From Modestobacter altitudinis (GTDB lineage Bacteria > Actinomycetota > Actinomycetes > Mycobacteriales > Geodermatophilaceae), in NCBI RefSeq assembly GCF_005930475.1, contig NZ_SJEW01000002.1, positions 1-64,000 of the forward strand: a DNA stretch of 64,000 nucleotides, written 5' to 3'. This document shows positions 1 through 64,000 of this stretch, piece after piece. The notes under the pieces are model-generated. The model was not told where the DNA came from. It worked only from the letters and a program-made list of their open reading frames with translations, and did no database searches. Within the stretch, counting starts at the first letter, position 1. Every line of letters begins with the position of its first letter. A program made the translations under genes and the position numbers.

Positions 1-4
1 CACC

Positions 5-1444
5 GTGTTCGAGTACGCCCCCGCGCCCGAGTCCCGGTCCATCGTCGACATCCGGCCCAGCTACGGGCTGTTCATCGACGGTGAGTTCACCGACGGCACC
101 GGCACGCCGCTGAAGACGGTCAACCCGGCCACCGAGGAGGTGCTCACCGAGGTCGCGACCGGCAGTGACTCCGACGTCGACCGCGCCGTCCGGGCCGCCC
201 GGCGCGCCTCCACCCGGGTCTGGGGCCCGATGCGACCGGCCGACCGCGGCAAGTACCTGTTCCGGATCGCCCGGCTGCTGCAGGAGCGGGCCCGCGAGTT
301 CGCCGTCCTGGAGACGCTGGACAACGGCAAGCCGATCCGGGAGAGCCGGGACGTCGACGTGCCCCTGGCCGCGGCGCACTTCTTCTACCACGCAGGCTGG
401 GCGGACAAGCTCGAGCACGCAGGCCTCGGCCCGGCCCCCCGCCCGCTCGGCGTCGCCGGGCAGGTCATCCCGTGGAACTTCCCGCTGCTGATGCTGGCCT
501 GGAAGGTCGCCCCGGCGCTCGCCGCGGGCAACACCGTCGTCCTCAAGCCGGCCGAGACCACGCCGCTGACCGCGCTGCTGTTCGCCGAGGTCTGCCGGCA
601 GGCCGACCTGCCCCCGGGCGTGGTCAACATCGTCCCCGGCGCGGGTGAGACCGGACGCGCCGTGATCAGCCACCCCGACGTGGACAAGGTGGCGTTCACC
701 GGCTCCACCGAGGTGGGCCGGTCGATCGCCCGCGCGGTGGCCGGCACCTCCAAGCGGCTCACCCTGGAGCTGGGCGGCAAGGCGGCGAACATCGTCTTCG
801 ACGACGCCCCGATCGACCAGGCCGTCGAGGGCATCGTCCGGGGCATCTTCTTCAACCAGGGCCACGTGTGCTGCGCCGGCTCCCGGCTGCTGGTGCAGGA
901 GTCGGTGCACGACGACGTCGTCGCGGCGCTGCAGCGGCGGATCGGCACCCTGCGCGTCGGTGACCCGATGGACAAGAACACCGACCTGGGCGCGATCAAC
1001 TCGGCGGAGCAGCTCGCCCGGATCCGCGAGCTGACCGCGTTCGGGGAGACCGAGGGCGCCACCTGCTGGCAGCCCGAGGGCGAGCTGCCCGGGCGCGGGT
1101 GGTGGTTCAAGCCGACCGTCTTCACCGACGTGTCGCCCGCGCACCGGATCGCCCGCGACGAGGTCTTCGGCCCGGTGCTGTCGGTGATGACCTTCCGCAC
1201 CCCCGACGAGGCCGTCGCCAAGGCCAACAACACCACCTACGGGCTCTCGGCCGGCATCTGGAGCGAGAAGGGCTCCCGGATCCTGTCCGTCACCAGCAAG
1301 CTGCGGGCCGGCGTGGTGTGGGCCAACACGTTCAACGAGTTCGACCCGACCTCGCCGTTCGGCGGCTACAAGCAGTCCGGGTACGGCCGCGAGGGCGGCC
1401 GGCAGGGCCTGGCCGCCTACCTCTCGACCGGAGACGCCCGATGA
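5..1444 (+). CDS. Aldehyde dehydrogenase family protein
   Basis: NAD(P)-dependent aldehyde dehydrogenase, cytoplasmic, oxidising an aldehyde to the carboxylate. At 479 residues it is full length for the ALDH superfamily. Visible are the catalytic Cys289 in NQGHVCCAG, the general base Glu255 in LTLELGG, and the cofactor-loop stretch VIPWNFPLLML near residue 153. The active-site loop has GH where most relatives have GQ. GTG at 5 is the first start available; the true start could lie just outside the window. The stop overlaps the next start as ATGA, so the pair is translationally coupled. In many actinobacteria such a pair follows deoC (deoxyribose-phosphate aldolase). A role in deoxyribose or acetaldehyde oxidation is therefore an inference, supported only by the nucleoside operon a few kb away. 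Confidence 0.9.
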   Translation: MFEYAPAPESRSIVDIRPSYGLFIDGEFTDGTGTPLKTVNPATEEVLTEVATGSDSDVDRAVRAARRASTRVWGPMRPADRGKYLFRIARLLQERAREFAVLETLDNGKPIRESRDVDVPLAAAHFFYHAGWADKLEHAGLGPAPRPLGVAGQVIPWNFPLLMLAWKVAPALAAGNTVVLKPAETTPLTALLFAEVCRQADLPPGVVNIVPGAGETGRAVISHPDVDKVAFTGSTEVGRSIARAVAGTSKRLTLELGGKAANIVFDDAPIDQAVEGIVRGIFFNQGHVCCAGSRLLVQESVHDDVVAALQRRIGTLRVGDPMDKNTDLGAINSAEQLARIRELTAFGETEGATCWQPEGELPGRGWWFKPTVFTDVSPAHRIARDEVFGPVLSVMTFRTPDEAVAKANNTTYGLSAGIWSEKGSRILSVTSKLRAGVVWANTFNEFDPTSPFGGYKQSGYGREGGRQGLAAYLSTGDAR

Positions 1445-2307
1445 CCGACCGGCTGGCCGTGCGCAAGACCTACAAGCTGTACCTGGGCGGGGCGTTCCCC
1501 CGCTCGGAGTCCGGCCGCACCTACGAGGTCACCGACACCAAGGGCCACTTCCTGGCCAACGCCGCCTGGGCCTCGCGCAAGGACGCCCGGGACGCCGTCG
1601 TCGCCGCCCGCGGCGCGTTCGCGAAGTGGTCCACCGCCACCGCCTACAACCGCGGCCAGGTGCTCTACCGGGTGGCCGAGGTGATGGAGGGCCGCGCCGC
1701 CCAGTTCGCCGAGGAGGTCGCCGCCGGCGAGGGCATCTCGTCGTCCAAGGCCCGGGCCGAGGTGGACGCCGCCATCGACCGGTGGGTCTGGTACGCGGGC
1801 TGGACCGACAAGCTGGCCGCGGTGCTGGGCAGCACCAACCCGGTCGCCGGTCCCTACTTCGGCTTCTCGCTGCCCGAGCCGACCGGGGTGGTGGCCGTCC
1901 TGGGACCGCAGCGCAGCTCGCTGCTGGGCCTGGTCAGCGTGCTCGCCCCGGTGCTGGCCGGCGGCAACACCGCCGTCGTCGTCAGCTCGAGGGCCCGGCC
2001 GCTGCCGGCCATCACCCTCGGGGAGGTGCTGGCCACCTCCGACGTCCCGGGTGGGGTGGTGAACCTGCTGACCGGGGACGCTGCCGAGATCGGCCCGTGG
2101 CTCGCCGAGCACGCCGATGTCGACGCGATCGACCTGGCGGGCGCCCCGGCGCCGCTGGCGATGGAGCTGGAGCGCTCCGCGGCCGGCACGGTCAAGCGGG
2201 TGCTGCGGGCACCCGCCGAGGAGCCGGACTGGACCGCCGACCCCGGCCTCACCCGGCTCCGCCCCTTCCTGGAGACCAAGAGCGTCTGGCATCCGATCGG
2301 CATGTGA
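1441..2307 (+). CDS. Truncated aldehyde dehydrogenase-like protein, catalytic domain absent
   Basis: A 288-residue protein homologous to the N-terminal, cofactor-binding part of aldehyde dehydrogenases (YKLYLGGAFPRSESGRTYEV near the start, PTGVVAVLGPQRSSLLG in the middle). It ends before the region that carries the catalytic Cys and the C-terminal oligomerisation segment. The usual Glu-containing LELGGK motif is also missing. ATG at 1441 overlaps the upstream stop (ATGA). The reading frame is intact to its stop, so this looks like a maintained short paralogue and not a recent break. It may be a structural partner of the full-length enzyme just upstream. That idea rests on tight coupling, not on a known activity. 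Confidence 0.8.
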   Translation: MTDRLAVRKTYKLYLGGAFPRSESGRTYEVTDTKGHFLANAAWASRKDARDAVVAARGAFAKWSTATAYNRGQVLYRVAEVMEGRAAQFAEEVAAGEGISSSKARAEVDAAIDRWVWYAGWTDKLAAVLGSTNPVAGPYFGFSLPEPTGVVAVLGPQRSSLLGLVSVLAPVLAGGNTAVVVSSRARPLPAITLGEVLATSDVPGGVVNLLTGDAAEIGPWLAEHADVDAIDLAGAPAPLAMELERSAAGTVKRVLRAPAEEPDWTADPGLTRLRPFLETKSVWHPIGM

Positions 2308-2373
2308 CGGTCCCCGGGCGGCGGAGCCGGAACCGGACTGCGGTGCCGCAGGCGGACCGGGCAGGATGGCGGG

Positions 2374-3813
2374 GTGGCCCGTCCCAGCATCGTCCCCATC
2401 GCCCTGACCCTCGACGACCGCACGGGCTACACGCTCTGGGCGCCGCCCTGGGAGGAGGACGGCGAGGAGTGGCAGGCGTTCCTCGGCAGCACCGTCGACC
2501 TGCCGGCGGACATCAACGACGACGACCCCGAGGCCCCCGGCCCCACCGCCGTCGTGCACCTGTTCCCCTCGCCCGCGGCGCTCGCCGCGTTCTGCCGGGT
2601 GAACACCGACCACGACCTGGCCGACCACCCCGTCTGGCCGGTCGTGTCGACGCTCGGACCCGAGGACCTGACCCCGGACGAGGACCACCGCTTCGATCTC
2701 GACGGGGTCTACGACGTGGTCGCGGAGAACCCCGACCGGTGGGCCGTCGACGAGCTGGCCGCGACCCTCGACATCGTCGGCCGGCTGGCCGAGTGCTGCG
2801 ACACCCCGGCCGAGGACGACGACGACGAGGACGACGACGACGACGAGACGGCGTTCGAGTCCGTCGCCGAACTGGTCTCCCGCCCCGAGGCCGCCGCCCT
2901 GGGCCTGGGCATCGACGCGTTCCTCGGCCGCGACGGCGAGGAGGCCTGGGCGCGCCTGGGCACCGCGATCGACGAGCTGTGGGAGGACGTCCTCGAGGAG
3001 CTGGACGACCACCTGGACTGGACCGGCGCCGGCACCGTCTCCCTCGAGGCCTACCCGTCCGCCGCCGAGGAGGCCGAGTCCCGGGTCGCCGAGCCGGAGG
3101 ACGACGACGAGGACGAGGACCTGGACGGCACCCCGGCCCGTCCCGCTGCCGGCTCGACCGCCGCGGCCCCGGCCGAGGCTGCGACCGCCGGCATCCGGAC
3201 GATCCGCAGCGGCAGCGAGCTCACCGCCACCCCGGCCGCCGTCGCGGCTGCGCAGGAGTTCTGGGAGGCGGTCGGCATCCTCCCGGTCGAGCTGGTGGTC
3301 CCCGACGGCGCCGGGCTGACGCTGCGCTGCTACGTCGAGGACCGGGCCCGGTTCCTCGGCCGCGAGGGCCAGGTCTTCCTCTTCCCGACGCCGGTCGACC
3401 TCGCCCGGTTCTGCGCCGGTGACGAGGCCCACGACCTGACCGAGATCGCGTCGTGGGCCGAGGTCGCCGACACCGACACCCTGCCGCTGCCGGCCGACCA
3501 GGACCGCTACGACCTGGTGGAGATCTCCGAGGTGCTCGGTGAGGTGGCCCAGGGAGCCGGCGGCCTGGTCGAGCTCCGGGCGCTGCTGCAGCCGGTCGAG
3601 GGGGTGCTCGACCTCGCCGAGTACGCCGACCTGCCGCGGGTGCAGCAGCAGCTGGGCGCCGACGCGCCGCTGGGCCGGGCCGTGGCCCGCGCCGACAGCG
3701 ACCCCCGCGCGCCGCTGGCCGCCGAGGAGGCACCGGCGCTGGTGAGCGCGTGGCAGCAGATCGTGGAGGACATCGGCACCGCGCTGGTCTTCCGCAGCGA
3801 CCTCCGTCGGTAG
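2374..3813 (+). CDS. Acidic hypothetical protein with an internal duplication
   Basis: I do not recognise an enzyme family. The 479-residue protein is very acidic, with Asp/Glu runs near residues 148-163 and 243-249. It has two related modules: around residues 60-130 (HLFPSP, then LAAFC, then HDL, then a Trp, then RFDL) and around 334-410 (FLFPTP, LARFC, HDL, Trp, RYDL). A Pro/Ala-rich linker separates them. There is no signal peptide or membrane segment, so it is probably cytoplasmic. GTG at 2374 is chosen because the conserved sequence begins at once after it; no clear ribosome binding site precedes it. It lies 66 bases after the aldehyde dehydrogenase pair, with no evident functional link. 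Similar actinobacterial proteins carry loose names in databases, which I do not adopt. Confidence 0.8.
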   Translation: MARPSIVPIALTLDDRTGYTLWAPPWEEDGEEWQAFLGSTVDLPADINDDDPEAPGPTAVVHLFPSPAALAAFCRVNTDHDLADHPVWPVVSTLGPEDLTPDEDHRFDLDGVYDVVAENPDRWAVDELAATLDIVGRLAECCDTPAEDDDDEDDDDDETAFESVAELVSRPEAAALGLGIDAFLGRDGEEAWARLGTAIDELWEDVLEELDDHLDWTGAGTVSLEAYPSAAEEAESRVAEPEDDDEDEDLDGTPARPAAGSTAAAPAEAATAGIRTIRSGSELTATPAAVAAAQEFWEAVGILPVELVVPDGAGLTLRCYVEDRARFLGREGQVFLFPTPVDLARFCAGDEAHDLTEIASWAEVADTDTLPLPADQDRYDLVEISEVLGEVAQGAGGLVELRALLQPVEGVLDLAEYADLPRVQQQLGADAPLGRAVARADSDPRAPLAAEEAPALVSAWQQIVEDIGTALVFRSDLRR

Positions 3814-3816
3814 CCG

Positions 3817-3892
3817 CCGTTGATCATGGGCGTCCTGCCGAACGACACGCCGTCCCTCGCGTGTCACCTGGCAACCACCCCATGATCAACGG
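3817..3892. repeat. Nested palindromic intergenic unit
   Basis: A 14-base perfect inverted repeat (CCGTTGATCATGGG at 3817-3830 and its complement at 3879-3892) encloses a second perfect 7-base repeat (GACACGC at 3844-3850, GCGTGTC at 3859-3865). The whole 76-base unit can fold into one bulged hairpin. It begins a few bases after the stop of the hypothetical gene and lies tail to tail with the helicase gene. It could terminate the plus-strand transcript or be a dispersed palindromic repeat. Confidence 0.6.
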
Positions 3893-3905
3893 AGTGAGCC
3901 GCGAA

Positions 3906-3952
3906 GACGGCAACGGCCGGCCCCCGCAGTGCGGGGACCGGCCGTTGCCGTC
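3906..3952 (-). terminator. Strong hairpin terminator after the RNA helicase gene
   Basis: Arms 3906-3927 and 3931-3952 pair over 22 positions with one mismatch and a 3-base loop. The hairpin lies 12 bases beyond the helicase stop codon. There is no long T tract on either side, as is common for terminators in GC-rich actinobacteria. It could act in both directions. Confidence 0.75.
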
Positions 3953-3964
3953 AGATGCTGCTGC

Positions 3965-5608
3965 TCAGAAGGAGCGAGCCGGGCGCGCGGGGCGACCGCT
4001 GGAACGCTGCCCCTCGACGGCGCCGCGGTACCCACCGGGACGACGGTCCCGGTCGCCGCCACCCGCGGAGCGATCCCGATCGCCGTAGGAGCGCTCGCCC
4101 GAGGGGCGGCCTCCGTACGAGCGGTCGCGGTCGCCACCGGCGGGATGGTCAGCAGCGGTGCGATCCCGATCGCCGTAGGAGCGCTCGCCCGAGGGGCGGT
4201 CTCCGTACGTGCGCTCGCGGTCGCCGGTGGGCCGACGCGGGCCACCCCGGTAGCCGGGACGGTCACCGGTGGGACGACGCCCGTCGCGGCCACCGGCCGG
4301 ACGACGCGACTCGCGCACCGGACGGACGATCGGCTCGACGAACGTGCCACCGGCGACGAGGTCGGTGATGGGCGCGTCGCCCGGACGGATCCGGCTCACC
4401 TGCGGGTCCAGCTTGGCCTGGCGGAACCGGCGCTTGGCCTGGCCCACCTGGTCGGGCAGGAGCAGCGAGACCACGACACCGGCGGCGCCGGCGCGCGCGG
4501 TGCGGCCGGAGCGGTGCAGGTAGGTCTTGTGGTCTGCCGGCGGGTCGTAGTGCAGGACCAGCGACACGTCGTCGACGTGGATGCCACGCGCGGCGACGTC
4601 GGTGGCCACCAGCACCGGGCTGCGGGCGTCGGTGAAGGCCTCCAGCGCCCGGCGACGGGCTGCCTGCGGCAGACCACCGTGGATGGGCTCGGCGTTGATG
4701 CCGGCGCGCTGCAGGTTCTCAGCGAGCCGGTCGGCGCCGTGCTGGGTGCGCACGAAGATGATGATCCGGCCCGGACGGGCGGCCATCGCCTCGGCGATCT
4801 TCAGCTTGTCCGGGAAGGACACGCTGTAGGCCAGGTGCTCGGCCTGGGGACCGGAGTCCTCGGCCTTGGCGACCTCGTGCCGCGCCGGGTCCTTGAGGTA
4901 GCGACGCACCAGGGTGTCGACCTCGCCGTCCAGCGTGGCGGAGAACAGCAGGCGCTGGCCGTCGGAGCGGGTCTGGTCGAGCAGCTCCTTGACCACCGGC
5001 AGGAAGCCGAGGTCGGACATGAAGTCGGCCTCGTCGATGACCGAGACGATGACCTCGGAGAGGGTCGCCTCGCCCTGGTTGATCAGGTCCTGCAGCCGGC
5101 CGGGGGTGGCGATGAGGACGTCGACACCGCGACGCAGCTGCTGGATCTGGCGGTACATCGAGGCGCCGCCGTAGACGGCCGCCAGCTGCACGCCGTTGCT
5201 CTGGCCGAGGGGGGCCAGGTTGTCGTGCACCTGCTGGGCCAGCTCACGGGTCGGGACCAGGATCAGGCCGCGGGGTGCGCGGCGACCCTGCTGCACGTCC
5301 GCGCCGAGGCGGGCCAGCAGCGGCAGGCCGAAGGCCAGCGTCTTGCCCGAACCGGTGGCGGCCTTGCCGAGCACGTCGCGCCCGGCGAGGGCGTCCGGCA
5401 GGGCGGAGGTCTGGATGGCGAACGGGTGGCGGATGCCCTTGCGCTCGAGCGCGGTGACCAGCGGCTGGGGCAGGCCCAGCTGGGCGAAGGTCGGGCCGGT
5501 GGGCTCGGCGGGGATCTCGGGGGTCTCCTCGGTCACGGCGGCCGTGATCTCGGGGAGGTCGTTCTGGCTTGCGGTGAACGGGGCGTCGACAGAGTCGAAC
5601 GAGGACAA
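3965..5608 (-). CDS. DEAD-box ATP-dependent RNA helicase
   Basis: ATP-dependent RNA unwinding, acting in ribosome assembly, RNA decay or cold adaptation. From TTG at 5608 the protein has 547 residues: a Q-motif region, Walker A ATGSGKT at 84-90, PTREL at 119-123, TPGR at 168-171, DEAD at 192-195, SAT near 232 and the helicase-C motifs (HRSGRTARAG). The last 110 or so residues are a Gly/Arg/Asp/Tyr-rich tail with repeated RPSGERSYGDRDR units, probably RNA binding. The frame stays open to 5761, but TTG 5608 has GGAG seven bases upstream and matches where conserved sequence begins. A long structured leader precedes it. RhlE/DeaD-like; the exact subfamily is uncertain. Confidence 0.92.
   Translation of the reverse strand: MSSFDSVDAPFTASQNDLPEITAAVTEETPEIPAEPTGPTFAQLGLPQPLVTALERKGIRHPFAIQTSALPDALAGRDVLGKAATGSGKTLAFGLPLLARLGADVQQGRRAPRGLILVPTRELAQQVHDNLAPLGQSNGVQLAAVYGGASMYRQIQQLRRGVDVLIATPGRLQDLINQGEATLSEVIVSVIDEADFMSDLGFLPVVKELLDQTRSDGQRLLFSATLDGEVDTLVRRYLKDPARHEVAKAEDSGPQAEHLAYSVSFPDKLKIAEAMAARPGRIIIFVRTQHGADRLAENLQRAGINAEPIHGGLPQAARRRALEAFTDARSPVLVATDVAARGIHVDDVSLVLHYDPPADHKTYLHRSGRTARAGAAGVVVSLLLPDQVGQAKRRFRQAKLDPQVSRIRPGDAPITDLVAGGTFVEPIVRPVRESRRPAGGRDGRRPTGDRPGYRGGPRRPTGDRERTYGDRPSGERSYGDRDRTAADHPAGGDRDRSYGGRPSGERSYGDRDRSAGGGDRDRRPGGYRGAVEGQRSSGRPARPARSF
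4071..4209. repeat. Imperfect 90-base direct repeat inside the helicase tail
   Basis: Segments 4071-4119 and 4161-4209 are identical except one base (4110 against 4200). They encode the repeated Arg/Asp/Tyr-rich units of the helicase C-terminal tail. The high DNA identity suggests recent duplication or conversion, and tail length may vary between strains. Confidence 0.7.
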
Positions 5609-5781
5609 GCGGGGACTCCGATACAGATCGGCGCGCGTCCCGTGGTGGTGCTTGCCGCCGGATGCCCGGCGGCCACACTGGTGATCGTCGCCGTCTGCGT
5701 TGACGCGTGATCTGCACGGATGCGCTGCCCGGACAGGACCGTCCGGGAGGATGGCCGGCACTCACCGGCACGATCAGGTTA
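5609..5781 (-). promoter_or_regulatory. Promoter and structured leader of the RNA helicase
   Basis: Reading the minus strand, TAACCT (plus coordinates 5776-5781) fits an actinobacterial -10 box and would give a leader of about 160 bases. The leader contains two perfect hairpins: 5728-5734 with 5741-5747 (7 base pairs) and 5654-5661 with 5666-5673 (8 base pairs, 4-base loop). GGAG and the TTG start follow. Long structured leaders are known for cold-inducible or autoregulated RNA helicase genes; regulation here is an inference. Confidence 0.5.
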
Positions 5782-5834
5782 GCAGCGTGGGCGCCGGATT
5801 GATTCCCGGGCCGGAGTGACGTGCCCCGCGTCGC

Positions 5835-6908
5835 TCAGCCGCGCAGTGCGGCGTACCCGGGGCGGACGACCTCGCGCAGCAGCCGGGACCGCTCCGCGTC
5901 GTCGAGGAAGGCCGCGGCGAGCGCACGCTCGGTGACCGTCTGCACGTCGTCCCAACCCCAGCGGTGGGCGGCGACGACGTCGGCGAACTCGCTGGTCAGC
6001 GACACCCCGCTCATCAGCCGGTTGTCGGTGTTGAGGGTCACCGTGAAGCCGCCGCGGTGCAGCCGGCCGACCGGGTGCGCGGCCAGCGAGGGGTAGGCGC
6101 CGGTCTGCACGTTGGACGAGGGGGCGACCTCCAGCGGCACCTGCTCCTCCAGCACCCGCCGGGCGACCGGGCCCAGCGGACCGTCCAGCGGCACCTCGTC
6201 GGCGATCCGCACGCCGTGCCCGAGCCGTTCGGCACCGGCGCCCTCCAGCGCGGCGCGGATGGACTCGATGCCGGCGGCCTCGCCGGCGTGGATGGTGCGG
6301 TGCGCGCCGGCCCGGTCCAGCAGCGCGATGGCGTCGGGGATGCGGTCCGGCGGGAACCCGTCCTCGGGCCCGGCGAGGTCGAAGCCGACGACACCGGAAC
6401 CCTGGTGCCGGACGACCTGCTCGGCGACCTCGACCCAGCGGTCGGCCTGGCGCATCGCGCACAGCAGGGCGCCGACGCCGATCGGCCGGCCCGCCGCGGC
6501 GGCCTCCCGGCTGCCCTGGGCGTACCCGTCGAGCATCGCCTCCACCGCGGTCTCCAGCGGCATTCCGGACAACAGCTCGGGCGCCATCCGCACCTCGGCG
6601 TAGACCACCCCGTCGGCCGCCAGGTCGAGCGCACACTCCCGGGCCACCCGCTGCACCGCCTCGGGCCGCTGCATCACCCCGACGGTGTGCGCGAACGTGA
6701 GCAGGTAACGCTCCAGCGAGCCGGAGTCCGCGGACTCGCGGAACCAGCGGCCGAGGGCCTCCGGCTCGTCGGCCGGCAGCTCGCGGTACCCGGCCTCGTC
6801 GGCGAGCTCGAGGACGGTCTGCGGCCGCAGCCCGCCGTCGAGGTGGTCGTGCAGCAGCACCTTGGGAGCGCGGGCGAGGGTGGTGGCGTCCAGTGGTGCG
6901 GCGGGCAT
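5835..6908 (-). CDS. add: Adenosine deaminase
   Basis: Hydrolytic deamination of adenosine (and deoxyadenosine) to inosine in purine salvage; zinc-dependent, cytoplasmic. The 357-residue protein has the metal site HDHLDGG (His20, His22), HAGEAAG with the catalytic Glu, SSNVQTG and the late metal-binding LNTDNRLMSG. All key residues are present and the length is normal. ATG at 6908 is preceded by a TAGCGT box only 6 bases away, with no ribosome binding site, which fits a leaderless transcript. The ABC permease stop lies just upstream, so it may also be read through from there. It belongs functionally with the nucleoside uptake and salvage operon at 8.8-15.7 kb. Confidence 0.93.
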   Translation of the reverse strand: MPAAPLDATTLARAPKVLLHDHLDGGLRPQTVLELADEAGYRELPADEPEALGRWFRESADSGSLERYLLTFAHTVGVMQRPEAVQRVARECALDLAADGVVYAEVRMAPELLSGMPLETAVEAMLDGYAQGSREAAAAGRPIGVGALLCAMRQADRWVEVAEQVVRHQGSGVVGFDLAGPEDGFPPDRIPDAIALLDRAGAHRTIHAGEAAGIESIRAALEGAGAERLGHGVRIADEVPLDGPLGPVARRVLEEQVPLEVAPSSNVQTGAYPSLAAHPVGRLHRGGFTVTLNTDNRLMSGVSLTSEFADVVAAHRWGWDDVQTVTERALAAAFLDDAERSRLLREVVRPGYAALRG

Positions 6909-6914
6909 CCCCGC

Positions 6915-6920
6915 ACGCTA
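6915..6920 (-). promoter_or_regulatory. Leaderless-type -10 box for add
   Basis: TAGCGT on the minus strand, 6 bases upstream of the ATG at 6908. With no ribosome binding site between, transcription would start at or next to the start codon. It nearly abuts the stop codon of the permease gene (6922-6924). Confidence 0.5.
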
Positions 6921-6921
6921 C

Positions 6922-7737
6922 CTACCGGTCGATCCTGTCCTGCCAGCGGAAGGTGCGGACGCAGAGCACCAGCCCGACGACGCACCAGATGCCGAGCACC
7001 AGGGCGACCCGGCCCAGCTCCCAGCTGCCGGCCGGTTCCTGGGCGGCGAGGGCGTCGGGGAGGAACACCGAGCGCAGACCCTGGGCCATCCACTTGAGCG
7101 GGAACAGCGCGGCGACCGTCTGCAGCCAGGTCGGCACCTGGCTGAACTGGAAGAAGACGCCGGAGATGAACTGCAGCACCAGGGCGATCGGGGTGACCGT
7201 CGCCGAGGCCGACCGGCCGTTGCGGGCCAGGCTGGAGACGGCGATGCCCAGCAGGGTGCAGGCCGCGGAGCCCAACCCGGCGACCCAGACGAAGGTGATC
7301 CAGTCCGAGCCCGAGGGCAAGTCGACGCCGTAGAACAGCGCGCCGATGGCCAGCAGGATCACGATGATCGCCAGCGTGACGGCGAAGACCTGGACGACCT
7401 TGCCGACGAAGTAGGCCGCCTTCGGCATCGGGGTGCCGGCCAGGCCCTTGAGCGTGCCGTCGCTGCGCTCGGTGGCGATGTTGATCGCCATGTTCTGCAG
7501 GCTGGCGCCGAGGATGCCGGCGGCGATCACCCCGGCCATGAAGTACTGGGTGAAGGAGACGCCGCTGCCCAGGTCGTAGTCCAGGACCGCGCCGAAGACG
7601 AGCAGCAGGATCACCGGGAACATCAGGGTGAAGACGACGGACTCCCGCTGCCGGAAGAACTCCTTGAGCTCCACCCCGGCGCGGGTGCGGCAGACGCTGC
7701 CGACCGACGGCAGCGGGCGCTCCACGGTGGTCACCAT
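6922..7737 (-). CDS. ABC-2 type transporter permease
   Basis: Membrane component of an ABC exporter of the drug-resistance/DrrB-like class. The 271 residues show an N-terminal cytoplasmic stretch, a first helix near 38-54 (VVFTLMFPVILLLVFGA) and about five further hydrophobic segments, normal for the family. The conserved loop TERSDGTLKGLAGTPMP typical of ABC-2 permeases is present. It lies 70 bases downstream of its ATPase partner on the same strand and is very probably co-transcribed with it. Substrate unknown; lipid-like or drug efflux is a family guess. Confidence 0.9.
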   Translation of the reverse strand: MVTTVERPLPSVGSVCRTRAGVELKEFFRQRESVVFTLMFPVILLLVFGAVLDYDLGSGVSFTQYFMAGVIAAGILGASLQNMAINIATERSDGTLKGLAGTPMPKAAYFVGKVVQVFAVTLAIIVILLAIGALFYGVDLPSGSDWITFVWVAGLGSAACTLLGIAVSSLARNGRSASATVTPIALVLQFISGVFFQFSQVPTWLQTVAALFPLKWMAQGLRSVFLPDALAAQEPAGSWELGRVALVLGIWCVVGLVLCVRTFRWQDRIDR

Positions 7738-7807
7738 GACATGCTCCCTCGGTCCGCTCGGCCGGTCACTCCGCTCCTCGCTCGCTGGCGCTCGCTGCGA
7801 TGCTCGT
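7738..7807. other. Short intercistronic GCTCG-rich spacer
   Basis: A 70-base gap between the ABC ATPase and permease genes. It is built of degenerate GCTCG/CGAGC units that read as multiple overlapping half-palindromes. GGGAG lies just upstream of the permease ATG. I see no gene or promoter here. Confidence 0.4.
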
Positions 7808-8701
7808 TCACTCCCGTGGCTCGCCGATCATCCGCAGGTACACGTCCTCGAGGGTCGGCCGGGCGACGGCCAGGTCGGGCACCTCGCTGGGGAACCGCGC
7901 CGCCAGCTCCGCGACGAACGCGGTGGGGGTGGCGGTCTCGGCGGTGCGCCGGACGCCGTCCTCGGTCCAGTGCACCACCGCGGGCGCCTGCCCGCGGCCA
8001 CCCAGCTCACTGGGGACGGCCACCTCGACCAGCCGGCCGTGGGCGATGACCCCGACCCGGTCGGCGAGCTCCTCGGCCTCGTCGAGGTAGTGGGTGGTGA
8101 GCAGCATCGTCGTCCCCAGGTCGCGCAGGGAGCGGATGAGCGACCAGAACTGCCGGCGCGCCTCGGGGTCGAACCCGGTGGTCGGCTCGTCCAGGAAGAG
8201 CAGCCGCGGGCGGCCGACGATGCCCAGCGCCACGTCCAGCCGGCGCCGCTGGCCACCGGAGAGGGTGCGGCCGCGGGCGCCGGCCTTCTCGCTCAGCCCG
8301 ACCAGCTCGAGCACCTCGGCGGGGTCGCGCGGCTCGGGGTAGTAGGCGGCCTGCGCGCGGAGCAGCTCCAGGCAGGTCAGCTGGCTGTCCCCGGCGCCGG
8401 ACTGCAGCACGATGCCCAGGTCGGCCTTCCACCGGCGTCCACCGCGGGCCGGGTCGACGCCGAGCACCCGGACCTCCCCGCCGTCACGCTCGCGGTAGCC
8501 CTCGAGCACCTCGACGGTGGTGGTCTTGCCGGCGCCGTTGGGACCGAGCAGCGCGAAGATCTCACCGCGCCCGATGTCGAGGTCCAGCCCGTCGACGGCG
8601 TTGCGGTCGCCGTAGCGCTTCACCAGTCCGCGCACGGAGATGGCGGCGTCAGGGTCCACCGGGCTCATGACCGGCGCTGACACGGTCGACGGGCGGCTCA
8701 C
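7808..8701 (-). CDS. ABC transporter ATP-binding protein
   Basis: ATPase of a DrrA-like exporter, paired with the permease downstream. Walker A GPNGAGKT, signature LSGGQ (followed by RRRLDVALG), Walker B LLFLDEPTTGFD and the switch His in LLTTHY are all present. The C-terminal 75 residues form the accessory region common in this class. I take GTG 8701 (297 residues) because CAGACT lies 8 bases upstream and could be a leaderless -10 box. ATG 8668 (286 residues, start MSPVDPDAAISV) is an equally reasonable choice. Neither has a clear ribosome binding site. Confidence 0.9.
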   Translation of the reverse strand: MSRPSTVSAPVMSPVDPDAAISVRGLVKRYGDRNAVDGLDLDIGRGEIFALLGPNGAGKTTTVEVLEGYRERDGGEVRVLGVDPARGGRRWKADLGIVLQSGAGDSQLTCLELLRAQAAYYPEPRDPAEVLELVGLSEKAGARGRTLSGGQRRRLDVALGIVGRPRLLFLDEPTTGFDPEARRQFWSLIRSLRDLGTTMLLTTHYLDEAEELADRVGVIAHGRLVEVAVPSELGGRGQAPAVVHWTEDGVRRTAETATPTAFVAELAARFPSEVPDLAVARPTLEDVYLRMIGEPRE

Positions 8702-8709
8702 GAGGTACC

Positions 8710-8715
8710 AGTCTG
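8710..8715 (-). promoter_or_regulatory. Candidate -10 box for the ABC exporter operon
   Basis: CAGACT on the minus strand, 8 bases before GTG 8701. The same hexamer lies 7 bases before the folD start at 28382. The first base departs from TANNNT, so this is a weak call. Confidence 0.35.
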
Positions 8716-8741
8716 CCCCGCGCCCCTGTGTGAGCTGCAAC

Positions 8742-8779
8742 GGAGTGCCAGGGCGCGGAAAACGCGCCCCTGGCACTCC
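8742..8779 (-). terminator. Hairpin terminator after the nucleoside salvage operon
   Basis: GGAGTGCCAGGGCGCG (8742-8757) pairs with 8763-8779 with one bulged base and a 5-base loop rich in A. It begins 3 bases after the thymidine phosphorylase stop codon. It separates that operon from the ABC exporter operon, which has its own start downstream. Confidence 0.75.
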
Positions 8780-8781
8780 AC

Positions 8782-10065
8782 TCAGGCAGTGATGCGGTCG
8801 AGCAGCAGCGGGAGCGGCTGGTCGGCGGTGTCGACGCCGATCGCGCCCTCCAGCGCCTCCAGCGCCCGCGGGATCCGCGCGGCGTCGTCGGTCTGCAGCT
8901 CGAGCAGCGGCTGGCCGGCGGTCACCTGCTCCCCCACCCCGGCGGTCCACACGACGCCGGCCGCGGCCGAGACCGGGTCCTCCTTGCGCGCCCGCCCGGC
9001 GCCCAGCCGCCAGGCCGCGACGCCGAGGGCGTAGGCGTCCAGCCGGGTGAGCGTGCCGGTGGCCGGCGCGGTGACCACGTGCCGCTCGGCCGGCTGCGGC
9101 AGCGCGGCGTCCGGGTCGCCACCCTGGGCGGTGATCATCCGGCGCCACACGTCCATCGCCCGGCCGTCGGCGAGGGCGTCGGCGGGGTCGACGTCGTCCC
9201 GCCCGACCCCGGCGAGCATCTCCCGGGCCAGCGCCAGGGTCAGCTCGACGACGTCGGCCGGGCCGCCGCCGGCGAGCACCTCGACGGACTCGGCGACCTC
9301 GACCGCGTTGCCCGCGGCCCGGCCCAGCGGCCGGTCCATGGCGGTGACCAGCGCGACGGTGCGCACCCCGGCGGCCTCGCCCAGGCCGACCATCGTGCGG
9401 GCCAGCGTGCGGGCGTCGTCGGGGTCGCGCATGAACGCGCCCGAGCCGGTCTTCACGTCCAGCACGAGGGCGTCGGCGCCCTCGGCGATCTTCTTGCTCA
9501 TGATCGAGCTGGCGATCAGGGGAATCGACTCCACCGTGCCGGTGACGTCGCGCAGCGCGTACAGCACCTTGTCCGCCGGGGCGAGGTCGTTGCCGGCCGC
9601 GCAGATGACCGCGCCGACGTCCCGCAGCTGCTGCACGTACTCCTCGTCGCTGAGCGCGGCGCGCCAGCCGGGGACGGCCTCCAGCTTGTCCAGCGTCCCG
9701 CCGGTGTGGCCCAGACCGCGGCCGGACAGCTGCGGCACGGCCACCCCGCAGGCGGCGACCAGCGGCGCGAGCGGCAGCGTGACCTTGTCGCCGACGCCGC
9801 CGGTGGAGTGCTTGTCCGCGGTCGGGCGGCCGAGCCCGGAGAGGTCCTTGCGGACCCCGGAGTCGATCATCGCCTGCGTCCAGACGGCCAGTTCGTCCGG
9901 CGTCATGCCGCGGAAGAACACCGCCATGAGCAGCGCGCTCATCTGCTCGTCGGGCACCTGCCCGCCGGTGTAGGCGCCGATCACCCAGCGGATCTGGTCG
10001 GCGGAGAGGACGGCGCCGTCCCGCTTGGCCCGGATGACGTCGATCGCGTCGAACGGCGCGCTCAT
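8782..10065 (-). CDS. deoA: Thymidine phosphorylase
   Basis: Phosphorolysis of thymidine and deoxyuridine to the free base and deoxyribose-1-phosphate. The 427-residue protein has the family signature region SGRGLGHTGGTLDKLE, the phosphate-binding DKHSTGGVGDK, and KTGSGAFM. Length and domain order (small alpha domain, alpha/beta domain, C-terminal domain) are normal for pyrimidine nucleoside phosphorylases. ATG 10065 overlaps the cdd stop (ATGA). It is the last gene of the nucleoside uptake and salvage operon and is followed by a hairpin terminator. Some relatives also accept uridine. Confidence 0.93.
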   Translation of the reverse strand: MSAPFDAIDVIRAKRDGAVLSADQIRWVIGAYTGGQVPDEQMSALLMAVFFRGMTPDELAVWTQAMIDSGVRKDLSGLGRPTADKHSTGGVGDKVTLPLAPLVAACGVAVPQLSGRGLGHTGGTLDKLEAVPGWRAALSDEEYVQQLRDVGAVICAAGNDLAPADKVLYALRDVTGTVESIPLIASSIMSKKIAEGADALVLDVKTGSGAFMRDPDDARTLARTMVGLGEAAGVRTVALVTAMDRPLGRAAGNAVEVAESVEVLAGGGPADVVELTLALAREMLAGVGRDDVDPADALADGRAMDVWRRMITAQGGDPDAALPQPAERHVVTAPATGTLTRLDAYALGVAAWRLGAGRARKEDPVSAAAGVVWTAGVGEQVTAGQPLLELQTDDAARIPRALEALEGAIGVDTADQPLPLLLDRITA

Positions 10066-10481
10066 GCCCGCTCCGCTGCCTTGACCAAGTCCTCGGGACC
10101 GAAGGCGTCGGGCAGCACCTCGCTCATCGCCACGATGCCCAGCGACACGGTCTCGATGAGCATGTCCGCCCCGCCGTGCTCCCACAGCAGCTGCCGGCAG
10201 CGGCCGCACGGCATCAGCGGCTGGCCGTCACCACCCACGCACGCCACCGCCACCAGCCGGCCGCCGCCGCTGCGGGCGAGGTCGCTGACCATGCCGCACT
10301 CGGCGCACAGGCCCAGTCCGTAGGAGGCGTTCTCCACGTTGCAGCCGGTGACGACCCGGCCGTCGTCCACCAGTCCTGCGACGCCCACCGGGAACTGCGA
10401 GTACGGCGCGTAGGCGTGCGTCATCGCCTCCTGCGCCGCCGCGCGCAGCGCGTCCCAGTCCAGGTCCGGTACCTGACCCAC
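10062..10481 (-). CDS. cdd: Cytidine deaminase
   Basis: Zinc-dependent deamination of cytidine and deoxycytidine to uridine compounds. The protein has 139 residues, typical of the small tetrameric class, with CNVENASYG, the zinc site CAEC and the second zinc motif PCGRC. GTG at 10481 is chosen because GGAG lies 7 bases upstream and the first base of the codon is shared with the last base of the upstream permease stop. The stop overlaps the deoA ATG. Its product feeds the phosphorylase made from the next gene. Confidence 0.93.
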   Translation of the reverse strand: MGQVPDLDWDALRAAAQEAMTHAYAPYSQFPVGVAGLVDDGRVVTGCNVENASYGLGLCAECGMVSDLARSGGGRLVAVACVGGDGQPLMPCGRCRQLLWEHGGADMLIETVSLGIVAMSEVLPDAFGPEDLVKAAERA

Positions 10482-11773
10482 TAGTGCTCTCCTCGTCGGT
10501 AGACCAGGCCGTCGGCCTTCGGTGGGCGCAACCGCTGGGAGGCCAGCGAGAGCACCAGCAACGTGACCAGGTGCGGGGTGAACGACACGATGCCGGTCGG
10601 CAGCTCGTCGATGGTCAGGTAGCCGACCAGCGCGAGCACGGCGAACACCACGGCCAGCGAGCCCTGCAGCCACCGGCGCCGCGGGAACTGGAAGATCGCC
10701 ACGACGGCGAGGATCAGCGCGACGATCAGCAGCAGCGCCACGACGGCGCTGCGGCTGCGCAGCTGCAGGCCGTCGGCGAAGCCGAACAGGAACGCGCCGC
10801 CGGTCAGGCCGCCCGGGCGCCAGTTGCCGAAGATCAGCGCGGCGAGGCCGATGTACCCGCGACCGTTGGTCTGCCCCTCGCGGTAGATGTTGGCCACGAA
10901 GACCAGCACCACACCACCCAGCCCGGCGAGTGCACCGGAGATGACCACCGCGATGTACTTGATCCGGTAGACCGGCACGCCGAGGGAGTCCGCCGCGGCC
11001 GGGTTCTCCCCGCAGGAGCGCAGCCGCAGCCCGAAGGCGGTGCGCCACAGCAGCAGGTAGACGGCCGGCACGAGCAGCACCGCCACCACGGTGAGCACCC
11101 CGACGTCGGAGGTGAAGCCGCGCAGGATGCCGGCGACGTCGCTGATCAGGAACCAGTGCCTGGCCTCGAGGTCGCCCAGCAGGTCCGGCCCGCTGGACAG
11201 CACCGGCAGCGAGAACGACGGCGGCTTGGACGACAGCGACGGCGACTGGGTGATGCCGGCGCCGTCGCTGCGACCGCTGTACAGCGACTCGGAGAGGAAG
11301 CGGACGACGCCCGCCGCCAGGATGTTGATCGCGACACCGGAGATCGTGTGGTCGACCCCGAAGGTGACCGTGGCGACCGCGTGCAGCAGCCCGCCCAGCG
11401 CGCCCATCAGCAGACCGCCGACGATCGCCGCCACCCAGCCCCACTGGTAGCCGGCGTACCCGGCACCCCAGGTCCCGAGGATCATCATGCCCTCGAGGCC
11501 GATGTTGACCACGCCCGCGCGCTCGGAGAACAGCCCGCCGAGGGCCACCAGCAGCAGCGGGGTGCTGAGCAGCAGCGCCGCCGTCATCACCGACGACGAC
11601 GTCAGCGCGTTCTGCCCGCTGACCACCCGGACGACGGAGAACAGCACGACCAGCCCGGCCAGGCCGATCGCCAGCCGGCCCGGCGTCCCGGCGGCCCCCA
11701 GCCGGCGCATCGGCGACGGGCGGCCGGCGGCAGCGGTGCCACCGGGTCCCGTCGTCGTCACAGACGTGCTCAT
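10481..11773 (-). CDS. Nucleoside ABC transporter permease 2
   Basis: One of two permeases of a BMP-type (NupABC/RnsABCD-like) ABC importer. The 430 residues contain about ten hydrophobic segments, and the conserved loop GLFSERAGVVNIGLEGMM and SCGENPAAADSLGV mark the branched BPD-transp-2 family. ATG 11773 overlaps the stop of the partner permease (ATGA), and the stop abuts the cdd start. An N-terminal extension rich in Thr, Gly and Ala precedes the first helix. Nucleosides are the likely substrate because cdd and deoA follow directly. Confidence 0.9.
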   Translation of the reverse strand: MSTSVTTTGPGGTAAAGRPSPMRRLGAAGTPGRLAIGLAGLVVLFSVVRVVSGQNALTSSSVMTAALLLSTPLLLVALGGLFSERAGVVNIGLEGMMILGTWGAGYAGYQWGWVAAIVGGLLMGALGGLLHAVATVTFGVDHTISGVAINILAAGVVRFLSESLYSGRSDGAGITQSPSLSSKPPSFSLPVLSSGPDLLGDLEARHWFLISDVAGILRGFTSDVGVLTVVAVLLVPAVYLLLWRTAFGLRLRSCGENPAAADSLGVPVYRIKYIAVVISGALAGLGGVVLVFVANIYREGQTNGRGYIGLAALIFGNWRPGGLTGGAFLFGFADGLQLRSRSAVVALLLIVALILAVVAIFQFPRRRWLQGSLAVVFAVLALVGYLTIDELPTGIVSFTPHLVTLLVLSLASQRLRPPKADGLVYRRGEH

Positions 11774-12936
11774 GGGGTCCCCTCCGAGACGACGCCGGGC
11801 ACCCGGCGGGTGGTCATCGAGTCGTCCGGGGGCGGGCCCGAGGACTGCCGGCTGGCCCGTTCGGCGGCCCGCCGGGTGATCCGGCCGGCGATCTCGTTGG
11901 CGACCACGACGGCCAGCACGATCGTGCCCTGAATGATCGTGACCACCGAGGACGGCAGGCTCGCGGCCTGCAGCGGCACCGAGGCACGGTCGAGGAAGGC
12001 GTACAGGATCGCGGCCAGGGCGATGCCACCGGGGTTGTTGCGGCCCAGCAGCGCGACGGCGATGCCGAGGAAGCCCAGCCCGGAGGTGAAGTCGGTGTTG
12101 TAGTCGTAGGTGCGGCCCAGCAGGTCCGGCAGCCCGATCAGGCCGGCGACCGCACCGGACAGCAGCATCGCCTTGACGACCATCCGGCGGGCGTCCACGC
12201 CGCTGGCGCTCGCCGCGGACGGCGAGAGGCCGGTGGCCCGCAGGTCGAACCCGAACCGGGTGCGCTGCAGCAGCACCCAGACCACGATGCCGACCAGGAC
12301 GGCGACCAGGAGGAAGCCGTACAGCTGCCGCGGCGGGTTCGCCAGCCCCAGCACGTCGAAGATGCCGTTGAGCCCGCCCAGCCGGCCGGACTCGGGGATC
12401 TGCGCGGTGCTGACGGTCGAGGCGCCCTCCGGGCTGCCCCGGAACGGGCCGGTGAGCAGGTAGGAGGCCAGGCCCAGCGCGATGAAGTTGAGCATGATCG
12501 AGCTGATCACCTCGCTCACCCCGCGGGTGACCTTCAGGACGGCGACGATCCCGGCCCAGATCGCCCCGACCGCCATCGCGACGACGATGATCAGCAGCAC
12601 GTGCAGCGGGCCGGGCAGGGTGACCGCGGCACCGACCGCGGCGGCCATGATCGTGGCCATCCGGTACTGGCCCTCGACGCCGATGTTGAACAGGCTCATC
12701 CGGAAGCCGATGGCCACCGCGAGCCCGGCCAGGAACAACGGCAGCGCCCGGTTGAGGATCGCCACGACCGCGGTGATCTGCTGGCTCGGGGTGTCGCCCA
12801 GGTCGACCATGACCGACAGGACCTGGAGCGGGTCGACCCCCAGCAGCGCCATGACCGCCGCGGAGATCGCGACGGCGATGAGCACCGCCAACGCGGGTGC
12901 GAGCAGGAGGGTGCCGAGCCGGCGGAGCACGGTCAT
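11770..12936 (-). CDS. Nucleoside ABC transporter permease 1
   Basis: The 388-residue partner permease, with an N-terminal helix at about 9-30 and seven or eight further membrane segments. The family loop FRMSLFNIGVEGQYRMA and LRATGLSPSAASASGV are conserved. ATG 12936 overlaps the ATPase stop, and its own stop overlaps the next permease start, so the four genes are coupled. Together with the ATPase and lipoprotein it forms a complete importer in the cytoplasmic membrane. Confidence 0.9.
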   Translation of the reverse strand: MTVLRRLGTLLLAPALAVLIAVAISAAVMALLGVDPLQVLSVMVDLGDTPSQQITAVVAILNRALPLFLAGLAVAIGFRMSLFNIGVEGQYRMATIMAAAVGAAVTLPGPLHVLLIIVVAMAVGAIWAGIVAVLKVTRGVSEVISSIMLNFIALGLASYLLTGPFRGSPEGASTVSTAQIPESGRLGGLNGIFDVLGLANPPRQLYGFLLVAVLVGIVVWVLLQRTRFGFDLRATGLSPSAASASGVDARRMVVKAMLLSGAVAGLIGLPDLLGRTYDYNTDFTSGLGFLGIAVALLGRNNPGGIALAAILYAFLDRASVPLQAASLPSSVVTIIQGTIVLAVVVANEIAGRITRRAAERASRQSSGPPPDDSMTTRRVPGVVSEGTP

Positions 12937-14477
12937 GCCACACCCGCCGGGGAGGTCTCGTGCCCGCCGGTCATGTACCCACCGAGCACCTCGGGGGTGA
13001 CCTGCCGCGGGTCGACGGTGGCGACCAGCTTCCCGCGGAGCATGACGTGCAGGGTGTCGGACAGGCCGATCAGCTCCTCGAGGTCGGCGGAGACCAGCAG
13101 GATGCCCAGCCCCTCGGCCCGGGCGTCCTTGAGCAGCTCCCAGATGACCGACTGGGCACCGACGTCGACACCGCGGGTGGGGTGCGCGGCCAGCAGCACG
13201 CGCGGCGAGGCGCTCATCTCGCGGCCGACGATGAGCTTCTGCTGGTTGCCGCCGGAGAGCGCGACCGCCGGGGTGTTGGGGCCGGGTGCCCGGACGTCGT
13301 ACTCGCGCATGATCCGGGAGGTGTCCGTGCGGGCGGCCTTGCGGTCGATGAAGGCGCCCTTGACCGCCGGCGGGCGGGTCTGGTGCCCCAGGATCCGGTT
13401 CTCCCACAGCGGCGCGTCCAGCAGCATCCCCTGCCGGTGGCGGTCCTCGGGGATGAAGCCGACGCCGCGCTCCCGCCGGCGGCGGGTGGACCAGTCGGTG
13501 ATCTCCTCCTCGCCCAGCAGCACCGTGCCCGCCGCGGGCAGCCGCAGCCCGAGGACGGCGTCGATCAGCTCGGACTGCCCGTTGCCCTCGACACCGGCGA
13601 TGCCGACGACCTCGCCCTCACGGACGGTCATGGAGACGTCGTCGACCACCGCCCGGCTGCCGACACCGCCCGGCACGGTGAGGTGGCTGATCCGCAGCAC
13701 CGGGGCCTCCCGGACGGTGGAGTCCCGGGTGGCCGGGGTGGGCAGCTCGGCGCCGACCATCATCTCGGCCAGCTGCCGGGCGGTCGTCGTGGCCGGGTCG
13801 GCCGTGCCGACGGTGGTGCCGCGGCGGATGACGGTGATCGAGTCGGCCACCTTCCGCACCTCGTCGAGCTTGTGCGAGATGAAGATGACGGTGAGGCCCT
13901 CGCGCTTGAGCTCGGCGAGGTTGCCGAACAGCTCGTCGACCTCCTGCGGGACGAGGACGGCGGTCGGCTCGTCCAGGATCAGGATCCTGGCGCCGCGGTA
14001 GAGGACCTTGGCGATCTCCACCCGCTGCCGGTCGCCGACGCCGAGGTCCTCGACCAGCACGTCGGGCTGCAGCCCGAGGGAGTAGCTGTCGGAGATCTCG
14101 GTGATCCGGCGACGGGCGGCGGCCCGGTCCAGCCTGCCGCCCTTGGTGGGCTCGCTGCCCAGGACGATGTTCTCCAGGACGGTGAAGTTGTCGGCCAGCA
14201 TGAAGTGCTGGTGGACCATGCCGATGCCGGCCGCGATCGCGTCGTTGGGGCTGCGCAGGTGCACCTCCCGCCCGTCGACGAGGATCTGGCCCTCGTCCGG
14301 GCGGTGCATGCCGTACAACGTCTTCATCAACGTGGACTTGCCCGCGCCGTTCTCACCGACGATGGCGTGCACCTCGCCGCGGGCGACGCGCAGCTCGATG
14401 TCGGAGTTCGCGACCACGCCGGGGAAGCGCTTGGTGATCCCGCGCAGCTCCACCGCCAGCGGTGTCGACTCGGTCAA
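12933..14477 (-). CDS. Nucleoside ABC transporter ATP-binding protein, two ATPase domains
   Basis: The 514-residue protein carries two fused nucleotide-binding domains, as expected for BMP-type importers. The N-terminal domain has Walker A GENGAGKST and Walker B LILDEPT. Its signature reads VEDLGVGDRQRVEIA, where the usual LSVG is already LGVG. The C-terminal domain has a degenerate Walker A (GVEGNGQS), signature LSGGNQQK and AAHPTRGVDVGA in place of a normal Walker B. One degenerate site is normal in this family. TTG 14477 is chosen because GAGGAG lies 5 bases upstream; the frame stays open to 14585. Confidence 0.92.
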   Translation of the reverse strand: MTESTPLAVELRGITKRFPGVVANSDIELRVARGEVHAIVGENGAGKSTLMKTLYGMHRPDEGQILVDGREVHLRSPNDAIAAGIGMVHQHFMLADNFTVLENIVLGSEPTKGGRLDRAAARRRITEISDSYSLGLQPDVLVEDLGVGDRQRVEIAKVLYRGARILILDEPTAVLVPQEVDELFGNLAELKREGLTVIFISHKLDEVRKVADSITVIRRGTTVGTADPATTTARQLAEMMVGAELPTPATRDSTVREAPVLRISHLTVPGGVGSRAVVDDVSMTVREGEVVGIAGVEGNGQSELIDAVLGLRLPAAGTVLLGEEEITDWSTRRRRERGVGFIPEDRHRQGMLLDAPLWENRILGHQTRPPAVKGAFIDRKAARTDTSRIMREYDVRAPGPNTPAVALSGGNQQKLIVGREMSASPRVLLAAHPTRGVDVGAQSVIWELLKDARAEGLGILLVSADLEELIGLSDTLHVMLRGKLVATVDPRQVTPEVLGGYMTGGHETSPAGVA

Positions 14478-14658
14478 CGGAGCTCCTCGGGGGGCCGGGT
14501 GGGCACGGAAGGCGTGCGGACCGGAGGTCTTCCGGCCGCACGGGCGTCGGGCGGTGTCCCCGTCCGACGCGGAGACGGTACACACGGAAAACGGCGGGCC
14601 CGGGGGCGTGTGTCGCGCCCGGGCCCGCCGCTGTCAGTCGTTGCTCACGACGCCCGCG
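14478..14658 (-). other. 181-base gap between the lipoprotein and importer genes
   Basis: This spacer holds the hairpin at 14592-14630 and the ribosome binding site of the ATPase gene. I see no separate gene and no convincing second promoter. Confidence 0.5.
14592..14630 (-). terminator. Intra-operon hairpin after the substrate-binding protein gene
   Basis: Arms 14592-14608 and 14614-14630 pair over 17 positions with one mismatch and a 5-base loop. It starts 28 bases after the lipoprotein stop codon and lies before the ATPase gene of the same operon. Partial termination or 3'-end protection here would give more binding protein than membrane components, as is usual for ABC importers. Confidence 0.65.
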
Positions 14659-15723
14659 TCACGGGGCCGTGGGGACCTCGATGTCACCGGCGATGATCTG
14701 CTGGGTGTAGTCGTCCAGCTGGGTCTTGATGTCGTCGATCTGGCCACCGGAGGTGGACAGGCCCACGCCGTCGCTCTCCAGGTCGTTGACGACGTCGCTG
14801 CCGCCCTCGACCGACCCCTCGGAGTAGTCGGTGATCCAGGTCTGGATCGCGACGTCGACCCGCTTGAGCACCGACGTCATGATCACCGCCTGCAGGGCCG
14901 GGTCACCGACGGTCTCGTACTGGTCGGAGTCGACACCGATCGCCCGGCCGCCGGCCTCGGCGGCCGCCTCGAAGACGCCCTGGCCGGAGCCACCCGCCGC
15001 GTGGTAGACGATGTCCGCGCCGCTCTGGAACATGCCCTGGGCGAGGATCTTGCCGCGGGCGGGGTCGGCGAAGCCGGAGAAGTCACCGGCGGCCGAGATG
15101 TACTGGCGGTCGATGACGATGCCGGGCTTGGCAGCTTGGGCGCCGGCGACGAAGCCGGCCTCGAACTCCTGGATCAGCGTGGTCTCGACACCACCGACGA
15201 AGCCGATGTGGCCGGACTCGGACTTCAGCGCCGCCGCCACACCGCCGAGGTACGAGCCCTCGTTGGCCGCGAAGAGCAGGCCGGTCGCGTTGTCCAGGCC
15301 CATGTCGGCGACCGACTGGTCGACGATCGCGAACTCGGTGTCCGGGTACTGCGGGGCGACCTCGGCCAGGGCGTCGGCGAAGGCGAAGCCCACGGCGATG
15401 ACCGGGTTGTTGCCGTCGTCGGCGAGCTGGGTCAGCAGGTCGACCCGGTTGGAGCCGTCGGCGTTCGGCGAGAGCTCGGTGACGTCGCCGCCGAGGTCCC
15501 CGATCGCGGCCTCGACGCCGGCGTACGCCGAGTCGTTGAACGACTTGTCGCCGCGGCCACCGGTGTCGTACGCCAGGCCGATCTGCAGGTCGCCGCTGGC
15601 GGCGCTGCTCTCGCCGCCGCCTCCACTGCCGCTGCTGGGCTCCTCGTCGCTGGCGCAGGCCGCCAGGGCCATGCTCCCGGCCAGCAGCAGCGCTGCGGCC
15701 TTCATCCCACGCACTCGGCGCAA
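14659..15723 (-). CDS. BMP-family nucleoside-binding lipoprotein
   Basis: Substrate-binding protein of the nucleoside importer, anchored outside the membrane. TTG 15723 gives 354 residues: a lipoprotein signal with lipobox LAAC (Cys23), a Ser/Gly-rich linker, then the BMP fold (LAYDTGGRGDKSFNDSAYAG, VGGVETTLIQEFEAGF, GVDSDQYE). TTG is preferred because GAGGAG lies 6 bases upstream; GTG and ATG codons just inside (MKAAALLL) are alternatives that keep the lipobox. The hairpin downstream and the four transporter genes confirm the operon context. Purine or pyrimidine preference cannot be read from the sequence. Confidence 0.92.
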   Translation of the reverse strand: MRRVRGMKAAALLLAGSMALAACASDEEPSSGSGGGGESSAASGDLQIGLAYDTGGRGDKSFNDSAYAGVEAAIGDLGGDVTELSPNADGSNRVDLLTQLADDGNNPVIAVGFAFADALAEVAPQYPDTEFAIVDQSVADMGLDNATGLLFAANEGSYLGGVAAALKSESGHIGFVGGVETTLIQEFEAGFVAGAQAAKPGIVIDRQYISAAGDFSGFADPARGKILAQGMFQSGADIVYHAAGGSGQGVFEAAAEAGGRAIGVDSDQYETVGDPALQAVIMTSVLKRVDVAIQTWITDYSEGSVEGGSDVVNDLESDGVGLSTSGGQIDDIKTQLDDYTQQIIAGDIEVPTAP

Positions 15724-16008
15724 GACGGTCTCCTCTCTCGGAGGGCGCGGGCGGCCGTCGGCAGGCCGCGCCCCGGTGCGGTGTGGTCCAGGCTCACCCG
15801 CCGTCCGACTGCCGCGGTGAGGCGGCTCGGCCGGCGACGGCGACCTGGGCACGCTAACTGCGGCCCTGCCGCAGATGACCGCCCGGGAGCGGATAGAGAC
15901 CCGATCGTTGCCAACGGGCAACCTCGCCCACACACGACCGGTGAGGCCCGCCACACCGCCGTCCCGACCCCGCGCCACGGCCCCCCGGCGCCGGGTTAGC
16001 GTCCGGGG
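15724..16008. promoter_or_regulatory. Divergent promoter region, nucleoside operon and carboxypeptidase
   Basis: For the minus-strand lipoprotein gene, TTAGCGT (TAGCGT complement at 15851-15856) is a good -10 box and implies a leader of about 120 bases. For the plus-strand carboxypeptidase gene, TAGCGT at 15997-16002 lies 6 bases before its GTG. Between them GTTGCC (15907-15912) and GGCAAC (15917-15922) form a short inverted repeat that could be an operator. No gene is visible. Confidence 0.5.
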
Positions 16009-17478
16009 GTGCGCCGACCTCCTCCGTTGCGCCGGCTGACCGCCGCGGCCCTGGTCGCCGCGACGCTGCTGCTGGGCGTCGCCGGCCCGGCCCTGGCCGA
16101 GGAGAGCCGGCCGACGGTGGACCCATCCGCGCCGACCCCCACGGTGCCCTGGCCCGGGCCGCCACCGCAGGGCAGCGCACCCGACGGGAGCACGGTCGGC
16201 GGCCCGGGACTGGACACCCGCGGGCTGGTCACCGTCCCCGGCGCGCCGACACTGCCGGCCGGGACCGACGCGCACGGCTGGCTGGTCGCCGACGCGGGCA
16301 CCGGCGAGGTGCTCGCGGCGCAGGACCCGCACGGCCGCTACTACCCGGCGAGCACGCTCAAGACGCTCACCCTGCTGACGCTGGCCCCGGTCCTCGACCA
16401 CGGGCTGGTCGTCGAGGGGACTCCCGAGGACGAGGGGATCGAGGGCAGCCGGGTCGGGCTGGTCCGCGGCGGGCAGTACCCGGTCGACCTGCTCTTCCGG
16501 GCGCTGGTCATGCAGTCGGGCAACGACGCGGCCAACGCGCTGGCCCGGGCTGCCGGCGGCGTGGAGGCGACGACCGCGGCGATGAACGCCACCGCGGAGC
16601 GGATCGGTGCCCACGACACGGTCGCCGGCACCCCGTCGGGGCTGGACGTCGCCGGCCAGTCGTCCTCGCCCTACGACCTCGCGTTGATCATGCGGCAGCT
16701 GGTCGCCGACCCCTACACGCTCGACGTGCTGCAGACCCGCACCGCGCAGATGCCCGCCGTCGCCGACCTCACCCCCGGGTACCAGATCCAGAGCCAGGAC
16801 ACCCTGCTCGACAGCTACCCCGGCACCCTGGGCGGCAAGACCGGGTTCACCGACGCCGCCCGGCACACCTTCGTGGCCGCGGCCGAGCGGGACGGGCGGC
16901 GGATCGTGGTCAGCCTCATGCAGGCCGAGCGCCGGCCGGTGCCCGAGCTGCAGCAGGCGAGGAACCTGCTGGACTGGGGCTTCAGCACCGCGCCCGACGC
17001 CTCCGGGCTCGGCCGGCTCGTCGACCCCGGCGAGGTGTCGGCGGTGAGCACCCCGATGGTGCCCGCCCCCACCGCGGCGGCGGACGGCCGGCTGTCGTCG
17101 GAGGAGGCCGCGTCCGCCTCGGCGGCGACGGCCCGGCCCACGGCGCAGCCGAGCGCGCAGCGGGCCGACCCCGGGTCACCGGTCCTCCCGCTCGCGCTGG
17201 CCGGGGTCGCGCTGCTCGTCGTCGCCGCCACGGTGCTCGGCCGGCGGCGTGCCCTGCGGCCGGTGGCCGTCACGGGCGGCGCGCGTCGGCCGCCGTCCCG
17301 CGGTCCGGGTCCCGGCGCCGGACCGGTCGGGACCGGGGCAGCAACCGGCTCCCCAGCGCACCCGCCAGCGCCCCCACCGCCAGCAGGGCGAGGGCCAGAC
17401 GCCCCGGCGCCGGGCCCGACCTCGGGGACCGGTCCGGCGACCGGGCGGCCAGCGGCGGCCCCGGAGCCGCCGGGGTAG
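16009..17478 (+). CDS. D-alanyl-D-alanine carboxypeptidase family protein
   Basis: Penicillin-binding protein of the S11/low-molecular-mass class, trimming the D-Ala of peptidoglycan stem peptides outside the membrane. The 489 residues show an N-terminal secretion signal (LTAAALVAATLLLGVAGPALA), a Pro-rich stretch, the active-site motifs Ser115-Thr-Leu-Lys118, Ser170-Gly-Asn and Lys277-Thr-Gly, then a membrane anchor near 393-411 and a Pro/Gly-rich cytoplasmic tail. GTG 16009 follows a TAGCGT box by 6 bases, so the transcript is probably leaderless. The last 209 bases are antisense to the 3' end of the convergent YihY-like gene. Confidence 0.9.
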   Translation: MRRPPPLRRLTAAALVAATLLLGVAGPALAEESRPTVDPSAPTPTVPWPGPPPQGSAPDGSTVGGPGLDTRGLVTVPGAPTLPAGTDAHGWLVADAGTGEVLAAQDPHGRYYPASTLKTLTLLTLAPVLDHGLVVEGTPEDEGIEGSRVGLVRGGQYPVDLLFRALVMQSGNDAANALARAAGGVEATTAAMNATAERIGAHDTVAGTPSGLDVAGQSSSPYDLALIMRQLVADPYTLDVLQTRTAQMPAVADLTPGYQIQSQDTLLDSYPGTLGGKTGFTDAARHTFVAAAERDGRRIVVSLMQAERRPVPELQQARNLLDWGFSTAPDASGLGRLVDPGEVSAVSTPMVPAPTAAADGRLSSEEAASASAATARPTAQPSAQRADPGSPVLPLALAGVALLVVAATVLGRRRALRPVAVTGGARRPPSRGPGPGAGPVGTGAATGSPAHPPAPPPPAGRGPDAPAPGPTSGTGPATGRPAAAPEPPG

Positions 17479-18367
17479 GCCCCGCGGCGGGAACCGGGTG
17501 CTCGACGGCGGGGATCGTCGCGGTCCAGGAGGCCGTGTAGAAGGCGAACCGGGCGACGACGTTGATCCAGACGATCAGCCCGACGAACCCGCCCAGGGTC
17601 TGCGCGGTCACGTTCGTGCCGATCCGGGTCAGGTACCAGTTGCCCACGAGCTTGAGCACCTCGAAGCCCACCGCCCCGAACACCGCCCCGGGCAGCAGCA
17701 GCCGGACCGCGGTGGTGTTGTCCGGCACGCCCTTGAGCAGCCAGAGGAACAGCAGCACGTCCCCCGCCAGGGCCAGCGCGATCGCCACCGCGCCGGTGAG
17801 CAGGGAGTACCCGGGCACACCGTCGACCCCCAGCAGCTCCAGCACCCGGGACGACGCCGCCGTCGCCCCGGTGGTCAGCGCGATGCTCAGCACGCCCGCG
17901 GCGCCCAGCCCGAGCAGCGCCCCCAGGTCCTTGAGCCGGTCGACGAGGAAGTCCGGCGGGTCGGGCCGGCCACGCCACACGACGTCCATGCCGACCCGGA
18001 GCTTGTCCACCGCCCCCAGCCCGACGAACAGGAACCCGACGAGGCCGATGACCCCGAAGGTCGCCGCCCGGTCGATCGCCGCAGCGGCCTGCTCGGCGAG
18101 GTCCGCGCCGGTCGACCCCGGGACCGCATCGCGGATGCCGCGGATCAGCTGCTCCTCGAGCAGGGCGTTGCCGCGCAGCACGAACCCGGCCACGGAGGCG
18201 ACCAGCAGCAGCACCGGGAACAGCGCCAGGAAGACGTAGTAGGTGACCCCGGAGGCGAGCAGGTCGCCCTGCACCCGGTTGTAGTGGCCGCCGGCGTGGA
18301 CCAGGTGGTCCAGCCACGGCCGGCGGTCCCGCTGGCGGCGGAGCTGACCCCGGCCGGCGGCCAGCAC
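17270..18367 (-). CDS. YihY/virulence factor BrkB family membrane protein
   Basis: Integral membrane protein of the YihY (formerly rbn) family; function poorly defined. It has about six helices in the YihY domain (SGVTYYVFLALFPVLLLVASVAGF, FGVIGLVGFLFVGLGA, then GAVAIALALAGDVLLFLWLL and GFVGLIVWINVVARFAFYTASW), then a low-complexity tail with one more hydrophobic segment. The start is uncertain: GTG 18367 (365 residues) is used here. CTG 18388, which would overlap the upstream stop as CTGA, and GTG 18430 are alternatives. The last 209 bases overlap the convergent carboxypeptidase gene. Confidence 0.85.
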   Translation of the reverse strand: MLAAGRGQLRRQRDRRPWLDHLVHAGGHYNRVQGDLLASGVTYYVFLALFPVLLLVASVAGFVLRGNALLEEQLIRGIRDAVPGSTGADLAEQAAAAIDRAATFGVIGLVGFLFVGLGAVDKLRVGMDVVWRGRPDPPDFLVDRLKDLGALLGLGAAGVLSIALTTGATAASSRVLELLGVDGVPGYSLLTGAVAIALALAGDVLLFLWLLKGVPDNTTAVRLLLPGAVFGAVGFEVLKLVGNWYLTRIGTNVTAQTLGGFVGLIVWINVVARFAFYTASWTATIPAVEHPVPAAGPTPAAPGPPLAARSPDRSPRSGPAPGRLALALLAVGALAGALGSRLLPRSRPVRRRDPDRGTAADARRP

Positions 18368-18384
18368 CCGGCTGACGGGGTCGG

Positions 18385-18981
18385 TCAGCGCGGCGGGCCG
18401 GTGAGCGGGTACTCGTGGGCCACGGCCCACGCACCGTCGGGCAGCTTCTCGAACTCGGTGAACGAGGAGACCCGGAACTCCGCCTGCAGGTCCGCCAGCC
18501 CGGCCGAGGCCATGTCGAGCATGTCGGTCGGGACGTCGTGCGCCACGGTCACGTGCGGGTGGTACGGGAAGGTCAGCGACCGGGCCAGCGGTCCGCGGCG
18601 GACGTCACCGGCGATCCGCGCGCACTCCGCCACCCCCCGGGCGACCGTGAGGAAGACGACCTCGGAGACCGGGCGGAAGGTGTCCGTGCCCGCCAGGTGC
18701 AGGTCGAACGGGGCGTGCGCGGCGGCCACCGCGGCGAGGTGCCTGCTGATCACCGCCCGGTCCTCGGCCAGCACCTCGGTCGGCGGCAGCAACGTCACGT
18801 GCGGCGGCACCAGGCTGGCCTGCGGGTCGCCGCACTTGCCCCGCCACTCCACCAGCAGCTGCGCCCACGGTTCCGGGATGGAGACCACGACGCCGAGCAC
18901 GGCGGTCTCCGGCGAGGTCCGCGGGACGGCGATCGACCTGTGCACGAAGGTGTCATCGGCGCGCAGCGGTCGGCCGGTCAC
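18385..18981 (-). CDS. 2'-5' RNA ligase family (LigT-like) protein
   Basis: Two-histidine phosphoesterase superfamily protein of 198 residues. Both catalytic HxT motifs are visible: PPHVTLLP (near residue 59) and YHPHVTVAHD (near 140). Members cleave or ligate 2'-5' or cyclic phosphates in RNA or nucleotides; the substrate here is unknown. GTG 18981 starts one base after the trpS stop, so the two are co-transcribed. It leads directly into the YihY-like gene. This is the long form of the family, with about 30 residues before the core. Confidence 0.85.
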   Translation of the reverse strand: MTGRPLRADDTFVHRSIAVPRTSPETAVLGVVVSIPEPWAQLLVEWRGKCGDPQASLVPPHVTLLPPTEVLAEDRAVISRHLAAVAAAHAPFDLHLAGTDTFRPVSEVVFLTVARGVAECARIAGDVRRGPLARSLTFPYHPHVTVAHDVPTDMLDMASAGLADLQAEFRVSSFTEFEKLPDGAWAVAHEYPLTGPPR

Positions 18982-18982
18982 G

Positions 18983-20032
<1,050 letters not shown>

Positions 20033-21157
20033 TCAGGTGCCCGCGGCTCCTGCGGGCTCGCTGGTCAGGACCGCGTCCAGCGCGCCGAGGAAGACGTCGT
20101 CCTCCTCGGGGGTCCCGACGGTCACCCGCAGCCCCTCACCGGCGAACGGCCGGGTGATCACCGCCCGCGCCTCGAGCGCCGCCGCGACGTCGGTGGTGCG
20201 CTCCCCCAGCGGCAGCCAGACGAAGTTGGCCTGGCTGTCGGCCACCGCGAGGCCGCGGCGGCGCAGCTCACCGGTCAGCCGGGCCCGCTCGGTGACGACG
20301 GCGGCGCAGCGCGCCCGCACCTCGTCCTCGCTGGCCAGCGCGGCCACCGCGGCGGCCTGCGCGAGGGTCGAGACGCTGAACGGCACGTGGGTGCGGCGGA
20401 CGGCGTCGGCCACGGCCGGGTCCTCGGCCAGCAGGTAGCCCACCCGCAGCCCGGCCAGCCCCCAGGCCTTGGAGAAGGTGCGCAGCACCGCGACGTTGGG
20501 CCGCCCGCGCATCAGCTCGACGCCGTCCGGGACGTCCGGGTCGGTGACGAACTCCCGGTAGGCCTCGTCCAGCACGACGAGGGTCGAGGCGGGCACCTGG
20601 TCCAGGAACCGCTCCAGCTCCGGCCGGCGCACCGCCGTCCCGGTCGGGTTGTTCGGGTTGCAGACGAACACCAGCCGGGTCGTCCCGTCGACCGCCGCGG
20701 CCAGCGCGGGCAGGTCGTGGGTGTCCGGCGCCGCGCCGGGCGACCCGGGGACGAGCGGCACCTGCTGGGTGCGGGCGCCGGCGACCTGGGCGAGCAGCGG
20801 GTACATCTCGAAGGACCGCCACGCGAAGGCGATGCTGGTGCCCGGGTCGTTGAACGCCTGGGTGAGCTGCTGGCAGACGGTGACCGCGCCGCAGCCGGCG
20901 GCCACCTGCGCCGGCTCGACGCCGTACCGCTCGGCCAGCGCCGCGGTGAGCACGGCGGCACCGTTGTCGGGGTACCTGTTGGTCTCCGCGGCGGTCGTGG
21001 CGATGGCCTGCAGCACGGCGGGGAGCGGGGGGAAGGCGACCTCGTTGCTGGCCAGCTTCACCGCCCGCTCGACCCCGATCTCCCGGGCCAGGTCGGCGGG
21101 GTTGCGACCGGGCCGGTACGCCGGCATCGCGGCCACGGCGGGACGTGCGCTGACCAC
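20033..21157 (-). CDS. hisC: Histidinol-phosphate / aromatic aminotransferase
   Basis: PLP-dependent class I/II aminotransferase of 374 residues. It resembles HisC and the actinobacterial aromatic aminotransferase Pat. Visible are the Asn-rich substrate motif CNPNNPTGT, the Asp/Tyr of VLDEAYREF and the PLP lysine in RTFSKAWGLAGLRVGY. GTG 21157 follows GGAGGAG at a normal distance. The gene stands apart from any his operon, 27 bases upstream of trpS. A role in phenylalanine/tyrosine synthesis as Pat is therefore at least as likely as histidine synthesis. Confidence 0.85.
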   Translation of the reverse strand: MVSARPAVAAMPAYRPGRNPADLAREIGVERAVKLASNEVAFPPLPAVLQAIATTAAETNRYPDNGAAVLTAALAERYGVEPAQVAAGCGAVTVCQQLTQAFNDPGTSIAFAWRSFEMYPLLAQVAGARTQQVPLVPGSPGAAPDTHDLPALAAAVDGTTRLVFVCNPNNPTGTAVRRPELERFLDQVPASTLVVLDEAYREFVTDPDVPDGVELMRGRPNVAVLRTFSKAWGLAGLRVGYLLAEDPAVADAVRRTHVPFSVSTLAQAAAVAALASEDEVRARCAAVVTERARLTGELRRRGLAVADSQANFVWLPLGERTTDVAAALEARAVITRPFAGEGLRVTVGTPEEDDVFLGALDAVLTSEPAGAAGT

Positions 21158-21207
21158 GCGGGCTCCTCCTCCGCATGTCCGGGCCGCTCCCCGGACGGGG
21201 CGCTGTC

Positions 21208-21213
21208 TAGGCT
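21208..21213 (+). promoter_or_regulatory. Leaderless-type -10 box for galE
   Basis: TAGGCT, exactly 6 bases before the galE ATG at 21220, with no ribosome binding site between. It lies in the 62-base gap to the divergent hisC gene. Confidence 0.55.
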
Positions 21214-21219
21214 CGCACC

Positions 21220-22173
<954 letters not shown>

Positions 22174-22185
22174 GGGCGGACCCCC

Positions 22186-23520
22186 TCAGCGGGTGGGGGC
22201 CTCCGTCGTCGACTCGGCCGGGTCGGCGTCCTGCTGCGGTGCGGCGCTGACCGAGATGCGGGCGATCCGCCGTCCGTCGAGCTCGAGCACGGTGAGCGTC
22301 CGGCCCTCCACGTCGACGGTGTCGCCCACGACCGGCAGCCGGCCGAGATGGGCCAGCACGTAGCCCGCAACGGTCTCGTAGGGCCCCTCGGGGAGCCGCA
22401 GCCCGGTCGCCTCGGCGAAGTCGTCGAGGTTCCAGAGGCCGTCGACGTCGTGCGGCCCCTCGGCCGGCTCGTCGGAGTCGGCGGTGACGTCGTCGTCGTA
22501 CTCGTCGTAGATGTCGCCGATGACCTCCTCGATGAGGTCCTCGAGGGTGACGATCCCGTCGGTGCCGCCGTACTCGTCGACCACGATCGCGAAGTGCCGG
22601 TTCTCCTTGCGCATCTCCGACAGGGCGGTCAGCACCCGCGCCGTGCCGGGGAGCCGCTTCACCTCACGTGCCAGGTCGCCGACGGTGGCGGCGCGGCCGG
22701 CCGCGTGGGTCGGCAGGAAGAGGTCGCGCACGTGCACGAAGCCGACGACGTCGTCCTCGTTGCGTCCGGCGACCGGGTACCGGGACCAGCTGGAGTCGGC
22801 GACCTGCTTGGCTGCGCGGCTGGCGGTGGTGCCGGCGTCGAGGAAGTGCACCTCGGTGCGGGGGGTCATGACCTCCCGCACCTCGCGGTCACCGGCGCGG
22901 AAGACCTCGTCGATCAGCCGGCGCTCGTCCGAGGACAGCGACTCGTGCGCCGCGACCAGGTCGCGCAGCTCCTCCTGGCTGATCGACTCACCGCTCGCCC
23001 GGGGGTCGCCGCCGAGCAGCCGCACCAGCACGTTGGTGGACGCGGAGAGGAACCAGATGATCGGGCGGAACAGCTTGGCGATGGCGTTCAGCGGGGCGGC
23101 CACGATCAGCGAGAACCCCTCGGCGCGCTGCAGGGCCAGCCGCTTGGGGGTCAGCTCGCCGACGACCAGCGACAGGTAGCTGATCGCGATCGTGACGGCC
23201 ACGAAGGCGAGCGGGTCGGCCAGGCCGCGGGACATCCCGAGACCGCTGACCGCCCAGTCCGCCAACGGGGCCGACAGGGTGCTCGCGCCGAACGCGGCGG
23301 AGAAGAAGCCGGCCAGGGTGACGCCGACCTGCACGGCGGCGAGGAACTGGTTGGGGTCGGCGAGGAGCTTGTTCAGCGCCTGTCCGCGGCGGCCCGTCTC
23401 GGCCAGCGCGCGGACCTGCGACTCACGGAGGGAGACCAGGGCGATCTCCGCGCCGGAGAAGGCGCCTCCGATCAGCACAAAGGCGATCACCATGACGATG
23501 TTGAGCCAGACGTCGCTCAC
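22186..23520 (-). CDS. Hemolysin/CNNM-family protein with CBS domains
   Basis: Membrane protein of the CNNM/CorC (TlyC-like) family, linked to magnesium or cobalt export. The 444 residues show an N-terminal DUF21 membrane domain (four hydrophobic segments, residues 1-170, with GAFSGAEIALVSLRESQV), a CBS pair (REVMTPRTEVHFLDAG, then FAIVVDEYGGTDGIVTLEDLIEEVIGD starting near residue 300) and a C-terminal CorC/HlyC domain (GYVLAHLGRLPVVGD). GTG 23520 has GGAGGAG upstream; the frame remains open to 23577. Despite the name there is no evidence of haemolysis. Confidence 0.9.
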   Translation of the reverse strand: MSDVWLNIVMVIAFVLIGGAFSGAEIALVSLRESQVRALAETGRRGQALNKLLADPNQFLAAVQVGVTLAGFFSAAFGASTLSAPLADWAVSGLGMSRGLADPLAFVAVTIAISYLSLVVGELTPKRLALQRAEGFSLIVAAPLNAIAKLFRPIIWFLSASTNVLVRLLGGDPRASGESISQEELRDLVAAHESLSSDERRLIDEVFRAGDREVREVMTPRTEVHFLDAGTTASRAAKQVADSSWSRYPVAGRNEDDVVGFVHVRDLFLPTHAAGRAATVGDLAREVKRLPGTARVLTALSEMRKENRHFAIVVDEYGGTDGIVTLEDLIEEVIGDIYDEYDDDVTADSDEPAEGPHDVDGLWNLDDFAEATGLRLPEGPYETVAGYVLAHLGRLPVVGDTVDVEGRTLTVLELDGRRIARISVSAAPQQDADPAESTTEAPTR

Positions 23521-23706
23521 GAGCGGCGTGCTCCTCCAAGATGTGGTCCTCGACGGGAGTGTCCCGTGACCGACCACGGTAGTGGCTGCGGCAGCCCGCA
23601 GATTCCCCAGAGCAACACGTCCGCCTCGTCGGGGTGTTCCGCACGCGACACTCCGGTGACGCAGCGCATGTGGTTACCCTCGCTCGGTAACGATTCGTGA
23701 TCTGCC
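23521..23706. promoter_or_regulatory. Divergent upstream region, CNNM and CAP genes
   Basis: 186 bases without a gene. GGTTAC at 23672-23677 and GTAAC at 23687-23691 form an inverted repeat just upstream of the CAP gene. TAACGAT beginning at 23688 is a possible -10 box, about 12 bases before its GTG. GGAGGAG for the minus-strand CNNM gene is also here. Confidence 0.35.
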
Positions 23707-24669
23707 GTGAGGACTCCCATCGTGCGCTCCCGCTCCCTCCCCTCGTCCGCCCGACTGCGGGGGTGGCGCCGGCTGTGGGCGCCGCTGGCGCTGTCCTGCT
23801 CCGTGGGCTCGGTGGCGCTCACCGCCGCGATCGGCGGAGGGTCGCTCCCCGGGACGAGCGATGCCTCGAGCGCGTCGGCCCCGCAGCTGAGCAACGCGGC
23901 CCCCGCGACGCCGACGGCCCTCAGCAGCAGCCCGACGACCCCGGTCCCGCCCGTCGTGGTCCCGCCGACGTCGCCGACGTCGGTGCCGCCGGTGCCGCCG
24001 GTCGCGGCGCCGTCGTCGTCGTCGTCGAACGCTGCGGCGACCGCCAGCGCGATCCCGTCGCCCCGCACGACGGCCACCGCCTCCGCCCCGGCGGCGCGGG
24101 GCACGACGCGTCCGACGCCGACGCGTTCGACCACGGCCGTCCCCTCTCTGGCTCCTGCCCCGGTCCCTGCCCCGGTTCCTGCCCCGGTGGCGACCAGCAC
24201 CGCGACGGCCACTCCCCCGCCGGCTCCCGCGCCTGCGCCGGCTCCTGTCCCCGCTCCCGTGCCCGCGCCTGCTCCCGCCACCCCGGCGGCCGCGCCCGGA
24301 CCGGAGGGGCAGGTGCTCGCCCTGGTCAACGCCCAGCGGGCCAGGGCCGGGTGCGCCCCGGTCACCGCCGATGACCGGTTGGCCACCGTCGCCCGGGCGC
24401 ACAGCGCCGACATGCGGGACCGCCGCTTCTTCGACCACACCAACCCCGACGGCCTGGACCCGTTCGCCCGGGCGCGGGCGGCCGGGATCAGCTACGCGCG
24501 GGCCGAGAACATCGCCTACGGGCAGCCCGACGCCGCGGCCGTCATGACCGCCTGGATGAACAGCGCGGGGCACCGGCAGAACATCCTCAACTGCAGCCTG
24601 ACGACGCTCGGGGTCGGTGTGGCCCAGGGGGCCGGCGGCCCGTGGTGGACCCAGCTCTTCGGCGGCTGA
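23707..24669 (+). CDS. Secreted CAP-domain (SCP/PR1-like) protein
   Basis: 320 residues: a signal or membrane segment (LWAPLALSCSVGSVALTAAIGG, near 24-45), a long Ala/Pro/Thr/Ser-rich linker (about 55-200) with repeats of PVPAPVPAP type, then a CAP domain of about 115 residues (VLALVNAQRARAGCAPV, HSADMRDRRFFDHTNPDG, GENIAYG-like AENIAYGQ, WMNSAGHRQNILN). The CAP His and Glu positions appear intact. Many actinobacteria carry such proteins at the cell wall, but the biochemical role is unknown. GTG 23707 is used; GTG 23722 is an alternative. The gene is convergent with icd and ends in hairpins. Confidence 0.88.
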   Translation: MRTPIVRSRSLPSSARLRGWRRLWAPLALSCSVGSVALTAAIGGGSLPGTSDASSASAPQLSNAAPATPTALSSSPTTPVPPVVVPPTSPTSVPPVPPVAAPSSSSSNAAATASAIPSPRTTATASAPAARGTTRPTPTRSTTAVPSLAPAPVPAPVPAPVATSTATATPPPAPAPAPAPVPAPVPAPAPATPAAAPGPEGQVLALVNAQRARAGCAPVTADDRLATVARAHSADMRDRRFFDHTNPDGLDPFARARAAGISYARAENIAYGQPDAAAVMTAWMNSAGHRQNILNCSLTTLGVGVAQGAGGPWWTQLFGG

Positions 24670-24683
24670 TCCTGGGCCGGGGC

Positions 24684-24744
24684 GATCACCTCGGGTCGGT
24701 CGTGGTGATCGGTCGTCGATGACCACACCCGGTTCGAGGTGATC
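24684..24744 (+). terminator. Hairpin after the CAP-domain gene
   Basis: GATCACCTCG (24684-24693) is repeated inverted at 24735-24744, and the stem continues inward for about six more pairs including G-U pairs. It begins 15 bases after the CAP stop. It is a plausible terminator between convergent genes. Confidence 0.5.
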
Positions 24745-24810
24745 ACCGGAGCTCCGCGCGGAGCCGGGCGAGCAGCCTCTCGGGCCGCCGTAGGTCGGCT
24801 GCCGGAGACC

Positions 24811-24849
24811 ACCGCGGCCCCCTCACCCGGTGGGTGAGGGGGCCGTGGT
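24811..24849 (-). terminator. Hairpin terminator after icd
   Basis: A 13-base perfect stem (24816-24828 with 24832-24844, 3-base loop) extends outward to about 18 pairs with one G-U. It lies 15 bases beyond the icd stop codon. Confidence 0.8.
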
Positions 24850-24863
24850 GACGGCGTCCTACG

Positions 24864-26078
24864 TCAGGCCATGGCCTTCTGCAGGTTGGCGTCGATGGCT
24901 GCCAGGAAGTCCTGGGTGGTCAGCCAGGGGGCGTCCTTGCTGATCAGCAGGGCGAGGTCCTTGGTCATCTGGCCGCCCTCGACGGTCTCGACGCAGACCC
25001 GCTCGAGGGTCTCCGCGAAGCGGGTCACCTCAGGGGTGCCGTCGAGCACGCCACGGTGGGCCAGGCCACGGGTCCAGGCGAAGATCGACGCGATCGGGTT
25101 GGTCGAGGTCTCCTTGCCCTGCTGGTGCTGGCGGTAGTGCCGGGTCACCGTGCCGTGGGCGGCCTCGGCCTCGACGGTCTTGCCGTCCGGGGTGGCCAGG
25201 ACCGAGGTCATCAGGCCCAGCGAGCCGAAGCCCTGCGCCACGGTGTCGGACTGCACGTCACCGTCGTAGTTCTTGCACGCCCAGACGTAGCCGCCCTCCC
25301 ACTTGAGCGAGGCGGCGACCATGTCGTCGATCAGGCGGTGCTCGTAGGTGATCCCGGCCGCGTCGAACTGCTCCTTGAACTCCGCGTCGAACACCTCCTG
25401 GAAGATGTCCTTGAACCGGCCGTCGTAGGCCTTGAGGATCGTGTTCTTCGTCGACAGGTAGACCGGGTAGCCGCGGTTGAGCCCGTAGTTGAGCGAGGCC
25501 CGGGCGAAGTCGTAGATCGACTGGTCCAGGTTGTACATCGACAGCGAGACGCCGGCACCGGGGGCCTGGAAGACCTCGCGCTCGATCGGCTCGCCGCCGT
25601 CCTCGGGGGTGAAGACGACCTTCAGCGTGCCCGCGGTCGGGAACGTGAAGTCGGTGGCGCGGTACTGGTCGCCGTAGGCGTGACGGCCGATGATGATCGG
25701 CTTGGTCCAGCTCGGCACCAGCCGCGGGACGTTCTGCATGATGATCGGCTCGCGGAAGATGACGCCGCCGAGGATGTTGCGGATCGTCCCGTTCGGGGAG
25801 CGCCACATCTTCTTCAGGCCGAACTCCTCGACCCGCGCCTCGTCCGGGGTGATGGTGGCGCACTTGACGCCCACACCGTGCTGCTTGATGGCGTTGGCCG
25901 CGTCGATCGTGACCTGGTCGTCGGTCGCGTCGCGGTTCTCCATGCCGAGGTCGTAGTACTCGAGGTCGACGTCGAGGTACGGGAGGATCAGCTGGTCCTT
26001 GATGAACTGCCAGATGATCCGGGTCATCTCGTCGCCGTCGAGCTCGACGACCTTGCCCTCGACCTTGATCTTGCTCAC
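24864..26078 (-). CDS. icd: Isocitrate dehydrogenase (NADP-dependent)
   Basis: Oxidative decarboxylation of isocitrate to 2-oxoglutarate in the TCA cycle. The 404-residue protein is of the homodimeric type related to eukaryotic NADP-IDH (start [19 protein letters not shown], then [37 protein letters not shown], ending with AHGTVTRHY and [15 protein letters not shown]). This is the subfamily used by several actinobacteria. GTG 26078 follows AGGAG at 9 bases. mdh lies just upstream, separated by a copy of the repeated hairpin element. Confidence 0.95.
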
Positions 26079-26104
26079 AGACTTCTTCTCCTTGTGCTCT
26101 TGTG

Positions 26105-26165
26105 GCCCCGCTGCAGGGTCCCGCCGCGAGCGTGCGAGCGGTGGGGGCAGGGAGTCCTTCTTCAG
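26105..26165 (-). repeat. Intergenic hairpin element, copy A
   Basis: Copy of an element seen five times between 26 and 35 kb. Its outer arms CCCCGCTGC (26106-26114) and GCAGGGAG (26147-26154) pair imperfectly around a 32-base loop with the conserved core GCGAGCGTGCGAG. The tail overlaps the mdh stop codon (26162-26164). It lies between mdh and icd. Confidence 0.65.
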
Positions 26166-27115
26166 AGGTCGGTCACGTCGGCCTGCTTGGCGCGCACGGC
26201 TTCAGCCGCCTCGCGCAGGCCAGCCAGCTCACTGTCGGACAGGTCGCCCTCGACGACCCTCCGCACACCCTCACGGCCGATCTCCGCCTCGACACCCAGG
26301 TAGACCCCGGAGATCCCGTACTGGCCGTCGACCCAGGCGCACACCGGCAGCACGGCGCCGGAGTCCTCGATCACGGCGCGCGCCATCCGGGCGGCGGCTG
26401 CGGACGGCGCGTAGTGGGCCGACCCGGTCTTCAGCAGCGCCACCACCTCGGCGCCGCCGTTGCGGGTCCGGTCGACCAGGTGCGCGATCCGGTCGGCGGG
26501 CAGCACGTCGGCCAGCGGCCTCCCGTCGACCGTGCACCGCGAGGGCACCGGGACCATCGTGTCGCCGTGCGAGCCGAGGGTCAGCGTGCGGACCGAGCCG
26601 ACCGGGACGCCGAGCTCCTCGGCGACGTTGTCGGTGAAGCGGGCGGTGTCCAGCATCCCGGCCTGGCCCATGACCCGGGCCTTCGGGAAGCCGGTCGCCA
26701 GCTGCGCCAGGGCGGTCATCTCGTCCAGCGGGTTGGACACCACGATGACGACGGCGTCCGGCGAGGTCTGCGCGACGTTCTCGGCGACCTGGCGGACGAT
26801 GCCGGCGTTGGTGGCGATGAGGTCCATCCGGCTCATGCCGGGCTTGCGCGGCAGACCCGCGGTGATGACGACGACGTCGGAGTCCTCGGTGCCCGCGTAG
26901 GAGCCGCCGCCGACACCGACGACCCGGGTCTCGAAGCCCTCGATCGCCCGGGACTGGTTGATGTCCAGCGCCAGGCCCTCGGGCCTGCCCTCCACGATGT
27001 CGGTCAGGACGACGGTCTCGAACACGTCGTACTCCGCCAGTCGCAGGGCGGTGGTCGACCCGTAGAAACCGGCACCGACGACGGTCACCTTGCCGTTCCG
27101 GGCCCGCTCTGCCAT
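26162..27115 (-). CDS. mdh: Malate dehydrogenase (lactate/malate dehydrogenase family)
   Basis: NAD-dependent malate-oxaloacetate interconversion. The 317-residue protein is of the LDH-like MDH type: dinucleotide motif GAGFYGS at 15-21, [15 protein letters not shown] with the active-site loop Arg, [20 protein letters not shown], and the catalytic His in [10 protein letters not shown]. The MSRMDL loop with Arg at the discriminating site favours malate over lactate. ATG 27115 follows a TAGGTT box by 7 bases, suggesting a leaderless transcript. The stop lies in the tail of a repeated hairpin element. Confidence 0.92.
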
Positions 27116-27122
27116 GACCGCC

Positions 27123-27128
27123 AACCTA
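27123..27128 (-). promoter_or_regulatory. Leaderless-type -10 box for mdh
   Basis: TAGGTT on the minus strand, 7 bases before the mdh ATG at 27115, with no ribosome binding site between. Confidence 0.55.
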
Positions 27129-27174
27129 GCCCCGGGCGGCGTCCCCCGGCCATGCGGGGGCCGCTCCGCGCTGG

Positions 27175-27516
27175 TCAGGTGTGCGGGATCGCCAGCGCGA
27201 TGACCGCCACGGCCACCCCGGTCGCGAGCATCAGGGCGACGTCGACCGGCCGGCTGCGGACGGCGAGGAAGCCGATCCGGCGCAGCGGGAGGAGCAGCCG
27301 GAAGAGCCCGGCCACCACCACCGCCAGGCCCATGACGACCAGCCCGCTGCGCCACCGCTCGGCCGCGACCAGCAGCAGCCCGCACCCGACGGTGACCAGC
27401 ACGACCAGCAGCGGCCACTGCCGCAGGAACCCGGCGATGAGCGGTCGCCGCAGGTACAGCGGCCGTCGCTGCGTGCTCCCCGGGCGCCGGACCGGGCGGG
27501 TGGCCGGGCCGGTCAT
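27175..27516 (-). CDS. DUF3017 domain-containing membrane protein
   Basis: A 113-residue protein with three hydrophobic segments ([56 protein letters not shown]) and a basic N-terminus. It matches the actinobacterial DUF3017 family in size, pattern and position directly after folD. Function unknown. ATG 27516 overlaps the folD stop (ATGA), so it is translated with folD. Confidence 0.85.
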
Positions 27517-28382
27517 GCCGACAGCGCCGCGACCCCGGCGGCCTGCTCCGCGGCGAGCACGACGTTGGCCAGCAGCATCGCCCGGGTCATCGGGCCGACG
27601 CCCCCGGGGTTGGGCGCCACGTGCCCGGCCACCTCGCGCACGTCGGCGGCGACGTCCCCGGCGATCCTGCCGTCGACCCGGCTGACCCCGACGTCCAGGA
27701 CGGCCGCGCCGGGCTTGACCATGTCGGCGGTGACCAGGCCCGGGACCCCGGCCGCGGCGACGACCACGTCGGCGGCGCGGGTGTGCGCGGCCAGGTCGCG
27801 GGTGCCGGTGTGGCACAGGGTCACGGTGGCGTTCTCGCTGCGGCGGGTGAGCAGCAGGCCCAGCGGCCGGCCCACGGTGATGCCGCGGCCGACGACGACC
27901 ACCTCGGCGCCGGCCAGCGGGACGTCGAAGCGGCGGAGCAGCTCGACGATGCCGAGCGGCGTGCAGGGCAGCGCGCCGGGGACACCGAGGACGAGCCGGC
28001 CGAGGTTGACCGGGTGCAGGCCGTCGGCGTCCTTCGCCGGGTCGATCCGCTCGAGGACGACGCTCTCGTCGATGTTCCTGGGCAGCGGCAGCTGCACGAT
28101 GTAGCCGGTGCACGCCGGGTCGGCGTTGAGCTCGTCGACCACCGCCACGACGTCCTCGAGGGCGGCGGTGGCCGGCAGCTCGCGCTGGATGCTGGCGATG
28201 CCCACCTGCGCGCAGTCGGAGTGCTTCGCCGAGACGTACCAGCGGCTGCCCGGGTCGTCCCCGACGAGCAGGGTGCCGAGCCCCGGACGCCGTCCGACGG
28301 CGGCGAGCGCGGCCACCCGGTCGGTGAGCTCAGCCCGGATCGCCGCTGCCGTCGCCTTGCCGTCGAGAGTCGTCGTCGCCAC
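27513..28382 (-). CDS. folD: Methylenetetrahydrofolate dehydrogenase/cyclohydrolase
   Basis: Bifunctional one-carbon enzyme converting methylene-THF to 10-formyl-THF, the donor used by PurN and PurH encoded nearby. The 289 residues contain the catalytic Tyr and Lys in [24 protein letters not shown], and the NADP-binding [14 protein letters not shown], ending with [20 protein letters not shown] 28382 follows CAGACT by 7 bases; no ribosome binding site is evident. The gene is divergent from a small membrane protein gene and coupled to DUF3017. Confidence 0.94.
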
Positions 28383-28389
28383 GTGTCGC

Positions 28390-28395
28390 AGTCTG
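28390..28395 (-). promoter_or_regulatory. Candidate -10 box for folD
   Basis: CAGACT on the minus strand, 7 bases upstream of GTG 28382. It shares its hexamer with the candidate before the ABC exporter operon (8710-8715). Confidence 0.35.
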
Positions 28396-28415
28396 CCGCA
28401 CGCCGGTGCCCGCCC

Positions 28416-28421
28416 TAGGCT
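28416..28421 (+). promoter_or_regulatory. -10 box upstream of a membrane protein gene
   Basis: TAGGCT, about 60 bases before the proposed CTG start at 28476. It would give a short leader that includes the GGAGGAG ribosome binding site at 28463-28469. Confidence 0.4.
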
Positions 28422-28475
28422 CGGCGGCACCGACAGCCGCGTGGCTCTCGCCATCTGCGCGCGGAGGAGACCCCC

Positions 28476-29165
28476 CTGAGCGAGCCCGACGCCCGGTACC
28501 GCGACGAGGACACCACCCCGCACGGCAGCACCGGCTACACCAGCTACACCGGCGCCCCGCTGCCCGGGCAGCCTCGACCCGAGCAGCCGACCGACGTCGT
28601 GCCCACGCCCCGCGAGGCGTCCCCGTGGCCGGCCGACGACCAGCGCTCGGACGACCCGCTGGACGACATCGCGGAGTGGGAGGACGACGGGACGGCTACC
28701 CGGCCGGACTACCGGGACGCCCCCGTCGTGGTGCGCCGCGCGGACACCCTGGCCGGCCTGCTGCTCCTGCTCGCCGGGATCGCGGCCGGGGTGAGCCTGC
28801 TGGTGGTGTGGGTGCACGGGGGCGCCACCGGGCTGGACCTGCTGCTCGACCGCACGGCCGACCTCGACTCCCCGCAGCGGCTGGTCGAGGACGGCGGCTG
28901 GGAGGTGCCGGCGGTCGTGTTCGGCGGCGCGGCGCTGTTCGTGCTCGGCCTGCTGGTGTACGTGCCGGCGAAGACGCACCGGCTGGTCGGGGCGCTGGCC
29001 CTGCTGGTGAGCCTGGTGGTCGCCGCCGGCGTGCTCGTGCCGCTGGCCGACCTGCACTGGGACCTGCAGCGCTGGGCGGTCGGCTCCTGGATCGCCGCCG
29101 CGGTCGCCGCACTCGGGTTCCTCGGCGCCCTCAAGGCGCTGTCGACCCACCCGCGGCGGAGGTAG
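28476..29165 (+). CDS. Four-helix membrane protein, function unknown, probable CTG start
   Basis: A membrane protein with an acidic, Pro-rich cytoplasmic N-terminus and four hydrophobic segments ([76 protein letters not shown]). I do not recognise the family. The first ordinary in-frame start is GTG 28599 (188 residues), which has no ribosome binding site. A CTG at 28476 lies 6 bases after GGAGGAG and is in frame, adding 41 residues, so I propose it as the start. The gene is divergent from folD and convergent with the pentapeptide-repeat gene. Confidence 0.7.
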
Positions 29166-29171
29166 GCACCA

Positions 29172-29837
29172 TCAGTCGACCAGTGCGCCGTGGGCCCGGG
29201 CGAAGGAGACCGCCTGGAGGACGTCCACCCGGACCCCGGTGAGGTCGAAGCCGCGCCAGTTCACCCCGTCGGTGTCCGCTCCGCGCAGGTCGGCGCCGCG
29301 CAGGCGGGTGGTCTGCAGCCGCGCGTGCCGGAGGTCGGCGCGGGTCAGGTCGGCGCCGGTCAGCTCGGTGTCGGTGAGGTCGGCCTCGCGGAGCTTCTGC
29401 CCGGAGAGGTCCACCCCGGACAGGTCGACGCCGCGCAGCGAGGCGTAGGACCAGTCGGAGTCCACCGAGGTCATCGGCCGCATCGTGGCGCCGGGGAACT
29501 GCGAGCCGGTGAGCTTGCAGCCGGTCCAGCGCACGTCGAACAGCCTCGCCCGGTCGAACCGGCAGGACAGGAAGGCCGTCCCGTCGTGCGCGGAGCCGGC
29601 CATCGCCACCCCGGTGAGCACGCACCGCTCGAAGACGCACCGCCGGGTCACCAGCTCGGCCAGCTGCGCGTCGTCGAACCGGCAGTCGACGAACGTGACC
29701 CGCTCGAGCACCGCGCCGTCCCAGTCGACGCGGGCGAGGTCCTCGTCCTCCCAGACGCTGTCCGGCTCCGGAGGCGCCACGTGCGGTTTCGGCCCCGTGT
29801 AGGGACCCGCGGCGAGCTTGCGAGGCGTGGGGGGCAC
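29172..29837 (-). CDS. Pentapeptide repeat-containing protein
   Basis: 221 residues, most of it a right-handed quadrilateral beta-helix signalled by A(D/N)LXX repeats (LRGVDLSGVDLSGQKLREAD, LTGADLTRADLRHARL, LRGADLRGAD). Some pentapeptide proteins mimic DNA and bind gyrase, but most are of unknown role. GTG 29837 has GAGG 5 bases upstream. This start, and roughly the first 15 residues, lie inside a copy of the repeated intergenic hairpin element. GTG 29781 would give a 202-residue protein free of the element. It follows purH on the same strand. Confidence 0.8.
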   Translation of the reverse strand: MPPTPRKLAAGPYTGPKPHVAPPEPDSVWEDEDLARVDWDGAVLERVTFVDCRFDDAQLAELVTRRCVFERCVLTGVAMAGSAHDGTAFLSCRFDRARLFDVRWTGCKLTGSQFPGATMRPMTSVDSDWSYASLRGVDLSGVDLSGQKLREADLTDTELTGADLTRADLRHARLQTTRLRGADLRGADTDGVNWRGFDLTGVRVDVLQAVSFARAHGALVD

Positions 29838-29853
29838 GGGGTCCTCATTCAGT
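29791..29853 (-). repeat. Intergenic hairpin element, copy B
   Basis: Perfect outer arms CCCCGTG (29793-29799) and CACGGGG (29835-29841) enclose a 35-base loop with the core GCGAGCTTGCGAG. The purH stop (29849-29851) lies in its tail. The GTG proposed as the start of the pentapeptide-repeat gene lies in its stem. Confidence 0.7.
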
Positions 29854-31399
29854 GGGCGAAGTGGCGGGTGCCGGTGAGGTACAGCGTCACGCCGGCCGCC
29901 TCGGCGGCGGCGACGACCTCCGCGTCGCGCACCGACCCACCGGGCTGGACGACGGCACGCACCCCGGCGTCGAGCAGGACCTGCAGGCCGTCGGCGAACG
30001 GGAAGAAGGCGTCGGAGGCGGCGACCGCACCGGCGGCCCGCTCCCCGGCCCGGGCGACGGCGAGCCGGGCGGAGTCCACCCGGTTGACCTGGCCCATCCC
30101 GACGCCCACCGTGGCCTTGTCGCTGGCCAGCAGGATGGCGTTGCTCTTGACCGCCCGCACGGCCCGCCAGGCGAAGACCAGGTCGTCCATGCCCGCCGCG
30201 TCCACCGGCCGGCCGGTGGCCAAGGTCCAGCTGGTCGGGTCGTCGCCGGGGGCGTCGATGCGGTCGGCGGTCTGCAGCAGCAGCCCGCCGCTGACCGGCC
30301 GCAGCTCGACCGTCAGCCGGGGCGCGGTGGGCATCAGCAGCAGCCGGACGTTCTTCTTCTGGGTCAGCACCGCCAGCGCGTCCTCGGTGAAGGACGGGGC
30401 GACGACGACCTCGGTGAAGACCTCGGCGACCTGCTCGGCCAGGGTCAGGTCGACCTCGCGGTTGGCCGCGATGACGCCACCGAAGGCGGACACCGGGTCG
30501 CAGGCGTGCGCCTTGCGGTGCGCCGCGGCGATGTCGGCGCCGACCGCGATCCCGCACGGGTTGGCGTGCTTGATGATCGCCACGCAGGGGTCGTCGTGGT
30601 CGTGCGCGGCCCGCCAGGCGGCGTCGGTGTCGATGTAGTTGTTGTAGGACATCTGCTTGCCGTGCAGCTGCTGGGCGTCGGCGAGCCCGGGCTGGCCGCT
30701 GCGGTAGAGCGCCGCGCCCTGGTGCGGGTTCTCGCCGTAGCGGAGCACGTCGGCCCGCTCCCAGCTGCCGCCCACCCAGGCCGGGAAGCCGCTCTCGTCG
30801 TCGGGGCTGAGCACGTTGCCCATCCAGGAGGCGACCGCGACGTCGTAGGCAGCGGTGTGCCGGAAGGCCTCGGCGGCCAGGCTCTGCCGCTGGGCCAGGG
30901 TGAAGCCGCCGGCGGTGACCGCCTCCACGACCTCGTCGTAGCGGCCGGGGTCGACCACGACGGCGACCGAGGGGTGGTTCTTCGCCGCGGCGCGCACCAT
31001 CGCCGGGCCGCCGATGTCGATCTGCTCGATGCACTCGTCGGGCGAGGCACCGGAGGCGACCGTGTCGCTGAACGGGTACAGGTTGACCACGACCAGGTCG
31101 AAGGGCGCGATGCCGAGCTCGTCGAGCTGGCGGACGTGGTCGGCCTTGCGCCGGTCGGCGAGGATCCCGGCGTGCACCGCGGGGTGCAGCGTCTTGACCC
31201 GCCCGTCCAGGCACTCCGGGAACCCGGTGACCTGCTCGACCGGGGTCACCGGGAGCCCGGCCTCGGCGATGCGGGCGGCGGTGGCCCCGGTGCTGACCAG
31301 CTCGACGCCGGCCGCGACGAGCCCGCGGGCCAGCTCCTCCACGCCGTTCTTGTCGTAGACGCCGAGCAGCGCGCGGCGGACGGGGATGCGGTCGCTCAT
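29849..31399 (-). CDS. purH: Bifunctional AICAR transformylase/IMP cyclohydrolase
   Basis: Last two steps of IMP synthesis. The 516-residue protein has the N-terminal IMP cyclohydrolase (MGS-like) domain ([40 protein letters not shown]) and the C-terminal AICAR transformylase domain ([35 protein letters not shown]). Length and motifs are normal. ATG 31399 overlaps the purN stop (ATGA), a coupling widely seen in actinobacteria. The formyl donor comes from FolD, encoded 1.5 kb away. Confidence 0.96.
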
Positions 31400-32031
31400 C
31401 GGGGGCTCTCCTCGGTGGTCGTGGCAGTGGGGGGCAGCCCGGCGACCACCAGGTCGCCCAGGGTCTGCACCAGGAGCTCGCGCTCCACGGTCTTGATCCG
31501 CTCGTGCAGGGCGGCCTCGTCGTCACCGGGCAGCACCGGGACCGGTCGCTGCGCGAGCACCGGCCCGGTGTCGACGCCGGCGTCGACGAGGTGGACGGTG
31601 GCCCCGGTGGTCGGCACGCCGGCAGCCAGCGCGTCGCGGACCGCGTGGGCGCCCGGGAACGCCGGCAGCAGGGCCGGGTGGGTGTTGAGCACGCGGCCCG
31701 GGAAGGCGCCGAGGACGGCGGGGCCGAGCAGCTTCATGAAGCCGGCGGAGACGACCCAGTCCGGACGGCGGGCGGTGAGCTCCTCGGCCAGCGCCCGGTC
31801 CCACGCGGCGCGGTCGGGGTGGCTCCCCAGCGGGACGACGAAGGTCTCCACCCCGCGCTCCCGGGCGTGAGCCAGACCGGCGGCGCCGGTCCGGTCGGAA
31901 CCGACGGCGACGACCTCGGCCGGGTAGTCGGGGTGGGCCGCGGCGGCCAGCAGTGCGGCGCACAGGGTGCCGGTGCCGGAGATCAGGACCACCACCTGGG
32001 ACCGCGGTGCAGCGGGCGCATCGGCGGGCAC
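31396..32031 (-). CDS. purN: Phosphoribosylglycinamide formyltransferase
   Basis: Transfers formyl from 10-formyl-THF to GAR in purine synthesis. The 211-residue protein has the N-terminal [14 protein letters not shown] phosphate loop, the catalytic Asn-x-His in [19 protein letters not shown] and the Asp of [15 protein letters not shown]. The loop has GTGT where most relatives have GSGSN. GTG 32031 is taken because a TAGGGT box lies 8 bases upstream, fitting a leaderless mRNA. ATG 32037 would add two residues but sits almost on the box. Confidence 0.93.
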
Positions 32032-32039
32032 GGTCATCA

Positions 32040-32045
32040 ACCCTA
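32040..32045 (-). promoter_or_regulatory. Leaderless-type -10 box for purN-purH
   Basis: TAGGGT on the minus strand, 8 bases before GTG 32031 and 2 bases before ATG 32037. The spacing favours the GTG start. Confidence 0.45.
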
Positions 32046-32068
32046 GCCGGGCGGGCCGGGAGCTCCTC

Positions 32069-32181
32069 GGCCCCCTCGCAGGAGCCCGCCGCGAGCCTGC
32101 GAGCGGTGGGTCAGGCCCCGTCCAGGGCACCGCCCTGAGCCTGCGGAGGGTGGGGAGGACGGGGTCCTCCGACCTTCCTCA
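32069..32181 (-). repeat. Intergenic hairpin element, copy C, double core
   Basis: This copy has two cores (GCGAGCCTGCGAG near 32091 and a GAGCCTGCGGAG variant near 32137). The outer arms CCCCGTCC (32116-32123) and GGACGGGG (32157-32164) are perfect around a 33-base loop. The stop of the DUF6350 gene (32179-32181) lies at its edge. It looks like a tandem duplication in which one half kept the stem. Confidence 0.65.
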
Positions 32182-33375
32182 GGCGCGGGACCGCCAGCGG
32201 ACCACCGCGGCCGCCGGAGCGGCGGCGATCCCGGCCTGCGCGGCGATGGACAGCCCGGTGGCGAGCGCCGGTGCGCCTACCTCGGCCAGCCCGGCGTCAC
32301 CGAGCCGGCCACCGGCCACCAGCACCCAGAGCCCGCAGAGGACGCCGACCCCGACCCCGGCGACCACGCCCCACAACCCGGCGGTGAGCGCGCCGCCGTC
32401 GGCGTCCCCGAGCCGCCGGCCGAGCACCAGGCCGGCGACCAGCCCGGCGACCACCGGCAGCGCCTGGGCCAGGAAGGCGAGCAGCGGCACGGCCTGGGTG
32501 TCGGGCAGGGCAGCCATCAGCGGCAGCGCCGGCACGCTGCCCAGCGTCACCCCGCCGGTGGACACGGAGGTGCCCGCGCCGACGAGGAAGCCCGGTCCGG
32601 CGGCCAGCCCCATGACGGCGGCGGTGGCGTTGGGCAGCAGCAGCACGCTCAGGCCGACCAGGCCCGCCGCGCCGGCACTGGCGCCACCGAGCCCGGTGAC
32701 CAGCCGGCCGGCGGCGTCGACGTCGTCGACCAGGGCGACGGCGATCACCGCGGTGCAGCAGGCGGCGAGGGTCAGGGTGCCGGCGACGGCGGCCCGGACC
32801 AGTGCCCGGCCCGGCCCGGGGAAGCGGTCGGCGAGGCCGGCACCCGACCCGGACTCGCGCAGTGCCCCCAGTCCGCCGGCGAGCACGGCGAGGACCAGGG
32901 CCCCGAGCACCGACCGCAGCAGCGCGACCGAGGCGCCCGGGGTGCCGACGGCCAGCGCCAGGCCGGCGGTCGCGGCCGTGTGCAGCACGACGACGACGGC
33001 GAGCACCCGGGCCAGCGGACCCGGGCCGGAGAGCTCGCGCAGGGCGACCACCGACCCCGCCGCCCGGCTCAGCCCCCAGGCGATGCCCGCGGTGAGCAGC
33101 AGCGGGGCCAGCCGCAGCGGACCGGACGGCAGCTCCAGCTCACCCCCCTGGGCGAGCAGCCACAGCTGGCCGGCCAGCCGCGCCGAGGACCGGACCGGCA
33201 GCCCGCCGTCGGGGTCCAGGGTCTGGACGACGACGAGGGCCAGCCCCAGGCCGAGCAGCCCGACCACCGACACCGCGAGGGTGGTCGCCGCGGCGAGCCA
33301 GCCTGCGGCCGGGCCGCGGCGCTCGCCCGGTCCACCCGGCGCCAGGGTCGGCAGGCGCGCGAGCAACGAGGTCAC
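32179..33375 (-). CDS. DUF6350 family polytopic membrane protein
   Basis: 398 residues, very rich in Ala, Gly, Leu and Val, with about ten hydrophobic segments and almost no large soluble region. It fits the actinobacterial DUF6350 family, which lies next to purN as here. Function unknown. GTG 33375 has a GACAGT box 6 bases upstream, so a leaderless transcript is possible. The stop lies at the edge of a repeated hairpin element. Confidence 0.8.
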   Translation of the reverse strand: MTSLLARLPTLAPGGPGERRGPAAGWLAAATTLAVSVVGLLGLGLALVVVQTLDPDGGLPVRSSARLAGQLWLLAQGGELELPSGPLRLAPLLLTAGIAWGLSRAAGSVVALRELSGPGPLARVLAVVVVLHTAATAGLALAVGTPGASVALLRSVLGALVLAVLAGGLGALRESGSGAGLADRFPGPGRALVRAAVAGTLTLAACCTAVIAVALVDDVDAAGRLVTGLGGASAGAAGLVGLSVLLLPNATAAVMGLAAGPGFLVGAGTSVSTGGVTLGSVPALPLMAALPDTQAVPLLAFLAQALPVVAGLVAGLVLGRRLGDADGGALTAGLWGVVAGVGVGVLCGLWVLVAGGRLGDAGLAEVGAPALATGLSIAAQAGIAAAPAAAVVRWRSRA

Positions 33376-33427
33376 CGGTCCACTGTCGCAAGGCCGGGCG
33401 CCGGACGCACGTACCGGGGTCGGCCCG

Positions 33428-34078
33428 TCAGCGAGCCGCGTCCCCGGCGGCACCGGCGGGCGGCAGGGTCGGCGGCGGCCCGCGGTAGGGCGAGTCGTCC
33501 GGCGGCTCCGGGTCGTCTGAAGCCGGCGCCTCCGGTGGCACCTCGGCACCGGCCCGGGGAGCCGACGGGTCGGGCGGCGCGCTCTCCGCGGCGGGTGGTG
33601 CGGTCCGCCGCAGCTCGGGCAGCAGCCGCAGCACCGCGCCGGTGAGCACGGTGACCGCGGCGAGGAGGGCCAGCAGGCCCATGAGGCTGAACCCGATGTC
33701 GAGGTCGGACAGCCACTCGATGAGCGTCAGCAGGAACGCCGCCGTCGCGAGCCCGACGGTGACCAGGGACCGGGGGAACCGGACCGGGACGTCGGCGACC
33801 GCCGGGAGCACGGCCCAGGCCGTCGCCAGCAGCAGCAGCACGAACGCGAGGACGACCAGGCCGGAGTCGAAGCCGTTGACCGACGCACCGGGGAAGCTGT
33901 AGCCCCGCCCCAGGTCGAAGGCGGCGACGCGGTACCAGGGGACGAGCGCGCACAGCAGGTACAGCAGGGTGCCGGCGATCACGGCGCGGTCGGCGAGGGC
34001 GAGCCGGCCCAGCACCGGACCGCGGGTCCGCCGCCCCGGCGGCCCGCCCGTCGCCTGCTCCGGACCACTCGACGTCAT
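33428..34078 (-). CDS. Hypothetical membrane protein, four helices
   Basis: 216 residues with a Pro/Gly/Arg-rich N-terminus, four hydrophobic segments (AVIAGTLLYLLCALVPWY, LVVLAFVLLLLATAWAVL, LVTVGLATAAFLLTLIEWL, MGLLALLAAVTVLTGAVL) and a Pro/Glu/Ala-rich cytoplasmic tail. The YSFPGASVNGFDSG motif between the first two helices recurs in actinobacterial proteins of unknown function. ATG 34078 is used; an in-frame start at 34114 is less likely. It is upstream of the DUF6350 gene by 52 bases. Confidence 0.75.
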   Translation of the reverse strand: MTSSGPEQATGGPPGRRTRGPVLGRLALADRAVIAGTLLYLLCALVPWYRVAAFDLGRGYSFPGASVNGFDSGLVVLAFVLLLLATAWAVLPAVADVPVRFPRSLVTVGLATAAFLLTLIEWLSDLDIGFSLMGLLALLAAVTVLTGAVLRLLPELRRTAPPAAESAPPDPSAPRAGAEVPPEAPASDDPEPPDDSPYRGPPPTLPPAGAAGDAAR

Positions 34079-34147
34079 GGCGCGGATCCTCCCAGCGACA
34101 CCCGGAGACGCCACTGCCCGGCACCCCGAAGGGGATGCCGGGCAGTT

Positions 34148-34212
34148 CGGCCCCCGTTCAGGGTCCCGCGCTGAGCTTGCGAAGCGTGGGGGAACGGGGG
34201 TCCTTCGTCAGG
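34148..34212 (-). repeat. Intergenic hairpin element, copy D
   Basis: Perfect 9-base outer arms CCCCCGTTC (34151-34159) and GAACGGGGG (34192-34200) around a 32-base loop with core TGAGCTTGCGA. The sucD stop codon (34208-34210) lies in the tail. Confidence 0.7.
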
Positions 34213-35086
34213 CGCCGACGATCTCCCGCATGAGGCGGGCGGCCTCCGACGGGGTCTTGCCGACCTTGACGCCGGCAGCCTCGAGGGCCTCCTGCTTGGC
34301 GGCGGCGGTCCCGGCCGAGCCGGAGACGATCGCGCCGGCGTGGCCCATCGTCTTGCCCTCGGGCGCGGTGAAGCCGGCGACGTAGCCGACGACCGGCTTG
34401 GTCACGTTGGCCTTGATGAAGTCCGCGGCCCGCTCCTCGGCGTCGCCACCGATCTCACCGATCATCACGATCGCCTCGGTCTCCGGGTCCTCCTGGAAGG
34501 CCTGCAGGCAGTCGATGTGCGTCGTCCCGATGACCGGGTCACCGCCGATGCCGACCGCGGTGGAGAAACCGATGTCGCGCAGCTCGTACATCATCTGGTA
34601 GGTCAGCGTGCCGGACTTGCTGACCAGCCCGATCTTGCCGGCCTGGGTGATGTTGGCCGGGATGATGCCGGCGTTCGAGCGCCCGGGGCTGATCAGCCCG
34701 GGGCAGTTCGGGCCGATGATCCGGGTCGAGCCGCCCTGGGCGTGCGCCCAGAAGTAGGTCGAGTCGTGCACCGGGATGCCCTCGGTGATGACCACGGCCA
34801 TCCCGATCTGGGCGTCCACGGCCTCCAGGACGGCGTCCCTGGCGAACTTCGGCGGCACGAAGACGACGCTGACGTCGGCCCCGGTCTCCTTCATCGCGTC
34901 GGCGACGGAGCCGAAGACCGGCACGGAGGCGCCGTCGAAGTCCACGTCCTGGCCGGCCTTGCTGGGGTTCACGCCACCCACGACGGCGGTGCCCGAGGCG
35001 AGCATCCGAGCCGTGTGCTTGCGCCCCTCGGAGCCGGTCATGCCCTGGACGATGACCTTGCTGTTCTCGGTGAGGAAGATCGACAT
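34208..35086 (-). CDS. sucD: Succinyl-CoA synthetase alpha subunit
   Basis: Alpha subunit of the TCA-cycle ligase that makes ATP or GTP from succinyl-CoA. The 292 residues show the CoA-binding [23 protein letters not shown], and the phosphorylated His in [39 protein letters not shown] is the conserved central segment. ATG 35086. It lies downstream of sucC with a repeat element between them. Copies C, D and E of that element all cluster at this locus. Confidence 0.96.
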
Positions 35087-35108
35087 GATTGCTCAATTCC
35101 GTTCTGGA

Positions 35109-35171
35109 CCGGCCCCCTTCAGGGGCCCGCGCCGAGCTTGCGAGGTGTGGGGGGAAGGGGGTCCTTCGTCT
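35109..35171 (-). repeat. Intergenic hairpin element, copy E
   Basis: Perfect 8-base outer arms CCCCCTTC (35113-35120) and GAAGGGGG (35154-35161), 33-base loop with core CGAGCTTGCGAG. It fills most of the sucC-sucD spacer; the sucC stop is 14 bases beyond its edge. Confidence 0.7.
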
Positions 35172-35184
35172 GTTCGCCAGGTCT

Positions 35185-36348
35185 TCAGGCGGCGGCGAGC
35201 TCGGCGGCGCGGCGGGCGGCGCCGTCCATGGTGTCCACCACGGTCACCAGCGGGTGGGCGGCCTCGGCGAGGATCCGCCGGCCCTCCTCCACGTTGTTGC
35301 CGTCCAGCCGGACGACCAGCGGCTTGGTGGCCTCGTCACCGAGGATGCCGAGGGCGTGCACGATGCCGTTGGCGACGGCGTCGCACGCGGTGATGCCGCC
35401 GAAGACGTTGACGAACACGCTCTTCACGGCCGGGTCGGACAGGATGATGCCCAGCCCGTTGGCCATGACCTCGGCCGAGGCGCCACCGCCGATGTCGAGG
35501 AAGTTGGCCGGGCGGACCCCACCGAACTCCTCACCGGCGTAGGCCACGACGTCCAGCGTGCTCATGACCAGGCCGGCGCCGTTGCCGATGATGCCGACCT
35601 CGCCCTGCAGCTTGACGTAGTTGAGGTCCTTCTCCTTGGCCGCGGCCTCCAGCGGGTCGGCCGAGGCGGAGTCCTCGAGGGCGTCGTGGTCGCCGTGCCG
35701 GAAGGAGGCGTTCTCGTCGAGGGTGACCTTCGCGTCGAGGGCGAGGACGGTGCCGTCGGGCGCCTTGGCCAGCGGGTTGACCTCCACGAGCGTGGCGTCC
35801 TCCTTGGTGAAGACGTCCCACAGCTGCACGGCGATGGCGATCACCTGGTCGCGCACCTCGGCGGGGAAGCCGGCGGCGTCGACGATCTCGGCGGCCTTCT
35901 GCTCGTCCACCCCGACGCTGGCGTCGACGGGGATGCGGGCCAGCGCCTCGGGCCGCTCGACGGCGAGCTGCTCGATGTCCATGCCGCCCTCCTTCGAGGC
36001 CATGGCCAGGAACGTGCGGTTGGACCGGTCGAGCAGGTAGGAGAAGTAGTACTCCTCGGCGATGTCGCTGGCCTGGGCGACCATCACGCGGTGGGTGATG
36101 TGCCCCTTGATGTCCAGGCCGAGGATGTCCTGGGCGCGCGCCTTGGCGCTCTCGGGGTCGTCGGCGAGCTTGACGCCGCCGGCCTTGCCGCGGCCGCCCA
36201 CCTTGACCTGGGCCTTCACGACGACGGGCAAGGCGATCTCGCGCGCGATCGCCTCGGCCTGCTCGGGTGTCTCGGCGACGCCGCCGGGGAGCACGGGAAC
36301 GCCGTGCGCGGCCAACAGGTCACGGGCCTGGTACTCGAAGAGATCCAC
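35185..36348 (-). CDS. sucC: ADP-forming succinyl-CoA synthetase beta subunit
   Basis: Beta subunit with an N-terminal ATP-grasp domain ([39 protein letters not shown]) and a C-terminal ligase domain ([32 protein letters not shown]). The 387 residues are the usual length. GTG 36348 starts the conserved N-terminus and is preceded at 8 bases by TACGGT, without a ribosome binding site. Co-expressed with sucD through the element-bearing spacer. Confidence 0.96.
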
Positions 36349-36356
36349 GAACAGGC

Positions 36357-36362
36357 ACCGTA
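36357..36362 (-). promoter_or_regulatory. Leaderless-type -10 box for sucCD
   Basis: TACGGT on the minus strand, 8 bases before GTG 36348. The 120-base gap to the next gene upstream shows nothing else clear. Confidence 0.45.
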
Positions 36363-36468
36363 GCTCTCCCGTCTCCGGGTCGCCGCACGCGCCTCGGCGA
36401 GGGTGGGTCGTATCACACGTCTCTTCCGCTCAGCGGCGTCCGCACGAGCCGTCCCGGACCGGCTGGGG

Positions 36469-37551
36469 TCAGGCCCCGGCAGCCCCGGCTCGCCCGCTCC
36501 CCGCCCGCCAGGCGAGCACGGTCAGCGCCGCGGCACCGACCCCCAGCACCAGCAGACCCACGCCGGGCAGGGTCCAGTCGACGTCGGTGCCGTGCAGCGC
36601 GTCGCGCCACCCGGTCAGCCCGGCCGCCAGCAGGAAGACCGTGATCCCGAGCAGGCCGCCGACCGCGCCGAGCCGTGGCCGCAACGACGGGGCGGTCACC
36701 GCACACAGCAGCAGGGCCCCGGCCAGCAGCAGTCCGCCCAGCAGGGCCAGCCCCGGGCGCTCCAGCAGCGCCTGCGCCCCCTCCCCCGTGACGACCGTCT
36801 CCAGTCCCGTGGTCGGGTCGGTGACCACCTGGTCGGGGACGTCGGCGGCGGGCGAGGCCAGGCACAGCACGGCGGCCACCCCGAGGACGGCGGCGCAACC
36901 GGCCAGCACCGGGCGCAGCGGGTCCAGCGTCCCGCCGTCGTCCATGACCGTGCGGCCCCATGCCACCATCGCCAGGACACCGGCGAGGACGGTCAGCGAG
37001 AGCGCGACGATCCCCAGTACCCACCCGGCGCCGATGTCGACGGAGCTGGTGATCACCCGCTCGCCGGCCAGCACCTCGACCGCCGGCCGGGTCGTCGACC
37101 CGCGCCCCTGGTAGAGCTCGATCAGCAGCCGCCCCACCGCCAGCGCACCGGTGACCGCGGCGTAGCCCAGCCCGAGCCGTGGCACCCGGCCGAGCAGCAG
37201 GCCGGTGCCCACCGCCAGCGCGGCGACCGGCGCCACCAGGGCGACCAGCGCGTCGACCGGCCCGGTCACCGGCGAGACGGCCGTGCCCCCGACCACGAGG
37301 TAGGTCGGGAAGACCGCGACGGCACCCACGACCCCGGCGACGGCGAGCAGGACGCCGACGGCCCGGGCCAGCGGCGGCACCGGTCCGACGACCAGCTGGT
37401 CGACCGGCGCCGCGGCCGGGGCACCCGTCCGGCGGGCCGGGCCGGCGCCGGTCCGGCTCGCCCCGGTCGTCGCCGACGCACGCCGGGTCCCGCCCGCCGG
37501 GCGCCCTCCGTCCGCACGGGAACGGGCAGGGATCCGGTCACGGGCGGGCAC
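36469..37551 (-). CDS. Hypothetical polytopic membrane protein
   Basis: 360 residues with an Arg/Pro/Gly/Ala-rich N-terminus of about 60 residues, then about eight hydrophobic segments. Between segments 2 and 3 are short loops with YLVVGGTAVSPVTG, and a longer extracytoplasmic loop carries ADVPDQVVTDPTTGLETVV. I do not recognise the family. GTG 37551 is chosen because GGAGG lies 6 bases upstream; the frame stays open to 37653. The gene is divergent from the hydrolase. Confidence 0.75.
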   Translation of the reverse strand: MPARDRIPARSRADGGRPAGGTRRASATTGASRTGAGPARRTGAPAAAPVDQLVVGPVPPLARAVGVLLAVAGVVGAVAVFPTYLVVGGTAVSPVTGPVDALVALVAPVAALAVGTGLLLGRVPRLGLGYAAVTGALAVGRLLIELYQGRGSTTRPAVEVLAGERVITSSVDIGAGWVLGIVALSLTVLAGVLAMVAWGRTVMDDGGTLDPLRPVLAGCAAVLGVAAVLCLASPAADVPDQVVTDPTTGLETVVTGEGAQALLERPGLALLGGLLLAGALLLCAVTAPSLRPRLGAVGGLLGITVFLLAAGLTGWRDALHGTDVDWTLPGVGLLVLGVGAAALTVLAWRAGSGRAGAAGA

Positions 37552-37709
37552 AGGTCGCCTCCTCGGTGTCGTCGTGGTCGCCCTCGGGCGTGTTGTGTGT
37601 CGGTTGTGTGATGTCCAGCACACGGGGGCATTAACGTCCCGGGACGCGAGCACACCTGGTGCTCGGTCACACCGGTCGGCTGGCCGACACGGACTGGAGG
37701 GAGACCGGC
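37552..37709. promoter_or_regulatory. Divergent intergenic region, membrane protein and hydrolase
   Basis: 158 bases with no gene. It is locally less GC-rich and holds a run of TGTG/GTGT motifs around 37589-37625, including GTGTG with a downstream CACAC that can form an inverted repeat. Ribosome binding sites for both flanking genes lie at its ends. I see no certain -10 box. Confidence 0.35.
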
Positions 37710-38621
37710 GTGCACGCCACCGACCTGCCCTCCGTACCAGCCTGGCACGCCCCGGCCGCGGTGGCCGGGAGCGACGTCCCGGCGGTGCCGCCCGCCCCGG
37801 CGCGGAGCCTGCGCTCGCTGGTCTCCCCCGCCGTCCTCACCGGCAGCCTCACCGAGCTCGCCTGGGTGGGCGCGCACGCGCTGCTCTACCCGCTGGGTGC
37901 CCGCACCGAGCAGTTGCGGGTCGACGTCCGGTTCCGGCCCGGGGCCCAGCCGCCCGGGGTGCGCGCCCTCTTCGCCGGCGACCCGCTCGCCGCGCACGTC
38001 CCGGTCGTGCTGGTGCACGGCCTGGTCGACAACCGGTCGGTCTTCACCGTCATGCGGCGGGCACTGCGGCGGCGCGGGTTCGTCTCGGTGTGCACCTGGA
38101 ACTACAGCCCGCTGCAGCGCGACGTCGAGAGCGCCGCCGAGGCGCTGGGCCGGCACCTCGAGCGGGTGTGCCGAGAGACCGGGCACGAGCGCGTCCACGT
38201 CGTCGGCCACAGCCTCGGTGGCCTGGTGGCGCGCTACCTGGTGCAGCGGCTGGGCGGCGACCAGCGCATCGACACCCTGGTGACCCTGGGGACGCCGCAC
38301 GAGGGCACCCTGTGGGCGCACTGCCTCCCGACGTCGCTGGTCCGCCAGCTGCGCCCTGGCTCACCGCTGCTCCGCGAGCTGGCCGAGCCGGCGCCGGGCT
38401 GCGGCACCAGCATCACCTCGATCTACAGCGACCTCGACCAGATGGTCGTCCCCTCGGCCGCCGGCCGGTGCGAGCACCCGGACCTGAGGGCACGCAACGT
38501 GCTGTTCCGCGGGGTGGGGCACATGTCGCTGCCCATCCACCGCGGCGTCCTCGACGAGGTCGCCGCGACGCTCGCCGGGCTGCGGTCCGGCGCCGCCGAC
38601 CCGCCGGCCACCGCCGCCTGA
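37710..38621 (+). CDS. Alpha/beta hydrolase, lipase-like
   Basis: 303-residue esterase/lipase of the alpha/beta hydrolase fold. Visible are the oxyanion motif VLVHGLVDN, the nucleophile elbow GHSLGG followed by LVARYLVQRLGG, and a late His in GVGHMSLP. It resembles actinobacterial triacylglycerol-lipase-like proteins. No clear signal peptide is visible, though a hydrophobic stretch (ELAWVGAHALLYPLG) precedes the core. GTG 37710 is chosen because GGAGGGAG lies 6 bases upstream; upstream residues to 37659 are possible but unsupported. Confidence 0.88.
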   Translation: MHATDLPSVPAWHAPAAVAGSDVPAVPPAPARSLRSLVSPAVLTGSLTELAWVGAHALLYPLGARTEQLRVDVRFRPGAQPPGVRALFAGDPLAAHVPVVLVHGLVDNRSVFTVMRRALRRRGFVSVCTWNYSPLQRDVESAAEALGRHLERVCRETGHERVHVVGHSLGGLVARYLVQRLGGDQRIDTLVTLGTPHEGTLWAHCLPTSLVRQLRPGSPLLRELAEPAPGCGTSITSIYSDLDQMVVPSAAGRCEHPDLRARNVLFRGVGHMSLPIHRGVLDEVAATLAGLRSGAADPPATAA

Positions 38622-38705
38622 ACCACGTCGCGTCGACGGCAGGAGTCCGTTCTCCCCGGGTGTCGTCACGCATCGCGTTCGACTGGGACACGTGCTGTCA
38701 GGTGA

Positions 38706-38734
38706 TTGAACCGCGTACCAGCCGTCGTTAGCGT
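38706..38734 (+). promoter_or_regulatory. Promoter of the M23 peptidase gene
   Basis: TTGAAC (38706-38711) and TAGCGT (38729-38734) are separated by exactly 17 bases, a good housekeeping-type promoter. The transcript would start near 38741, giving a leader of about 125 bases. The leader holds a GGTGGTACCACC palindrome near 38767 and a hairpin CCACGG/CCGTGG (38826-38831, 38838-38843). I could not match it to a known riboswitch. Confidence 0.6.
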
Positions 38735-38865
38735 CGGCACGACACCGGCGGGATCAGTTCCTCCCGGGTGGTACCACCGCGCTGCGCACCTGCCGATCCC
38801 ATGACCGTCTGGTGCACGTCAGACCCCACGGCTCCCCCCGTGGTGTTGCCCCCGGAAGGTGCCTG

Positions 38866-39864
38866 TTGTCCCGTCTCCGTGAGCTCGTGGGCCGTACCCG
38901 GTCCGAGGACGGCCTCGCCGCCGTCCTGGACGCCGGTCCTGCCAGCGCTGACTTCGTGGCGCCGGACGGCGCCTGGGACTGGGACGCGGCCTGGGCGGCA
39001 TCACAGGCGGACGAGGACGACGAGGACGACGAGCTCGACATCGAGGGCACCGAGGCGCAGGCCTCCGGCGAGGACGCCCTGCTGACCAGCACCGACGACG
39101 CACCCGGCGACCCCGTCGAGGCGCGACCGGCCCCGCTCGACGAGCCCGCCGAGGACTCCCGGCCGAGCCGCCGACGCCCGACCGTCACCGTGCCCGCGAA
39201 GCTGCGCCGCCCGCCGGGCCGGCGCGCTCCGGTGCTCCTGGCCGCCGCCGTGCTCGGCGCCGTGCTCACCGGCGTCCTGGGCGGGCTGGGCGGCTTCGGC
39301 TCGGATGCCGGCTCCTCGATCGCCTCCGGCCAGGACTACGGCCTGGGCACCTCCGACTCCAGCTTCTCCGGCGGCGTCGACGACGCCGCGAGCGCCCGTG
39401 GCGAGATCAGCCAGGCCGAGGCCCAGGCCCGGCTCAGCGAGATCGCCGCCTCCCGCGCCGCGCGCGAGCCCGACTTCGTGGTGCCCACCGCCGGTCGCCT
39501 CACCACCTGCTTCTGCCAGCGCTGGGGCACCATGCACTGGGGCATCGACCTGGCCGCGCCGCTGGGCACGCCGATCTACGCGGCCGCCGACGGCGTCGTC
39601 CTGCGGGCCGGCCCGGCAACGGGCTACGGCAACGCCGTCTACATCCAGGACGCCGACGGCAACGTCGAGATCTACGGCCACATGAAGTACTACGACGTCG
39701 AGGCCGGGGACGTCGTCTCGGCCGGCGACCAGATCGCCAAGGTGGGCAGCCAGGGCCAGTCGACCGGCCCGCACCTGCACTTCGAGATCCACGTCGGCGG
39801 CATGAACGGCAAGCCCACCGACCCGCAGGACTGGCTCGCCGAGCGCGGCCTGTCCGTCGGCTGA
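38866..39864 (+). CDS. M23 family metallopeptidase, membrane-anchored
   Basis: LytM-type peptidoglycan endopeptidase. From TTG 38866 (GGAAGG 6 bases upstream) it has 332 residues: a cytoplasmic acidic N-terminus with DEDDEDDELD, one membrane helix near 123-145 (VLLAAAVLGAVLTGVLGGLG), a linker that may be coiled-coil, then the M23 domain. The zinc ligands are visible as HWGID, GHMK and HLHFEI. Two Cys (CFC) precede the catalytic domain. A start at 38812 is open but lacks support. It probably acts in wall remodelling; the gene has its own promoter and terminator. Confidence 0.9.
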   Translation: MSRLRELVGRTRSEDGLAAVLDAGPASADFVAPDGAWDWDAAWAASQADEDDEDDELDIEGTEAQASGEDALLTSTDDAPGDPVEARPAPLDEPAEDSRPSRRRPTVTVPAKLRRPPGRRAPVLLAAAVLGAVLTGVLGGLGGFGSDAGSSIASGQDYGLGTSDSSFSGGVDDAASARGEISQAEAQARLSEIAASRAAREPDFVVPTAGRLTTCFCQRWGTMHWGIDLAAPLGTPIYAAADGVVLRAGPATGYGNAVYIQDADGNVEIYGHMKYYDVEAGDVVSAGDQIAKVGSQGQSTGPHLHFEIHVGGMNGKPTDPQDWLAERGLSVG

Positions 39865-39912
39865 GGCCTCGACCCGACCGCGACGTCCGGGACCCGCCAG
39901 CACCCGGCAACT

Positions 39913-39929
39913 CCGAGGCCGAGCCTCGG
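39913..39929. terminator. Short hairpin between M23 gene and pcrA
   Basis: CCGAGGC and GCCTCGG (39913-39919, 39923-39929) form a 7-base perfect stem with a 3-base loop, in the 160-base gap between two convergent genes. The rest of the gap shows nothing recognisable. Confidence 0.45.
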
Positions 39930-40024
39930 CGGGGCTCGTCCCGCCGCCCTGGCCCGGTGCCGCCTCGGTGCAGCTACGCACCGTCGTCACCGGCTGCCAC
40001 CCGCTCACCGTGCGGCGGTGGACC

Positions 40025-42316
40025 TCACAGCTTGGTCAGGGGTGCGTAGCGGAGCACCAGCCGTTTGGTGCCGCCGGAGCCGAAGTCGACGGTCGCCTGC
40101 GCCTTGTCGCCGATGCCGTTGACCTCGATCACGGTGCCGAGCCCGAAGGCGTCGTGGCTGACCCGGTCGCCGACGTCCACGCTGATCACCGCGCGGTTGC
40201 CGGCGCCGCCGCGCAGACCGCCGGTGGACAGCCCGGTGGCGGCGACCCGCGCCTGCGCCGAGCTCATCGGCGTGGTGTGCGCCGGCTCGGTGCGCGCCCA
40301 GTGCACGGCGTCGGCCGGCAGCTCGTCCAGGAAGCGGGACGGCGGGTTGTAGGCCGGCTGCCCCCAGCTGGTGCGGACGGTGGCCCGGGAGAGGAAGAGC
40401 CGCTTCTGCGCCCGGGTGATGCCGACGTAGGCCAGCCGGCGTTCCTCCTCCAGCTCGCGGGGGTCGCCGAGCGCCCGCAGGTGCGGGAAGACGCCGTCCT
40501 CCAGCGCGGTCAGGAAGACGACCGGGAACTCCAGCCCCTTGGCGGTGTGCAGCGTCATCAGCGTGACCACGCCGGCCTCGTCCCCGGTGACCGGGATCTG
40601 GTCGGCGTCGGCGACCAGGGAGACCTGCTCCAGGAAGTCGGTGACCGTGCCGCCGGGCGTGCCGGCCTCGAACTCGGCCGCGACCGAGATCAGCTCGTTG
40701 AGGTTGTCGACGCGGCCCTCGTCCTGCGGGTCGGTGCTCGCCGACAGCTCGGTCAGGTAGCCGGTGCGGTCCAGGATGCTCTCCAGCAGCGCGGCAGGGC
40801 CGGAACCGGTCTCGACCAGCTGCTCGAACTCCTCCAGCAGGGCCACGAACTCCTTGATGGCCTTGAGCGACCGGGTGGCCAGCTCGCCCACCTCGGAGGC
40901 GCGGCGCAGGGCGCTGGCGAAGGGGATGCGCTCCCGGTCGGCGAAGCGCTCGACGGCCGACTCGGCCCGCTCGCCGATGCCCCGCCTGGGGGTGTTGAGC
41001 ACCCGGCGCAGGCTCACCACGTCGGCCGGGTTGGCGACCACCTTCAGGTAGGCCAGCGCGTCGCGCACCTCCCGGCGCTCGTAGAACCGCACGCCGCCGA
41101 CGACCTTGTAGGGCATGCCGACCCGGATGAACACCTCCTCGAACACCCGGGAGGCGTTGTTGGTGCGGTAGAAGATCGCGATGTCCTTGGGCTGGGCCAG
41201 CCCCTCGTCGGTCAGCGCGTCGATCTGCTCGGCGACCCAGGCAGCCTCGTCGTGCTCGTTGTCGGCGACGTAGCCCTCGATCAGCTCGCCGTCGCCGGCG
41301 TCGGACCACAGGTTCTTCGGCCGGCGCGAGGTGTTCCGGGCGATGACCTGGTTGGCCGCGCGCAGGATGCGCTGGGTGGAGCGGTAGTTCTGCTCCAGGA
41401 CGATGGTGGTCGCCTCGGGGTAGTCGCGCTCGAACTCGTCGATGTTGCGGATGGTCGCGCCGCGGAAGGCGTAGATCGACTGGTCGGCGTCACCGACCAC
41501 GCAGAGCTCGGCCGGCGGGACCGGGCCGTCGTGCCCGCCCACCAGCTCGCGGACCAGCACGTACTGGGCGTGGTTGGTGTCCTGGTACTCGTCGACCAGC
41601 ACGTGCCGGAACCGGCGGCGGTAGTGCTCGGCGACGTCGGGGAACGCCTGCAGCAGGTGGACCGTCGTCATGATCAGGTCGTCGAAGTCCATCGCGTGCG
41701 CCTCGCGCAGGCGCCGCTGGTAGAGCGTGTAGGCCTCCTTGAGCACCTTCTCCGGCGCCGTCAGCGGGCTGTAGGACTCCTCGTCGACCAGCTCGTTCTT
41801 CAGGTTCGACACCTGGTTGGCCAGGCTGCGGCCCGGATGGCGCTTCGCGTCGAGGTCGAGGTCGCGGGCGACCATCGTCATCAGCCGGACCGAGTCGCCC
41901 TGGTCGTAGATGGTGAACGAGCTCTTCATGCCGAGCTTCGCGGCCTCGGCGCGCAGGATCCGCACGCACATCGAGTGGAACGTCGACACCCACATCGCCC
42001 GGGCGCGCGGGCCGACCAGGGCCGCGACGCGCTCCTTCATCTCGCCGGCGGCCTTGTTGGTGAAGGTGATCGCCAGGATCTCGCCGGGCTGCACGCCGCG
42101 GGCGCCCAGCAGGTAGGAGATGCGGTGGGTCAGCACCCGGGTCTTGCCCGACCCGGCGCCGGCGACGATGAGCAGCGGGCTGCCCTCGTGGACCACGGCG
42201 TCGCGCTGCGGGCCGTTGAGCCCGGCGAGCATCCGGTCCAGCTCCCGCCCGGTCTGGCCGGAGGTCTGCCGGGGGAGCGCGGCGGTGCCGGGGAGGGTGT
42301 GCTGGAGGCTGCTCAT
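40025..42316 (-). CDS. pcrA: ATP-dependent DNA helicase PcrA/UvrD
   Basis: 3'-5' superfamily 1A helicase for repair and clearing of replication blocks. The 763 residues show motif I AGAGSGKT, motif Ia ITFTNKAAGEM, motif II VDEYQDTNHAQ, motif III GDADQSIYAFRGA, motif IV EQNYRST, motif V TLHTAKGLEFPVVF and motif VI EERRLAYVGITRAQ. The C-terminal Tudor-like region (HDAFGLGTVIEVNG...DFGSGGTKRLVLRYAPL) is typical of PcrA. ATG 42316 follows TAGAGT by 9 bases, consistent with a leaderless or near-leaderless transcript. Divergent from the chorismate mutase gene. Confidence 0.95.
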   Translation of the reverse strand: MSSLQHTLPGTAALPRQTSGQTGRELDRMLAGLNGPQRDAVVHEGSPLLIVAGAGSGKTRVLTHRISYLLGARGVQPGEILAITFTNKAAGEMKERVAALVGPRARAMWVSTFHSMCVRILRAEAAKLGMKSSFTIYDQGDSVRLMTMVARDLDLDAKRHPGRSLANQVSNLKNELVDEESYSPLTAPEKVLKEAYTLYQRRLREAHAMDFDDLIMTTVHLLQAFPDVAEHYRRRFRHVLVDEYQDTNHAQYVLVRELVGGHDGPVPPAELCVVGDADQSIYAFRGATIRNIDEFERDYPEATTIVLEQNYRSTQRILRAANQVIARNTSRRPKNLWSDAGDGELIEGYVADNEHDEAAWVAEQIDALTDEGLAQPKDIAIFYRTNNASRVFEEVFIRVGMPYKVVGGVRFYERREVRDALAYLKVVANPADVVSLRRVLNTPRRGIGERAESAVERFADRERIPFASALRRASEVGELATRSLKAIKEFVALLEEFEQLVETGSGPAALLESILDRTGYLTELSASTDPQDEGRVDNLNELISVAAEFEAGTPGGTVTDFLEQVSLVADADQIPVTGDEAGVVTLMTLHTAKGLEFPVVFLTALEDGVFPHLRALGDPRELEEERRLAYVGITRAQKRLFLSRATVRTSWGQPAYNPPSRFLDELPADAVHWARTEPAHTTPMSSAQARVAATGLSTGGLRGGAGNRAVISVDVGDRVSHDAFGLGTVIEVNGIGDKAQATVDFGSGGTKRLVLRYAPLTKL

Positions 42317-42325
42317 GACCCCGCC

Positions 42326-42331
42326 ACTCTA
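42326..42331 (-). promoter_or_regulatory. Leaderless-type -10 box for pcrA
   Basis: TAGAGT on the minus strand, 9 bases before the pcrA ATG at 42316. Confidence 0.5.
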
Positions 42332-42401
42332 GGCCGCGGCACCGACACGACCGGGGCCCCGCGTGTCGCCTGGGGACGACGCCTGGCCGTCGGCGGACGT
42401 G

Positions 42402-42413
42402 GTGTGACACACT
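42402..42413 (+). promoter_or_regulatory. Palindrome and -10 box before the chorismate mutase leader
   Basis: GTGTGACACAC (42402-42412) is a perfect odd-length palindrome and a possible operator. Overlapping it, CACACT (42408-42413) lies 7 bases before GTG 42421, the spacing seen for leaderless genes in this window. Confidence 0.4.
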
Positions 42414-42420
42414 CGCCAGC

Positions 42421-42483
42421 GTGTTGCGCAGCCGCGAGTTTTCCTACGGCCACCGGGTCCCGGTGTCCGTGACAGCTGGCTGA
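42421..42483 (+). CDS. Putative 20-residue leader peptide
   Basis: GTG 42421 to TGA 42483 reads MLRSREFSYGHRVPVSVTAG. It includes a Phe-Ser-Tyr stretch with the codon TTT, rare in this genome. It starts 7 bases after a -10-like box and ends 17 bases before the hairpin at 42501-42527, upstream of chorismate mutase. Translation of this ORF could set whether the hairpin forms, in response to Phe or Tyr supply. The amino-acid run is short, so this is tentative. Confidence 0.35.
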   Translation: MLRSREFSYGHRVPVSVTAG

Positions 42484-42500
42484 GCAGCCACTCCCACACG

Positions 42501-42527
42501 ACGCCCCGGGCCCACGGCCCGGGGCGT
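42501..42527 (+). terminator. Attenuator-like hairpin upstream of chorismate mutase
   Basis: ACGCCCCGGGCC (42501-42512) and its exact complement (42516-42527) with loop CAC, followed by TCGTCGTCTCG. A 12-base perfect stem inside a 5' leader, 45 bases before the coding start, is what an attenuator looks like. It does not lie downstream of any gene on its own strand that would need a terminator. Confidence 0.55.
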
Positions 42528-42572
42528 TCGTCGTCTCGTGGGTCGAGGGCCTCCACCCGCCCCGGAGGACCC

Positions 42573-42851
42573 ATGGACACCAGCCTCTCCCCCAGTCCCG
42601 CTGCCGACGGCACCGACCCGATCGACGTCCTGCGCGGTGAGATCGACGCCTGCGACGCCCAGATCATCGAGTTGGTGCAGCGCCGGGTCGCCATCTCCCA
42701 GGAGATCGGTGCGCTGCGCACCGCGGCCGGCGGCATGCGGCTGTCGCTGGCCCGCGAGCAGCGGGTGCTGTCCCGGTTCCGCGCCGCGCTCGGCCCGGAC
42801 GGCGCCGCGCTTGGGATGATGCTGCTCCGCCAGGGCCGCGGCCGCCTGTAG
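42573..42851 (+). CDS. Chorismate mutase
   Basis: Claisen rearrangement of chorismate to prephenate, first committed step to Phe and Tyr. The 92-residue, all-helical AroQ-type protein has the conserved RGEIDACDAQIIELVQRRVAIS helix and LAREQRVLSRFRAALG. Small actinobacterial AroQ enzymes are often activated by complex formation with DAHP synthase; that is family knowledge. ATG 42573 has GGAGG 4 bases upstream. It is preceded by a leader ORF and a strong hairpin. Confidence 0.85.
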   Translation: MDTSLSPSPAADGTDPIDVLRGEIDACDAQIIELVQRRVAISQEIGALRTAAGGMRLSLAREQRVLSRFRAALGPDGAALGMMLLRQGRGRL

Positions 42852-42856
42852 GCCGA

Positions 42857-42883
42857 TGTCACGTCCGGCGGGGTCGCGTCGTC
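42857..42883 (+). promoter_or_regulatory. Candidate ECF41 autoregulated promoter
   Basis: TGTCACG (42857-42863), 16 bases, then CGTC (42880-42883). From memory, published ECF41 sigma factors recognise TGTCACA-N16-CGTC at their own promoters. The match is one base off, with exact spacing, directly upstream of an ECF41-type gene. Confidence 0.6.
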
Positions 42884-42928
42884 TGCACGACGTCCCCACC
42901 CCGGTCGACCCGAGACGAGGAGCCCGAC

Positions 42929-43852
42929 ATGGCACGCCTCCCGCTGGACCCGCCCGGGACACCGACCGACGGGCTCGCGGCCTTCGACCAGCACCGGCGG
43001 CTGCTGTTCAGCGTCGCCTACCAGATGCTGGGCAGCGTCGCCGACGCCGAGGACGTCGTCCAGGACGCCTGGCTGCGCTGGTCGGCCGCCGACCGGAGCG
43101 ACGTCGCCGACCCCCGGGCCTACCTGGTCCGGGTCGCCTCCCGGCTGGCGTTGGACCGGCTGGGGTCGGCCCGCACCCGGCGCGAGACCTACGTCGGGCC
43201 GTGGCTGCCCGAGCCGCTGCTGACCGACGACGCACCCGGTCCCGAGGAGGCCGCGGAACTCGGGGAGCAGGTGTCGCTCGCCGTGCTGGTGGTCCTGGAG
43301 ACGCTCTCCCCTCCCGAGCGCGCGGTCTTCGTGCTGCGCGAGGTCTTCGGGATGAGCTGGGCCGAGGTCGCCGGGGTCCTCGACCGGTCCGAGGCCGCGG
43401 TCCGGCAGCTCGGTCACCGGGCGCGCGAGCACGTGCAGGCCCGCCGGCCGCGCTTCGACGCCGACCGGCGGGCCCAGCGGGAGGTCACCGAGCGCTTCCT
43501 GGCCGCCTGCGTGGGCGGGGACGTCGACGCGCTGCTGGCCGTGCTGTCCCCCGGCGTCGTCCTGTTCACCGATGGCGGAGGGGTGGCCAAGGCCGCGCTG
43601 CGGCCGATCGTCGGCGCGGACAAGGCCGCCCGCTTCCTGGTCGCCGTCTCGGCCGAGGGGCTGTCCCAGCCGGGGCTGACGATGCGGCTCGTCGACGTCA
43701 ACGGTGCGCCCGGCGTCGTGGTGGACACCGGGACGGGCCCGGCGATCGCCGTCTCGCTCGTGGTGGCCGACGGCCGCGTCGAGCAGGCCCTCGTCGTGCT
43801 CAACCCGGAGAAGCTGGCCGGCCTGCGGGGTTCCGTAGGCTCCGCCGGGTGA
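42929..43852 (+). CDS. ECF41-type RNA polymerase sigma factor (SigJ-like)
   Basis: 307 residues: sigma2 (LLFSVAYQMLGSVADAEDVVQDAWLRW), sigma4 (LETLSPPERAVFVLREVFGMSWAEVAGVLDRSEAAVRQ) and a C-terminal SnoaL-like domain of about 120 residues with the ECF41 motif DGGG at about 212-215. In this group the C-terminal domain replaces an anti-sigma factor and modulates activity. ATG 42929 has GAGGAG 6 bases upstream. A candidate autoregulated promoter lies 46 bases before the start. The stop overlaps the PIG-L gene, which may be a target. Confidence 0.92.
   Translation: MARLPLDPPGTPTDGLAAFDQHRRLLFSVAYQMLGSVADAEDVVQDAWLRWSAADRSDVADPRAYLVRVASRLALDRLGSARTRRETYVGPWLPEPLLTDDAPGPEEAAELGEQVSLAVLVVLETLSPPERAVFVLREVFGMSWAEVAGVLDRSEAAVRQLGHRAREHVQARRPRFDADRRAQREVTERFLAACVGGDVDALLAVLSPGVVLFTDGGGVAKAALRPIVGADKAARFLVAVSAEGLSQPGLTMRLVDVNGAPGVVVDTGTGPAIAVSLVVADGRVEQALVVLNPEKLAGLRGSVGSAG
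43836..43841 (+). promoter_or_regulatory. -10 box inside the sigma factor gene, for the PIG-L gene
   Basis: TAGGCT lies 7 bases before GTG 43849 and 10 before ATG 43852. It would allow the PIG-L gene to be transcribed independently of the sigma factor gene. Confidence 0.4.
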
Positions 43853-44586
43853 TGCCACTGCCGACCGGACCGGCCGCCCACGTCGAGCGCGCGCTGTGCG
43901 TGCTCGCCCATCCCGACGACGTCGACTTCGGCAGCGCCGGCACCGTCGCCACCTGGACCGCGGCGGGCACCGAGGTCACCTACTGCATCGTCACGGACGG
44001 GGACGCCGGCGGCTTCGACGACACCCCCCGGGACCGGATGGGCCCGCTCCGGCGGGAGGAGCAGCGGGCCGCGGCGGCCGCGGTCGGTGTCACCGACGTG
44101 CGGTTCCTCGGCCACCCCGACGGCCGGGTCGAGCTGACCCTGGACCTGCGCCGGGACATCAGCCGGGTGATCCGCCAGGTCCGCCCGCAGCGGGTGCTGA
44201 CCAGCTCACCGGAGCGGATGTGGGAGCGGATCGGCGCCAGCCACCCCGACCACATGACCGTGGGCGAGTCGACGCTGCAGGCGGTCTACCCCGACGCCCG
44301 CAACCCCTTCGCCTTCCCCGAGCTCCTCGCTGACGAGGGGCTGGACGCGTGGACGGTCTCGGAGGTCTGGCTGGGCGCCAGCCCGCGCGCCGACCACGCC
44401 GTCGACGTCACCGACGTGGTGGAGCAGAAGTGGGCGGCGCTGCTGAGCCACGTGACCCAGGTCAGCCACCAGCCGCCGGGCCAGCTGCAGGAGTTCGTCG
44501 GCGCGTGGATGCGCCAGACCGCGCGCACCCACGGACTCCCCCCGGGCCGCCTCGCCGAGGCCTTCCACGTCGTCCACACCGGCTGA
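43852..44586 (+). CDS. PIG-L family deacetylase (MshB/Mca-like)
   Basis: Zinc-dependent N-acetylglucosaminyl deacetylase superfamily member, 244 residues. The metal and base residues are visible in CVLAHPDDVDFGSAG (His, Asp, Asp) and SHPDHMTVGEST. VTDGDAGGFDDTPR and RREEQRAAAAAVGV are typical of the Mca/MshB branch, which acts on mycothiol or its conjugates; other members act on antibiotics or lipids. ATG 43852 shares bases with the sigma factor stop. GTG 43849 is an alternative start. Its location after an ECF41 gene suggests co-regulation. Confidence 0.85.
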   Translation: MPLPTGPAAHVERALCVLAHPDDVDFGSAGTVATWTAAGTEVTYCIVTDGDAGGFDDTPRDRMGPLRREEQRAAAAAVGVTDVRFLGHPDGRVELTLDLRRDISRVIRQVRPQRVLTSSPERMWERIGASHPDHMTVGESTLQAVYPDARNPFAFPELLADEGLDAWTVSEVWLGASPRADHAVDVTDVVEQKWAALLSHVTQVSHQPPGQLQEFVGAWMRQTARTHGLPPGRLAEAFHVVHTG

Positions 44587-44604
44587 GCCGTTGCCGGATG
44601 GAGG

Positions 44605-44621
44605 CCGCCGCCCGGCGGCGG
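44605..44621. terminator. Bidirectional hairpin between PIG-L gene and Cys-rich ORF
   Basis: CCGCCG (44605-44610) and CGGCGG (44616-44621) with a 5-base loop, 18 bases after the PIG-L stop and just beyond the stop of the convergent small ORF. Confidence 0.45.
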
Positions 44622-44623
44622 GC

Positions 44624-44770
44624 TCAGCGGCTCCGGCCCGTGAGCCGACGTACCCGGCTCCCGCGGCGCACGAGAGGCCGGTGGAACCGAGCGCAGTCGC
44701 AGAGCGCGCAGTCGGTGCCGGCGCGGCAGTGCGCGTGCGCGCCGGAGACGTGGCCGCAGTCGCAGGTCAT
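44624..44770 (-). CDS. Small Cys/His-rich protein
   Basis: A 48-residue ORF that is easy to miss: MTCDCGHVSGAHAHC, then a CxxxxxCxxCxC cluster, then an Arg-rich tail. It has six Cys (3, 5, 15, 21, 24, 26) and four His (7, 12, 14, 29) in the first 30 residues, a zinc-ribbon-like or metal-binding pattern. GGAG lies 9 bases before ATG 44770. It is convergent with the PIG-L gene, with a hairpin between, and divergent from the wall-polymer operon. The dense Cys/His pattern, ribosome binding site and placement make a real gene likely. The function is unknown. Confidence 0.65.
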   Translation of the reverse strand: MTCDCGHVSGAHAHCRAGTDCALCDCARFHRPLVRRGSRVRRLTGRSR

Positions 44771-44901
44771 CTCAGACTGCTCCAAGAGGTCGATCACCGG
44801 ACCAACATGCCCATCCGATGCTGGTGTGAACCTGACAGCCGCATGTGGTTCAGGTGAACGTCGGTCGACGAGCTGTGTCGAGCCTTCGGGACGATGGAGC
44901 T

Positions 44902-44907
44902 TATGGT
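44902..44907 (+). promoter_or_regulatory. Leaderless-type -10 box for the wall-polymer operon
   Basis: TATGGT lies 6 bases before GTG 44914. It supports GTG 44914 as the start of the plus-strand cluster arm. Confidence 0.5.
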
Positions 44908-44913
44908 CGCTCT

Positions 44914-46410
44914 GTGGCGAGATTGCGGAACGTGGCCGTCGTACTGGCCGGTGGGACCGGCACCCGGGTGGGCCTGTCCATCCCCAAGCAGCTGATCAAG
45001 GTGGCCGGCAAGCCCATCATCGAGCACACCATCGGCATCCTGCAGGCATCTCCGTTGGTCGACGAGATCTTCGTGCTCATGACCCCTGGGCACCTGGACG
45101 CCGTCCGGGACATCCTGCGGCCGGGCACCTACCCGAAGGTGACCCAGGTGCTGGAGGGCGCGGAGACACGCAACGCCACCACCCAGCGGGCCTTGGACGC
45201 ACTCGGCAGCGAGGAGTGCAACGTCCTCTTCCACGATGCGGTCCGGCCGCTGCTCAGCCAGCGGGTGATCGAGGACTGCGTGGCCGCGCTCCACCGGTTC
45301 GACGCCGTGGACACGGCCATCCCCTCAGCCGACACGATCATCCAGGTGGACGAGCACACCGGTGAGGTCATCCGGGACGTGCTTCGCCGCAACTTGCTGC
45401 GCCGTGGCCAGACCCCGCAGTGCTTCCGGCTCTCAGTGATCCGGCGGGCCTACGAACTCGCGGCGAAGGACCCCGACTTCGAGGCCACCGACGACTGCAC
45501 CGTCGTGCTCCGCTATGCCCCCGAGGTGCCGATCGGCGTGGTGCGCGGCGAGGAGCGGAACATGAAGGTCACCGAGCCGATCGACGTCTACCTGGCCGAC
45601 AAGCTCTTCCAGCTCGACAACCACGACGCACCTCGCCCGGTGACCGACGCCGACTACCGCGCTGCGCTCGAGGGCAAGACGCTGGTCGTGTTCGGCGGCT
45701 CATACGGCATCGGCGGGGACATCGTGGCGCTCGCCGAGCGCCACGGCGCCACCACCTTCACCTTCAGCCGCTCCGCGACGGGCACCCACGTCGAGCGCCG
45801 CGAGGACATCGCGGCCGCCTGCGCACAGGTGCTCGAGCAGACCGGCCGGGTCGACTTCGTCGTCAACACCGCCGGGGTGCTCCCCCGCGGCGAGCTGGCC
45901 GAGACCAGCGAGGAGACGATCTACCTCGCGACCGACGTCAACTACCTGGCCCCGATCCACATCGCGCAGGTCTTCCAGCCACACCTGAAGGAGACCCGCG
46001 GCTCGCTGCTGCTCTTCACCTCCAGCTCCTACACCCGAGGCCGCAGCGGCTACAGCCTCTACTCCTCTGCCAAGGCCGCCACGGTGAACCTCACCCAGGC
46101 CCTGGCCGACGAGTGGGCCGCCGAGGGCGTCCGGGTCAACTGCGTGAACCCGGAACGCACCTCCACCCCGATGCGCACGAAGGCCTTCGGCGATGAGCCG
46201 GCCGGCTCGCTGCTCACCTCGGAGGCGGTCGCCGAGACCTCCCTCGGTGTCCTGGTGTCCGACTGGACCGGGCACATCGTCGACGTGCGCCGCGAGGACA
46301 AGTTGGCCTCCCACCTGAACGCCGCCGTGGCCGCGCACGAGATCCACGAGGAGGAGCCGGGCGACCTGGTCCCCGACGGAGTGGACGCCGACGTCGTCCT
46401 GCATGGCTGA
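44914..46410 (+). CDS. Bifunctional CDP-ribitol pyrophosphorylase/ribulose-5-phosphate reductase (Bcs1/TarIJ-like)
   Basis: 498-residue fusion. Residues 1-235 are an IspD/TarI-type cytidylyltransferase (VVLAGGTGTRVGLSIPKQ, FHDAVRPLLS, MKVTEPIDVYLADKLF). Residues 245-480 are a short-chain dehydrogenase (VVFGGSYGIGGDI, catalytic YSSAK). This is the architecture of Haemophilus Bcs1/Acs1, which makes CDP-ribitol from ribulose-5-phosphate. In most Gram-positives TarI and TarJ are separate. The presumed product is the activated ribitol phosphate donor for the polymerases encoded next. GTG 44914 starts at the TarI core; the frame is open to 44845. Ribitol is inferred from family; another polyol is possible. 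Confidence 0.88.
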   Translation: MARLRNVAVVLAGGTGTRVGLSIPKQLIKVAGKPIIEHTIGILQASPLVDEIFVLMTPGHLDAVRDILRPGTYPKVTQVLEGAETRNATTQRALDALGSEECNVLFHDAVRPLLSQRVIEDCVAALHRFDAVDTAIPSADTIIQVDEHTGEVIRDVLRRNLLRRGQTPQCFRLSVIRRAYELAAKDPDFEATDDCTVVLRYAPEVPIGVVRGEERNMKVTEPIDVYLADKLFQLDNHDAPRPVTDADYRAALEGKTLVVFGGSYGIGGDIVALAERHGATTFTFSRSATGTHVERREDIAAACAQVLEQTGRVDFVVNTAGVLPRGELAETSEETIYLATDVNYLAPIHIAQVFQPHLKETRGSLLLFTSSSYTRGRSGYSLYSSAKAATVNLTQALADEWAAEGVRVNCVNPERTSTPMRTKAFGDEPAGSLLTSEAVAETSLGVLVSDWTGHIVDVRREDKLASHLNAAVAAHEIHEEEPGDLVPDGVDADVVLHG

Positions 46411-47281
46411 CGCCGGACCGGCACCGTCGGTCGGCGTCATCGTCCTCAGCCAGGGACGACGACCGGCTGAGCTCGCCAGGGCACTGGCGTCGGTCATGGC
46501 ACAACGAGGCGTCCACACCGACGTGGTGGTGGTCGGCAACGGCTGGCAGCCGGACGGGCTGCCAGCCGGTGTGGCCAGCCTCGCCCTGCCGCAGAACGTG
46601 GGCATCCCGGCGGGCCGCAACGCGGGCGTGCCCGAGGTCCGCGGCGAGCTGCTGCTGTTCCTGGACGACGACGCTGCGCTCGCCGATCGGAGCTTCCTCG
46701 CCGACGCGGTGCGCCGGTTCGACGACCCGTCGCTCGGCCTGCTGCAGCCGCGCGTCGACACCGCCGGCGGTGAGGAGCCGCCACGCCGGTGGACGCCCCG
46801 ACTGCGGGTCGGTGACCGGCACCGGTCCAGTGCGGTCTTCTCGGTCTGGGAGGGCGCGGTCGTGGTCCGTCGAGCGGCCTTCGCGGCGGCCGGCGGCTGG
46901 GCGGCGCCGTTCTTCTACGCCCACGAGGGCATCGAGCTGGCCTGGCGGGTGTGGGACGTCGGCTACGAGGTCCGGTACGCCGGCGACCTGGCCGCGACCC
47001 ACCCGCTGACCCGGGTCACCCGGCACGCGGACTTCTTCCGGCTCAACGCCCGCAACCGGGTGTGGCTGGCCCGCCGGAACCTGCCCTGGGTGTTCGCGGC
47101 GCCCTACCTGCTGTCCTGGACGGCGCTGCAGGTGGTCCGCTCGGCTCGGCAGCCGCGCACGCTGGTGCCGTGGTGGGCGGGCTGGCTGGAGGGCTGGCAG
47201 ACCGATCCGGGCGGGCGTCGGCGGCTGCGCTGGACCACGATCGCCCGCATGGTGCGGCACGGCCGGCCGCCGATCGTCTGA
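46403..47281 (+). CDS. Family 2 glycosyltransferase
   Basis: 292-residue GT-A fold enzyme using a nucleotide sugar. It shows PSVGVIVLSQGRRP at the N-terminus, the nucleotide segment NVGIPAGRNAG and metal-binding LLLFLDDDA, followed by EGAVVVRRAAF and EDEL-like HEGIELAWR. A C-terminal hydrophobic stretch (WVFAAPYLLSWTALQVV) may associate with the membrane. The start overlaps the upstream stop by 8 bases. It probably adds a sugar to the linkage unit or side chain of the wall polymer. Confidence 0.88.
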   Translation: MADAGPAPSVGVIVLSQGRRPAELARALASVMAQRGVHTDVVVVGNGWQPDGLPAGVASLALPQNVGIPAGRNAGVPEVRGELLLFLDDDAALADRSFLADAVRRFDDPSLGLLQPRVDTAGGEEPPRRWTPRLRVGDRHRSSAVFSVWEGAVVVRRAAFAAAGGWAAPFFYAHEGIELAWRVWDVGYEVRYAGDLAATHPLTRVTRHADFFRLNARNRVWLARRNLPWVFAAPYLLSWTALQVVRSARQPRTLVPWWAGWLEGWQTDPGGRRRLRWTTIARMVRHGRPPIV

Positions 47282-47317
47282 CGGGTAACCTCGCCAGCGA
47301 GACCCTCAGGAGCCGTC

Positions 47318-48538
47318 TTGCCCCCCTCTCTGTTCTCCCCTGCCGGGCTGCGCTCGGCCGGTGGCCGCGTCATCCGGCGTCTGGGCCTGCTTCCCGGTGG
47401 CGAACCCGACGGGCTCGGCGAGGACGCCGCGATCGGCGACCTGGTGCTGCCGCAGCGGGTGCTCGTGTTCTTCCCCGAGCCGGTGCGCAACGCCTACCAA
47501 CTGGAGCAGTGGCTGCCCGCTCTCGCCGAGCTGGACCGTCAGCAGGGGGTCGCGCTGGTCACCCAGGACAGTCGGACCACCGCGCGGCTGCGCGAGCGCA
47601 CCTCGCTGCCGGTGCACTGCGTCGCCCGAACGGCGACCCTCGACCGGCTGGTCACGCGCGGCCGGTCGGCGCTGGCGCTGTACGTGAGCCACCACCCCCG
47701 CAACTTCCAGCTGCTGCGGTTCCCGACGCTCGCGCACGCCTACCTGGGGCACGGTGAGAGCGACAAGGCCGTGTCCGCGTCCAACCAGCTCAAGGCCTAC
47801 GACCGGTCCTTCGTCGCCGGACAGGCCGCGGTCGACCGGATCTCGGCTGAGTTGCTGTGGTTCGACGCCGATCGACTGGTCCGGATCGGCCGGCCGCAGG
47901 TGACCGCCGCAGCCGCGCGGAAGCCCGGTCAGCCGCCGACCGTGCTCTATGCACCAACCTGGGAAGGCGCGCAGCCGTCGATGGCCTACAGCTCGGTGGC
48001 CAGCCACGGTGCCGCGCTGCTGGCCTCACTGGCCGCCGCCGGGCTGCGCGTCGTCTACCGGCCGCACCCGCGTACCGGCGCGAACCGCCGCGAGGTGGCC
48101 GAGGCCGACCAGACGCTGCGCCGGCTGGTCAGCACGCCGCCGCTGCAGGCGACCGGCAGCACGGTGGACGTCGACTCCCCTCTCGAGACGGCCTTCGCCC
48201 GCGCCGACGCACTCGTCACCGACGTCTCGTCGCTGGCACCCGAGTGGCTGCCCACCGGCCGGCCGCTGGTCGTGACGGTGCCCGCCGCGGTCGGCGCCGT
48301 CGTCCCGCCGTCGCCCCTGCTGGCCGCCGCGCCCCGGCTGGCGGCCGCGGACGCCGGTGGGGCCGGCGAGCTGCTCCGTCGGCTGCTGACCGACGACGAC
48401 CTCGCACCGCGCCGGTCAGAGCTGGTCAACCACTACCTCGGCGACATCCGGCCCGGTGCGGCGACAGAGGCGTTCCTCGCCGCCTGCGCCGAGCTGGTGG
48501 CCGCGGTCGACGGCGCACGGACGACGGCGCGGCCGTGA
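47318..48538 (+). CDS. CDP-glycerol/ribitol phosphotransferase-like protein, short form
   Basis: 406 residues, related to the C-terminal catalytic half of TagF/TarL-type polymerases. Shared with the protein at 50833-52737 are YLGHGESDKAVSASN, PTVLYAPTWEGAQPS, RPHPRTGANRRE and ALVTDVSSLAPEWL. The last is the conserved nucleotide-alcohol-binding motif. The GHG(D/E)SDK box replaces the usual TagF motif and marks a subfamily of its own. TTG 47318 has AGGAG 5 bases upstream, which decides the start. It probably transfers polyol phosphate units in the cytoplasm. Confidence 0.82.
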   Translation: MPPSLFSPAGLRSAGGRVIRRLGLLPGGEPDGLGEDAAIGDLVLPQRVLVFFPEPVRNAYQLEQWLPALAELDRQQGVALVTQDSRTTARLRERTSLPVHCVARTATLDRLVTRGRSALALYVSHHPRNFQLLRFPTLAHAYLGHGESDKAVSASNQLKAYDRSFVAGQAAVDRISAELLWFDADRLVRIGRPQVTAAAARKPGQPPTVLYAPTWEGAQPSMAYSSVASHGAALLASLAAAGLRVVYRPHPRTGANRREVAEADQTLRRLVSTPPLQATGSTVDVDSPLETAFARADALVTDVSSLAPEWLPTGRPLVVTVPAAVGAVVPPSPLLAAAPRLAAADAGGAGELLRRLLTDDDLAPRRSELVNHYLGDIRPGAATEAFLAACAELVAAVDGARTTARP

Positions 48539-49344
48539 CCGCTGCCCGCCCGGCACGCCCGACGATCCGCCAGCTCCGCGAGGTGACCCAGCCGCCGTCG
48601 ATCCGCGGCCGCCGCAACGCCGAGCACTGGACCGGCGACCTGTACATGCGGCGTATCTCGCCCTACCTGACCCGGCTGCTGCTGCGTGCCGGGCTGTCGG
48701 CGAACGCGGTGACCGGGCTGATGATCGTGACCGGTGCCGCGTCCGGCTTTGCGTTGCTCGTCCCGGGGCTGGCCGGCGCCGTCCTGGCGGTGGCCCTCAC
48801 CCAGCTGCAGATGCTGTGGGACGCCAGCGACGGCGAGGTGGCCCGCTGGCGTGGCACGTCCAGCCCGCTGGGCGTCTTCCTGGACAAGGTCGGCCACTAC
48901 CTCGCTGAGTCCCTGATCCCGCTGGGCCTCGGTGTCCGCGCCGCCGGGGGGATCGACGACCTCGCGGAGGGCGACACCTACGGCTGGACGACCCTGGGAG
49001 GCGTCCTGGCCGTCGTGATCGTGCTGAACAAGGCGCTCAACGACATGGTGCACGTCGCGCGGGCCGACGCCGGGCTGGCCCGGGTCAGCGACGACGAGGC
49101 CACCACCGCCCCCCGGGCGGGCGGCTTGGCCCGGTTGCGGCGGCTCGCCCGGTTCGTGCCCTTCCACCGGCTCTACCACTCGATCGAGCTGAGCCTGCTG
49201 GTGCTCGTCGCGGCGGTCGTCGACGCGGTCGCGGGCTCTCTCGTGGGCACGCAGGTGCTGCTGATCGTGCTGCTGCCGGCGGCACTCCTGGCGGTGGCCG
49301 GCCACTTCCTGGCGATCGTCACCTCCTCCCGCCTCCGGTCCTGA
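48535..49344 (+). CDS. CDP-alcohol phosphatidyltransferase family protein with altered motif
   Basis: 269-residue membrane enzyme with about six hydrophobic segments. The CDP-OH-P signature D-xx-DG-xx-AR-x8-G-xxx-D-xxx-D reads Asp96, Asp99, Gly100, Ala103, Arg104, Gly113, Asp117, but the fourth acidic position is His121 (VFLDKVGHYLAE). That Asp is the proposed general base in the family. GTG 48535 overlaps the upstream stop (GTGA). In this cluster it may attach a polyol phosphate or prime the polymer on a lipid. Activity with His at that position is not established to my knowledge. Confidence 0.82.
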   Translation: MTAARPARPTIRQLREVTQPPSIRGRRNAEHWTGDLYMRRISPYLTRLLLRAGLSANAVTGLMIVTGAASGFALLVPGLAGAVLAVALTQLQMLWDASDGEVARWRGTSSPLGVFLDKVGHYLAESLIPLGLGVRAAGGIDDLAEGDTYGWTTLGGVLAVVIVLNKALNDMVHVARADAGLARVSDDEATTAPRAGGLARLRRLARFVPFHRLYHSIELSLLVLVAAVVDAVAGSLVGTQVLLIVLLPAALLAVAGHFLAIVTSSRLRS

Positions 49345-49552
49345 TCCGGGAAGCGGGGATCCGGGAGCGACGCCCGCCGGGCTGGGGCGCTTGCGACCCG
49401 CGGGAACGGTGTGCAGGAGGGGTCGAGTCTTCCCGAACTCACGGTGTGGCGGACCGCTTCGTCACTCACTGTCCTCATCTCCGCTTGTACCGTGACGATC
49501 GAGCGGCCAGGGCTCCAGCTGTGCCGCCCGACGAAACGGTGGTTGCGTTCTG
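49345..49552 (+). promoter_or_regulatory. Upstream region of the pyruvyl transferase gene
   Basis: 208 bases without a gene and with lower GC than its surroundings. TACCGT (49488-49493) is a possible -10 box that would give a leader of about 50 bases. The pyruvyl transferase gene may thus be transcribed separately from the four genes before it. Confidence 0.35.
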
Positions 49553-50788
49553 ATGTCCAAGATCCTCGTCCGCTCGGCGCAGGACCCCTTCGAGGTCCTC
49601 AACCCCGAGAAGGCCACCCGCAGCATGGGCGGCAACTCCGGCAACCTGCTGTACGCGCACAGCGTCCACCGTGCGCTGAGCACCTCGGACGCCGAGATCA
49701 AGGCCGGGGGCTTCACGGCGCACACCCTCGATGACCCGACCGAGTGGATCAACAAGATCAACCGGAAGTTCGACCGGTTCGTCGTCCCGATGTCGAACGC
49801 CTTCCGGTTCGGGTTCAGCCAGCAGCTGGTCAAGCTCACCGAGATCGTCCGCCGGCTCGACATGCCGGTGACCGTGATCGGGGTCGGTGCCCAGGCGCCG
49901 GCCGACGAGCCCAGCGAGGGCGGCTTCGCGATGGGCAAGACCGGGTCGTCCTGGGCTCCCAGCCCGGAGGAGGCCGAGCGGCACAACAAGAACGTGTTCG
50001 ACTTCGCCACCGCGGTGCTGGAGAAGTCGACGTCGCTGGGGGTCCGCGGCGCGTTCACCAAGCGGTACTTGGAGTCACTCGGCGTCCCGGGTGACCGGGT
50101 CGACGTGATCGGCTGCCCGTCGCTGTACACGTGGGGGCCGGGGCTGCGGGTGGACAAGAAGTTCCGGCCGATCACCCGCCGGTCCCGGATCTCCGTCAAC
50201 GTCGACCACCGCGTCGCGGGCATGGGCGCCGTCGTCGAACGTAACGCGGAGCTCTACCCCCGGCTGACCAGCCCGGTGCAGGACTCCCTCTCGGCCCGGA
50301 CCATCATCCGGGGCGAGAACCAGCACCCCGAGGGGAAGTTCGACCCCCGGACGCCCATCCACACGGAGCACCCGCTGTACACGTCCAAGCGGATGGTCTA
50401 CTACCCCAACCCCTGGGGCTGGATCGAGTCCTTCAAGGAGCAGCGCTTCGCCTTCGGCAGCCGACTGCACGGCAACATCGCCGCACTGCTGGCCGGCACC
50501 CCGGCACACCTGCTCGCGCACGACAGCCGCACGGTGGAGCTCGCCGAGTACCACCGCATCCCGCACACCCGGATCAGCGAGCTCGAGACGCCGCCCACGG
50601 CGGCCGAGCTGTACTGGAAGAGCTCGTTCCGCGAGTTCAACGAGCTGATGCCGGTGCGCTTCCAGGTCTACTTGGACTTCTTGCACCGCAACGCGTTGAC
50701 GACCGTCTTCGACGAGGGCCAGAGCGCGGCCGACTTCGACGCGCAGATCGTCGCAGGCCAGCAGGTCGGGCCGGTCCTGCCCCGCTGA
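49553..50788 (+). CDS. Polysaccharide pyruvyl transferase family protein
   Basis: 411 residues, related to CsaB/WcaK-type enzymes that put a pyruvate ketal on sugars of wall polymers, using phosphoenolpyruvate. Visible are MGGNSGNLLYAHSVH near the N-terminus, VIGVGAQAPA, SLGVRGAFTKRYLESLGV, VIGCPSLYTWG and the late RFAFGSRLHGNIAALLAGTPA with the conserved His. Length is normal. ATG 49553 is the natural start. It is the last gene of the plus-strand arm. Pyruvylated teichoic acids and secondary polymers are known, so decoration of the polymer is the likely role. Confidence 0.88.
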   Translation: MSKILVRSAQDPFEVLNPEKATRSMGGNSGNLLYAHSVHRALSTSDAEIKAGGFTAHTLDDPTEWINKINRKFDRFVVPMSNAFRFGFSQQLVKLTEIVRRLDMPVTVIGVGAQAPADEPSEGGFAMGKTGSSWAPSPEEAERHNKNVFDFATAVLEKSTSLGVRGAFTKRYLESLGVPGDRVDVIGCPSLYTWGPGLRVDKKFRPITRRSRISVNVDHRVAGMGAVVERNAELYPRLTSPVQDSLSARTIIRGENQHPEGKFDPRTPIHTEHPLYTSKRMVYYPNPWGWIESFKEQRFAFGSRLHGNIAALLAGTPAHLLAHDSRTVELAEYHRIPHTRISELETPPTAAELYWKSSFREFNELMPVRFQVYLDFLHRNALTTVFDEGQSAADFDAQIVAGQQVGPVLPR

Positions 50789-50819
50789 GACGGAGTCGGG
50801 GAGCCCTCGTACGCGACGC

Positions 50820-50846
50820 GCCGGCCGGGCGCTCAGCCCGGCCGGC
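50820..50846. terminator. Shared hairpin between convergent wall-polymer operons
   Basis: GCCGGCCGGGC (50820-50830) and its exact complement (50836-50846) with loop GCTCA. It ends the plus-strand arm 32 bases after the pyruvyl transferase stop. The loop contains the stop codon of the minus-strand gene (50833-50835), so part of the stem is coding sequence. Confidence 0.75.
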
Positions 50847-52737
50847 CCACTGTGCCCCTGGCCGCCGCCGACCGGCCGCCCAGCGCCTCGACCGCTGCGG
50901 CCATCCGGTCCAGCGCCCGGATGCCCGGGTCGCCCAGCAGCTCCCGCCGGGTCGCCTCCCGCGCGCAGCGATGAGCATCGTCCCGGACGCCGGTGAGCAC
51001 CTGGAGCAGTTCCTCGATGCCGCCTGCTCCGGGCGGCAGCACCAGACCGGCCGCCGCGGAGGGGTAGCGGGCCACGAAGGCCGCCCGGTCCTGGCCGCGC
51101 GGGTCACACACGGCGACCGGTCGGTCGGCGGCGAGGAAGTCGGTCAGCACGCTGGACACGTCAGTGATCAGGGCCGAGGCGACGTTGAAGCAGCTGGTCA
51201 GCGGAGCGCCGCCCGGCTCGACCACCCGGTGGAGGCCACGCGGTCCGGCGTCCAGCAGCTCCTCGCCCCGCTGGACGGCCCGAAGCTCCTCCTCAGCTGC
51301 CGAATCGGCGACCGCCGTACGGGTAGTGGCGGCGAGCACGGTGGGGGCTGCGGAGCCGGCCGCCGCGTTCGCCGCGGTCAGCCGTGCGACGATCCGCCGG
51401 TGCACCGCGGCCAGGCGGGCGTCGCGCCGCCCGGCGTAGGGATGCGGCCGGTACAGCAGCCGGACCGGCACGGGTGAGGCCAGCACGGCGTCGACGATCG
51501 CCTCGGCGTGGGTCAGCACCGAGGCGTAGGCCTGGTCGTCGTTCCAGCCCTCCCAGGTCGGCGCGTAGAGCAGGGTCGGCACCCGGTCAGCCAGCCCGCT
51601 GCGATCGTGCACCAGCTCCAACTGCGGGCGCCCCACCTCGACGAGCGCCTCGGGCCGTACGCCGACATCGGCCTGCAGGTACCGGCGGCGACCCGCGGGC
51701 CCGGCCACCCAGATCTCGTCGTAGACCTTGCTGAACGGGTTCGACGACGCGCTCTTGTCGCTGTCCCCGTGGCCGATGAACGCCGTCCGCAGCCCCGGGG
51801 TGCGGAGCAGGTGGATGTTGTTGCCGATGTTGGACACGAACAGCGCCACCCGGACGCCGGCCCACGGGAGGGCCACCATGTCCGCGGCGGCCGGGACGCA
51901 CACCACCGGGACGGTGGTCGGGGGCAGCGCCAGGAAGGCCGCTCGGCTGCGCGCGACCACCATGACCGAGCGGGGCAACCGCTCCAGGGTGGGCAACCAG
52001 GTGTTCACCTCGTGGACGGACTTCTCGCCGTCGCCGAAGTAGAGCACCACCTCGGGCGGTGCCTCCACGAGAAGCCGCTGGATCAGCCGCAGCCGTCGGG
52101 GTCGGTCGGCACGGCCGCGCCACATGGACCCGGCCCAGACGGCGGCGCCTGCGCCGGCGGCCGCCACGGACACCGCGCACAGCGCCAGCGCGATCCCCAC
52201 CCGGTCAGCGGCCCAGGCGACGCAGGTCACCAGCAGCAGCTCCGGCACCAGGGTCACCAGCAGCCGGGAGGGCAGCGGGTGGGCGGCATGCTGCTGCAGC
52301 CCGTCGATCCCCCGCGCCACGGGGTGCCGGCGCATGCCCTGAAGCGACCAGGCCACCGCGTCGGTGGCCGCGACCGCGGCCACCAGGAGCACGGCCGCAG
52401 CCACCACCAGCCGGATCACCGCCGCGGCCCGGTCCTGGGCAGCGAGCGTGGCGAGCACGAGCACCAGCACCAGCAGGCGGACGACGAGCCGGGTCGACCG
52501 GCCCAGGGCGTGCTGCACGATCTCAGCCGGCCGGCTGCCGGCGATGCCGGACGTCGGCAGGACGGCATCGACGGACGCGGCGACCACCAGAGCGGCCAGC
52601 GCGACGGCCGGGACGCCCGCCAGCGCGGCTGCCGCCGCGACCATGGTGCCCAGCGCCAGGCCGGCCCAGAGGGACCTCAGCTGTCGTGCTGCGGCCCCGC
52701 CCCGGCCGTCGGCGAGCCGTCGTCGGGCCGGGCTCAT
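50833..52737 (-). CDS. CDP-glycerol/ribitol phosphotransferase-like protein with N-terminal membrane domain
   Basis: 634 residues. The first 205 or so form a membrane region with about six hydrophobic segments (LWAGLALGTMVAAAAALAGV through ALCAVSVAAAGAGAAVWAG). The rest is a polymerase-like domain related to the 47318-48538 protein: FIGHGDSDKSASSNPFSKVY, PTLLYAPTWEGWNDD, YRPHPYAGRRDARL, ALITDVSSVLTDFLAADRP. Soluble TagF-type proteins lack such a membrane domain. ATG 52737 overlaps the upstream stop (ATGA). It is the last gene of the minus-strand arm. It may couple chain extension to membrane anchoring. Confidence 0.82.
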   Translation of the reverse strand: MSPARRRLADGRGGAAARQLRSLWAGLALGTMVAAAAALAGVPAVALAALVVAASVDAVLPTSGIAGSRPAEIVQHALGRSTRLVVRLLVLVLVLATLAAQDRAAAVIRLVVAAAVLLVAAVAATDAVAWSLQGMRRHPVARGIDGLQQHAAHPLPSRLLVTLVPELLLVTCVAWAADRVGIALALCAVSVAAAGAGAAVWAGSMWRGRADRPRRLRLIQRLLVEAPPEVVLYFGDGEKSVHEVNTWLPTLERLPRSVMVVARSRAAFLALPPTTVPVVCVPAAADMVALPWAGVRVALFVSNIGNNIHLLRTPGLRTAFIGHGDSDKSASSNPFSKVYDEIWVAGPAGRRRYLQADVGVRPEALVEVGRPQLELVHDRSGLADRVPTLLYAPTWEGWNDDQAYASVLTHAEAIVDAVLASPVPVRLLYRPHPYAGRRDARLAAVHRRIVARLTAANAAAGSAAPTVLAATTRTAVADSAAEEELRAVQRGEELLDAGPRGLHRVVEPGGAPLTSCFNVASALITDVSSVLTDFLAADRPVAVCDPRGQDRAAFVARYPSAAAGLVLPPGAGGIEELLQVLTGVRDDAHRCAREATRRELLGDPGIRALDRMAAAVEALGGRSAAARGTVGRPG

Positions 52738-55700
52738 CCGGCCTTTGCCTGCAGCCGGGCCTCGGGGATCCAGGCGTCGATCACCCGGGCGGCCGCGTGC
52801 CCGTCGTTGAGCTGGTTGAACCGGCGGTGGAACTCTGCGCGGGCGTCGGCGTACTCCGCAGCGACCTCGTCCAGCCGGAGCAGGGCGTCGGCGACCTCCT
52901 CGGTCGTCCGCAGCCAGGGTCCGGGAGCGGTGGGCTCGAAGTCGTACAGGAAGGACCGGCCCTGCACGTAGTCCTCCAGGTCAGGCACGAAGAAGAGCAT
53001 CGGCTTGCCGGTGAGGGCGTAGTCGAAGCGCAGCGAAGAGTAGTCGAGGACCGCGACGTCGGAGGCGAGCACCAGCTCGTTGATGTCCGGGTGGTCGGTG
53101 ACGTCCAGGACGACGGCGTGGTCGGAGAAACGGGTGGCCTCACCGAGGTTGTGGTTGTGCCCACGCAGCAGCAGCACGTGGTCGCTGCCCAGCTCGGTGG
53201 CCAGCCGGTCGAGGTCCAGCGCGTCGAACATCGGCGCGTTCCAGGTGTCTGCCGAGATGCTCTCCCGCCAGGTCGGCGCGTAGAGCACCGCCTTTTGGTC
53301 GGCGCGGATGCCCAGACGGGCCCGGGCCCGGGCTCGGCGCTCGGCCACGCCCTCGCCCACCAGGGCGTCGTCCCGCGGGTAACCGCTCACCATCACCTCC
53401 CCGGTGAACCGGTACTCCCGCCGGTAGAGCTCCTCGCAGAACGGCGCGGGCACCAGGGCGACGCTCCAGGCGCGCCCCAGCCGGGCCGTCTCCCGCTGCA
53501 GGTCGCGCTCGTTGCGGCCCTGCTCCTTCCAGAAGGAGACCCCCATGGACTTGAAGGGGTAACCGTGGAAGGTCTGGATGAAGACCTGATGCCCCCGGCG
53601 CAGCCACCACCGCGGGAAGTCGACGTTGTTGCTCAGGTATCGGGCGTTCGCCAGCAACTCGTACCAGCGGGCCGATCCGATCAGCACCGGGCGAGCTCCG
53701 GCGGGCAGGTCCACCGAGTGGTCGGCGACCCCCCAGTACAGCTCCAGCGGCGCACCACGCCGGTGCAGCTCCTCGTGCAGCGCCAGCTGGCTGTCGGTGG
53801 CCACCTCGCCGCGATAGCACTGGAACAGCATCGCGTCCTCGGGCTCGACCGAGCGGTGCGGATGCGCCAGCTGCATGCGCCGCTGCGCGGTCTTGCCCCA
53901 CTCAGCATCGGTCAGCGGCGGACGGGCCCGCACGGTGAACGTGCCCGGGGCTTGCCGGCCGAAGCGCAGCACGCACTCCGGGTGCTCCTCCTCCTCGGGC
54001 AGCCGGTCCAGCAGCCGCCACGACGGCCAGGGCCGCCGGACCGCGCCGTCCTCGGTCTGCACGGCAAGGGCGTACGTGCCGGTCGGCCACACCCGCGGCG
54101 CGCGGTCCCACCGGGAGACCCGCAGCGGGAACTCCAGCACGGTGCGATCGCCTTCGGTGCGGACGGTGTCGGCGGGAAGGGTGACCCGGTGGCTGGCCAG
54201 CGTGGCGCTCACCGGAAGCTCAGCGCCGGTCGCCTCGACCACGAGGCGGAGGACGTCGGACGTGCGCTCCACGTCGACGACCTCGAGCACGGCGAGGCCT
54301 TCGACCACCTCCACGTGGCCGCGCGGGGTGCGCCGCCAGACGGCCGCACCCGGCCCCGGGGCGCCGGCGATGCGGGAGGAGTCGTGCGGGGTATCCCAGG
54401 CCAGTCGACGGGTGCCGCCATCGGCCGTCACCGCGCGCACCTGCCAGATGCGGTTGCGCACGGGTCGCGTGGAGTCGGTGGCGGGCAGGCTGACCTCAGC
54501 GGAGTAGGTCCCGTCGGCGTTGCGGGTGACCGGCACCTCGACCCGGTGGCGGGCCCGGTCCGACCACACCCGAAGCCGGTCGATCACGACGTCCTCGGTG
54601 CGCAGCCGGGCGATCAGCGCACCGCCGGAAACGGCGAGCGTCTGGGCGCAGACCGCCGGCCGGCGGGCGCGCAAGGTGAGCCCATCGGTGACCGACCGGA
54701 CCGGGGCGAGCAGCACGTCGTCGACGAACGCGGAGCGCAGCAGGCTGGCCGAGCCCGCCGCGATGAGGGTGCGGACCAGCCCGGTGCGCTCGACGTCGAG
54801 CGCGCGCACCGTCGCCTCCAGCCGCCACACCCGGTCGGTGGCCGGCCTCGTACCCAGCAAGGCGCAGTCGGCCGGGCGCAGCCGGGCCACGAACCCTGCG
54901 TTCTCGTAGCGCTGGAAGGCGTCGTTGCCCCAGCGAGTCGCGGCCGGCAGCACCACCGGCTCCACGTCGAAGGGCCACGACTCGCCGGAGGCAGGGTCGA
55001 CCAGCCGCAGCGTCGTCTCCGATTGCACGTCGGTGAGATCGATGCCGCGGATGAACGCCCAGCCGGTGATCTCCAGGACGTCGTCCACCCATGCGACGCG
55101 CTGGACCGCCGCAGCCAGCCGGGTCTCGCCGGCGGCCAGCCGGCGCACCTGGACCGGCATCGGCTCGAACACCGCGACGTCGGTGCCGTCCTCGGCCTGC
55201 ACCTCGCCGTCGACCACGCTGGTGCGCGGGCTGGAGCCGTAGAGCGCCACATGCTCGACCGCCTGCTCGACCTCGGCCCACCGGCCCTCGGCGGTCAGCC
55301 AGGCCAGTGCCTTGGCGACCACCCGCACCTCGGCGAGCGCCTCCGCGTCAGCGCGAGCGACGAAGGTCGCGGCCAGCCGCTGGAGCACCTGGCGCACCTC
55401 CGGCACGGCGTCGACACTCGCCCGGATGCGTGGCTCGAGGTCGATGTCGATGACCCGCGTTGTCCACGCCCGCCGCTCGGGGTCGGTGCCGCGCTCGTCG
55501 ACGTGCGCGGTTGCGGCGAGCACGTCAGCGGCGAACGCCTGCGCGCGGTCGATGTCGAGGACCTTCGTGCCCAGCAGCCCGTCGCCCTCCGACGGCGTCC
55601 AGTGCAGGGTGACCGCCCGCAGGACGTCGATGCGGTCAGCGGCGACGTAGGCCGACGCCAGGGTGGCGCTGGGCTGCGGGACGTCGGCCGGGAAGGTCAG

Positions 55701-56315
55701 CCCGGCCGTCCAGAAAGAGGTGCGGAACATCCGGTCGCCGAGGAGCAGGTCGTGCATCACCGCCGGGAAGTCGTCGACGGTGATCGCCCGGCGGTCGACC
55801 AGGTGCACCTCGGGCGCCCAGTGCGGGTCGGACAACCGCCCACCCGCGGACTTGCGCGGTCGACCCACCGCGATGTCGGACCCGGACCCGGCCAGCGAGC
55901 CGACGAGGGTGCGCAGCGCGTGCCGGGGCAGGGTGTCCTCGGCGTCGACGAAGATCAGGAAGCGGCCCTTGGCGGTCGCCGCGCCGGCGTTGCGCGCCGC
56001 TCCGACACCGCGGTCGGGCCGGGCCAGCACGCTCATCCGCTTGTCCTTAGCGGCGAGGGTCCGCACGACCTGCAGCGTCTCGTCGGTGGAGCCGGCGTCG
56101 ACGACGACGATTTGGAGCCGCCGGTGGCTCTGCGACCGGACGCTGCCGAGGCAGCGGGCAACCCAGCCGACTGAGTCCTGGGTCGTCACGACCACGGTGA
56201 CCAGCGGACTCCCCCACCTGCGACGCGCCTTGCGGAGCCGGTGCACCAACCGGCCGCGGAACCGCCAGGGGACGACCCGACGCCCCAGCCGGAGCGGGTG
56301 CGTGAGGCGGCTCAC
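52734..56315 (-). CDS. Glycosyltransferase/CDP-glycerol glycerophosphotransferase fusion
   Basis: 1193 residues. About 30-250: GT2 domain (PLVTVVVTTQDSVGWVARCL, AGSTDETLQVV, NAGAATAKGRFLIFVDAED). About 330-760: beta-rich linker modules, one with ITGWAFIRGIDLT. About 800-1190: TagF/TarL-type polymerase (FIQTFHGYPFKSMG, GYPRDDAL, KAVLYAPTWRES, LLRGHNHNLGEATR, DVTDHPDINELVLASDVAVLDYSS, FNQLNDGHAA). Such fusions occur in other actinobacteria. GTG 56315 overlaps the acyltransferase stop (GTGA) and has GGAG upstream; open frame to 56576 is antisense overlap. It probably alternates sugar and polyol phosphate addition. The TWHGxPLK box of TagF reads TFHGYPFKSMG here. Confidence 0.88.
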   Translation of the reverse strand: MSRLTHPLRLGRRVVPWRFRGRLVHRLRKARRRWGSPLVTVVVTTQDSVGWVARCLGSVRSQSHRRLQIVVVDAGSTDETLQVVRTLAAKDKRMSVLARPDRGVGAARNAGAATAKGRFLIFVDAEDTLPRHALRTLVGSLAGSGSDIAVGRPRKSAGGRLSDPHWAPEVHLVDRRAITVDDFPAVMHDLLLGDRMFRTSFWTAGLTFPADVPQPSATLASAYVAADRIDVLRAVTLHWTPSEGDGLLGTKVLDIDRAQAFAADVLAATAHVDERGTDPERRAWTTRVIDIDLEPRIRASVDAVPEVRQVLQRLAATFVARADAEALAEVRVVAKALAWLTAEGRWAEVEQAVEHVALYGSSPRTSVVDGEVQAEDGTDVAVFEPMPVQVRRLAAGETRLAAAVQRVAWVDDVLEITGWAFIRGIDLTDVQSETTLRLVDPASGESWPFDVEPVVLPAATRWGNDAFQRYENAGFVARLRPADCALLGTRPATDRVWRLEATVRALDVERTGLVRTLIAAGSASLLRSAFVDDVLLAPVRSVTDGLTLRARRPAVCAQTLAVSGGALIARLRTEDVVIDRLRVWSDRARHRVEVPVTRNADGTYSAEVSLPATDSTRPVRNRIWQVRAVTADGGTRRLAWDTPHDSSRIAGAPGPGAAVWRRTPRGHVEVVEGLAVLEVVDVERTSDVLRLVVEATGAELPVSATLASHRVTLPADTVRTEGDRTVLEFPLRVSRWDRAPRVWPTGTYALAVQTEDGAVRRPWPSWRLLDRLPEEEEHPECVLRFGRQAPGTFTVRARPPLTDAEWGKTAQRRMQLAHPHRSVEPEDAMLFQCYRGEVATDSQLALHEELHRRGAPLELYWGVADHSVDLPAGARPVLIGSARWYELLANARYLSNNVDFPRWWLRRGHQVFIQTFHGYPFKSMGVSFWKEQGRNERDLQRETARLGRAWSVALVPAPFCEELYRREYRFTGEVMVSGYPRDDALVGEGVAERRARARARLGIRADQKAVLYAPTWRESISADTWNAPMFDALDLDRLATELGSDHVLLLRGHNHNLGEATRFSDHAVVLDVTDHPDINELVLASDVAVLDYSSLRFDYALTGKPMLFFVPDLEDYVQGRSFLYDFEPTAPGPWLRTTEEVADALLRLDEVAAEYADARAEFHRRFNQLNDGHAAARVIDAWIPEARLQAKAG

Positions 56316-57402
56316 CGTGCTCCCCGCCCGGTGCCGACCGTGAGCCCGGCAGCAGCCGGCACCGCTCGCAGCCAGTCGAGGCGGGGCTCGACCAACGGGC
56401 GGAACACCCGCTGGACGGCGGAGGTCGAAAGCAACGCCGCCCACAGGACGGCCAGCGCCATCAGCAGGAACAGCCGGGGCAATGCGTTGAACCACTCCAA
56501 GGCGGAGGTCGTCTCCCTCACGAGGTAGATGGGGAACAGGTGGAGCAGGTAGACGTACATGGTCCGGGAGCCCCACCCGGACAGAACCGAGGCCCCCGCG
56601 GGACCAGCGACAGGACGCAAGCGCCCAGCAGCGGGGCGAGTCCGGCGAGCGCGACCCGCACGACGCCGGCCCACCACTCCGGCCTGCCCAGGTCGTCGTA
56701 GTTGGCCGCCATCCGCACCCACGGACGCAAGCGCAGGTCCCGGATCCCGTCGATGTGCAGGTAGGCGAGTGCGAGCGCCCCGGCGAGGATCACGACGGCC
56801 CCGACGCGGGTCGAGCGAGCAGTCAGACGGCCGAACACCGGTGAGGTGGTCCAGCATCGCTCCCGGGTCGCCCAGCCCAGGACGAAGAAGGGAAGCATCC
56901 CGAAGATCTTCCCCGTCTCGAAGGTCGGCCCGACCGACCCGGCATAGCCCGCGCCGACAGAGATCGCAACGCTGATAAGGACCGGGTACCTGAGGCTGAC
57001 CAGGTAGGGCAGCATCGCTCGCCACAACGCAAGAGCGACCAGGAACCACAGGAATGAGTACGGGCTGCCAAGATCGAGCCGGGCACTTCCTTCCGCCGCC
57101 CGGCGCAGGCCGAACCAGATGACGCTGGAGACGACGTAGGGCACCACCAGCTGTCGCACGCTGGAGAACGCCGTGTCCGCCGTGATCGGACCGGCCTTGG
57201 CGAAATGTCCGGCGACGAAGGCAAACAGCGGCATGTGGAAGGCGTAGATGACGAAGTACAGAGCCGTCATCGTGGCCGAAGACGTGAAGTCCTCCACGGC
57301 GTGGCCCACCACGACGAGGACTACGGCGACAAACCGGACGTTGTCCCAGTAGGGATCGCGCACCCGCTCCCGTACCGGGGTCGTCGCGGTCGCACCGGTC
57401 AC
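56312..57402 (-). pseudogene. Acyltransferase family 3 protein, frameshifted
   Basis: Membrane O-acyltransferase of the OafA/fucose-4-O-acetyltransferase type, with about ten hydrophobic segments. The frame from GTG 57402 (DPYWDNVRFVAVVLVVVGHAVED, FHMPLFAFVAGHF, PYSFLWFLVALALWR) runs to about 56595. The C-terminal part (SGWGSRTMYVYLLHLFPIYLVRE through to 56312) is in another frame. Adding one base in the C5 run at 56593-56597 (plus strand) joins them as LVPRGASVLSG. Both halves are otherwise clean. It is either a recent frameshift, an on/off switching tract or a sequencing error. The intact enzyme would acylate the wall polymer. Its ends overlap neighbours by GTGA at both sides. Confidence 0.8.
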
Positions 57403-58238
57403 TCGTCGTCATCCTCCCGGGCATAGGCGGCCAGCACGTCGTCCAGCGGGCCGTCCAGGACGAGCGCGCCGTTGCGCATGTAGAGCCCCCGGGAGCAGAA
57501 GCGCCGCAGATTGCGCTCGCTGTGCGACACCAGGAACAGCGTGCGCCCCTCTTCGAGCAGCTGCTCGAGGCGCCGGTAGCACTTGCGGCGGAAGCGCTTG
57601 TCGCCGACCGCCAGCACCTCGTCGACGAGGATGACCTCCTCCTCCAGCCGGGAGACCACAGCGAAGGCGACCCGGGCCTTCATCCCGCTGGACAGGTGCT
57701 TGTACGGGGCGTCGAGAAAGGCCCCTGTCTCGGCGAAGGCGACGATCTCGTCGAAGCGCTCGGCGATCACCGACTTCGGCATGCCGTGCAGACCGGCGGT
57801 CAGCGCGATGTTCTCCCGCACCGTGAGGTCGCCGACGAAGCCGCCGGTGATCTCGATCAACGGCGCCACACCGCCGCGGACCTCCACCTCACCGACATCG
57901 GGCAGCAGGACCCCGGCGATCAACTTGAGCAGCGTCGACTTCCCCTGTCCGTTGCGCCCGACGACCCCGATCGCCTCACCGGGGTAGACGTCGAAGCTGA
58001 CGCCGTCCACGGCCCAGAACGAGTCGGTCCGCACGCCGCCGCTGCGCCGGTAGACCGCGTCCCGCAGGCTGCGGTGCCGGCTTCCGCGGTTGTAGAGCAC
58101 GCCGACGTCGCGCACGGAGATGATCGGGGAAGCGGCCACGTTGGGGGCCATGATGCCGGGCGCCTCGACGGTGCGCCCGGCCGCGTCCAGGCGGCAGGCA
58201 CCGGTTCCGGTCAGGAGGGGTCCGGTCACGTGGTTCAC
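57399..58238 (-). CDS. ABC transporter ATP-binding protein, TagH-like
   Basis: ATPase of the wall-polymer exporter. From GTG 58238 it has 279 residues: ISVRDVGVLYNRGSRHRSLRDA, Walker A VGRNGQGKST, signature LSSGMKAR, Walker B VILVDEVLAVGD and the switch His in LFLVSHS. This matches TagH/RfbE-type exporters of teichoic acids and O-antigens. GTG 58238 overlaps the permease stop (GTGA). ATG 58153 (MAPNVAASPIISVRDVG) is a shorter alternative without the overlap. Its partner permease is upstream. Confidence 0.92.
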   Translation of the reverse strand: MNHVTGPLLTGTGACRLDAAGRTVEAPGIMAPNVAASPIISVRDVGVLYNRGSRHRSLRDAVYRRSGGVRTDSFWAVDGVSFDVYPGEAIGVVGRNGQGKSTLLKLIAGVLLPDVGEVEVRGGVAPLIEITGGFVGDLTVRENIALTAGLHGMPKSVIAERFDEIVAFAETGAFLDAPYKHLSSGMKARVAFAVVSRLEEEVILVDEVLAVGDKRFRRKCYRRLEQLLEEGRTLFLVSHSERNLRRFCSRGLYMRNGALVLDGPLDDVLAAYAREDDDE

Positions 58239-59110
58239 AGCTCCTTGAGGACCGTGCGCTCCAGCCGGGCGAAGACCGCCCAGCCGAGGACGAGCATCGC
58301 GACGGACACGCCGACCGACAGCGCGACGCGGGAGGGGTCGAGGAGCTCGGGGAAGAAGCCGGCCCGGAAGAGCTCGAAGATTCCGACCAGCGGGTTGAGG
58401 GTGAACAGCCACTCCCAGGCCTGCGGCACGTCGCGCACCGCGTAGACGACGGGCGAGGCGTAGAAGGCCAGCCGCAGGACGATCCGGACGATCCGCTCGA
58501 GGTCGCGCACCAGGACGACCAGCGGCGCGAGCAGGAACCCGATGCCGGTGAGCAGCGTGGCCAGCAGCAGGGTCGCCGGGAGCACCAGGACGATCCGCCA
58601 GTTGACGTCGGCACCCGTCACGACCGCGAACAGCGCCAGCACCGGCAGGCTGAAGAGGAACTCCACCCCCTTGGCCAGCACCACCCGCAGCACCCACAGC
58701 TCGCGGGGCACGTTGGTGGACCGGATCAACTTCCCGTCCGTGCGCAGCGCCCGCGCCGCCTCGCTCAGGCCGCCGTTGAACCAGGTCCAGGGCAGCAGGG
58801 CGGCCAGCAGGAAGACGATGTAGGGCTCTTCCCCGGCGGACCGGGAGAAGATCTGGGTGAAGACGACCCAATAGGCGCCGGCCATGAGCAGCGGCTCGAG
58901 GACGGTCCAGACCCAGCCAAGCCAAGAGCCGGCGTAGCGGACCTTCAGGTCGCGGGAGACCAGCAGGCCCAACGCGCGACGGCGGCTCCACACGGCGGCG
59001 GGCCGGCTCCACAGCGGTGCCCGGCGGGTGGGAGCCCGGCGTGCTGGCGCGTTGGTCGCGCTGGCCTCCGGCGCGCTCCTCCGCTCAGTCCCGGCTTGGG
59101 CGGCGGGCAC
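58235..59110 (-). CDS. ABC transporter permease, TagG-like
   Basis: Polysaccharide or teichoic acid exporter permease, 291 residues, six predicted helices in the ABC-2 pattern (DLKVRYAGSWLGWVWTVLEPLLMAGAYWVVF, VFLLAALLPWTWFNGGLSEA, LNPLVGIFELFRAGFF). A basic N-terminus of about 35 residues precedes the core. GTG 59110 starts 2 bases after the glycosyltransferase stop. Together with the TagH-like ATPase it forms the export system of this cluster. Confidence 0.92.
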   Translation of the reverse strand: MPAAQAGTERRSAPEASATNAPARRAPTRRAPLWSRPAAVWSRRRALGLLVSRDLKVRYAGSWLGWVWTVLEPLLMAGAYWVVFTQIFSRSAGEEPYIVFLLAALLPWTWFNGGLSEAARALRTDGKLIRSTNVPRELWVLRVVLAKGVEFLFSLPVLALFAVVTGADVNWRIVLVLPATLLLATLLTGIGFLLAPLVVLVRDLERIVRIVLRLAFYASPVVYAVRDVPQAWEWLFTLNPLVGIFELFRAGFFPELLDPSRVALSVGVSVAMLVLGWAVFARLERTVLKEL

Positions 59111-59112
59111 GC

Positions 59113-60186
59113 CTAGCCCGCGCAAGGGCGGCTGAGGTCGCCCGGCCGGCGCCCGAAGGCGAAGCCGGCGCCCCAGCTGAGGTGGATGGTGGCCAGCACG
59201 ACGGGCAACCAGGCCCGCGCGCGCCAACCCTGCGACCGACCCTCGACGAGGGAAGCGACGAGCACGCCCGCAGCGTATGCGGCCGGCACGACCCAGCCCC
59301 AGGTGAGGAGGGTCACTCCGGTCAGCAGCCCGACGACGCCTGCGGTCATCCCCGCCAAGATCCCGCAGACTGCCAGCGGCGGCGCCAGGTAGCGCGGACT
59401 CACGGTCCCCGGGTACTGCCGGATGACCTCACGCCGCCACCGGCCGGTGGCGTGGAACTGACGCACCAGCTCCATCCACGAGGAACGCGGCCGGTAGGTG
59501 ACACCCAGGTCCGGGGAGAACCAGACGAGCTCGCCGGCCTGGCGGATGCGGTGGTTCAGCTCCCAGTCCTGGGCGCGGTGGTAGTGCTCGTTGAAGCCGC
59601 CCAGTCGCTGGAGGACCTCGCGCCGGAAGACGCCGAGGTACACCGACTCCGCCGGCCCCGCGGTCCCGCCGACGTGGAACGTGCCGCCACCGAGACCCAC
59701 TGGCGAGCAGTAGGCCTTGGCGACGGCCCGCTCGAAACCCGTCTGCCCGACGGCGAGCATCAGGCCGCCGACGTTGGCAGCTCCGGTGGCCTCGAGGAGC
59801 AAGACCGCCTGCTCGAGGTACCCGGCCCGCAGCACGCCGTGTCCGTCCACCCGGGCGACGATGTCGTGGCTGGCCGCGAGCAGCCCGATGTTCAGGCCTG
59901 CGGGCGTCTTCCCCGTCGGGTTCCGCACCAGCTTGATCCGCGGGTCCGCGGCAGCCAGACGGTGAGCCACCAGCTCGGTGCCGTCCCGCGACGGACCGAG
60001 GCAGACGATGAGCTCGACCTCTCCCGCGTACTGCTGGGCGAGGATCTCACCGACGCTCTCGGCGAGGTGCTTGGCCTCGTTGAGCACCGGCATGACGACG
60101 GAGATGGACGGCCAGACGCGCGCCGTCGAGAGGTGCGACTCGGAGTGGTGAGCATCCAGCGACAGAGCTGCGACCAGGTCGGGCAT
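59113..60186 (-). CDS. Family 2 glycosyltransferase, ExoA-like
   Basis: 357 residues: GT2 domain with PSISVVMPVLNEAKHLAESV, VCLGPSRDGTELVA, NPTGKTPAGLNIGL and metal-binding IVARVDGHGVL, then AQDWELNHRIRQAG. Three C-terminal hydrophobic segments (about 250-340) anchor it. It resembles succinoglycan ExoA-type enzymes. ATG 60186 follows TAATGT by 7 bases, consistent with a leaderless start of the minus-strand arm. It is the first gene of that arm and could act on a lipid-linked intermediate. Confidence 0.9.
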   Translation of the reverse strand: MPDLVAALSLDAHHSESHLSTARVWPSISVVMPVLNEAKHLAESVGEILAQQYAGEVELIVCLGPSRDGTELVAHRLAAADPRIKLVRNPTGKTPAGLNIGLLAASHDIVARVDGHGVLRAGYLEQAVLLLEATGAANVGGLMLAVGQTGFERAVAKAYCSPVGLGGGTFHVGGTAGPAESVYLGVFRREVLQRLGGFNEHYHRAQDWELNHRIRQAGELVWFSPDLGVTYRPRSSWMELVRQFHATGRWRREVIRQYPGTVSPRYLAPPLAVCGILAGMTAGVVGLLTGVTLLTWGWVVPAAYAAGVLVASLVEGRSQGWRARAWLPVVLATIHLSWGAGFAFGRRPGDLSRPCAG

Positions 60187-60336
60187 GGCGGTGACATTAC
60201 GGAGGCAAACGACTCCTATCCGCTCAAAACGTCGACTTCAGCACTTGTTGCCATCACCCAGACACCTCGCTGTTCCCACTCATCTCAGAAGTCACATCCG
60301 TCACGGGGACTGGACAGCGAGCCGTCGGTCTCGTGG
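60187..60336. promoter_or_regulatory. Low-GC promoter region of the minus-strand cluster arm
   Basis: 150 bases, clearly less GC-rich than the rest of the window. TAATGT (complement at 60194-60199) lies 7 bases before the GT2 ATG. No gene is visible. The response regulator gene ends at its far edge, so its terminator may also be here, though I see no strong hairpin. Confidence 0.5.
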
Positions 60337-61008
60337 TCACAACAACCGGTTGGTGGCTGCCCAGCGGGTGAGCTCGTTGCGGTTGGACAGCTGCAGCTTG
60401 CGCAGCACGTTGGAGGCGTGGGACTCCACCGTCTTCACCGAGATGAACAGCCGGCCGCCGATCTCCCGGTAGGTGTAGCCGCGCGCCAGCAACTGCATGA
60501 CCTCGCGCTCCCGGGCCGACAGCAGGTCCAGCCCGGGGTCGGTCGCCGGGTCGGTCGCCGGGTCGGCGGCCGGCGCGGGGGCGGGCCCGGTGGCGGCGAA
60601 GGCGTCCAGCACGAAGCCGGCCAGCCGTGGGCTGAACACGACGTCGCCCTCGGCGACCCGGCGGACGGCGTCCCGCAGGTCGGCGGCGGAGATCGTCTTG
60701 GTGACGTACCCGCGGGCTCCGGCCCGGATGACGGCGATGACGTCCTCGGCGGCGTCGGAGACCGACAGCGCCAGCCACCGGGTGCCCGGCAGCTCGGCGC
60801 GCAGGGACTGCAGGACGGCGTGGCCACCGCCCCCGGGCAGGTGGACGTCGAGCAGCACGACGTCGGGCGTCGTCTCCCGGATGCCGGTGACGGCGGTGGC
60901 GACGTCGGCGGCCTCACCGACCACGTCCACGTCGTCGCCGAGCTCCGCGCGCACCCCGGCGCGGACCATGGCGTGGTCGTCGACCAGGAAGACCCGGGTG
61001 CGGCTCAC
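60337..61008 (-). CDS. LuxR-family response regulator
   Basis: DNA-binding response regulator of the NarL/LiaR class, 223 residues. The receiver has acidic DDHAMVR near 9-15, phospho-acceptor Asp in VVLLDVHLPG near 56 and the Lys of YVTKTIS. A linker with an ATDPATDP repeat follows, and the C-terminal LuxR helix-turn-helix has LLSAREREVMQLLARGYTY and VKTVESHASNVLRKL. GTG 61008 overlaps the kinase stop (GTGA). It is the cognate partner of the PspC-domain kinase and the likely binder of the duplicated element upstream of the pspC genes. Confidence 0.92.
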   Translation of the reverse strand: MSRTRVFLVDDHAMVRAGVRAELGDDVDVVGEAADVATAVTGIRETTPDVVLLDVHLPGGGGHAVLQSLRAELPGTRWLALSVSDAAEDVIAVIRAGARGYVTKTISAADLRDAVRRVAEGDVVFSPRLAGFVLDAFAATGPAPAPAADPATDPATDPGLDLLSAREREVMQLLARGYTYREIGGRLFISVKTVESHASNVLRKLQLSNRNELTRWAATNRLL

Positions 61009-62240
61009 GCCGAGGCCTCCACGTGCTCGCCGCGCGGGAGGCAGAGCTCCACCTCGGTCCCCTCTCCTGGTGCCGAACGCACGTTCGCGGTGCCGCCCAG
61101 CCGGGTCAGCCGGCCGACCACCGAGTCGCGCAGGCCCCGCCGGTCGGTCGGGACGGCGGTCGGGTCGAACCCGGTGCCGCGGTCGCGCACGAAGACGGTG
61201 ACCGAGCCGGCCGTGACCTCGCTGTACAGCGAGACGCTGGCCGCACCGGAGTGCTTGGCGGCGTTGACGACTGCCTCCTTCGCGGCCTGGCCGAGGGTGG
61301 CCACCGCGTCGTCCACCGGCAGGTCCCCGACGACGACCGGGTCGACCGTGACGGCGTGGTCGGCCTCCACCTCGGCGACCAACCGGGCGACCAGGCCGGC
61401 CCAGGTGCCGCCGGTGGCGACGGTCGGCTCGTAGAGCCAGGCCCGCAGCTCCCGCTCCTGGCTGCGCGCCAGCCGGCCGACGACCGTCGGGTCCTCGGCG
61501 TGCCGCTGGATGAGCGCGAGGGTCTGCAGCACCGAGTCGTGCAGGTGGGCGGCGACCGCCGCGCGCTCCTCCGAGCGGATCAGCGCGGCGCGCTCGGCGT
61601 TGCGGGAGTCCAGCAGCCGCCGCCACAGCGGCGCGGTCGCCAGCGTGATGCCGACCAGGATGACCACGGTGGCGGTGAAGCCGTTGCGGGCGTTGGCGAG
61701 CTGACCGGTGGTGGCCAGCAGCAAGGTGACCCCGACGACGCCCAGCAGCACGCCACCGACCAGCCCCCAGCGGGCGGTGCCGTGGGTCAGCGACTCCTTG
61801 GGGTCGGCGTCCAGCTGGCGCCAGATCACCGCCATGCCGATGCCGGCGAGCACCAGCGGCAGGACGATCTCGCTGCCGCCGAAGGTGGCCAGCCGCGACA
61901 CCAGCCCCACTGCCACGAAGGCGAGCACCGCCAGCCCGAGCAGCTGCCGCCGGCTGGGGCGCTGCCCGACGATCCCGGCCTCGGCGGCACCGCCGTCGGT
62001 CGCGGCGACCGGCATGGTGAGCCAGAGCAGCGCGTAGGCCACCACCCCGATGCCGGTGAGCGCCAGGCCCACGAAGACGACCCGGACCGCCATCGCGTCC
62101 AGCCGCAGGTGCGCCGCCGTCCCCGAGGCGACGCCGGCCAGCAGCCGGCCGCTGCGCGGGCGCACCAACGGGGGCCGCAGAGCACGGCCGTCGGGGAGCC
62201 GCTCCGTGGGCCCGGCCGGCGGAGCGGTGCTGGTGGTCAC
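61005..62240 (-). CDS. PspC-domain sensor histidine kinase
   Basis: 411 residues. Residues 25-85 form a PspC domain with LLAGVASGTAAHLRLDAMAVRVVFVGLAL, followed by about five membrane segments, then the HisKA_3 dimerisation box with HLHDSVLQTLALIQRHAEDP and a HATPase domain (EAVVNAAKHSGAASVSLY, RDRGTGFDP, GLRDSVVGRLTRLGG). PspC fused to a kinase recalls EsrS-like sensors of corynebacteria, which respond to cell-envelope stress; this is family knowledge. GTG 62240 lies at the PspC start. The gene is divergent from two pspC genes. Confidence 0.9.
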   Translation of the reverse strand: MTTSTAPPAGPTERLPDGRALRPPLVRPRSGRLLAGVASGTAAHLRLDAMAVRVVFVGLALTGIGVVAYALLWLTMPVAATDGGAAEAGIVGQRPSRRQLLGLAVLAFVAVGLVSRLATFGGSEIVLPLVLAGIGMAVIWRQLDADPKESLTHGTARWGLVGGVLLGVVGVTLLLATTGQLANARNGFTATVVILVGITLATAPLWRRLLDSRNAERAALIRSEERAAVAAHLHDSVLQTLALIQRHAEDPTVVGRLARSQERELRAWLYEPTVATGGTWAGLVARLVAEVEADHAVTVDPVVVGDLPVDDAVATLGQAAKEAVVNAAKHSGAASVSLYSEVTAGSVTVFVRDRGTGFDPTAVPTDRRGLRDSVVGRLTRLGGTANVRSAPGEGTEVELCLPRGEHVEASA

Positions 62241-62314
62241 GACGTCGATGGTGTCACCGTGCCCGCCCGTGGCACACCGGTGATCACCCCGAGTGCGGAT
62301 GCCGGGACGGATGG

Positions 62315-62347
62315 GGGTCCGACCGGGGCGTTCCCGGATACCGCCGG
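62315..62347 (+). promoter_or_regulatory. 33-base upstream element, copy 1
   Basis: Identical at 30 of 33 positions to 62730-62762, with both copies ending 26 bases before their ATG. The core is ACCGGGGCGTTCCC, then a variable base, then GATACCGCCGG. It may contain the promoter or a response-regulator operator. Confidence 0.6.
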
Positions 62348-62373
62348 GCGCCCGGACGGCGCAGGTTGAGGAC

Positions 62374-62625
62374 ATGACCTCGACGACCACCGCCGCCCTC
62401 CCTCCCGCCTCGCCCAGCACGACGCCCGCCGGGCCCCGGCTGGCGCGGAGCAACACCGACAAGAAGATCGCCGGCGTCGCCGCCGGGCTGGCCGAGCACA
62501 CCGGTGTCGACGCCGTCCTGTGGCGAGTCGCCTTCGTGGCCCTGACCCTCGCCGGCGGGGGCACCGGCATCCTGGTCTACGGGCTGCTCTGGCTGCTCAT
62601 GCCGGCTCCGGAGACCCGGGGCTGA
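62374..62625 (+). CDS. PspC domain-containing protein (small)
   Basis: 83 residues: a Ser/Thr/Pro-rich N-terminus of about 25 residues, then a PspC domain (DKKIAGVAAGLAEHTGVDAVLWRVAFVALTLAGGGTGILVYGLLWLLMPA) with two hydrophobic stretches. PspC proteins sense or signal envelope stress at the membrane. ATG 62374 is used; upstream codons to 62293 are open but would run through the 33-base element. A perfect 19-base-pair hairpin follows. It is a paralogue of the N-terminal part of the next gene. Confidence 0.88.
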   Translation: MTSTTTAALPPASPSTTPAGPRLARSNTDKKIAGVAAGLAEHTGVDAVLWRVAFVALTLAGGGTGILVYGLLWLLMPAPETRG

Positions 62626-62645
62626 CCCCGCTCCAGCACTCCCCC

Positions 62646-62688
62646 AGGACCGGGGGCGGACGCCACGCCGGCGTCCGCCCCCGGTCCT
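62646..62688 (+). terminator. Perfect 19-base-pair hairpin after the small pspC gene
   Basis: Arms 62646-62664 and 62670-62688 are exact complements with a 5-base loop, 20 bases after the stop. It isolates the small pspC gene from the next one, which has its own copy of the upstream element. Confidence 0.85.
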
Positions 62689-62729
62689 CGTCGTGCGCCG
62701 GGCCGGTCCACGCGGCACCGGGAGGATCA

Positions 62730-62762
62730 GGGTCGAACCGGGGCGTTCCCTGATACCGCCGG
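62730..62762 (+). promoter_or_regulatory. 33-base upstream element, copy 2
   Basis: Second copy, 30 of 33 identical to 62315-62347 and again exactly 26 bases before the ATG. See the first copy. Confidence 0.6.
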
Positions 62763-62788
62763 AGGACTCCGGTGAGCAGGCTGGTGGC

Positions 62789-63721
62789 ATGACCTCAGCA
62801 CTTCCTCCCTCCGCTCCCCCGCCGGTCCCGGACCAGCCGTGGGGCTCCTGGCCTCCCCCGCCGCCGACCGGTCCGCCGACCCGCCCGCAGCTGCGCCGCA
62901 GCCGCTCGGACAAGGTGATCGGCGGTGTCGCCGGTGGCCTCGCCGAGTACACCGGCGTCGACGCCCTGCTCTGGCGGGTCGGCGCCATCGCGCTCACCCT
63001 CGCCGGCGGCAGCGGCCTGATCATCTACGTGCTGCTCTGGCTGCTCATGCCGGCCGGGCCACCCGCCCGGCCCGGTGACCCCAGCGCGGCGGAGCGGGTC
63101 CGCACCGGCCCGCGGTCCGCGGTCCCCGGGGTGACCGTCGCCGCGCTGCTCATCGTGATCGGGCTGGGCGTGCTGCTCACCCAGTTCACCGACCTCGACC
63201 TCGGCGCCCACGGCTTCCTGGGCACGGCGCTGCTGGTGGTGGGCGTGGGCCTGGTCGTCGGTGCGCTCACCGGCGTCGGCCGCGGCGCCAAGGGCGGGCT
63301 CATCGGGCTGGGCGTCGTGCTCGCCGCCGCCCTGGCCGTCGTCACCTCGATCGACCTGCCCAACGGCGACGTCGGCGACCGCACCTACCGGCCCGCCACG
63401 GCGTCGGCCGTCGAGGGGGTCTACGAACACGCCGCCGGCGACCTCACCGTCGACCTGCGGGACGTCGACCTGACCGGCCTGAGCTCACCGATCGTCACCC
63501 GGATCGACCACGGCATCGGGGACGTCGACGTGCTCGTGCCCCGCTCCGCCGACGTCCAGGTCACCTCGGACACCGGCATCGGTGAGACCGACCTGTTCGG
63601 GGACAACTCCGACAGCGGGACGTTCCCCGGCTCCGGCGCCTCCTGGTCCGATGACGACGAGCTCGAGTTCCGGATCACCATCGAGTCCGGTGCCGGTGAC
63701 GTGGAGGTGTCCCGTGGCTGA
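62789..63721 (+). CDS. PspC domain-containing protein with LiaF-like C-terminus
   Basis: 310 residues: Pro-rich N-terminus, PspC domain at about 35-95 (SDKVIGGVAGGLAEYTGVDALLWRVGAIALTLAGGSGLIIYVLLWLLMPA), three further helices (TVAALLIVIGLGVLLTQF through AAALAVVTSI), then a beta-rich C-terminal region (YEHAAGDLTVDLRDVDLTGL, HGIGDVDVLVP, DDELEFRITIESGAGDVEVSRG). The C-terminal pattern resembles the toast-rack domains of LiaF-type envelope-stress regulators. ATG 62789 is used. The next gene overlaps by 8 bases. Confidence 0.88.
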   Translation: MTSALPPSAPPPVPDQPWGSWPPPPPTGPPTRPQLRRSRSDKVIGGVAGGLAEYTGVDALLWRVGAIALTLAGGSGLIIYVLLWLLMPAGPPARPGDPSAAERVRTGPRSAVPGVTVAALLIVIGLGVLLTQFTDLDLGAHGFLGTALLVVGVGLVVGALTGVGRGAKGGLIGLGVVLAAALAVVTSIDLPNGDVGDRTYRPATASAVEGVYEHAAGDLTVDLRDVDLTGLSSPIVTRIDHGIGDVDVLVPRSADVQVTSDTGIGETDLFGDNSDSGTFPGSGASWSDDDELEFRITIESGAGDVEVSRG

Positions 63722-64000
63722 CTACAGCGAGTTCCCGACCACACCCACCAGCTGGCAGGCGAACCTGATGCCCGAGCCGGAGACCGCGCTGTCGCCCCAG
63801 ACCCCGTCGCCTCCGGCCCGGCCACCGGTCGACGCGGTCTCGCTGATCGCGGGGCTGCTGTTCATCGCGCTGGCGGTGCTGCTGATGGCCGGCGTGGACC
63901 TCGACGCCGATTGGTTCGGGCACGGCATCGCCTGGATCCTGCTGATCGGCGCCGGCATCGGCCTGCTGGTCAACGAACTCCGCCGGGCCCGCCGCCGCCG
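63714..64000 (+). CDS. Hypothetical two-helix membrane protein, cut by the window end
   Basis: GTG 63714 overlaps the previous stop by 8 bases and opens a frame that runs beyond 64000. The 95 visible residues have an acidic, Pro-rich start (MADYSEFPTTPTSWQANL), two hydrophobic segments (LIAGLLFIALAVLLMAGV, GIAWILLIGAGIGLLVNEL) and a basic end (RRARRR). It appears to be co-expressed with the PspC/LiaF-like protein. Function unknown. Confidence 0.75.
   Translation, partial: MADYSEFPTTPTSWQANLMPEPETALSPQTPSPPARPPVDAVSLIAGLLFIALAVLLMAGVDLDADWFGHGIAWILLIGAGIGLLVNELRRARRR

What the first reader, a model, noticed from the sequence alone, without database searches (positions are those of the whole stretch)
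44914..60186. Two-armed locus for a teichoic-acid-like wall polymer in a high-GC actinobacterium
Twelve contiguous genes supply a complete logic: CDP-ribitol synthesis (fused TarI-TarJ), three polymerase-like CDP-polyol transferases, two stand-alone GT2 enzymes plus one GT2 fused to a polymerase, a CDP-alcohol transferase, pyruvylation, acylation, and a TagGH-type exporter. The arms converge on one shared hairpin. The mix of a Haemophilus-type fusion enzyme with atypical polymerases and a TagGH exporter does not match the Bacillus or Staphylococcus tag/tar layout. The polymer's structure cannot be read from sequence and may be new.
Basis: partly seen in the sequence, partly recalled or inferred. 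Interest (0 to 1): 0.75.

Follow-up and report, generated by a model that had tools for sequence, protein, structure and literature searches.

The report
Swappable cell-wall polymer gene island
A 15.7-kb block of eleven genes that most likely builds and exports a phosphate-containing cell-surface polymer sits at one chromosomal spot in some members of a bacterial family and is missing from most others; part of it is constant while the chain-building genes are exchanged between strains, much as in capsule serotype loci.

Summary
The genome is a Modestobacter (Geodermatophilaceae). New: the block is an island (about 44591-60336), cleanly absent in the closest relatives. Its signature enzyme A1 occurs in 12 of 112 family genomes. 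Six other genomes carry the module at this site and one elsewhere: A1-A4 recur in all seven, exporter genes B4-B6 in the six whose stretch reached them, while the rest changes (TagF-like polymerase here, Stealth polymerases in two others). TarI-TarJ fusion is ordinary in actinobacteria. The large polymerase carries the proline of glycerol-phosphate enzymes, not the glycine of ribitol ones, so CDP-ribitol probably serves priming or linker steps. The CDP-alcohol transferase A4 belongs to a widespread actinobacterial subfamily (137 of 394 genomes), usually beside an A2-type GT2 (34 of 40 loci read); its catalytic-base aspartate is His in 37 and Ala in 3 of 40. Best reading: a capsule-like, cassette-exchanging, teichoic-acid-type locus; a new variant of a known kind.

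The parts
44591..60336 (.). the island: sequence absent in G006, where the matches to window 44590 and 60337 lie 6 bp apart
   Evidence: blastn of the window against empty sites, junction read
43873..44586 (+). left flank: PIG-L deacetylase-like gene
   Evidence: Pfam PF02585 1.2e-28; found beside the site in the six other filled and 17 empty sites
44914..46410 (+). A1: CDP-ribitol synthase-like TarI(IspD)-TarJ(SDR) fusion; start may be 44845
   Evidence: PF01128 1.5e-44, PF00106 8.9e-30; ribitol-5-P cytidylyltransferases are among its four best PDB hits
46403..47281 (+). A2: GT2 glycosyltransferase, usual neighbour of A4 elsewhere
   Evidence: PF00535 1.4e-11; within 500 bp and on the strand of A4 in 34 of 40 loci
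47318..48538 (+). A3: short TagB/TagF-like polyol-phosphate transferase, HG[ED]S subfamily
48535..49344 (+). A4: CDP-alcohol phosphotransferase with His in place of the fourth signature Asp
   Evidence: PF01066 30.9 bits; motif in 15 of 15 alignment rows; His 37, Ala 3 of 40 wider homologues
48820..48897 (+). A4 signature motif, D96 to H121
   Evidence: aligned to AF2299 and IPCT/DIPPS sequences
49553..50788 (+). A5: polysaccharide pyruvyl transferase
   Evidence: PF04230 1.7e-18
50833..52737 (-). B1: N-terminal long helices (membrane-type by my reading) plus HGDS-type Glyphos_transf domain
   Evidence: PF04464 29.4 bits; AF2 model mean pLDDT 76
52734..56306 (-). B2: GT2 + about 550 aa without Pfam match + TagF-like domain with HGYP motif; likely backbone polymerase; start uncertain (ORF open to 56576)
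   Evidence: PF04464 8.9e-83, PF00535 3.2e-24; TagF 3l7i 6.8e-51; motif aligned; middle without match at E 5
56312..57402 (-). B3: acyltransferase-3, frameshifted
57399..58244 (-). B4: TagH/Wzt-like ABC ATPase (start approximate)
   Evidence: PF00005 2.3e-19; NCBIfam teichoic-acid export model 179 bits, under its cut-off of 538
58235..59104 (-). B5: ABC-2 permease (start approximate)
   Evidence: PF01061 1.3e-16, scanned as 58235-59227
59113..60186 (-). B6: GT2 glycosyltransferase
   Evidence: PF00535 3.9e-20
60337..61020 (-). right flank: LuxR-type response regulator, followed by a PspC-domain histidine kinase (61005-62570)
   Evidence: PF00072, PF00196, PF04024, PF02518; conserved site in the family

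Best explanation
The island is a capsule-type, ABC-exporter-dependent locus for a teichoic-acid-like surface phosphoglycan. Its constant genes (A1-A4 on the left, B4-B6 on the right) supply CDP-ribitol, a lipid-proximal starter or linker, and export; exchangeable genes supply the polymerase and decorations. Inferred order: A1 reduces ribulose-5-P and makes CDP-ribitol; A4, with A2 and B6, builds the starter on a membrane lipid using a CDP-polyol; A3 and/or B1 add one or a few polyol-phosphates as TagB-like primers; B2 extends a glycosyl-glycerol-phosphate backbone; A5 and B3 add pyruvate and acyl groups; B4/B5 export it; one of the five LCP ligases encoded elsewhere may attach it to peptidoglycan. 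Shown by sequence: gene content, island nature, constant and exchanged genes, motifs. Inferred: every substrate, the order of steps, the anchor, and wall attachment.
For: Domain content. Clean empty site in a close relative; in 17 of 17 fetched island-free sites PIG-L and the response regulator are neighbours, from a few bp to 4.2 kb apart. A1-A4 recur in seven other genomes, B4-B6 in the six whose stretch reached them, with other genes exchanged: Stealth proteins in G008 and G108, B2-type fusions in G114 and G061. B2 has Pro at the TagF P447 position, as TagF and Cps3D do, while TarL and two G003 enzymes have Gly. B2 shares the GT-A/TagF architecture of group 2 capsule polymerases (PMC5974469 passages). 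A4-A2 pairing, often near exporter-type genes, in other Actinomycetia. In Streptomyces roseosporus deletion of tagG slowed growth and impaired sporulation (PMC10269677 passages; not shown to be the same operon).
Against: No TagD over the cut-off in 8 of 8 genomes, so a CDP-glycerol source is only a candidate (G000:C77, 58.9 bits TagD against 65.7 heptose-1-P adenylyltransferase). The Pro/Gly rule rests on few characterised enzymes, and A3/B1 have neither. B3 is broken, so the locus may be decaying. The exchanged genes are not confined to the centre: B2-type genes lie between B5 and B6 in G114 and G061, and in G070 extra genes lie beyond B6. A1 in Stealth-type islands could serve side chains. 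The listings showed no wall-polymer chemistry for Geodermatophilaceae.
Confidence: 0.6

Rival explanations
1. A plain poly(ribitol phosphate) wall teichoic acid: A1 makes CDP-ribitol and B2 polymerises it; A5 places pyruvate ketals on ribitol as in Nocardiopsis metallicus.
For: A1 is the only nucleotide-activating enzyme recognised in the island; pyruvylated 1,5-poly(ribitol phosphate) exists in Nocardiopsis metallicus (PMC6801904 passages); no clear TagD in the genome.
Against: B2 and the five B2-type relatives read carry HGYP, the glycerol-type Pro; ribitol enzymes TarL and Bcs3 and two G003 enzymes beside A1 carry Gly; the Stealth-type islands of G008 and G108, in which no B2 was found, keep A1.
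Confidence: 0.2
2. An exopolysaccharide or capsule that is never attached to peptidoglycan, anchored to a lipid starter made by A4.
For: No TagO/TagA/LCP match in the island; A4 is a CDP-alcohol phosphotransferase by Pfam; Gram-negative group 2 capsules use a conserved lipid anchor, a priming transferase of the same Pfam family, and an ABC exporter (PMC11666461 passages).
Against: Five LCP-type, one WecG/TagA-type and two MraY/TagO-type genes exist elsewhere in the genome; the exporter ATPase scores best with teichoic-acid export models, though under their cut-offs.
Confidence: 0.2
3. A decaying remnant: the frameshifted acyltransferase marks a locus being lost, consistent with its absence in most of the genus.
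For: Frameshift; absent from the closest relatives and from most of the genus.
Against: The other ten genes are open frames with coding-type third-position GC of 0.91-0.97; the frameshift sits near G runs in a 161-contig draft; an acyltransferase is likely to be an optional decoration.
Confidence: 0.1

Closest known systems
Group 2 capsule loci of Gram-negative bacteria (Actinobacillus pleuropneumoniae cps, Haemophilus influenzae type b bcs)
   Same: CDP-polyol synthesis, a short PF04464 transferase as possible primer, a large GT/TagF-like or Stealth polymerase, ABC export, constant and serotype-specific regions (PMC11666461, PMC10299916, PMC5974469; passages)
   Different: Gram-positive cell; no Kdo/lyso-PG anchor genes recognised; CDP-alcohol phosphotransferase A4 and GT2 A2 in the constant part; pyruvyl transferase; exchanged genes also outside the centre
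Wall teichoic acid tag/tar loci (Bacillus, Staphylococcus; layout recalled)
   Same: TarI/TarJ activities, TagF-like domain, TagGH-type exporter
   Different: Linkage-unit genes not in the locus, TarIJ fused, TagF fused to GT2, extra A3/B1 subfamily, A4, no TagD over cut-off
Streptomyces syntenic block of CDP-alcohol phosphatidyltransferase, GT2, tagG, tagH, araM, nucleotidyltransferase (PMC13118837; one passage read)
   Different: There the polyol source looks to be an AraM-type dehydrogenase plus nucleotidyltransferase; in the island it is TarIJ, and A3, B1, B2, A5, B3 are added
Bifidobacterial tag cluster (PMC12286996; section 20 read, passages of the rest)
   Same: two TagB-type genes, tagGH and an ispD gene together, patchy distribution
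   Different: section 20 mentions no A4, pyruvyl transferase, or exchanged genes at a fixed site, and reads ispD as isoprenoid synthesis
Streptomyces WTA and teichuronic-acid-like (utr) loci (PMC13274773; passages)
   Same: TarIJ and TagF, strain-variable glycopolymer genes at a fixed place, linked there to an arms race with umbrella toxins
   Different: different enzymes and different chromosomal site

Membership tests
Canonical wall teichoic acid (tag/tar) locus | TagO/TagA linkage-unit genes with the locus | tested here: not met
   no such match among the eleven genes; MraY/TagO-type at C104 and C17, WecG-type at C33
Canonical wall teichoic acid (tag/tar) locus | TagF-type polymerase domain and two-part ABC exporter | tested here: met
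   NCBIfam exporter models hit but under their cut-offs
Canonical wall teichoic acid (tag/tar) locus | TagD glycerol-3-P cytidylyltransferase in the genome | tested here: inconclusive
   0 of 8 genomes over the cut-off; weak candidate at G000:C77
Canonical wall teichoic acid (tag/tar) locus | polymer covalently bound to peptidoglycan | not testable with these tools
   needs wall chemistry; five LCP-type genes exist
GT-A/TagF-like capsule polymerase family | N-terminal GT-A-type domain and C-terminal TagF-like domain with both catalytic His | tested here: met
   B2: PF00535 37-159, PF04464 823-1177; HGYP and RGH aligned to TagF
GT-A/TagF-like capsule polymerase family | TPR-rich region (in the majority of members) | tested here: inconclusive
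   no TPR family in the whole-protein scan and none at E 5 in the middle 556 aa
CDP-alcohol phosphotransferases (PF01066) | four signature aspartates D1-D4 | tested here: not met
   D4 is His in 15 of 15 and His 37 / Ala 3 / Asp 0 of 40 wider homologues; a second CDP-OH-type gene near A4 homologues has Asp in 19 of 20 matched stretches, the other stretch being an A4 gene itself
CDP-alcohol phosphotransferases (PF01066) | score over the Pfam gathering cut-off | tested here: met
   30.9 bits against 22
Serotype-like exchangeable polymer locus | constant genes with different polymerase genes at one site in related genomes | tested here: met
   exchanged genes are mostly but not only central
Bcs1-type CDP-ribitol synthase | IspD-type cytidylyltransferase fused to an SDR-type reductase | tested here: met
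   not compared with Bcs1 itself, activity not tested

The most novel reading that the evidence does not exclude
A4 defines an unrecognised subfamily of CDP-polyol-using phosphotransferases in which His replaces the catalytic-base Asp, and which, with its GT2 partner, primes ABC-exported wall glycopolymers across Actinomycetia; the nucleotide-activated polyol is supplied by an AraM-type dehydrogenase plus a nucleotidyltransferase in some lineages and by the TarI-TarJ fusion in this island. Actinobacteria would then have their own constant starter unit, equivalent to the conserved anchor of Gram-negative capsules, onto which exchangeable polymers are built.
Probability: 0.25. Interest if true: 0.72.

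Novelty: new variant of a known kind. Interest (0 to 1): 0.5.

Why it matters
Starter chemistry and attachment of actinobacterial wall polymers are poorly known. The locus offers close relatives with and without it, swapped polymerases over constant genes, and one small enzyme (A4) whose activity can be tested directly. If A4 makes the starter, it would mark polymer loci in a large share of Actinomycetia and give a common handle on wall polymers, some of which are receptors for antibacterial toxins.

Tried and rejected
Recent horizontal gain shown by trees: the A1-A4 tree keeps Geodermatophilus, Blastococcus and the G008-G019 pair together; the window's place is unresolved and a Modestobacter clade is not rejected (p-AU 0.124), so gain against repeated loss stays open. 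The island lies right of PIG-L in Modestobacter and Geodermatophilus but left of it in both Blastococcus genomes, which hints at more than one insertion or a local rearrangement. GC3 of 11 island genes is lower than of 25 hand-picked other window genes (median 0.933 against 0.963, p 0.002; one overlapping ORF was dropped, and B3 entered with its N-terminal part only), but total GC differs only at p 0.054: weak evidence of foreign origin.

Hairpin between the arms: rejected. ARAGORN tRNA-Thr at 46366-46459: antisense to A1/A2 coding sequence, taken as a false hit, not followed up.
Full report
WHAT IS THERE. The window is part of contig C84 of a 5.18-Mb, 161-contig genome. Eleven genes fill 44914-60186 in two convergent arms: A1 IspD-SDR fusion, A2 GT2, A3 short Glyphos_transf-like, A4 CDP-OH_P_transf, A5 pyruvyl transferase; and B1 helices plus Glyphos_transf-like, B2 GT2-TagF fusion, B3 acyltransferase-3, B4 ABC ATPase, B5 ABC permease, B6 GT2. 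B3 is interrupted by a frameshift. The supposed shared hairpin is not distinguishable from shuffles.

IT IS AN ISLAND. Of 35 family genomes, UvrD and the PspC-type histidine kinase lie within about 9 kb of each other in 27 and 18-21 kb apart in two (G000, G008); in six they are on different contigs or one was not found. In G006 the DNA is collinear up to window 44590 and resumes at 60337 with 6 bp between: the island is about 15.7 kb, between the ends of a PIG-L gene and a response regulator. In 17 of 17 fetched island-free sites PIG-L and the response regulator are neighbours, from a few bp to 4.2 kb apart; the longer gaps hold other sequence. The four genomes closest to the window at UvrD (97-99% identity: G006, G010, G007, G014) all lack the island. 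A1 is found in 12 of 112 family genomes, the window's included.

CONSTANT AND EXCHANGED GENES. A1-A2-A3-A4 next to UvrD/chorismate mutase recurs in G008, G019, G106, G114, G061 and G070; B4, B5 and B6 recur on the other side in G008, G019, G114, G061 and G070. Limits: in G106 only a fragment of B4 was in the stretch read; G019 is split over two contigs, so its middle is unknown; in G061 the response regulator lay beyond the stretch. G108 has A1-A4 and B4-B6 but none of the site's genes within 11 kb beyond A1; its other side was not read. Contig lengths identify G106, G114, G061 and G070 with Geodermatophilus obscurus, Geodermatophilus sp. LHW52908, Blastococcus aurantiacus and Blastococcus sp. 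TF02-09 records. G003, G026, G097 and G135 have A1 in other surroundings. Exchanged genes: G008 and G108 carry two Stealth proteins each and an M23-fn3 gene, with acyltransferase-3 in G008 and Exo_endo_phos in G108; G106's centre was scanned only in part (GT92/GT2-type, DUF6056); G114 carries a B2-type fusion (33%), B1 (52%), a PF00534 transferase and acyltransferase-3; G061 a B2-type (34%), B1 (52%), pyruvyl transferase (38%) and acyltransferase-3 with SGNH; G070 B1 (47%) and an ORF without Pfam match, with a GDP-mannose dehydratase and an acyltransferase-3 beyond B6. In G114 and G061 the B2-type gene lies between B5 and B6, so exchange is not confined to the centre. The same genes in other orders occur in Mumia and in Nocardioidaceae/Actinomycetota MAGs; of 80 loci chosen by A1, 12 have A4, and all 12 also have A3. 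Flanks of many of the 80 loci are cut by contig ends.

WHICH POLYOL. Bcs3's ribitol-phosphate domain has Gly where TagF has Pro447, and its authors report Pro conserved in glycerol- and Gly in ribitol-transferring homologues (PMC10299916, passages). The alignments here agree: TagF and Cps3D HGTP; TarL NAVG in the H300N mutant crystallised; two enzymes beside A1 in G003 have HGVG. B2 and five B2-type relatives have HGYP: predicted glycerol type. A3 and B1 types have HG[ED]S in all 18 rows of alignment A2 and all 9 of alignment A3, neither Pro nor Gly. So the CDP-ribitol of A1 is more likely used by A3, B1 or A4 than by B2. This is inference from motifs. A CDP-glycerol source is uncertain: 0 of 8 genomes pass the TagD cut-off, and the best G000 candidate is ambiguous.

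A4. Its only solved relatives by sequence at E <= 0.01 are AF2299 (5.7e-9) and an inositol-phosphate cytidylyltransferase/CDP-inositol phosphotransferase (0.0027); the second uses a CDP-polyol, which fits a CDP-polyol substrate. The signature motif keeps D1, D2 and D3, but D4, the presumed catalytic base in M. tuberculosis PgsA1 (PMC6506517, passages), is His in 15 of 15 close homologues. A profile of A4 finds 137 of 394 class genomes at E <= 1e-50, the window's included. I read 40 loci from these, chosen by hand to spread over families (two are the Mumia loci already in the 15): D4 is His in 37, Ala in 3, Asp in none; an A2-type GT2 lies within 500 bp on the same strand in 34; B4-type ATPase lies within 10 kb in 24, B5-type in 26, B6-type in 19; full-length A1 in 5; A3 or B1 type in 14 (tblastn E <= 1e-6 over 60% of the query, and ABC genes can match by general similarity). 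In 18 of 40 an NTP_transferase-type and an iron-alcohol-dehydrogenase-type (AraM-like) gene lie beside A4 (Pfam was run on one or two representatives). A second CDP-OH-type gene, fused to DUF5941 in the representative scanned, has Asp at D4 in 19 of 20 matched stretches; the twentieth is an A4 gene itself, an internal control. A 2026 Streptomyces survey lists a block of CDP-alcohol transferase, GT2, tagG, tagH, araM and nucleotidyltransferase as teichoic-acid-associated by synteny (PMC13118837, passage). TarIJ and the dehydrogenase-nucleotidyltransferase pair would do the same kind of job, making a CDP-polyol, which suggests that A4 consumes it. Of the 40 loci, 18 have neither, so other sources must exist or the link is looser.

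MECHANISM AND PRECEDENT. Gram-negative group 2 capsules use a conserved anchor, a primer of family PF04464 (CpsA, related to TagB), TagF-like or Stealth polymerases and an ABC exporter (PMC11666461, PMC10299916, PMC5974469; passages). The island has the same division: constant priming and export, exchangeable polymerase. By analogy B2 (GT-A/TagF order) would make a beta-linked glycosyl-glycerol-phosphate chain. Pyruvylated ribitol teichoic acid is known from Nocardiopsis metallicus (PMC6801904, passages), so A5 is not exotic. TarIJ in S. griseus and strain-variable wall glycans that serve as toxin receptors are published (PMC13274773, passages). The genome also holds a separate TarF-like gene (G000:C73) beside polyol-dehydrogenase-like and NTP-transferase genes, so the island is an extra, not the only, polyol-phosphate system.

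VERDICT. A real and interesting locus: a new variant of a known kind. The most valuable new points are the island with exchanged genes and the aspartate-lacking A4 subfamily; both rest on sequence only.

Noticed in passing
G000:C73:95881-102230 (L040:11882-18231): Locus with a mannitol/D-arabinitol-dehydrogenase-like gene, a TarF-like gene (WHGTP motif) and a MobA-like NTP transferase; a strong TarF-like gene outside the island (E < 1e-80) is in 22 of 25 family genomes searched. Possibly a second CDP-polyol polymer system.
   Followed up: partly
window 56312-57402 (-): Acyltransferase-3 gene split by a frameshift near G runs; real mutation or draft error.
   Followed up: partly
window 46366-46459 (-): ARAGORN reports a tRNA-Thr antisense to the A1/A2 junction; probably a false hit in high-GC coding DNA.
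   Followed up: no
L177-L183, L196, L204, L207-L212, L214-L216: Recurrent block: NTP_transferase-type, AraM-like Fe-ADH, A4-type and A2-type genes, often with ABC permease and ATPase, and in many a DUF5941-CDP-OH-type gene upstream; no paper in the library holds the word DUF5941.
   Followed up: partly
L024:4763-6260 (G007) and other empty sites: The same intergenic spot holds other sequence of about 1.0-4.2 kb in some relatives, suggesting an insertion hotspot.
   Followed up: partly
L016 (G003:C147): Another A1-bearing locus with several PF04464 enzymes, two with the ribitol-type HGVG motif, in a different arrangement.
   Followed up: partly
L136:13456-14163 and L135:18456-19163: In both Blastococcus genomes PIG-L lies on the right of the island instead of the left.
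   Followed up: partly
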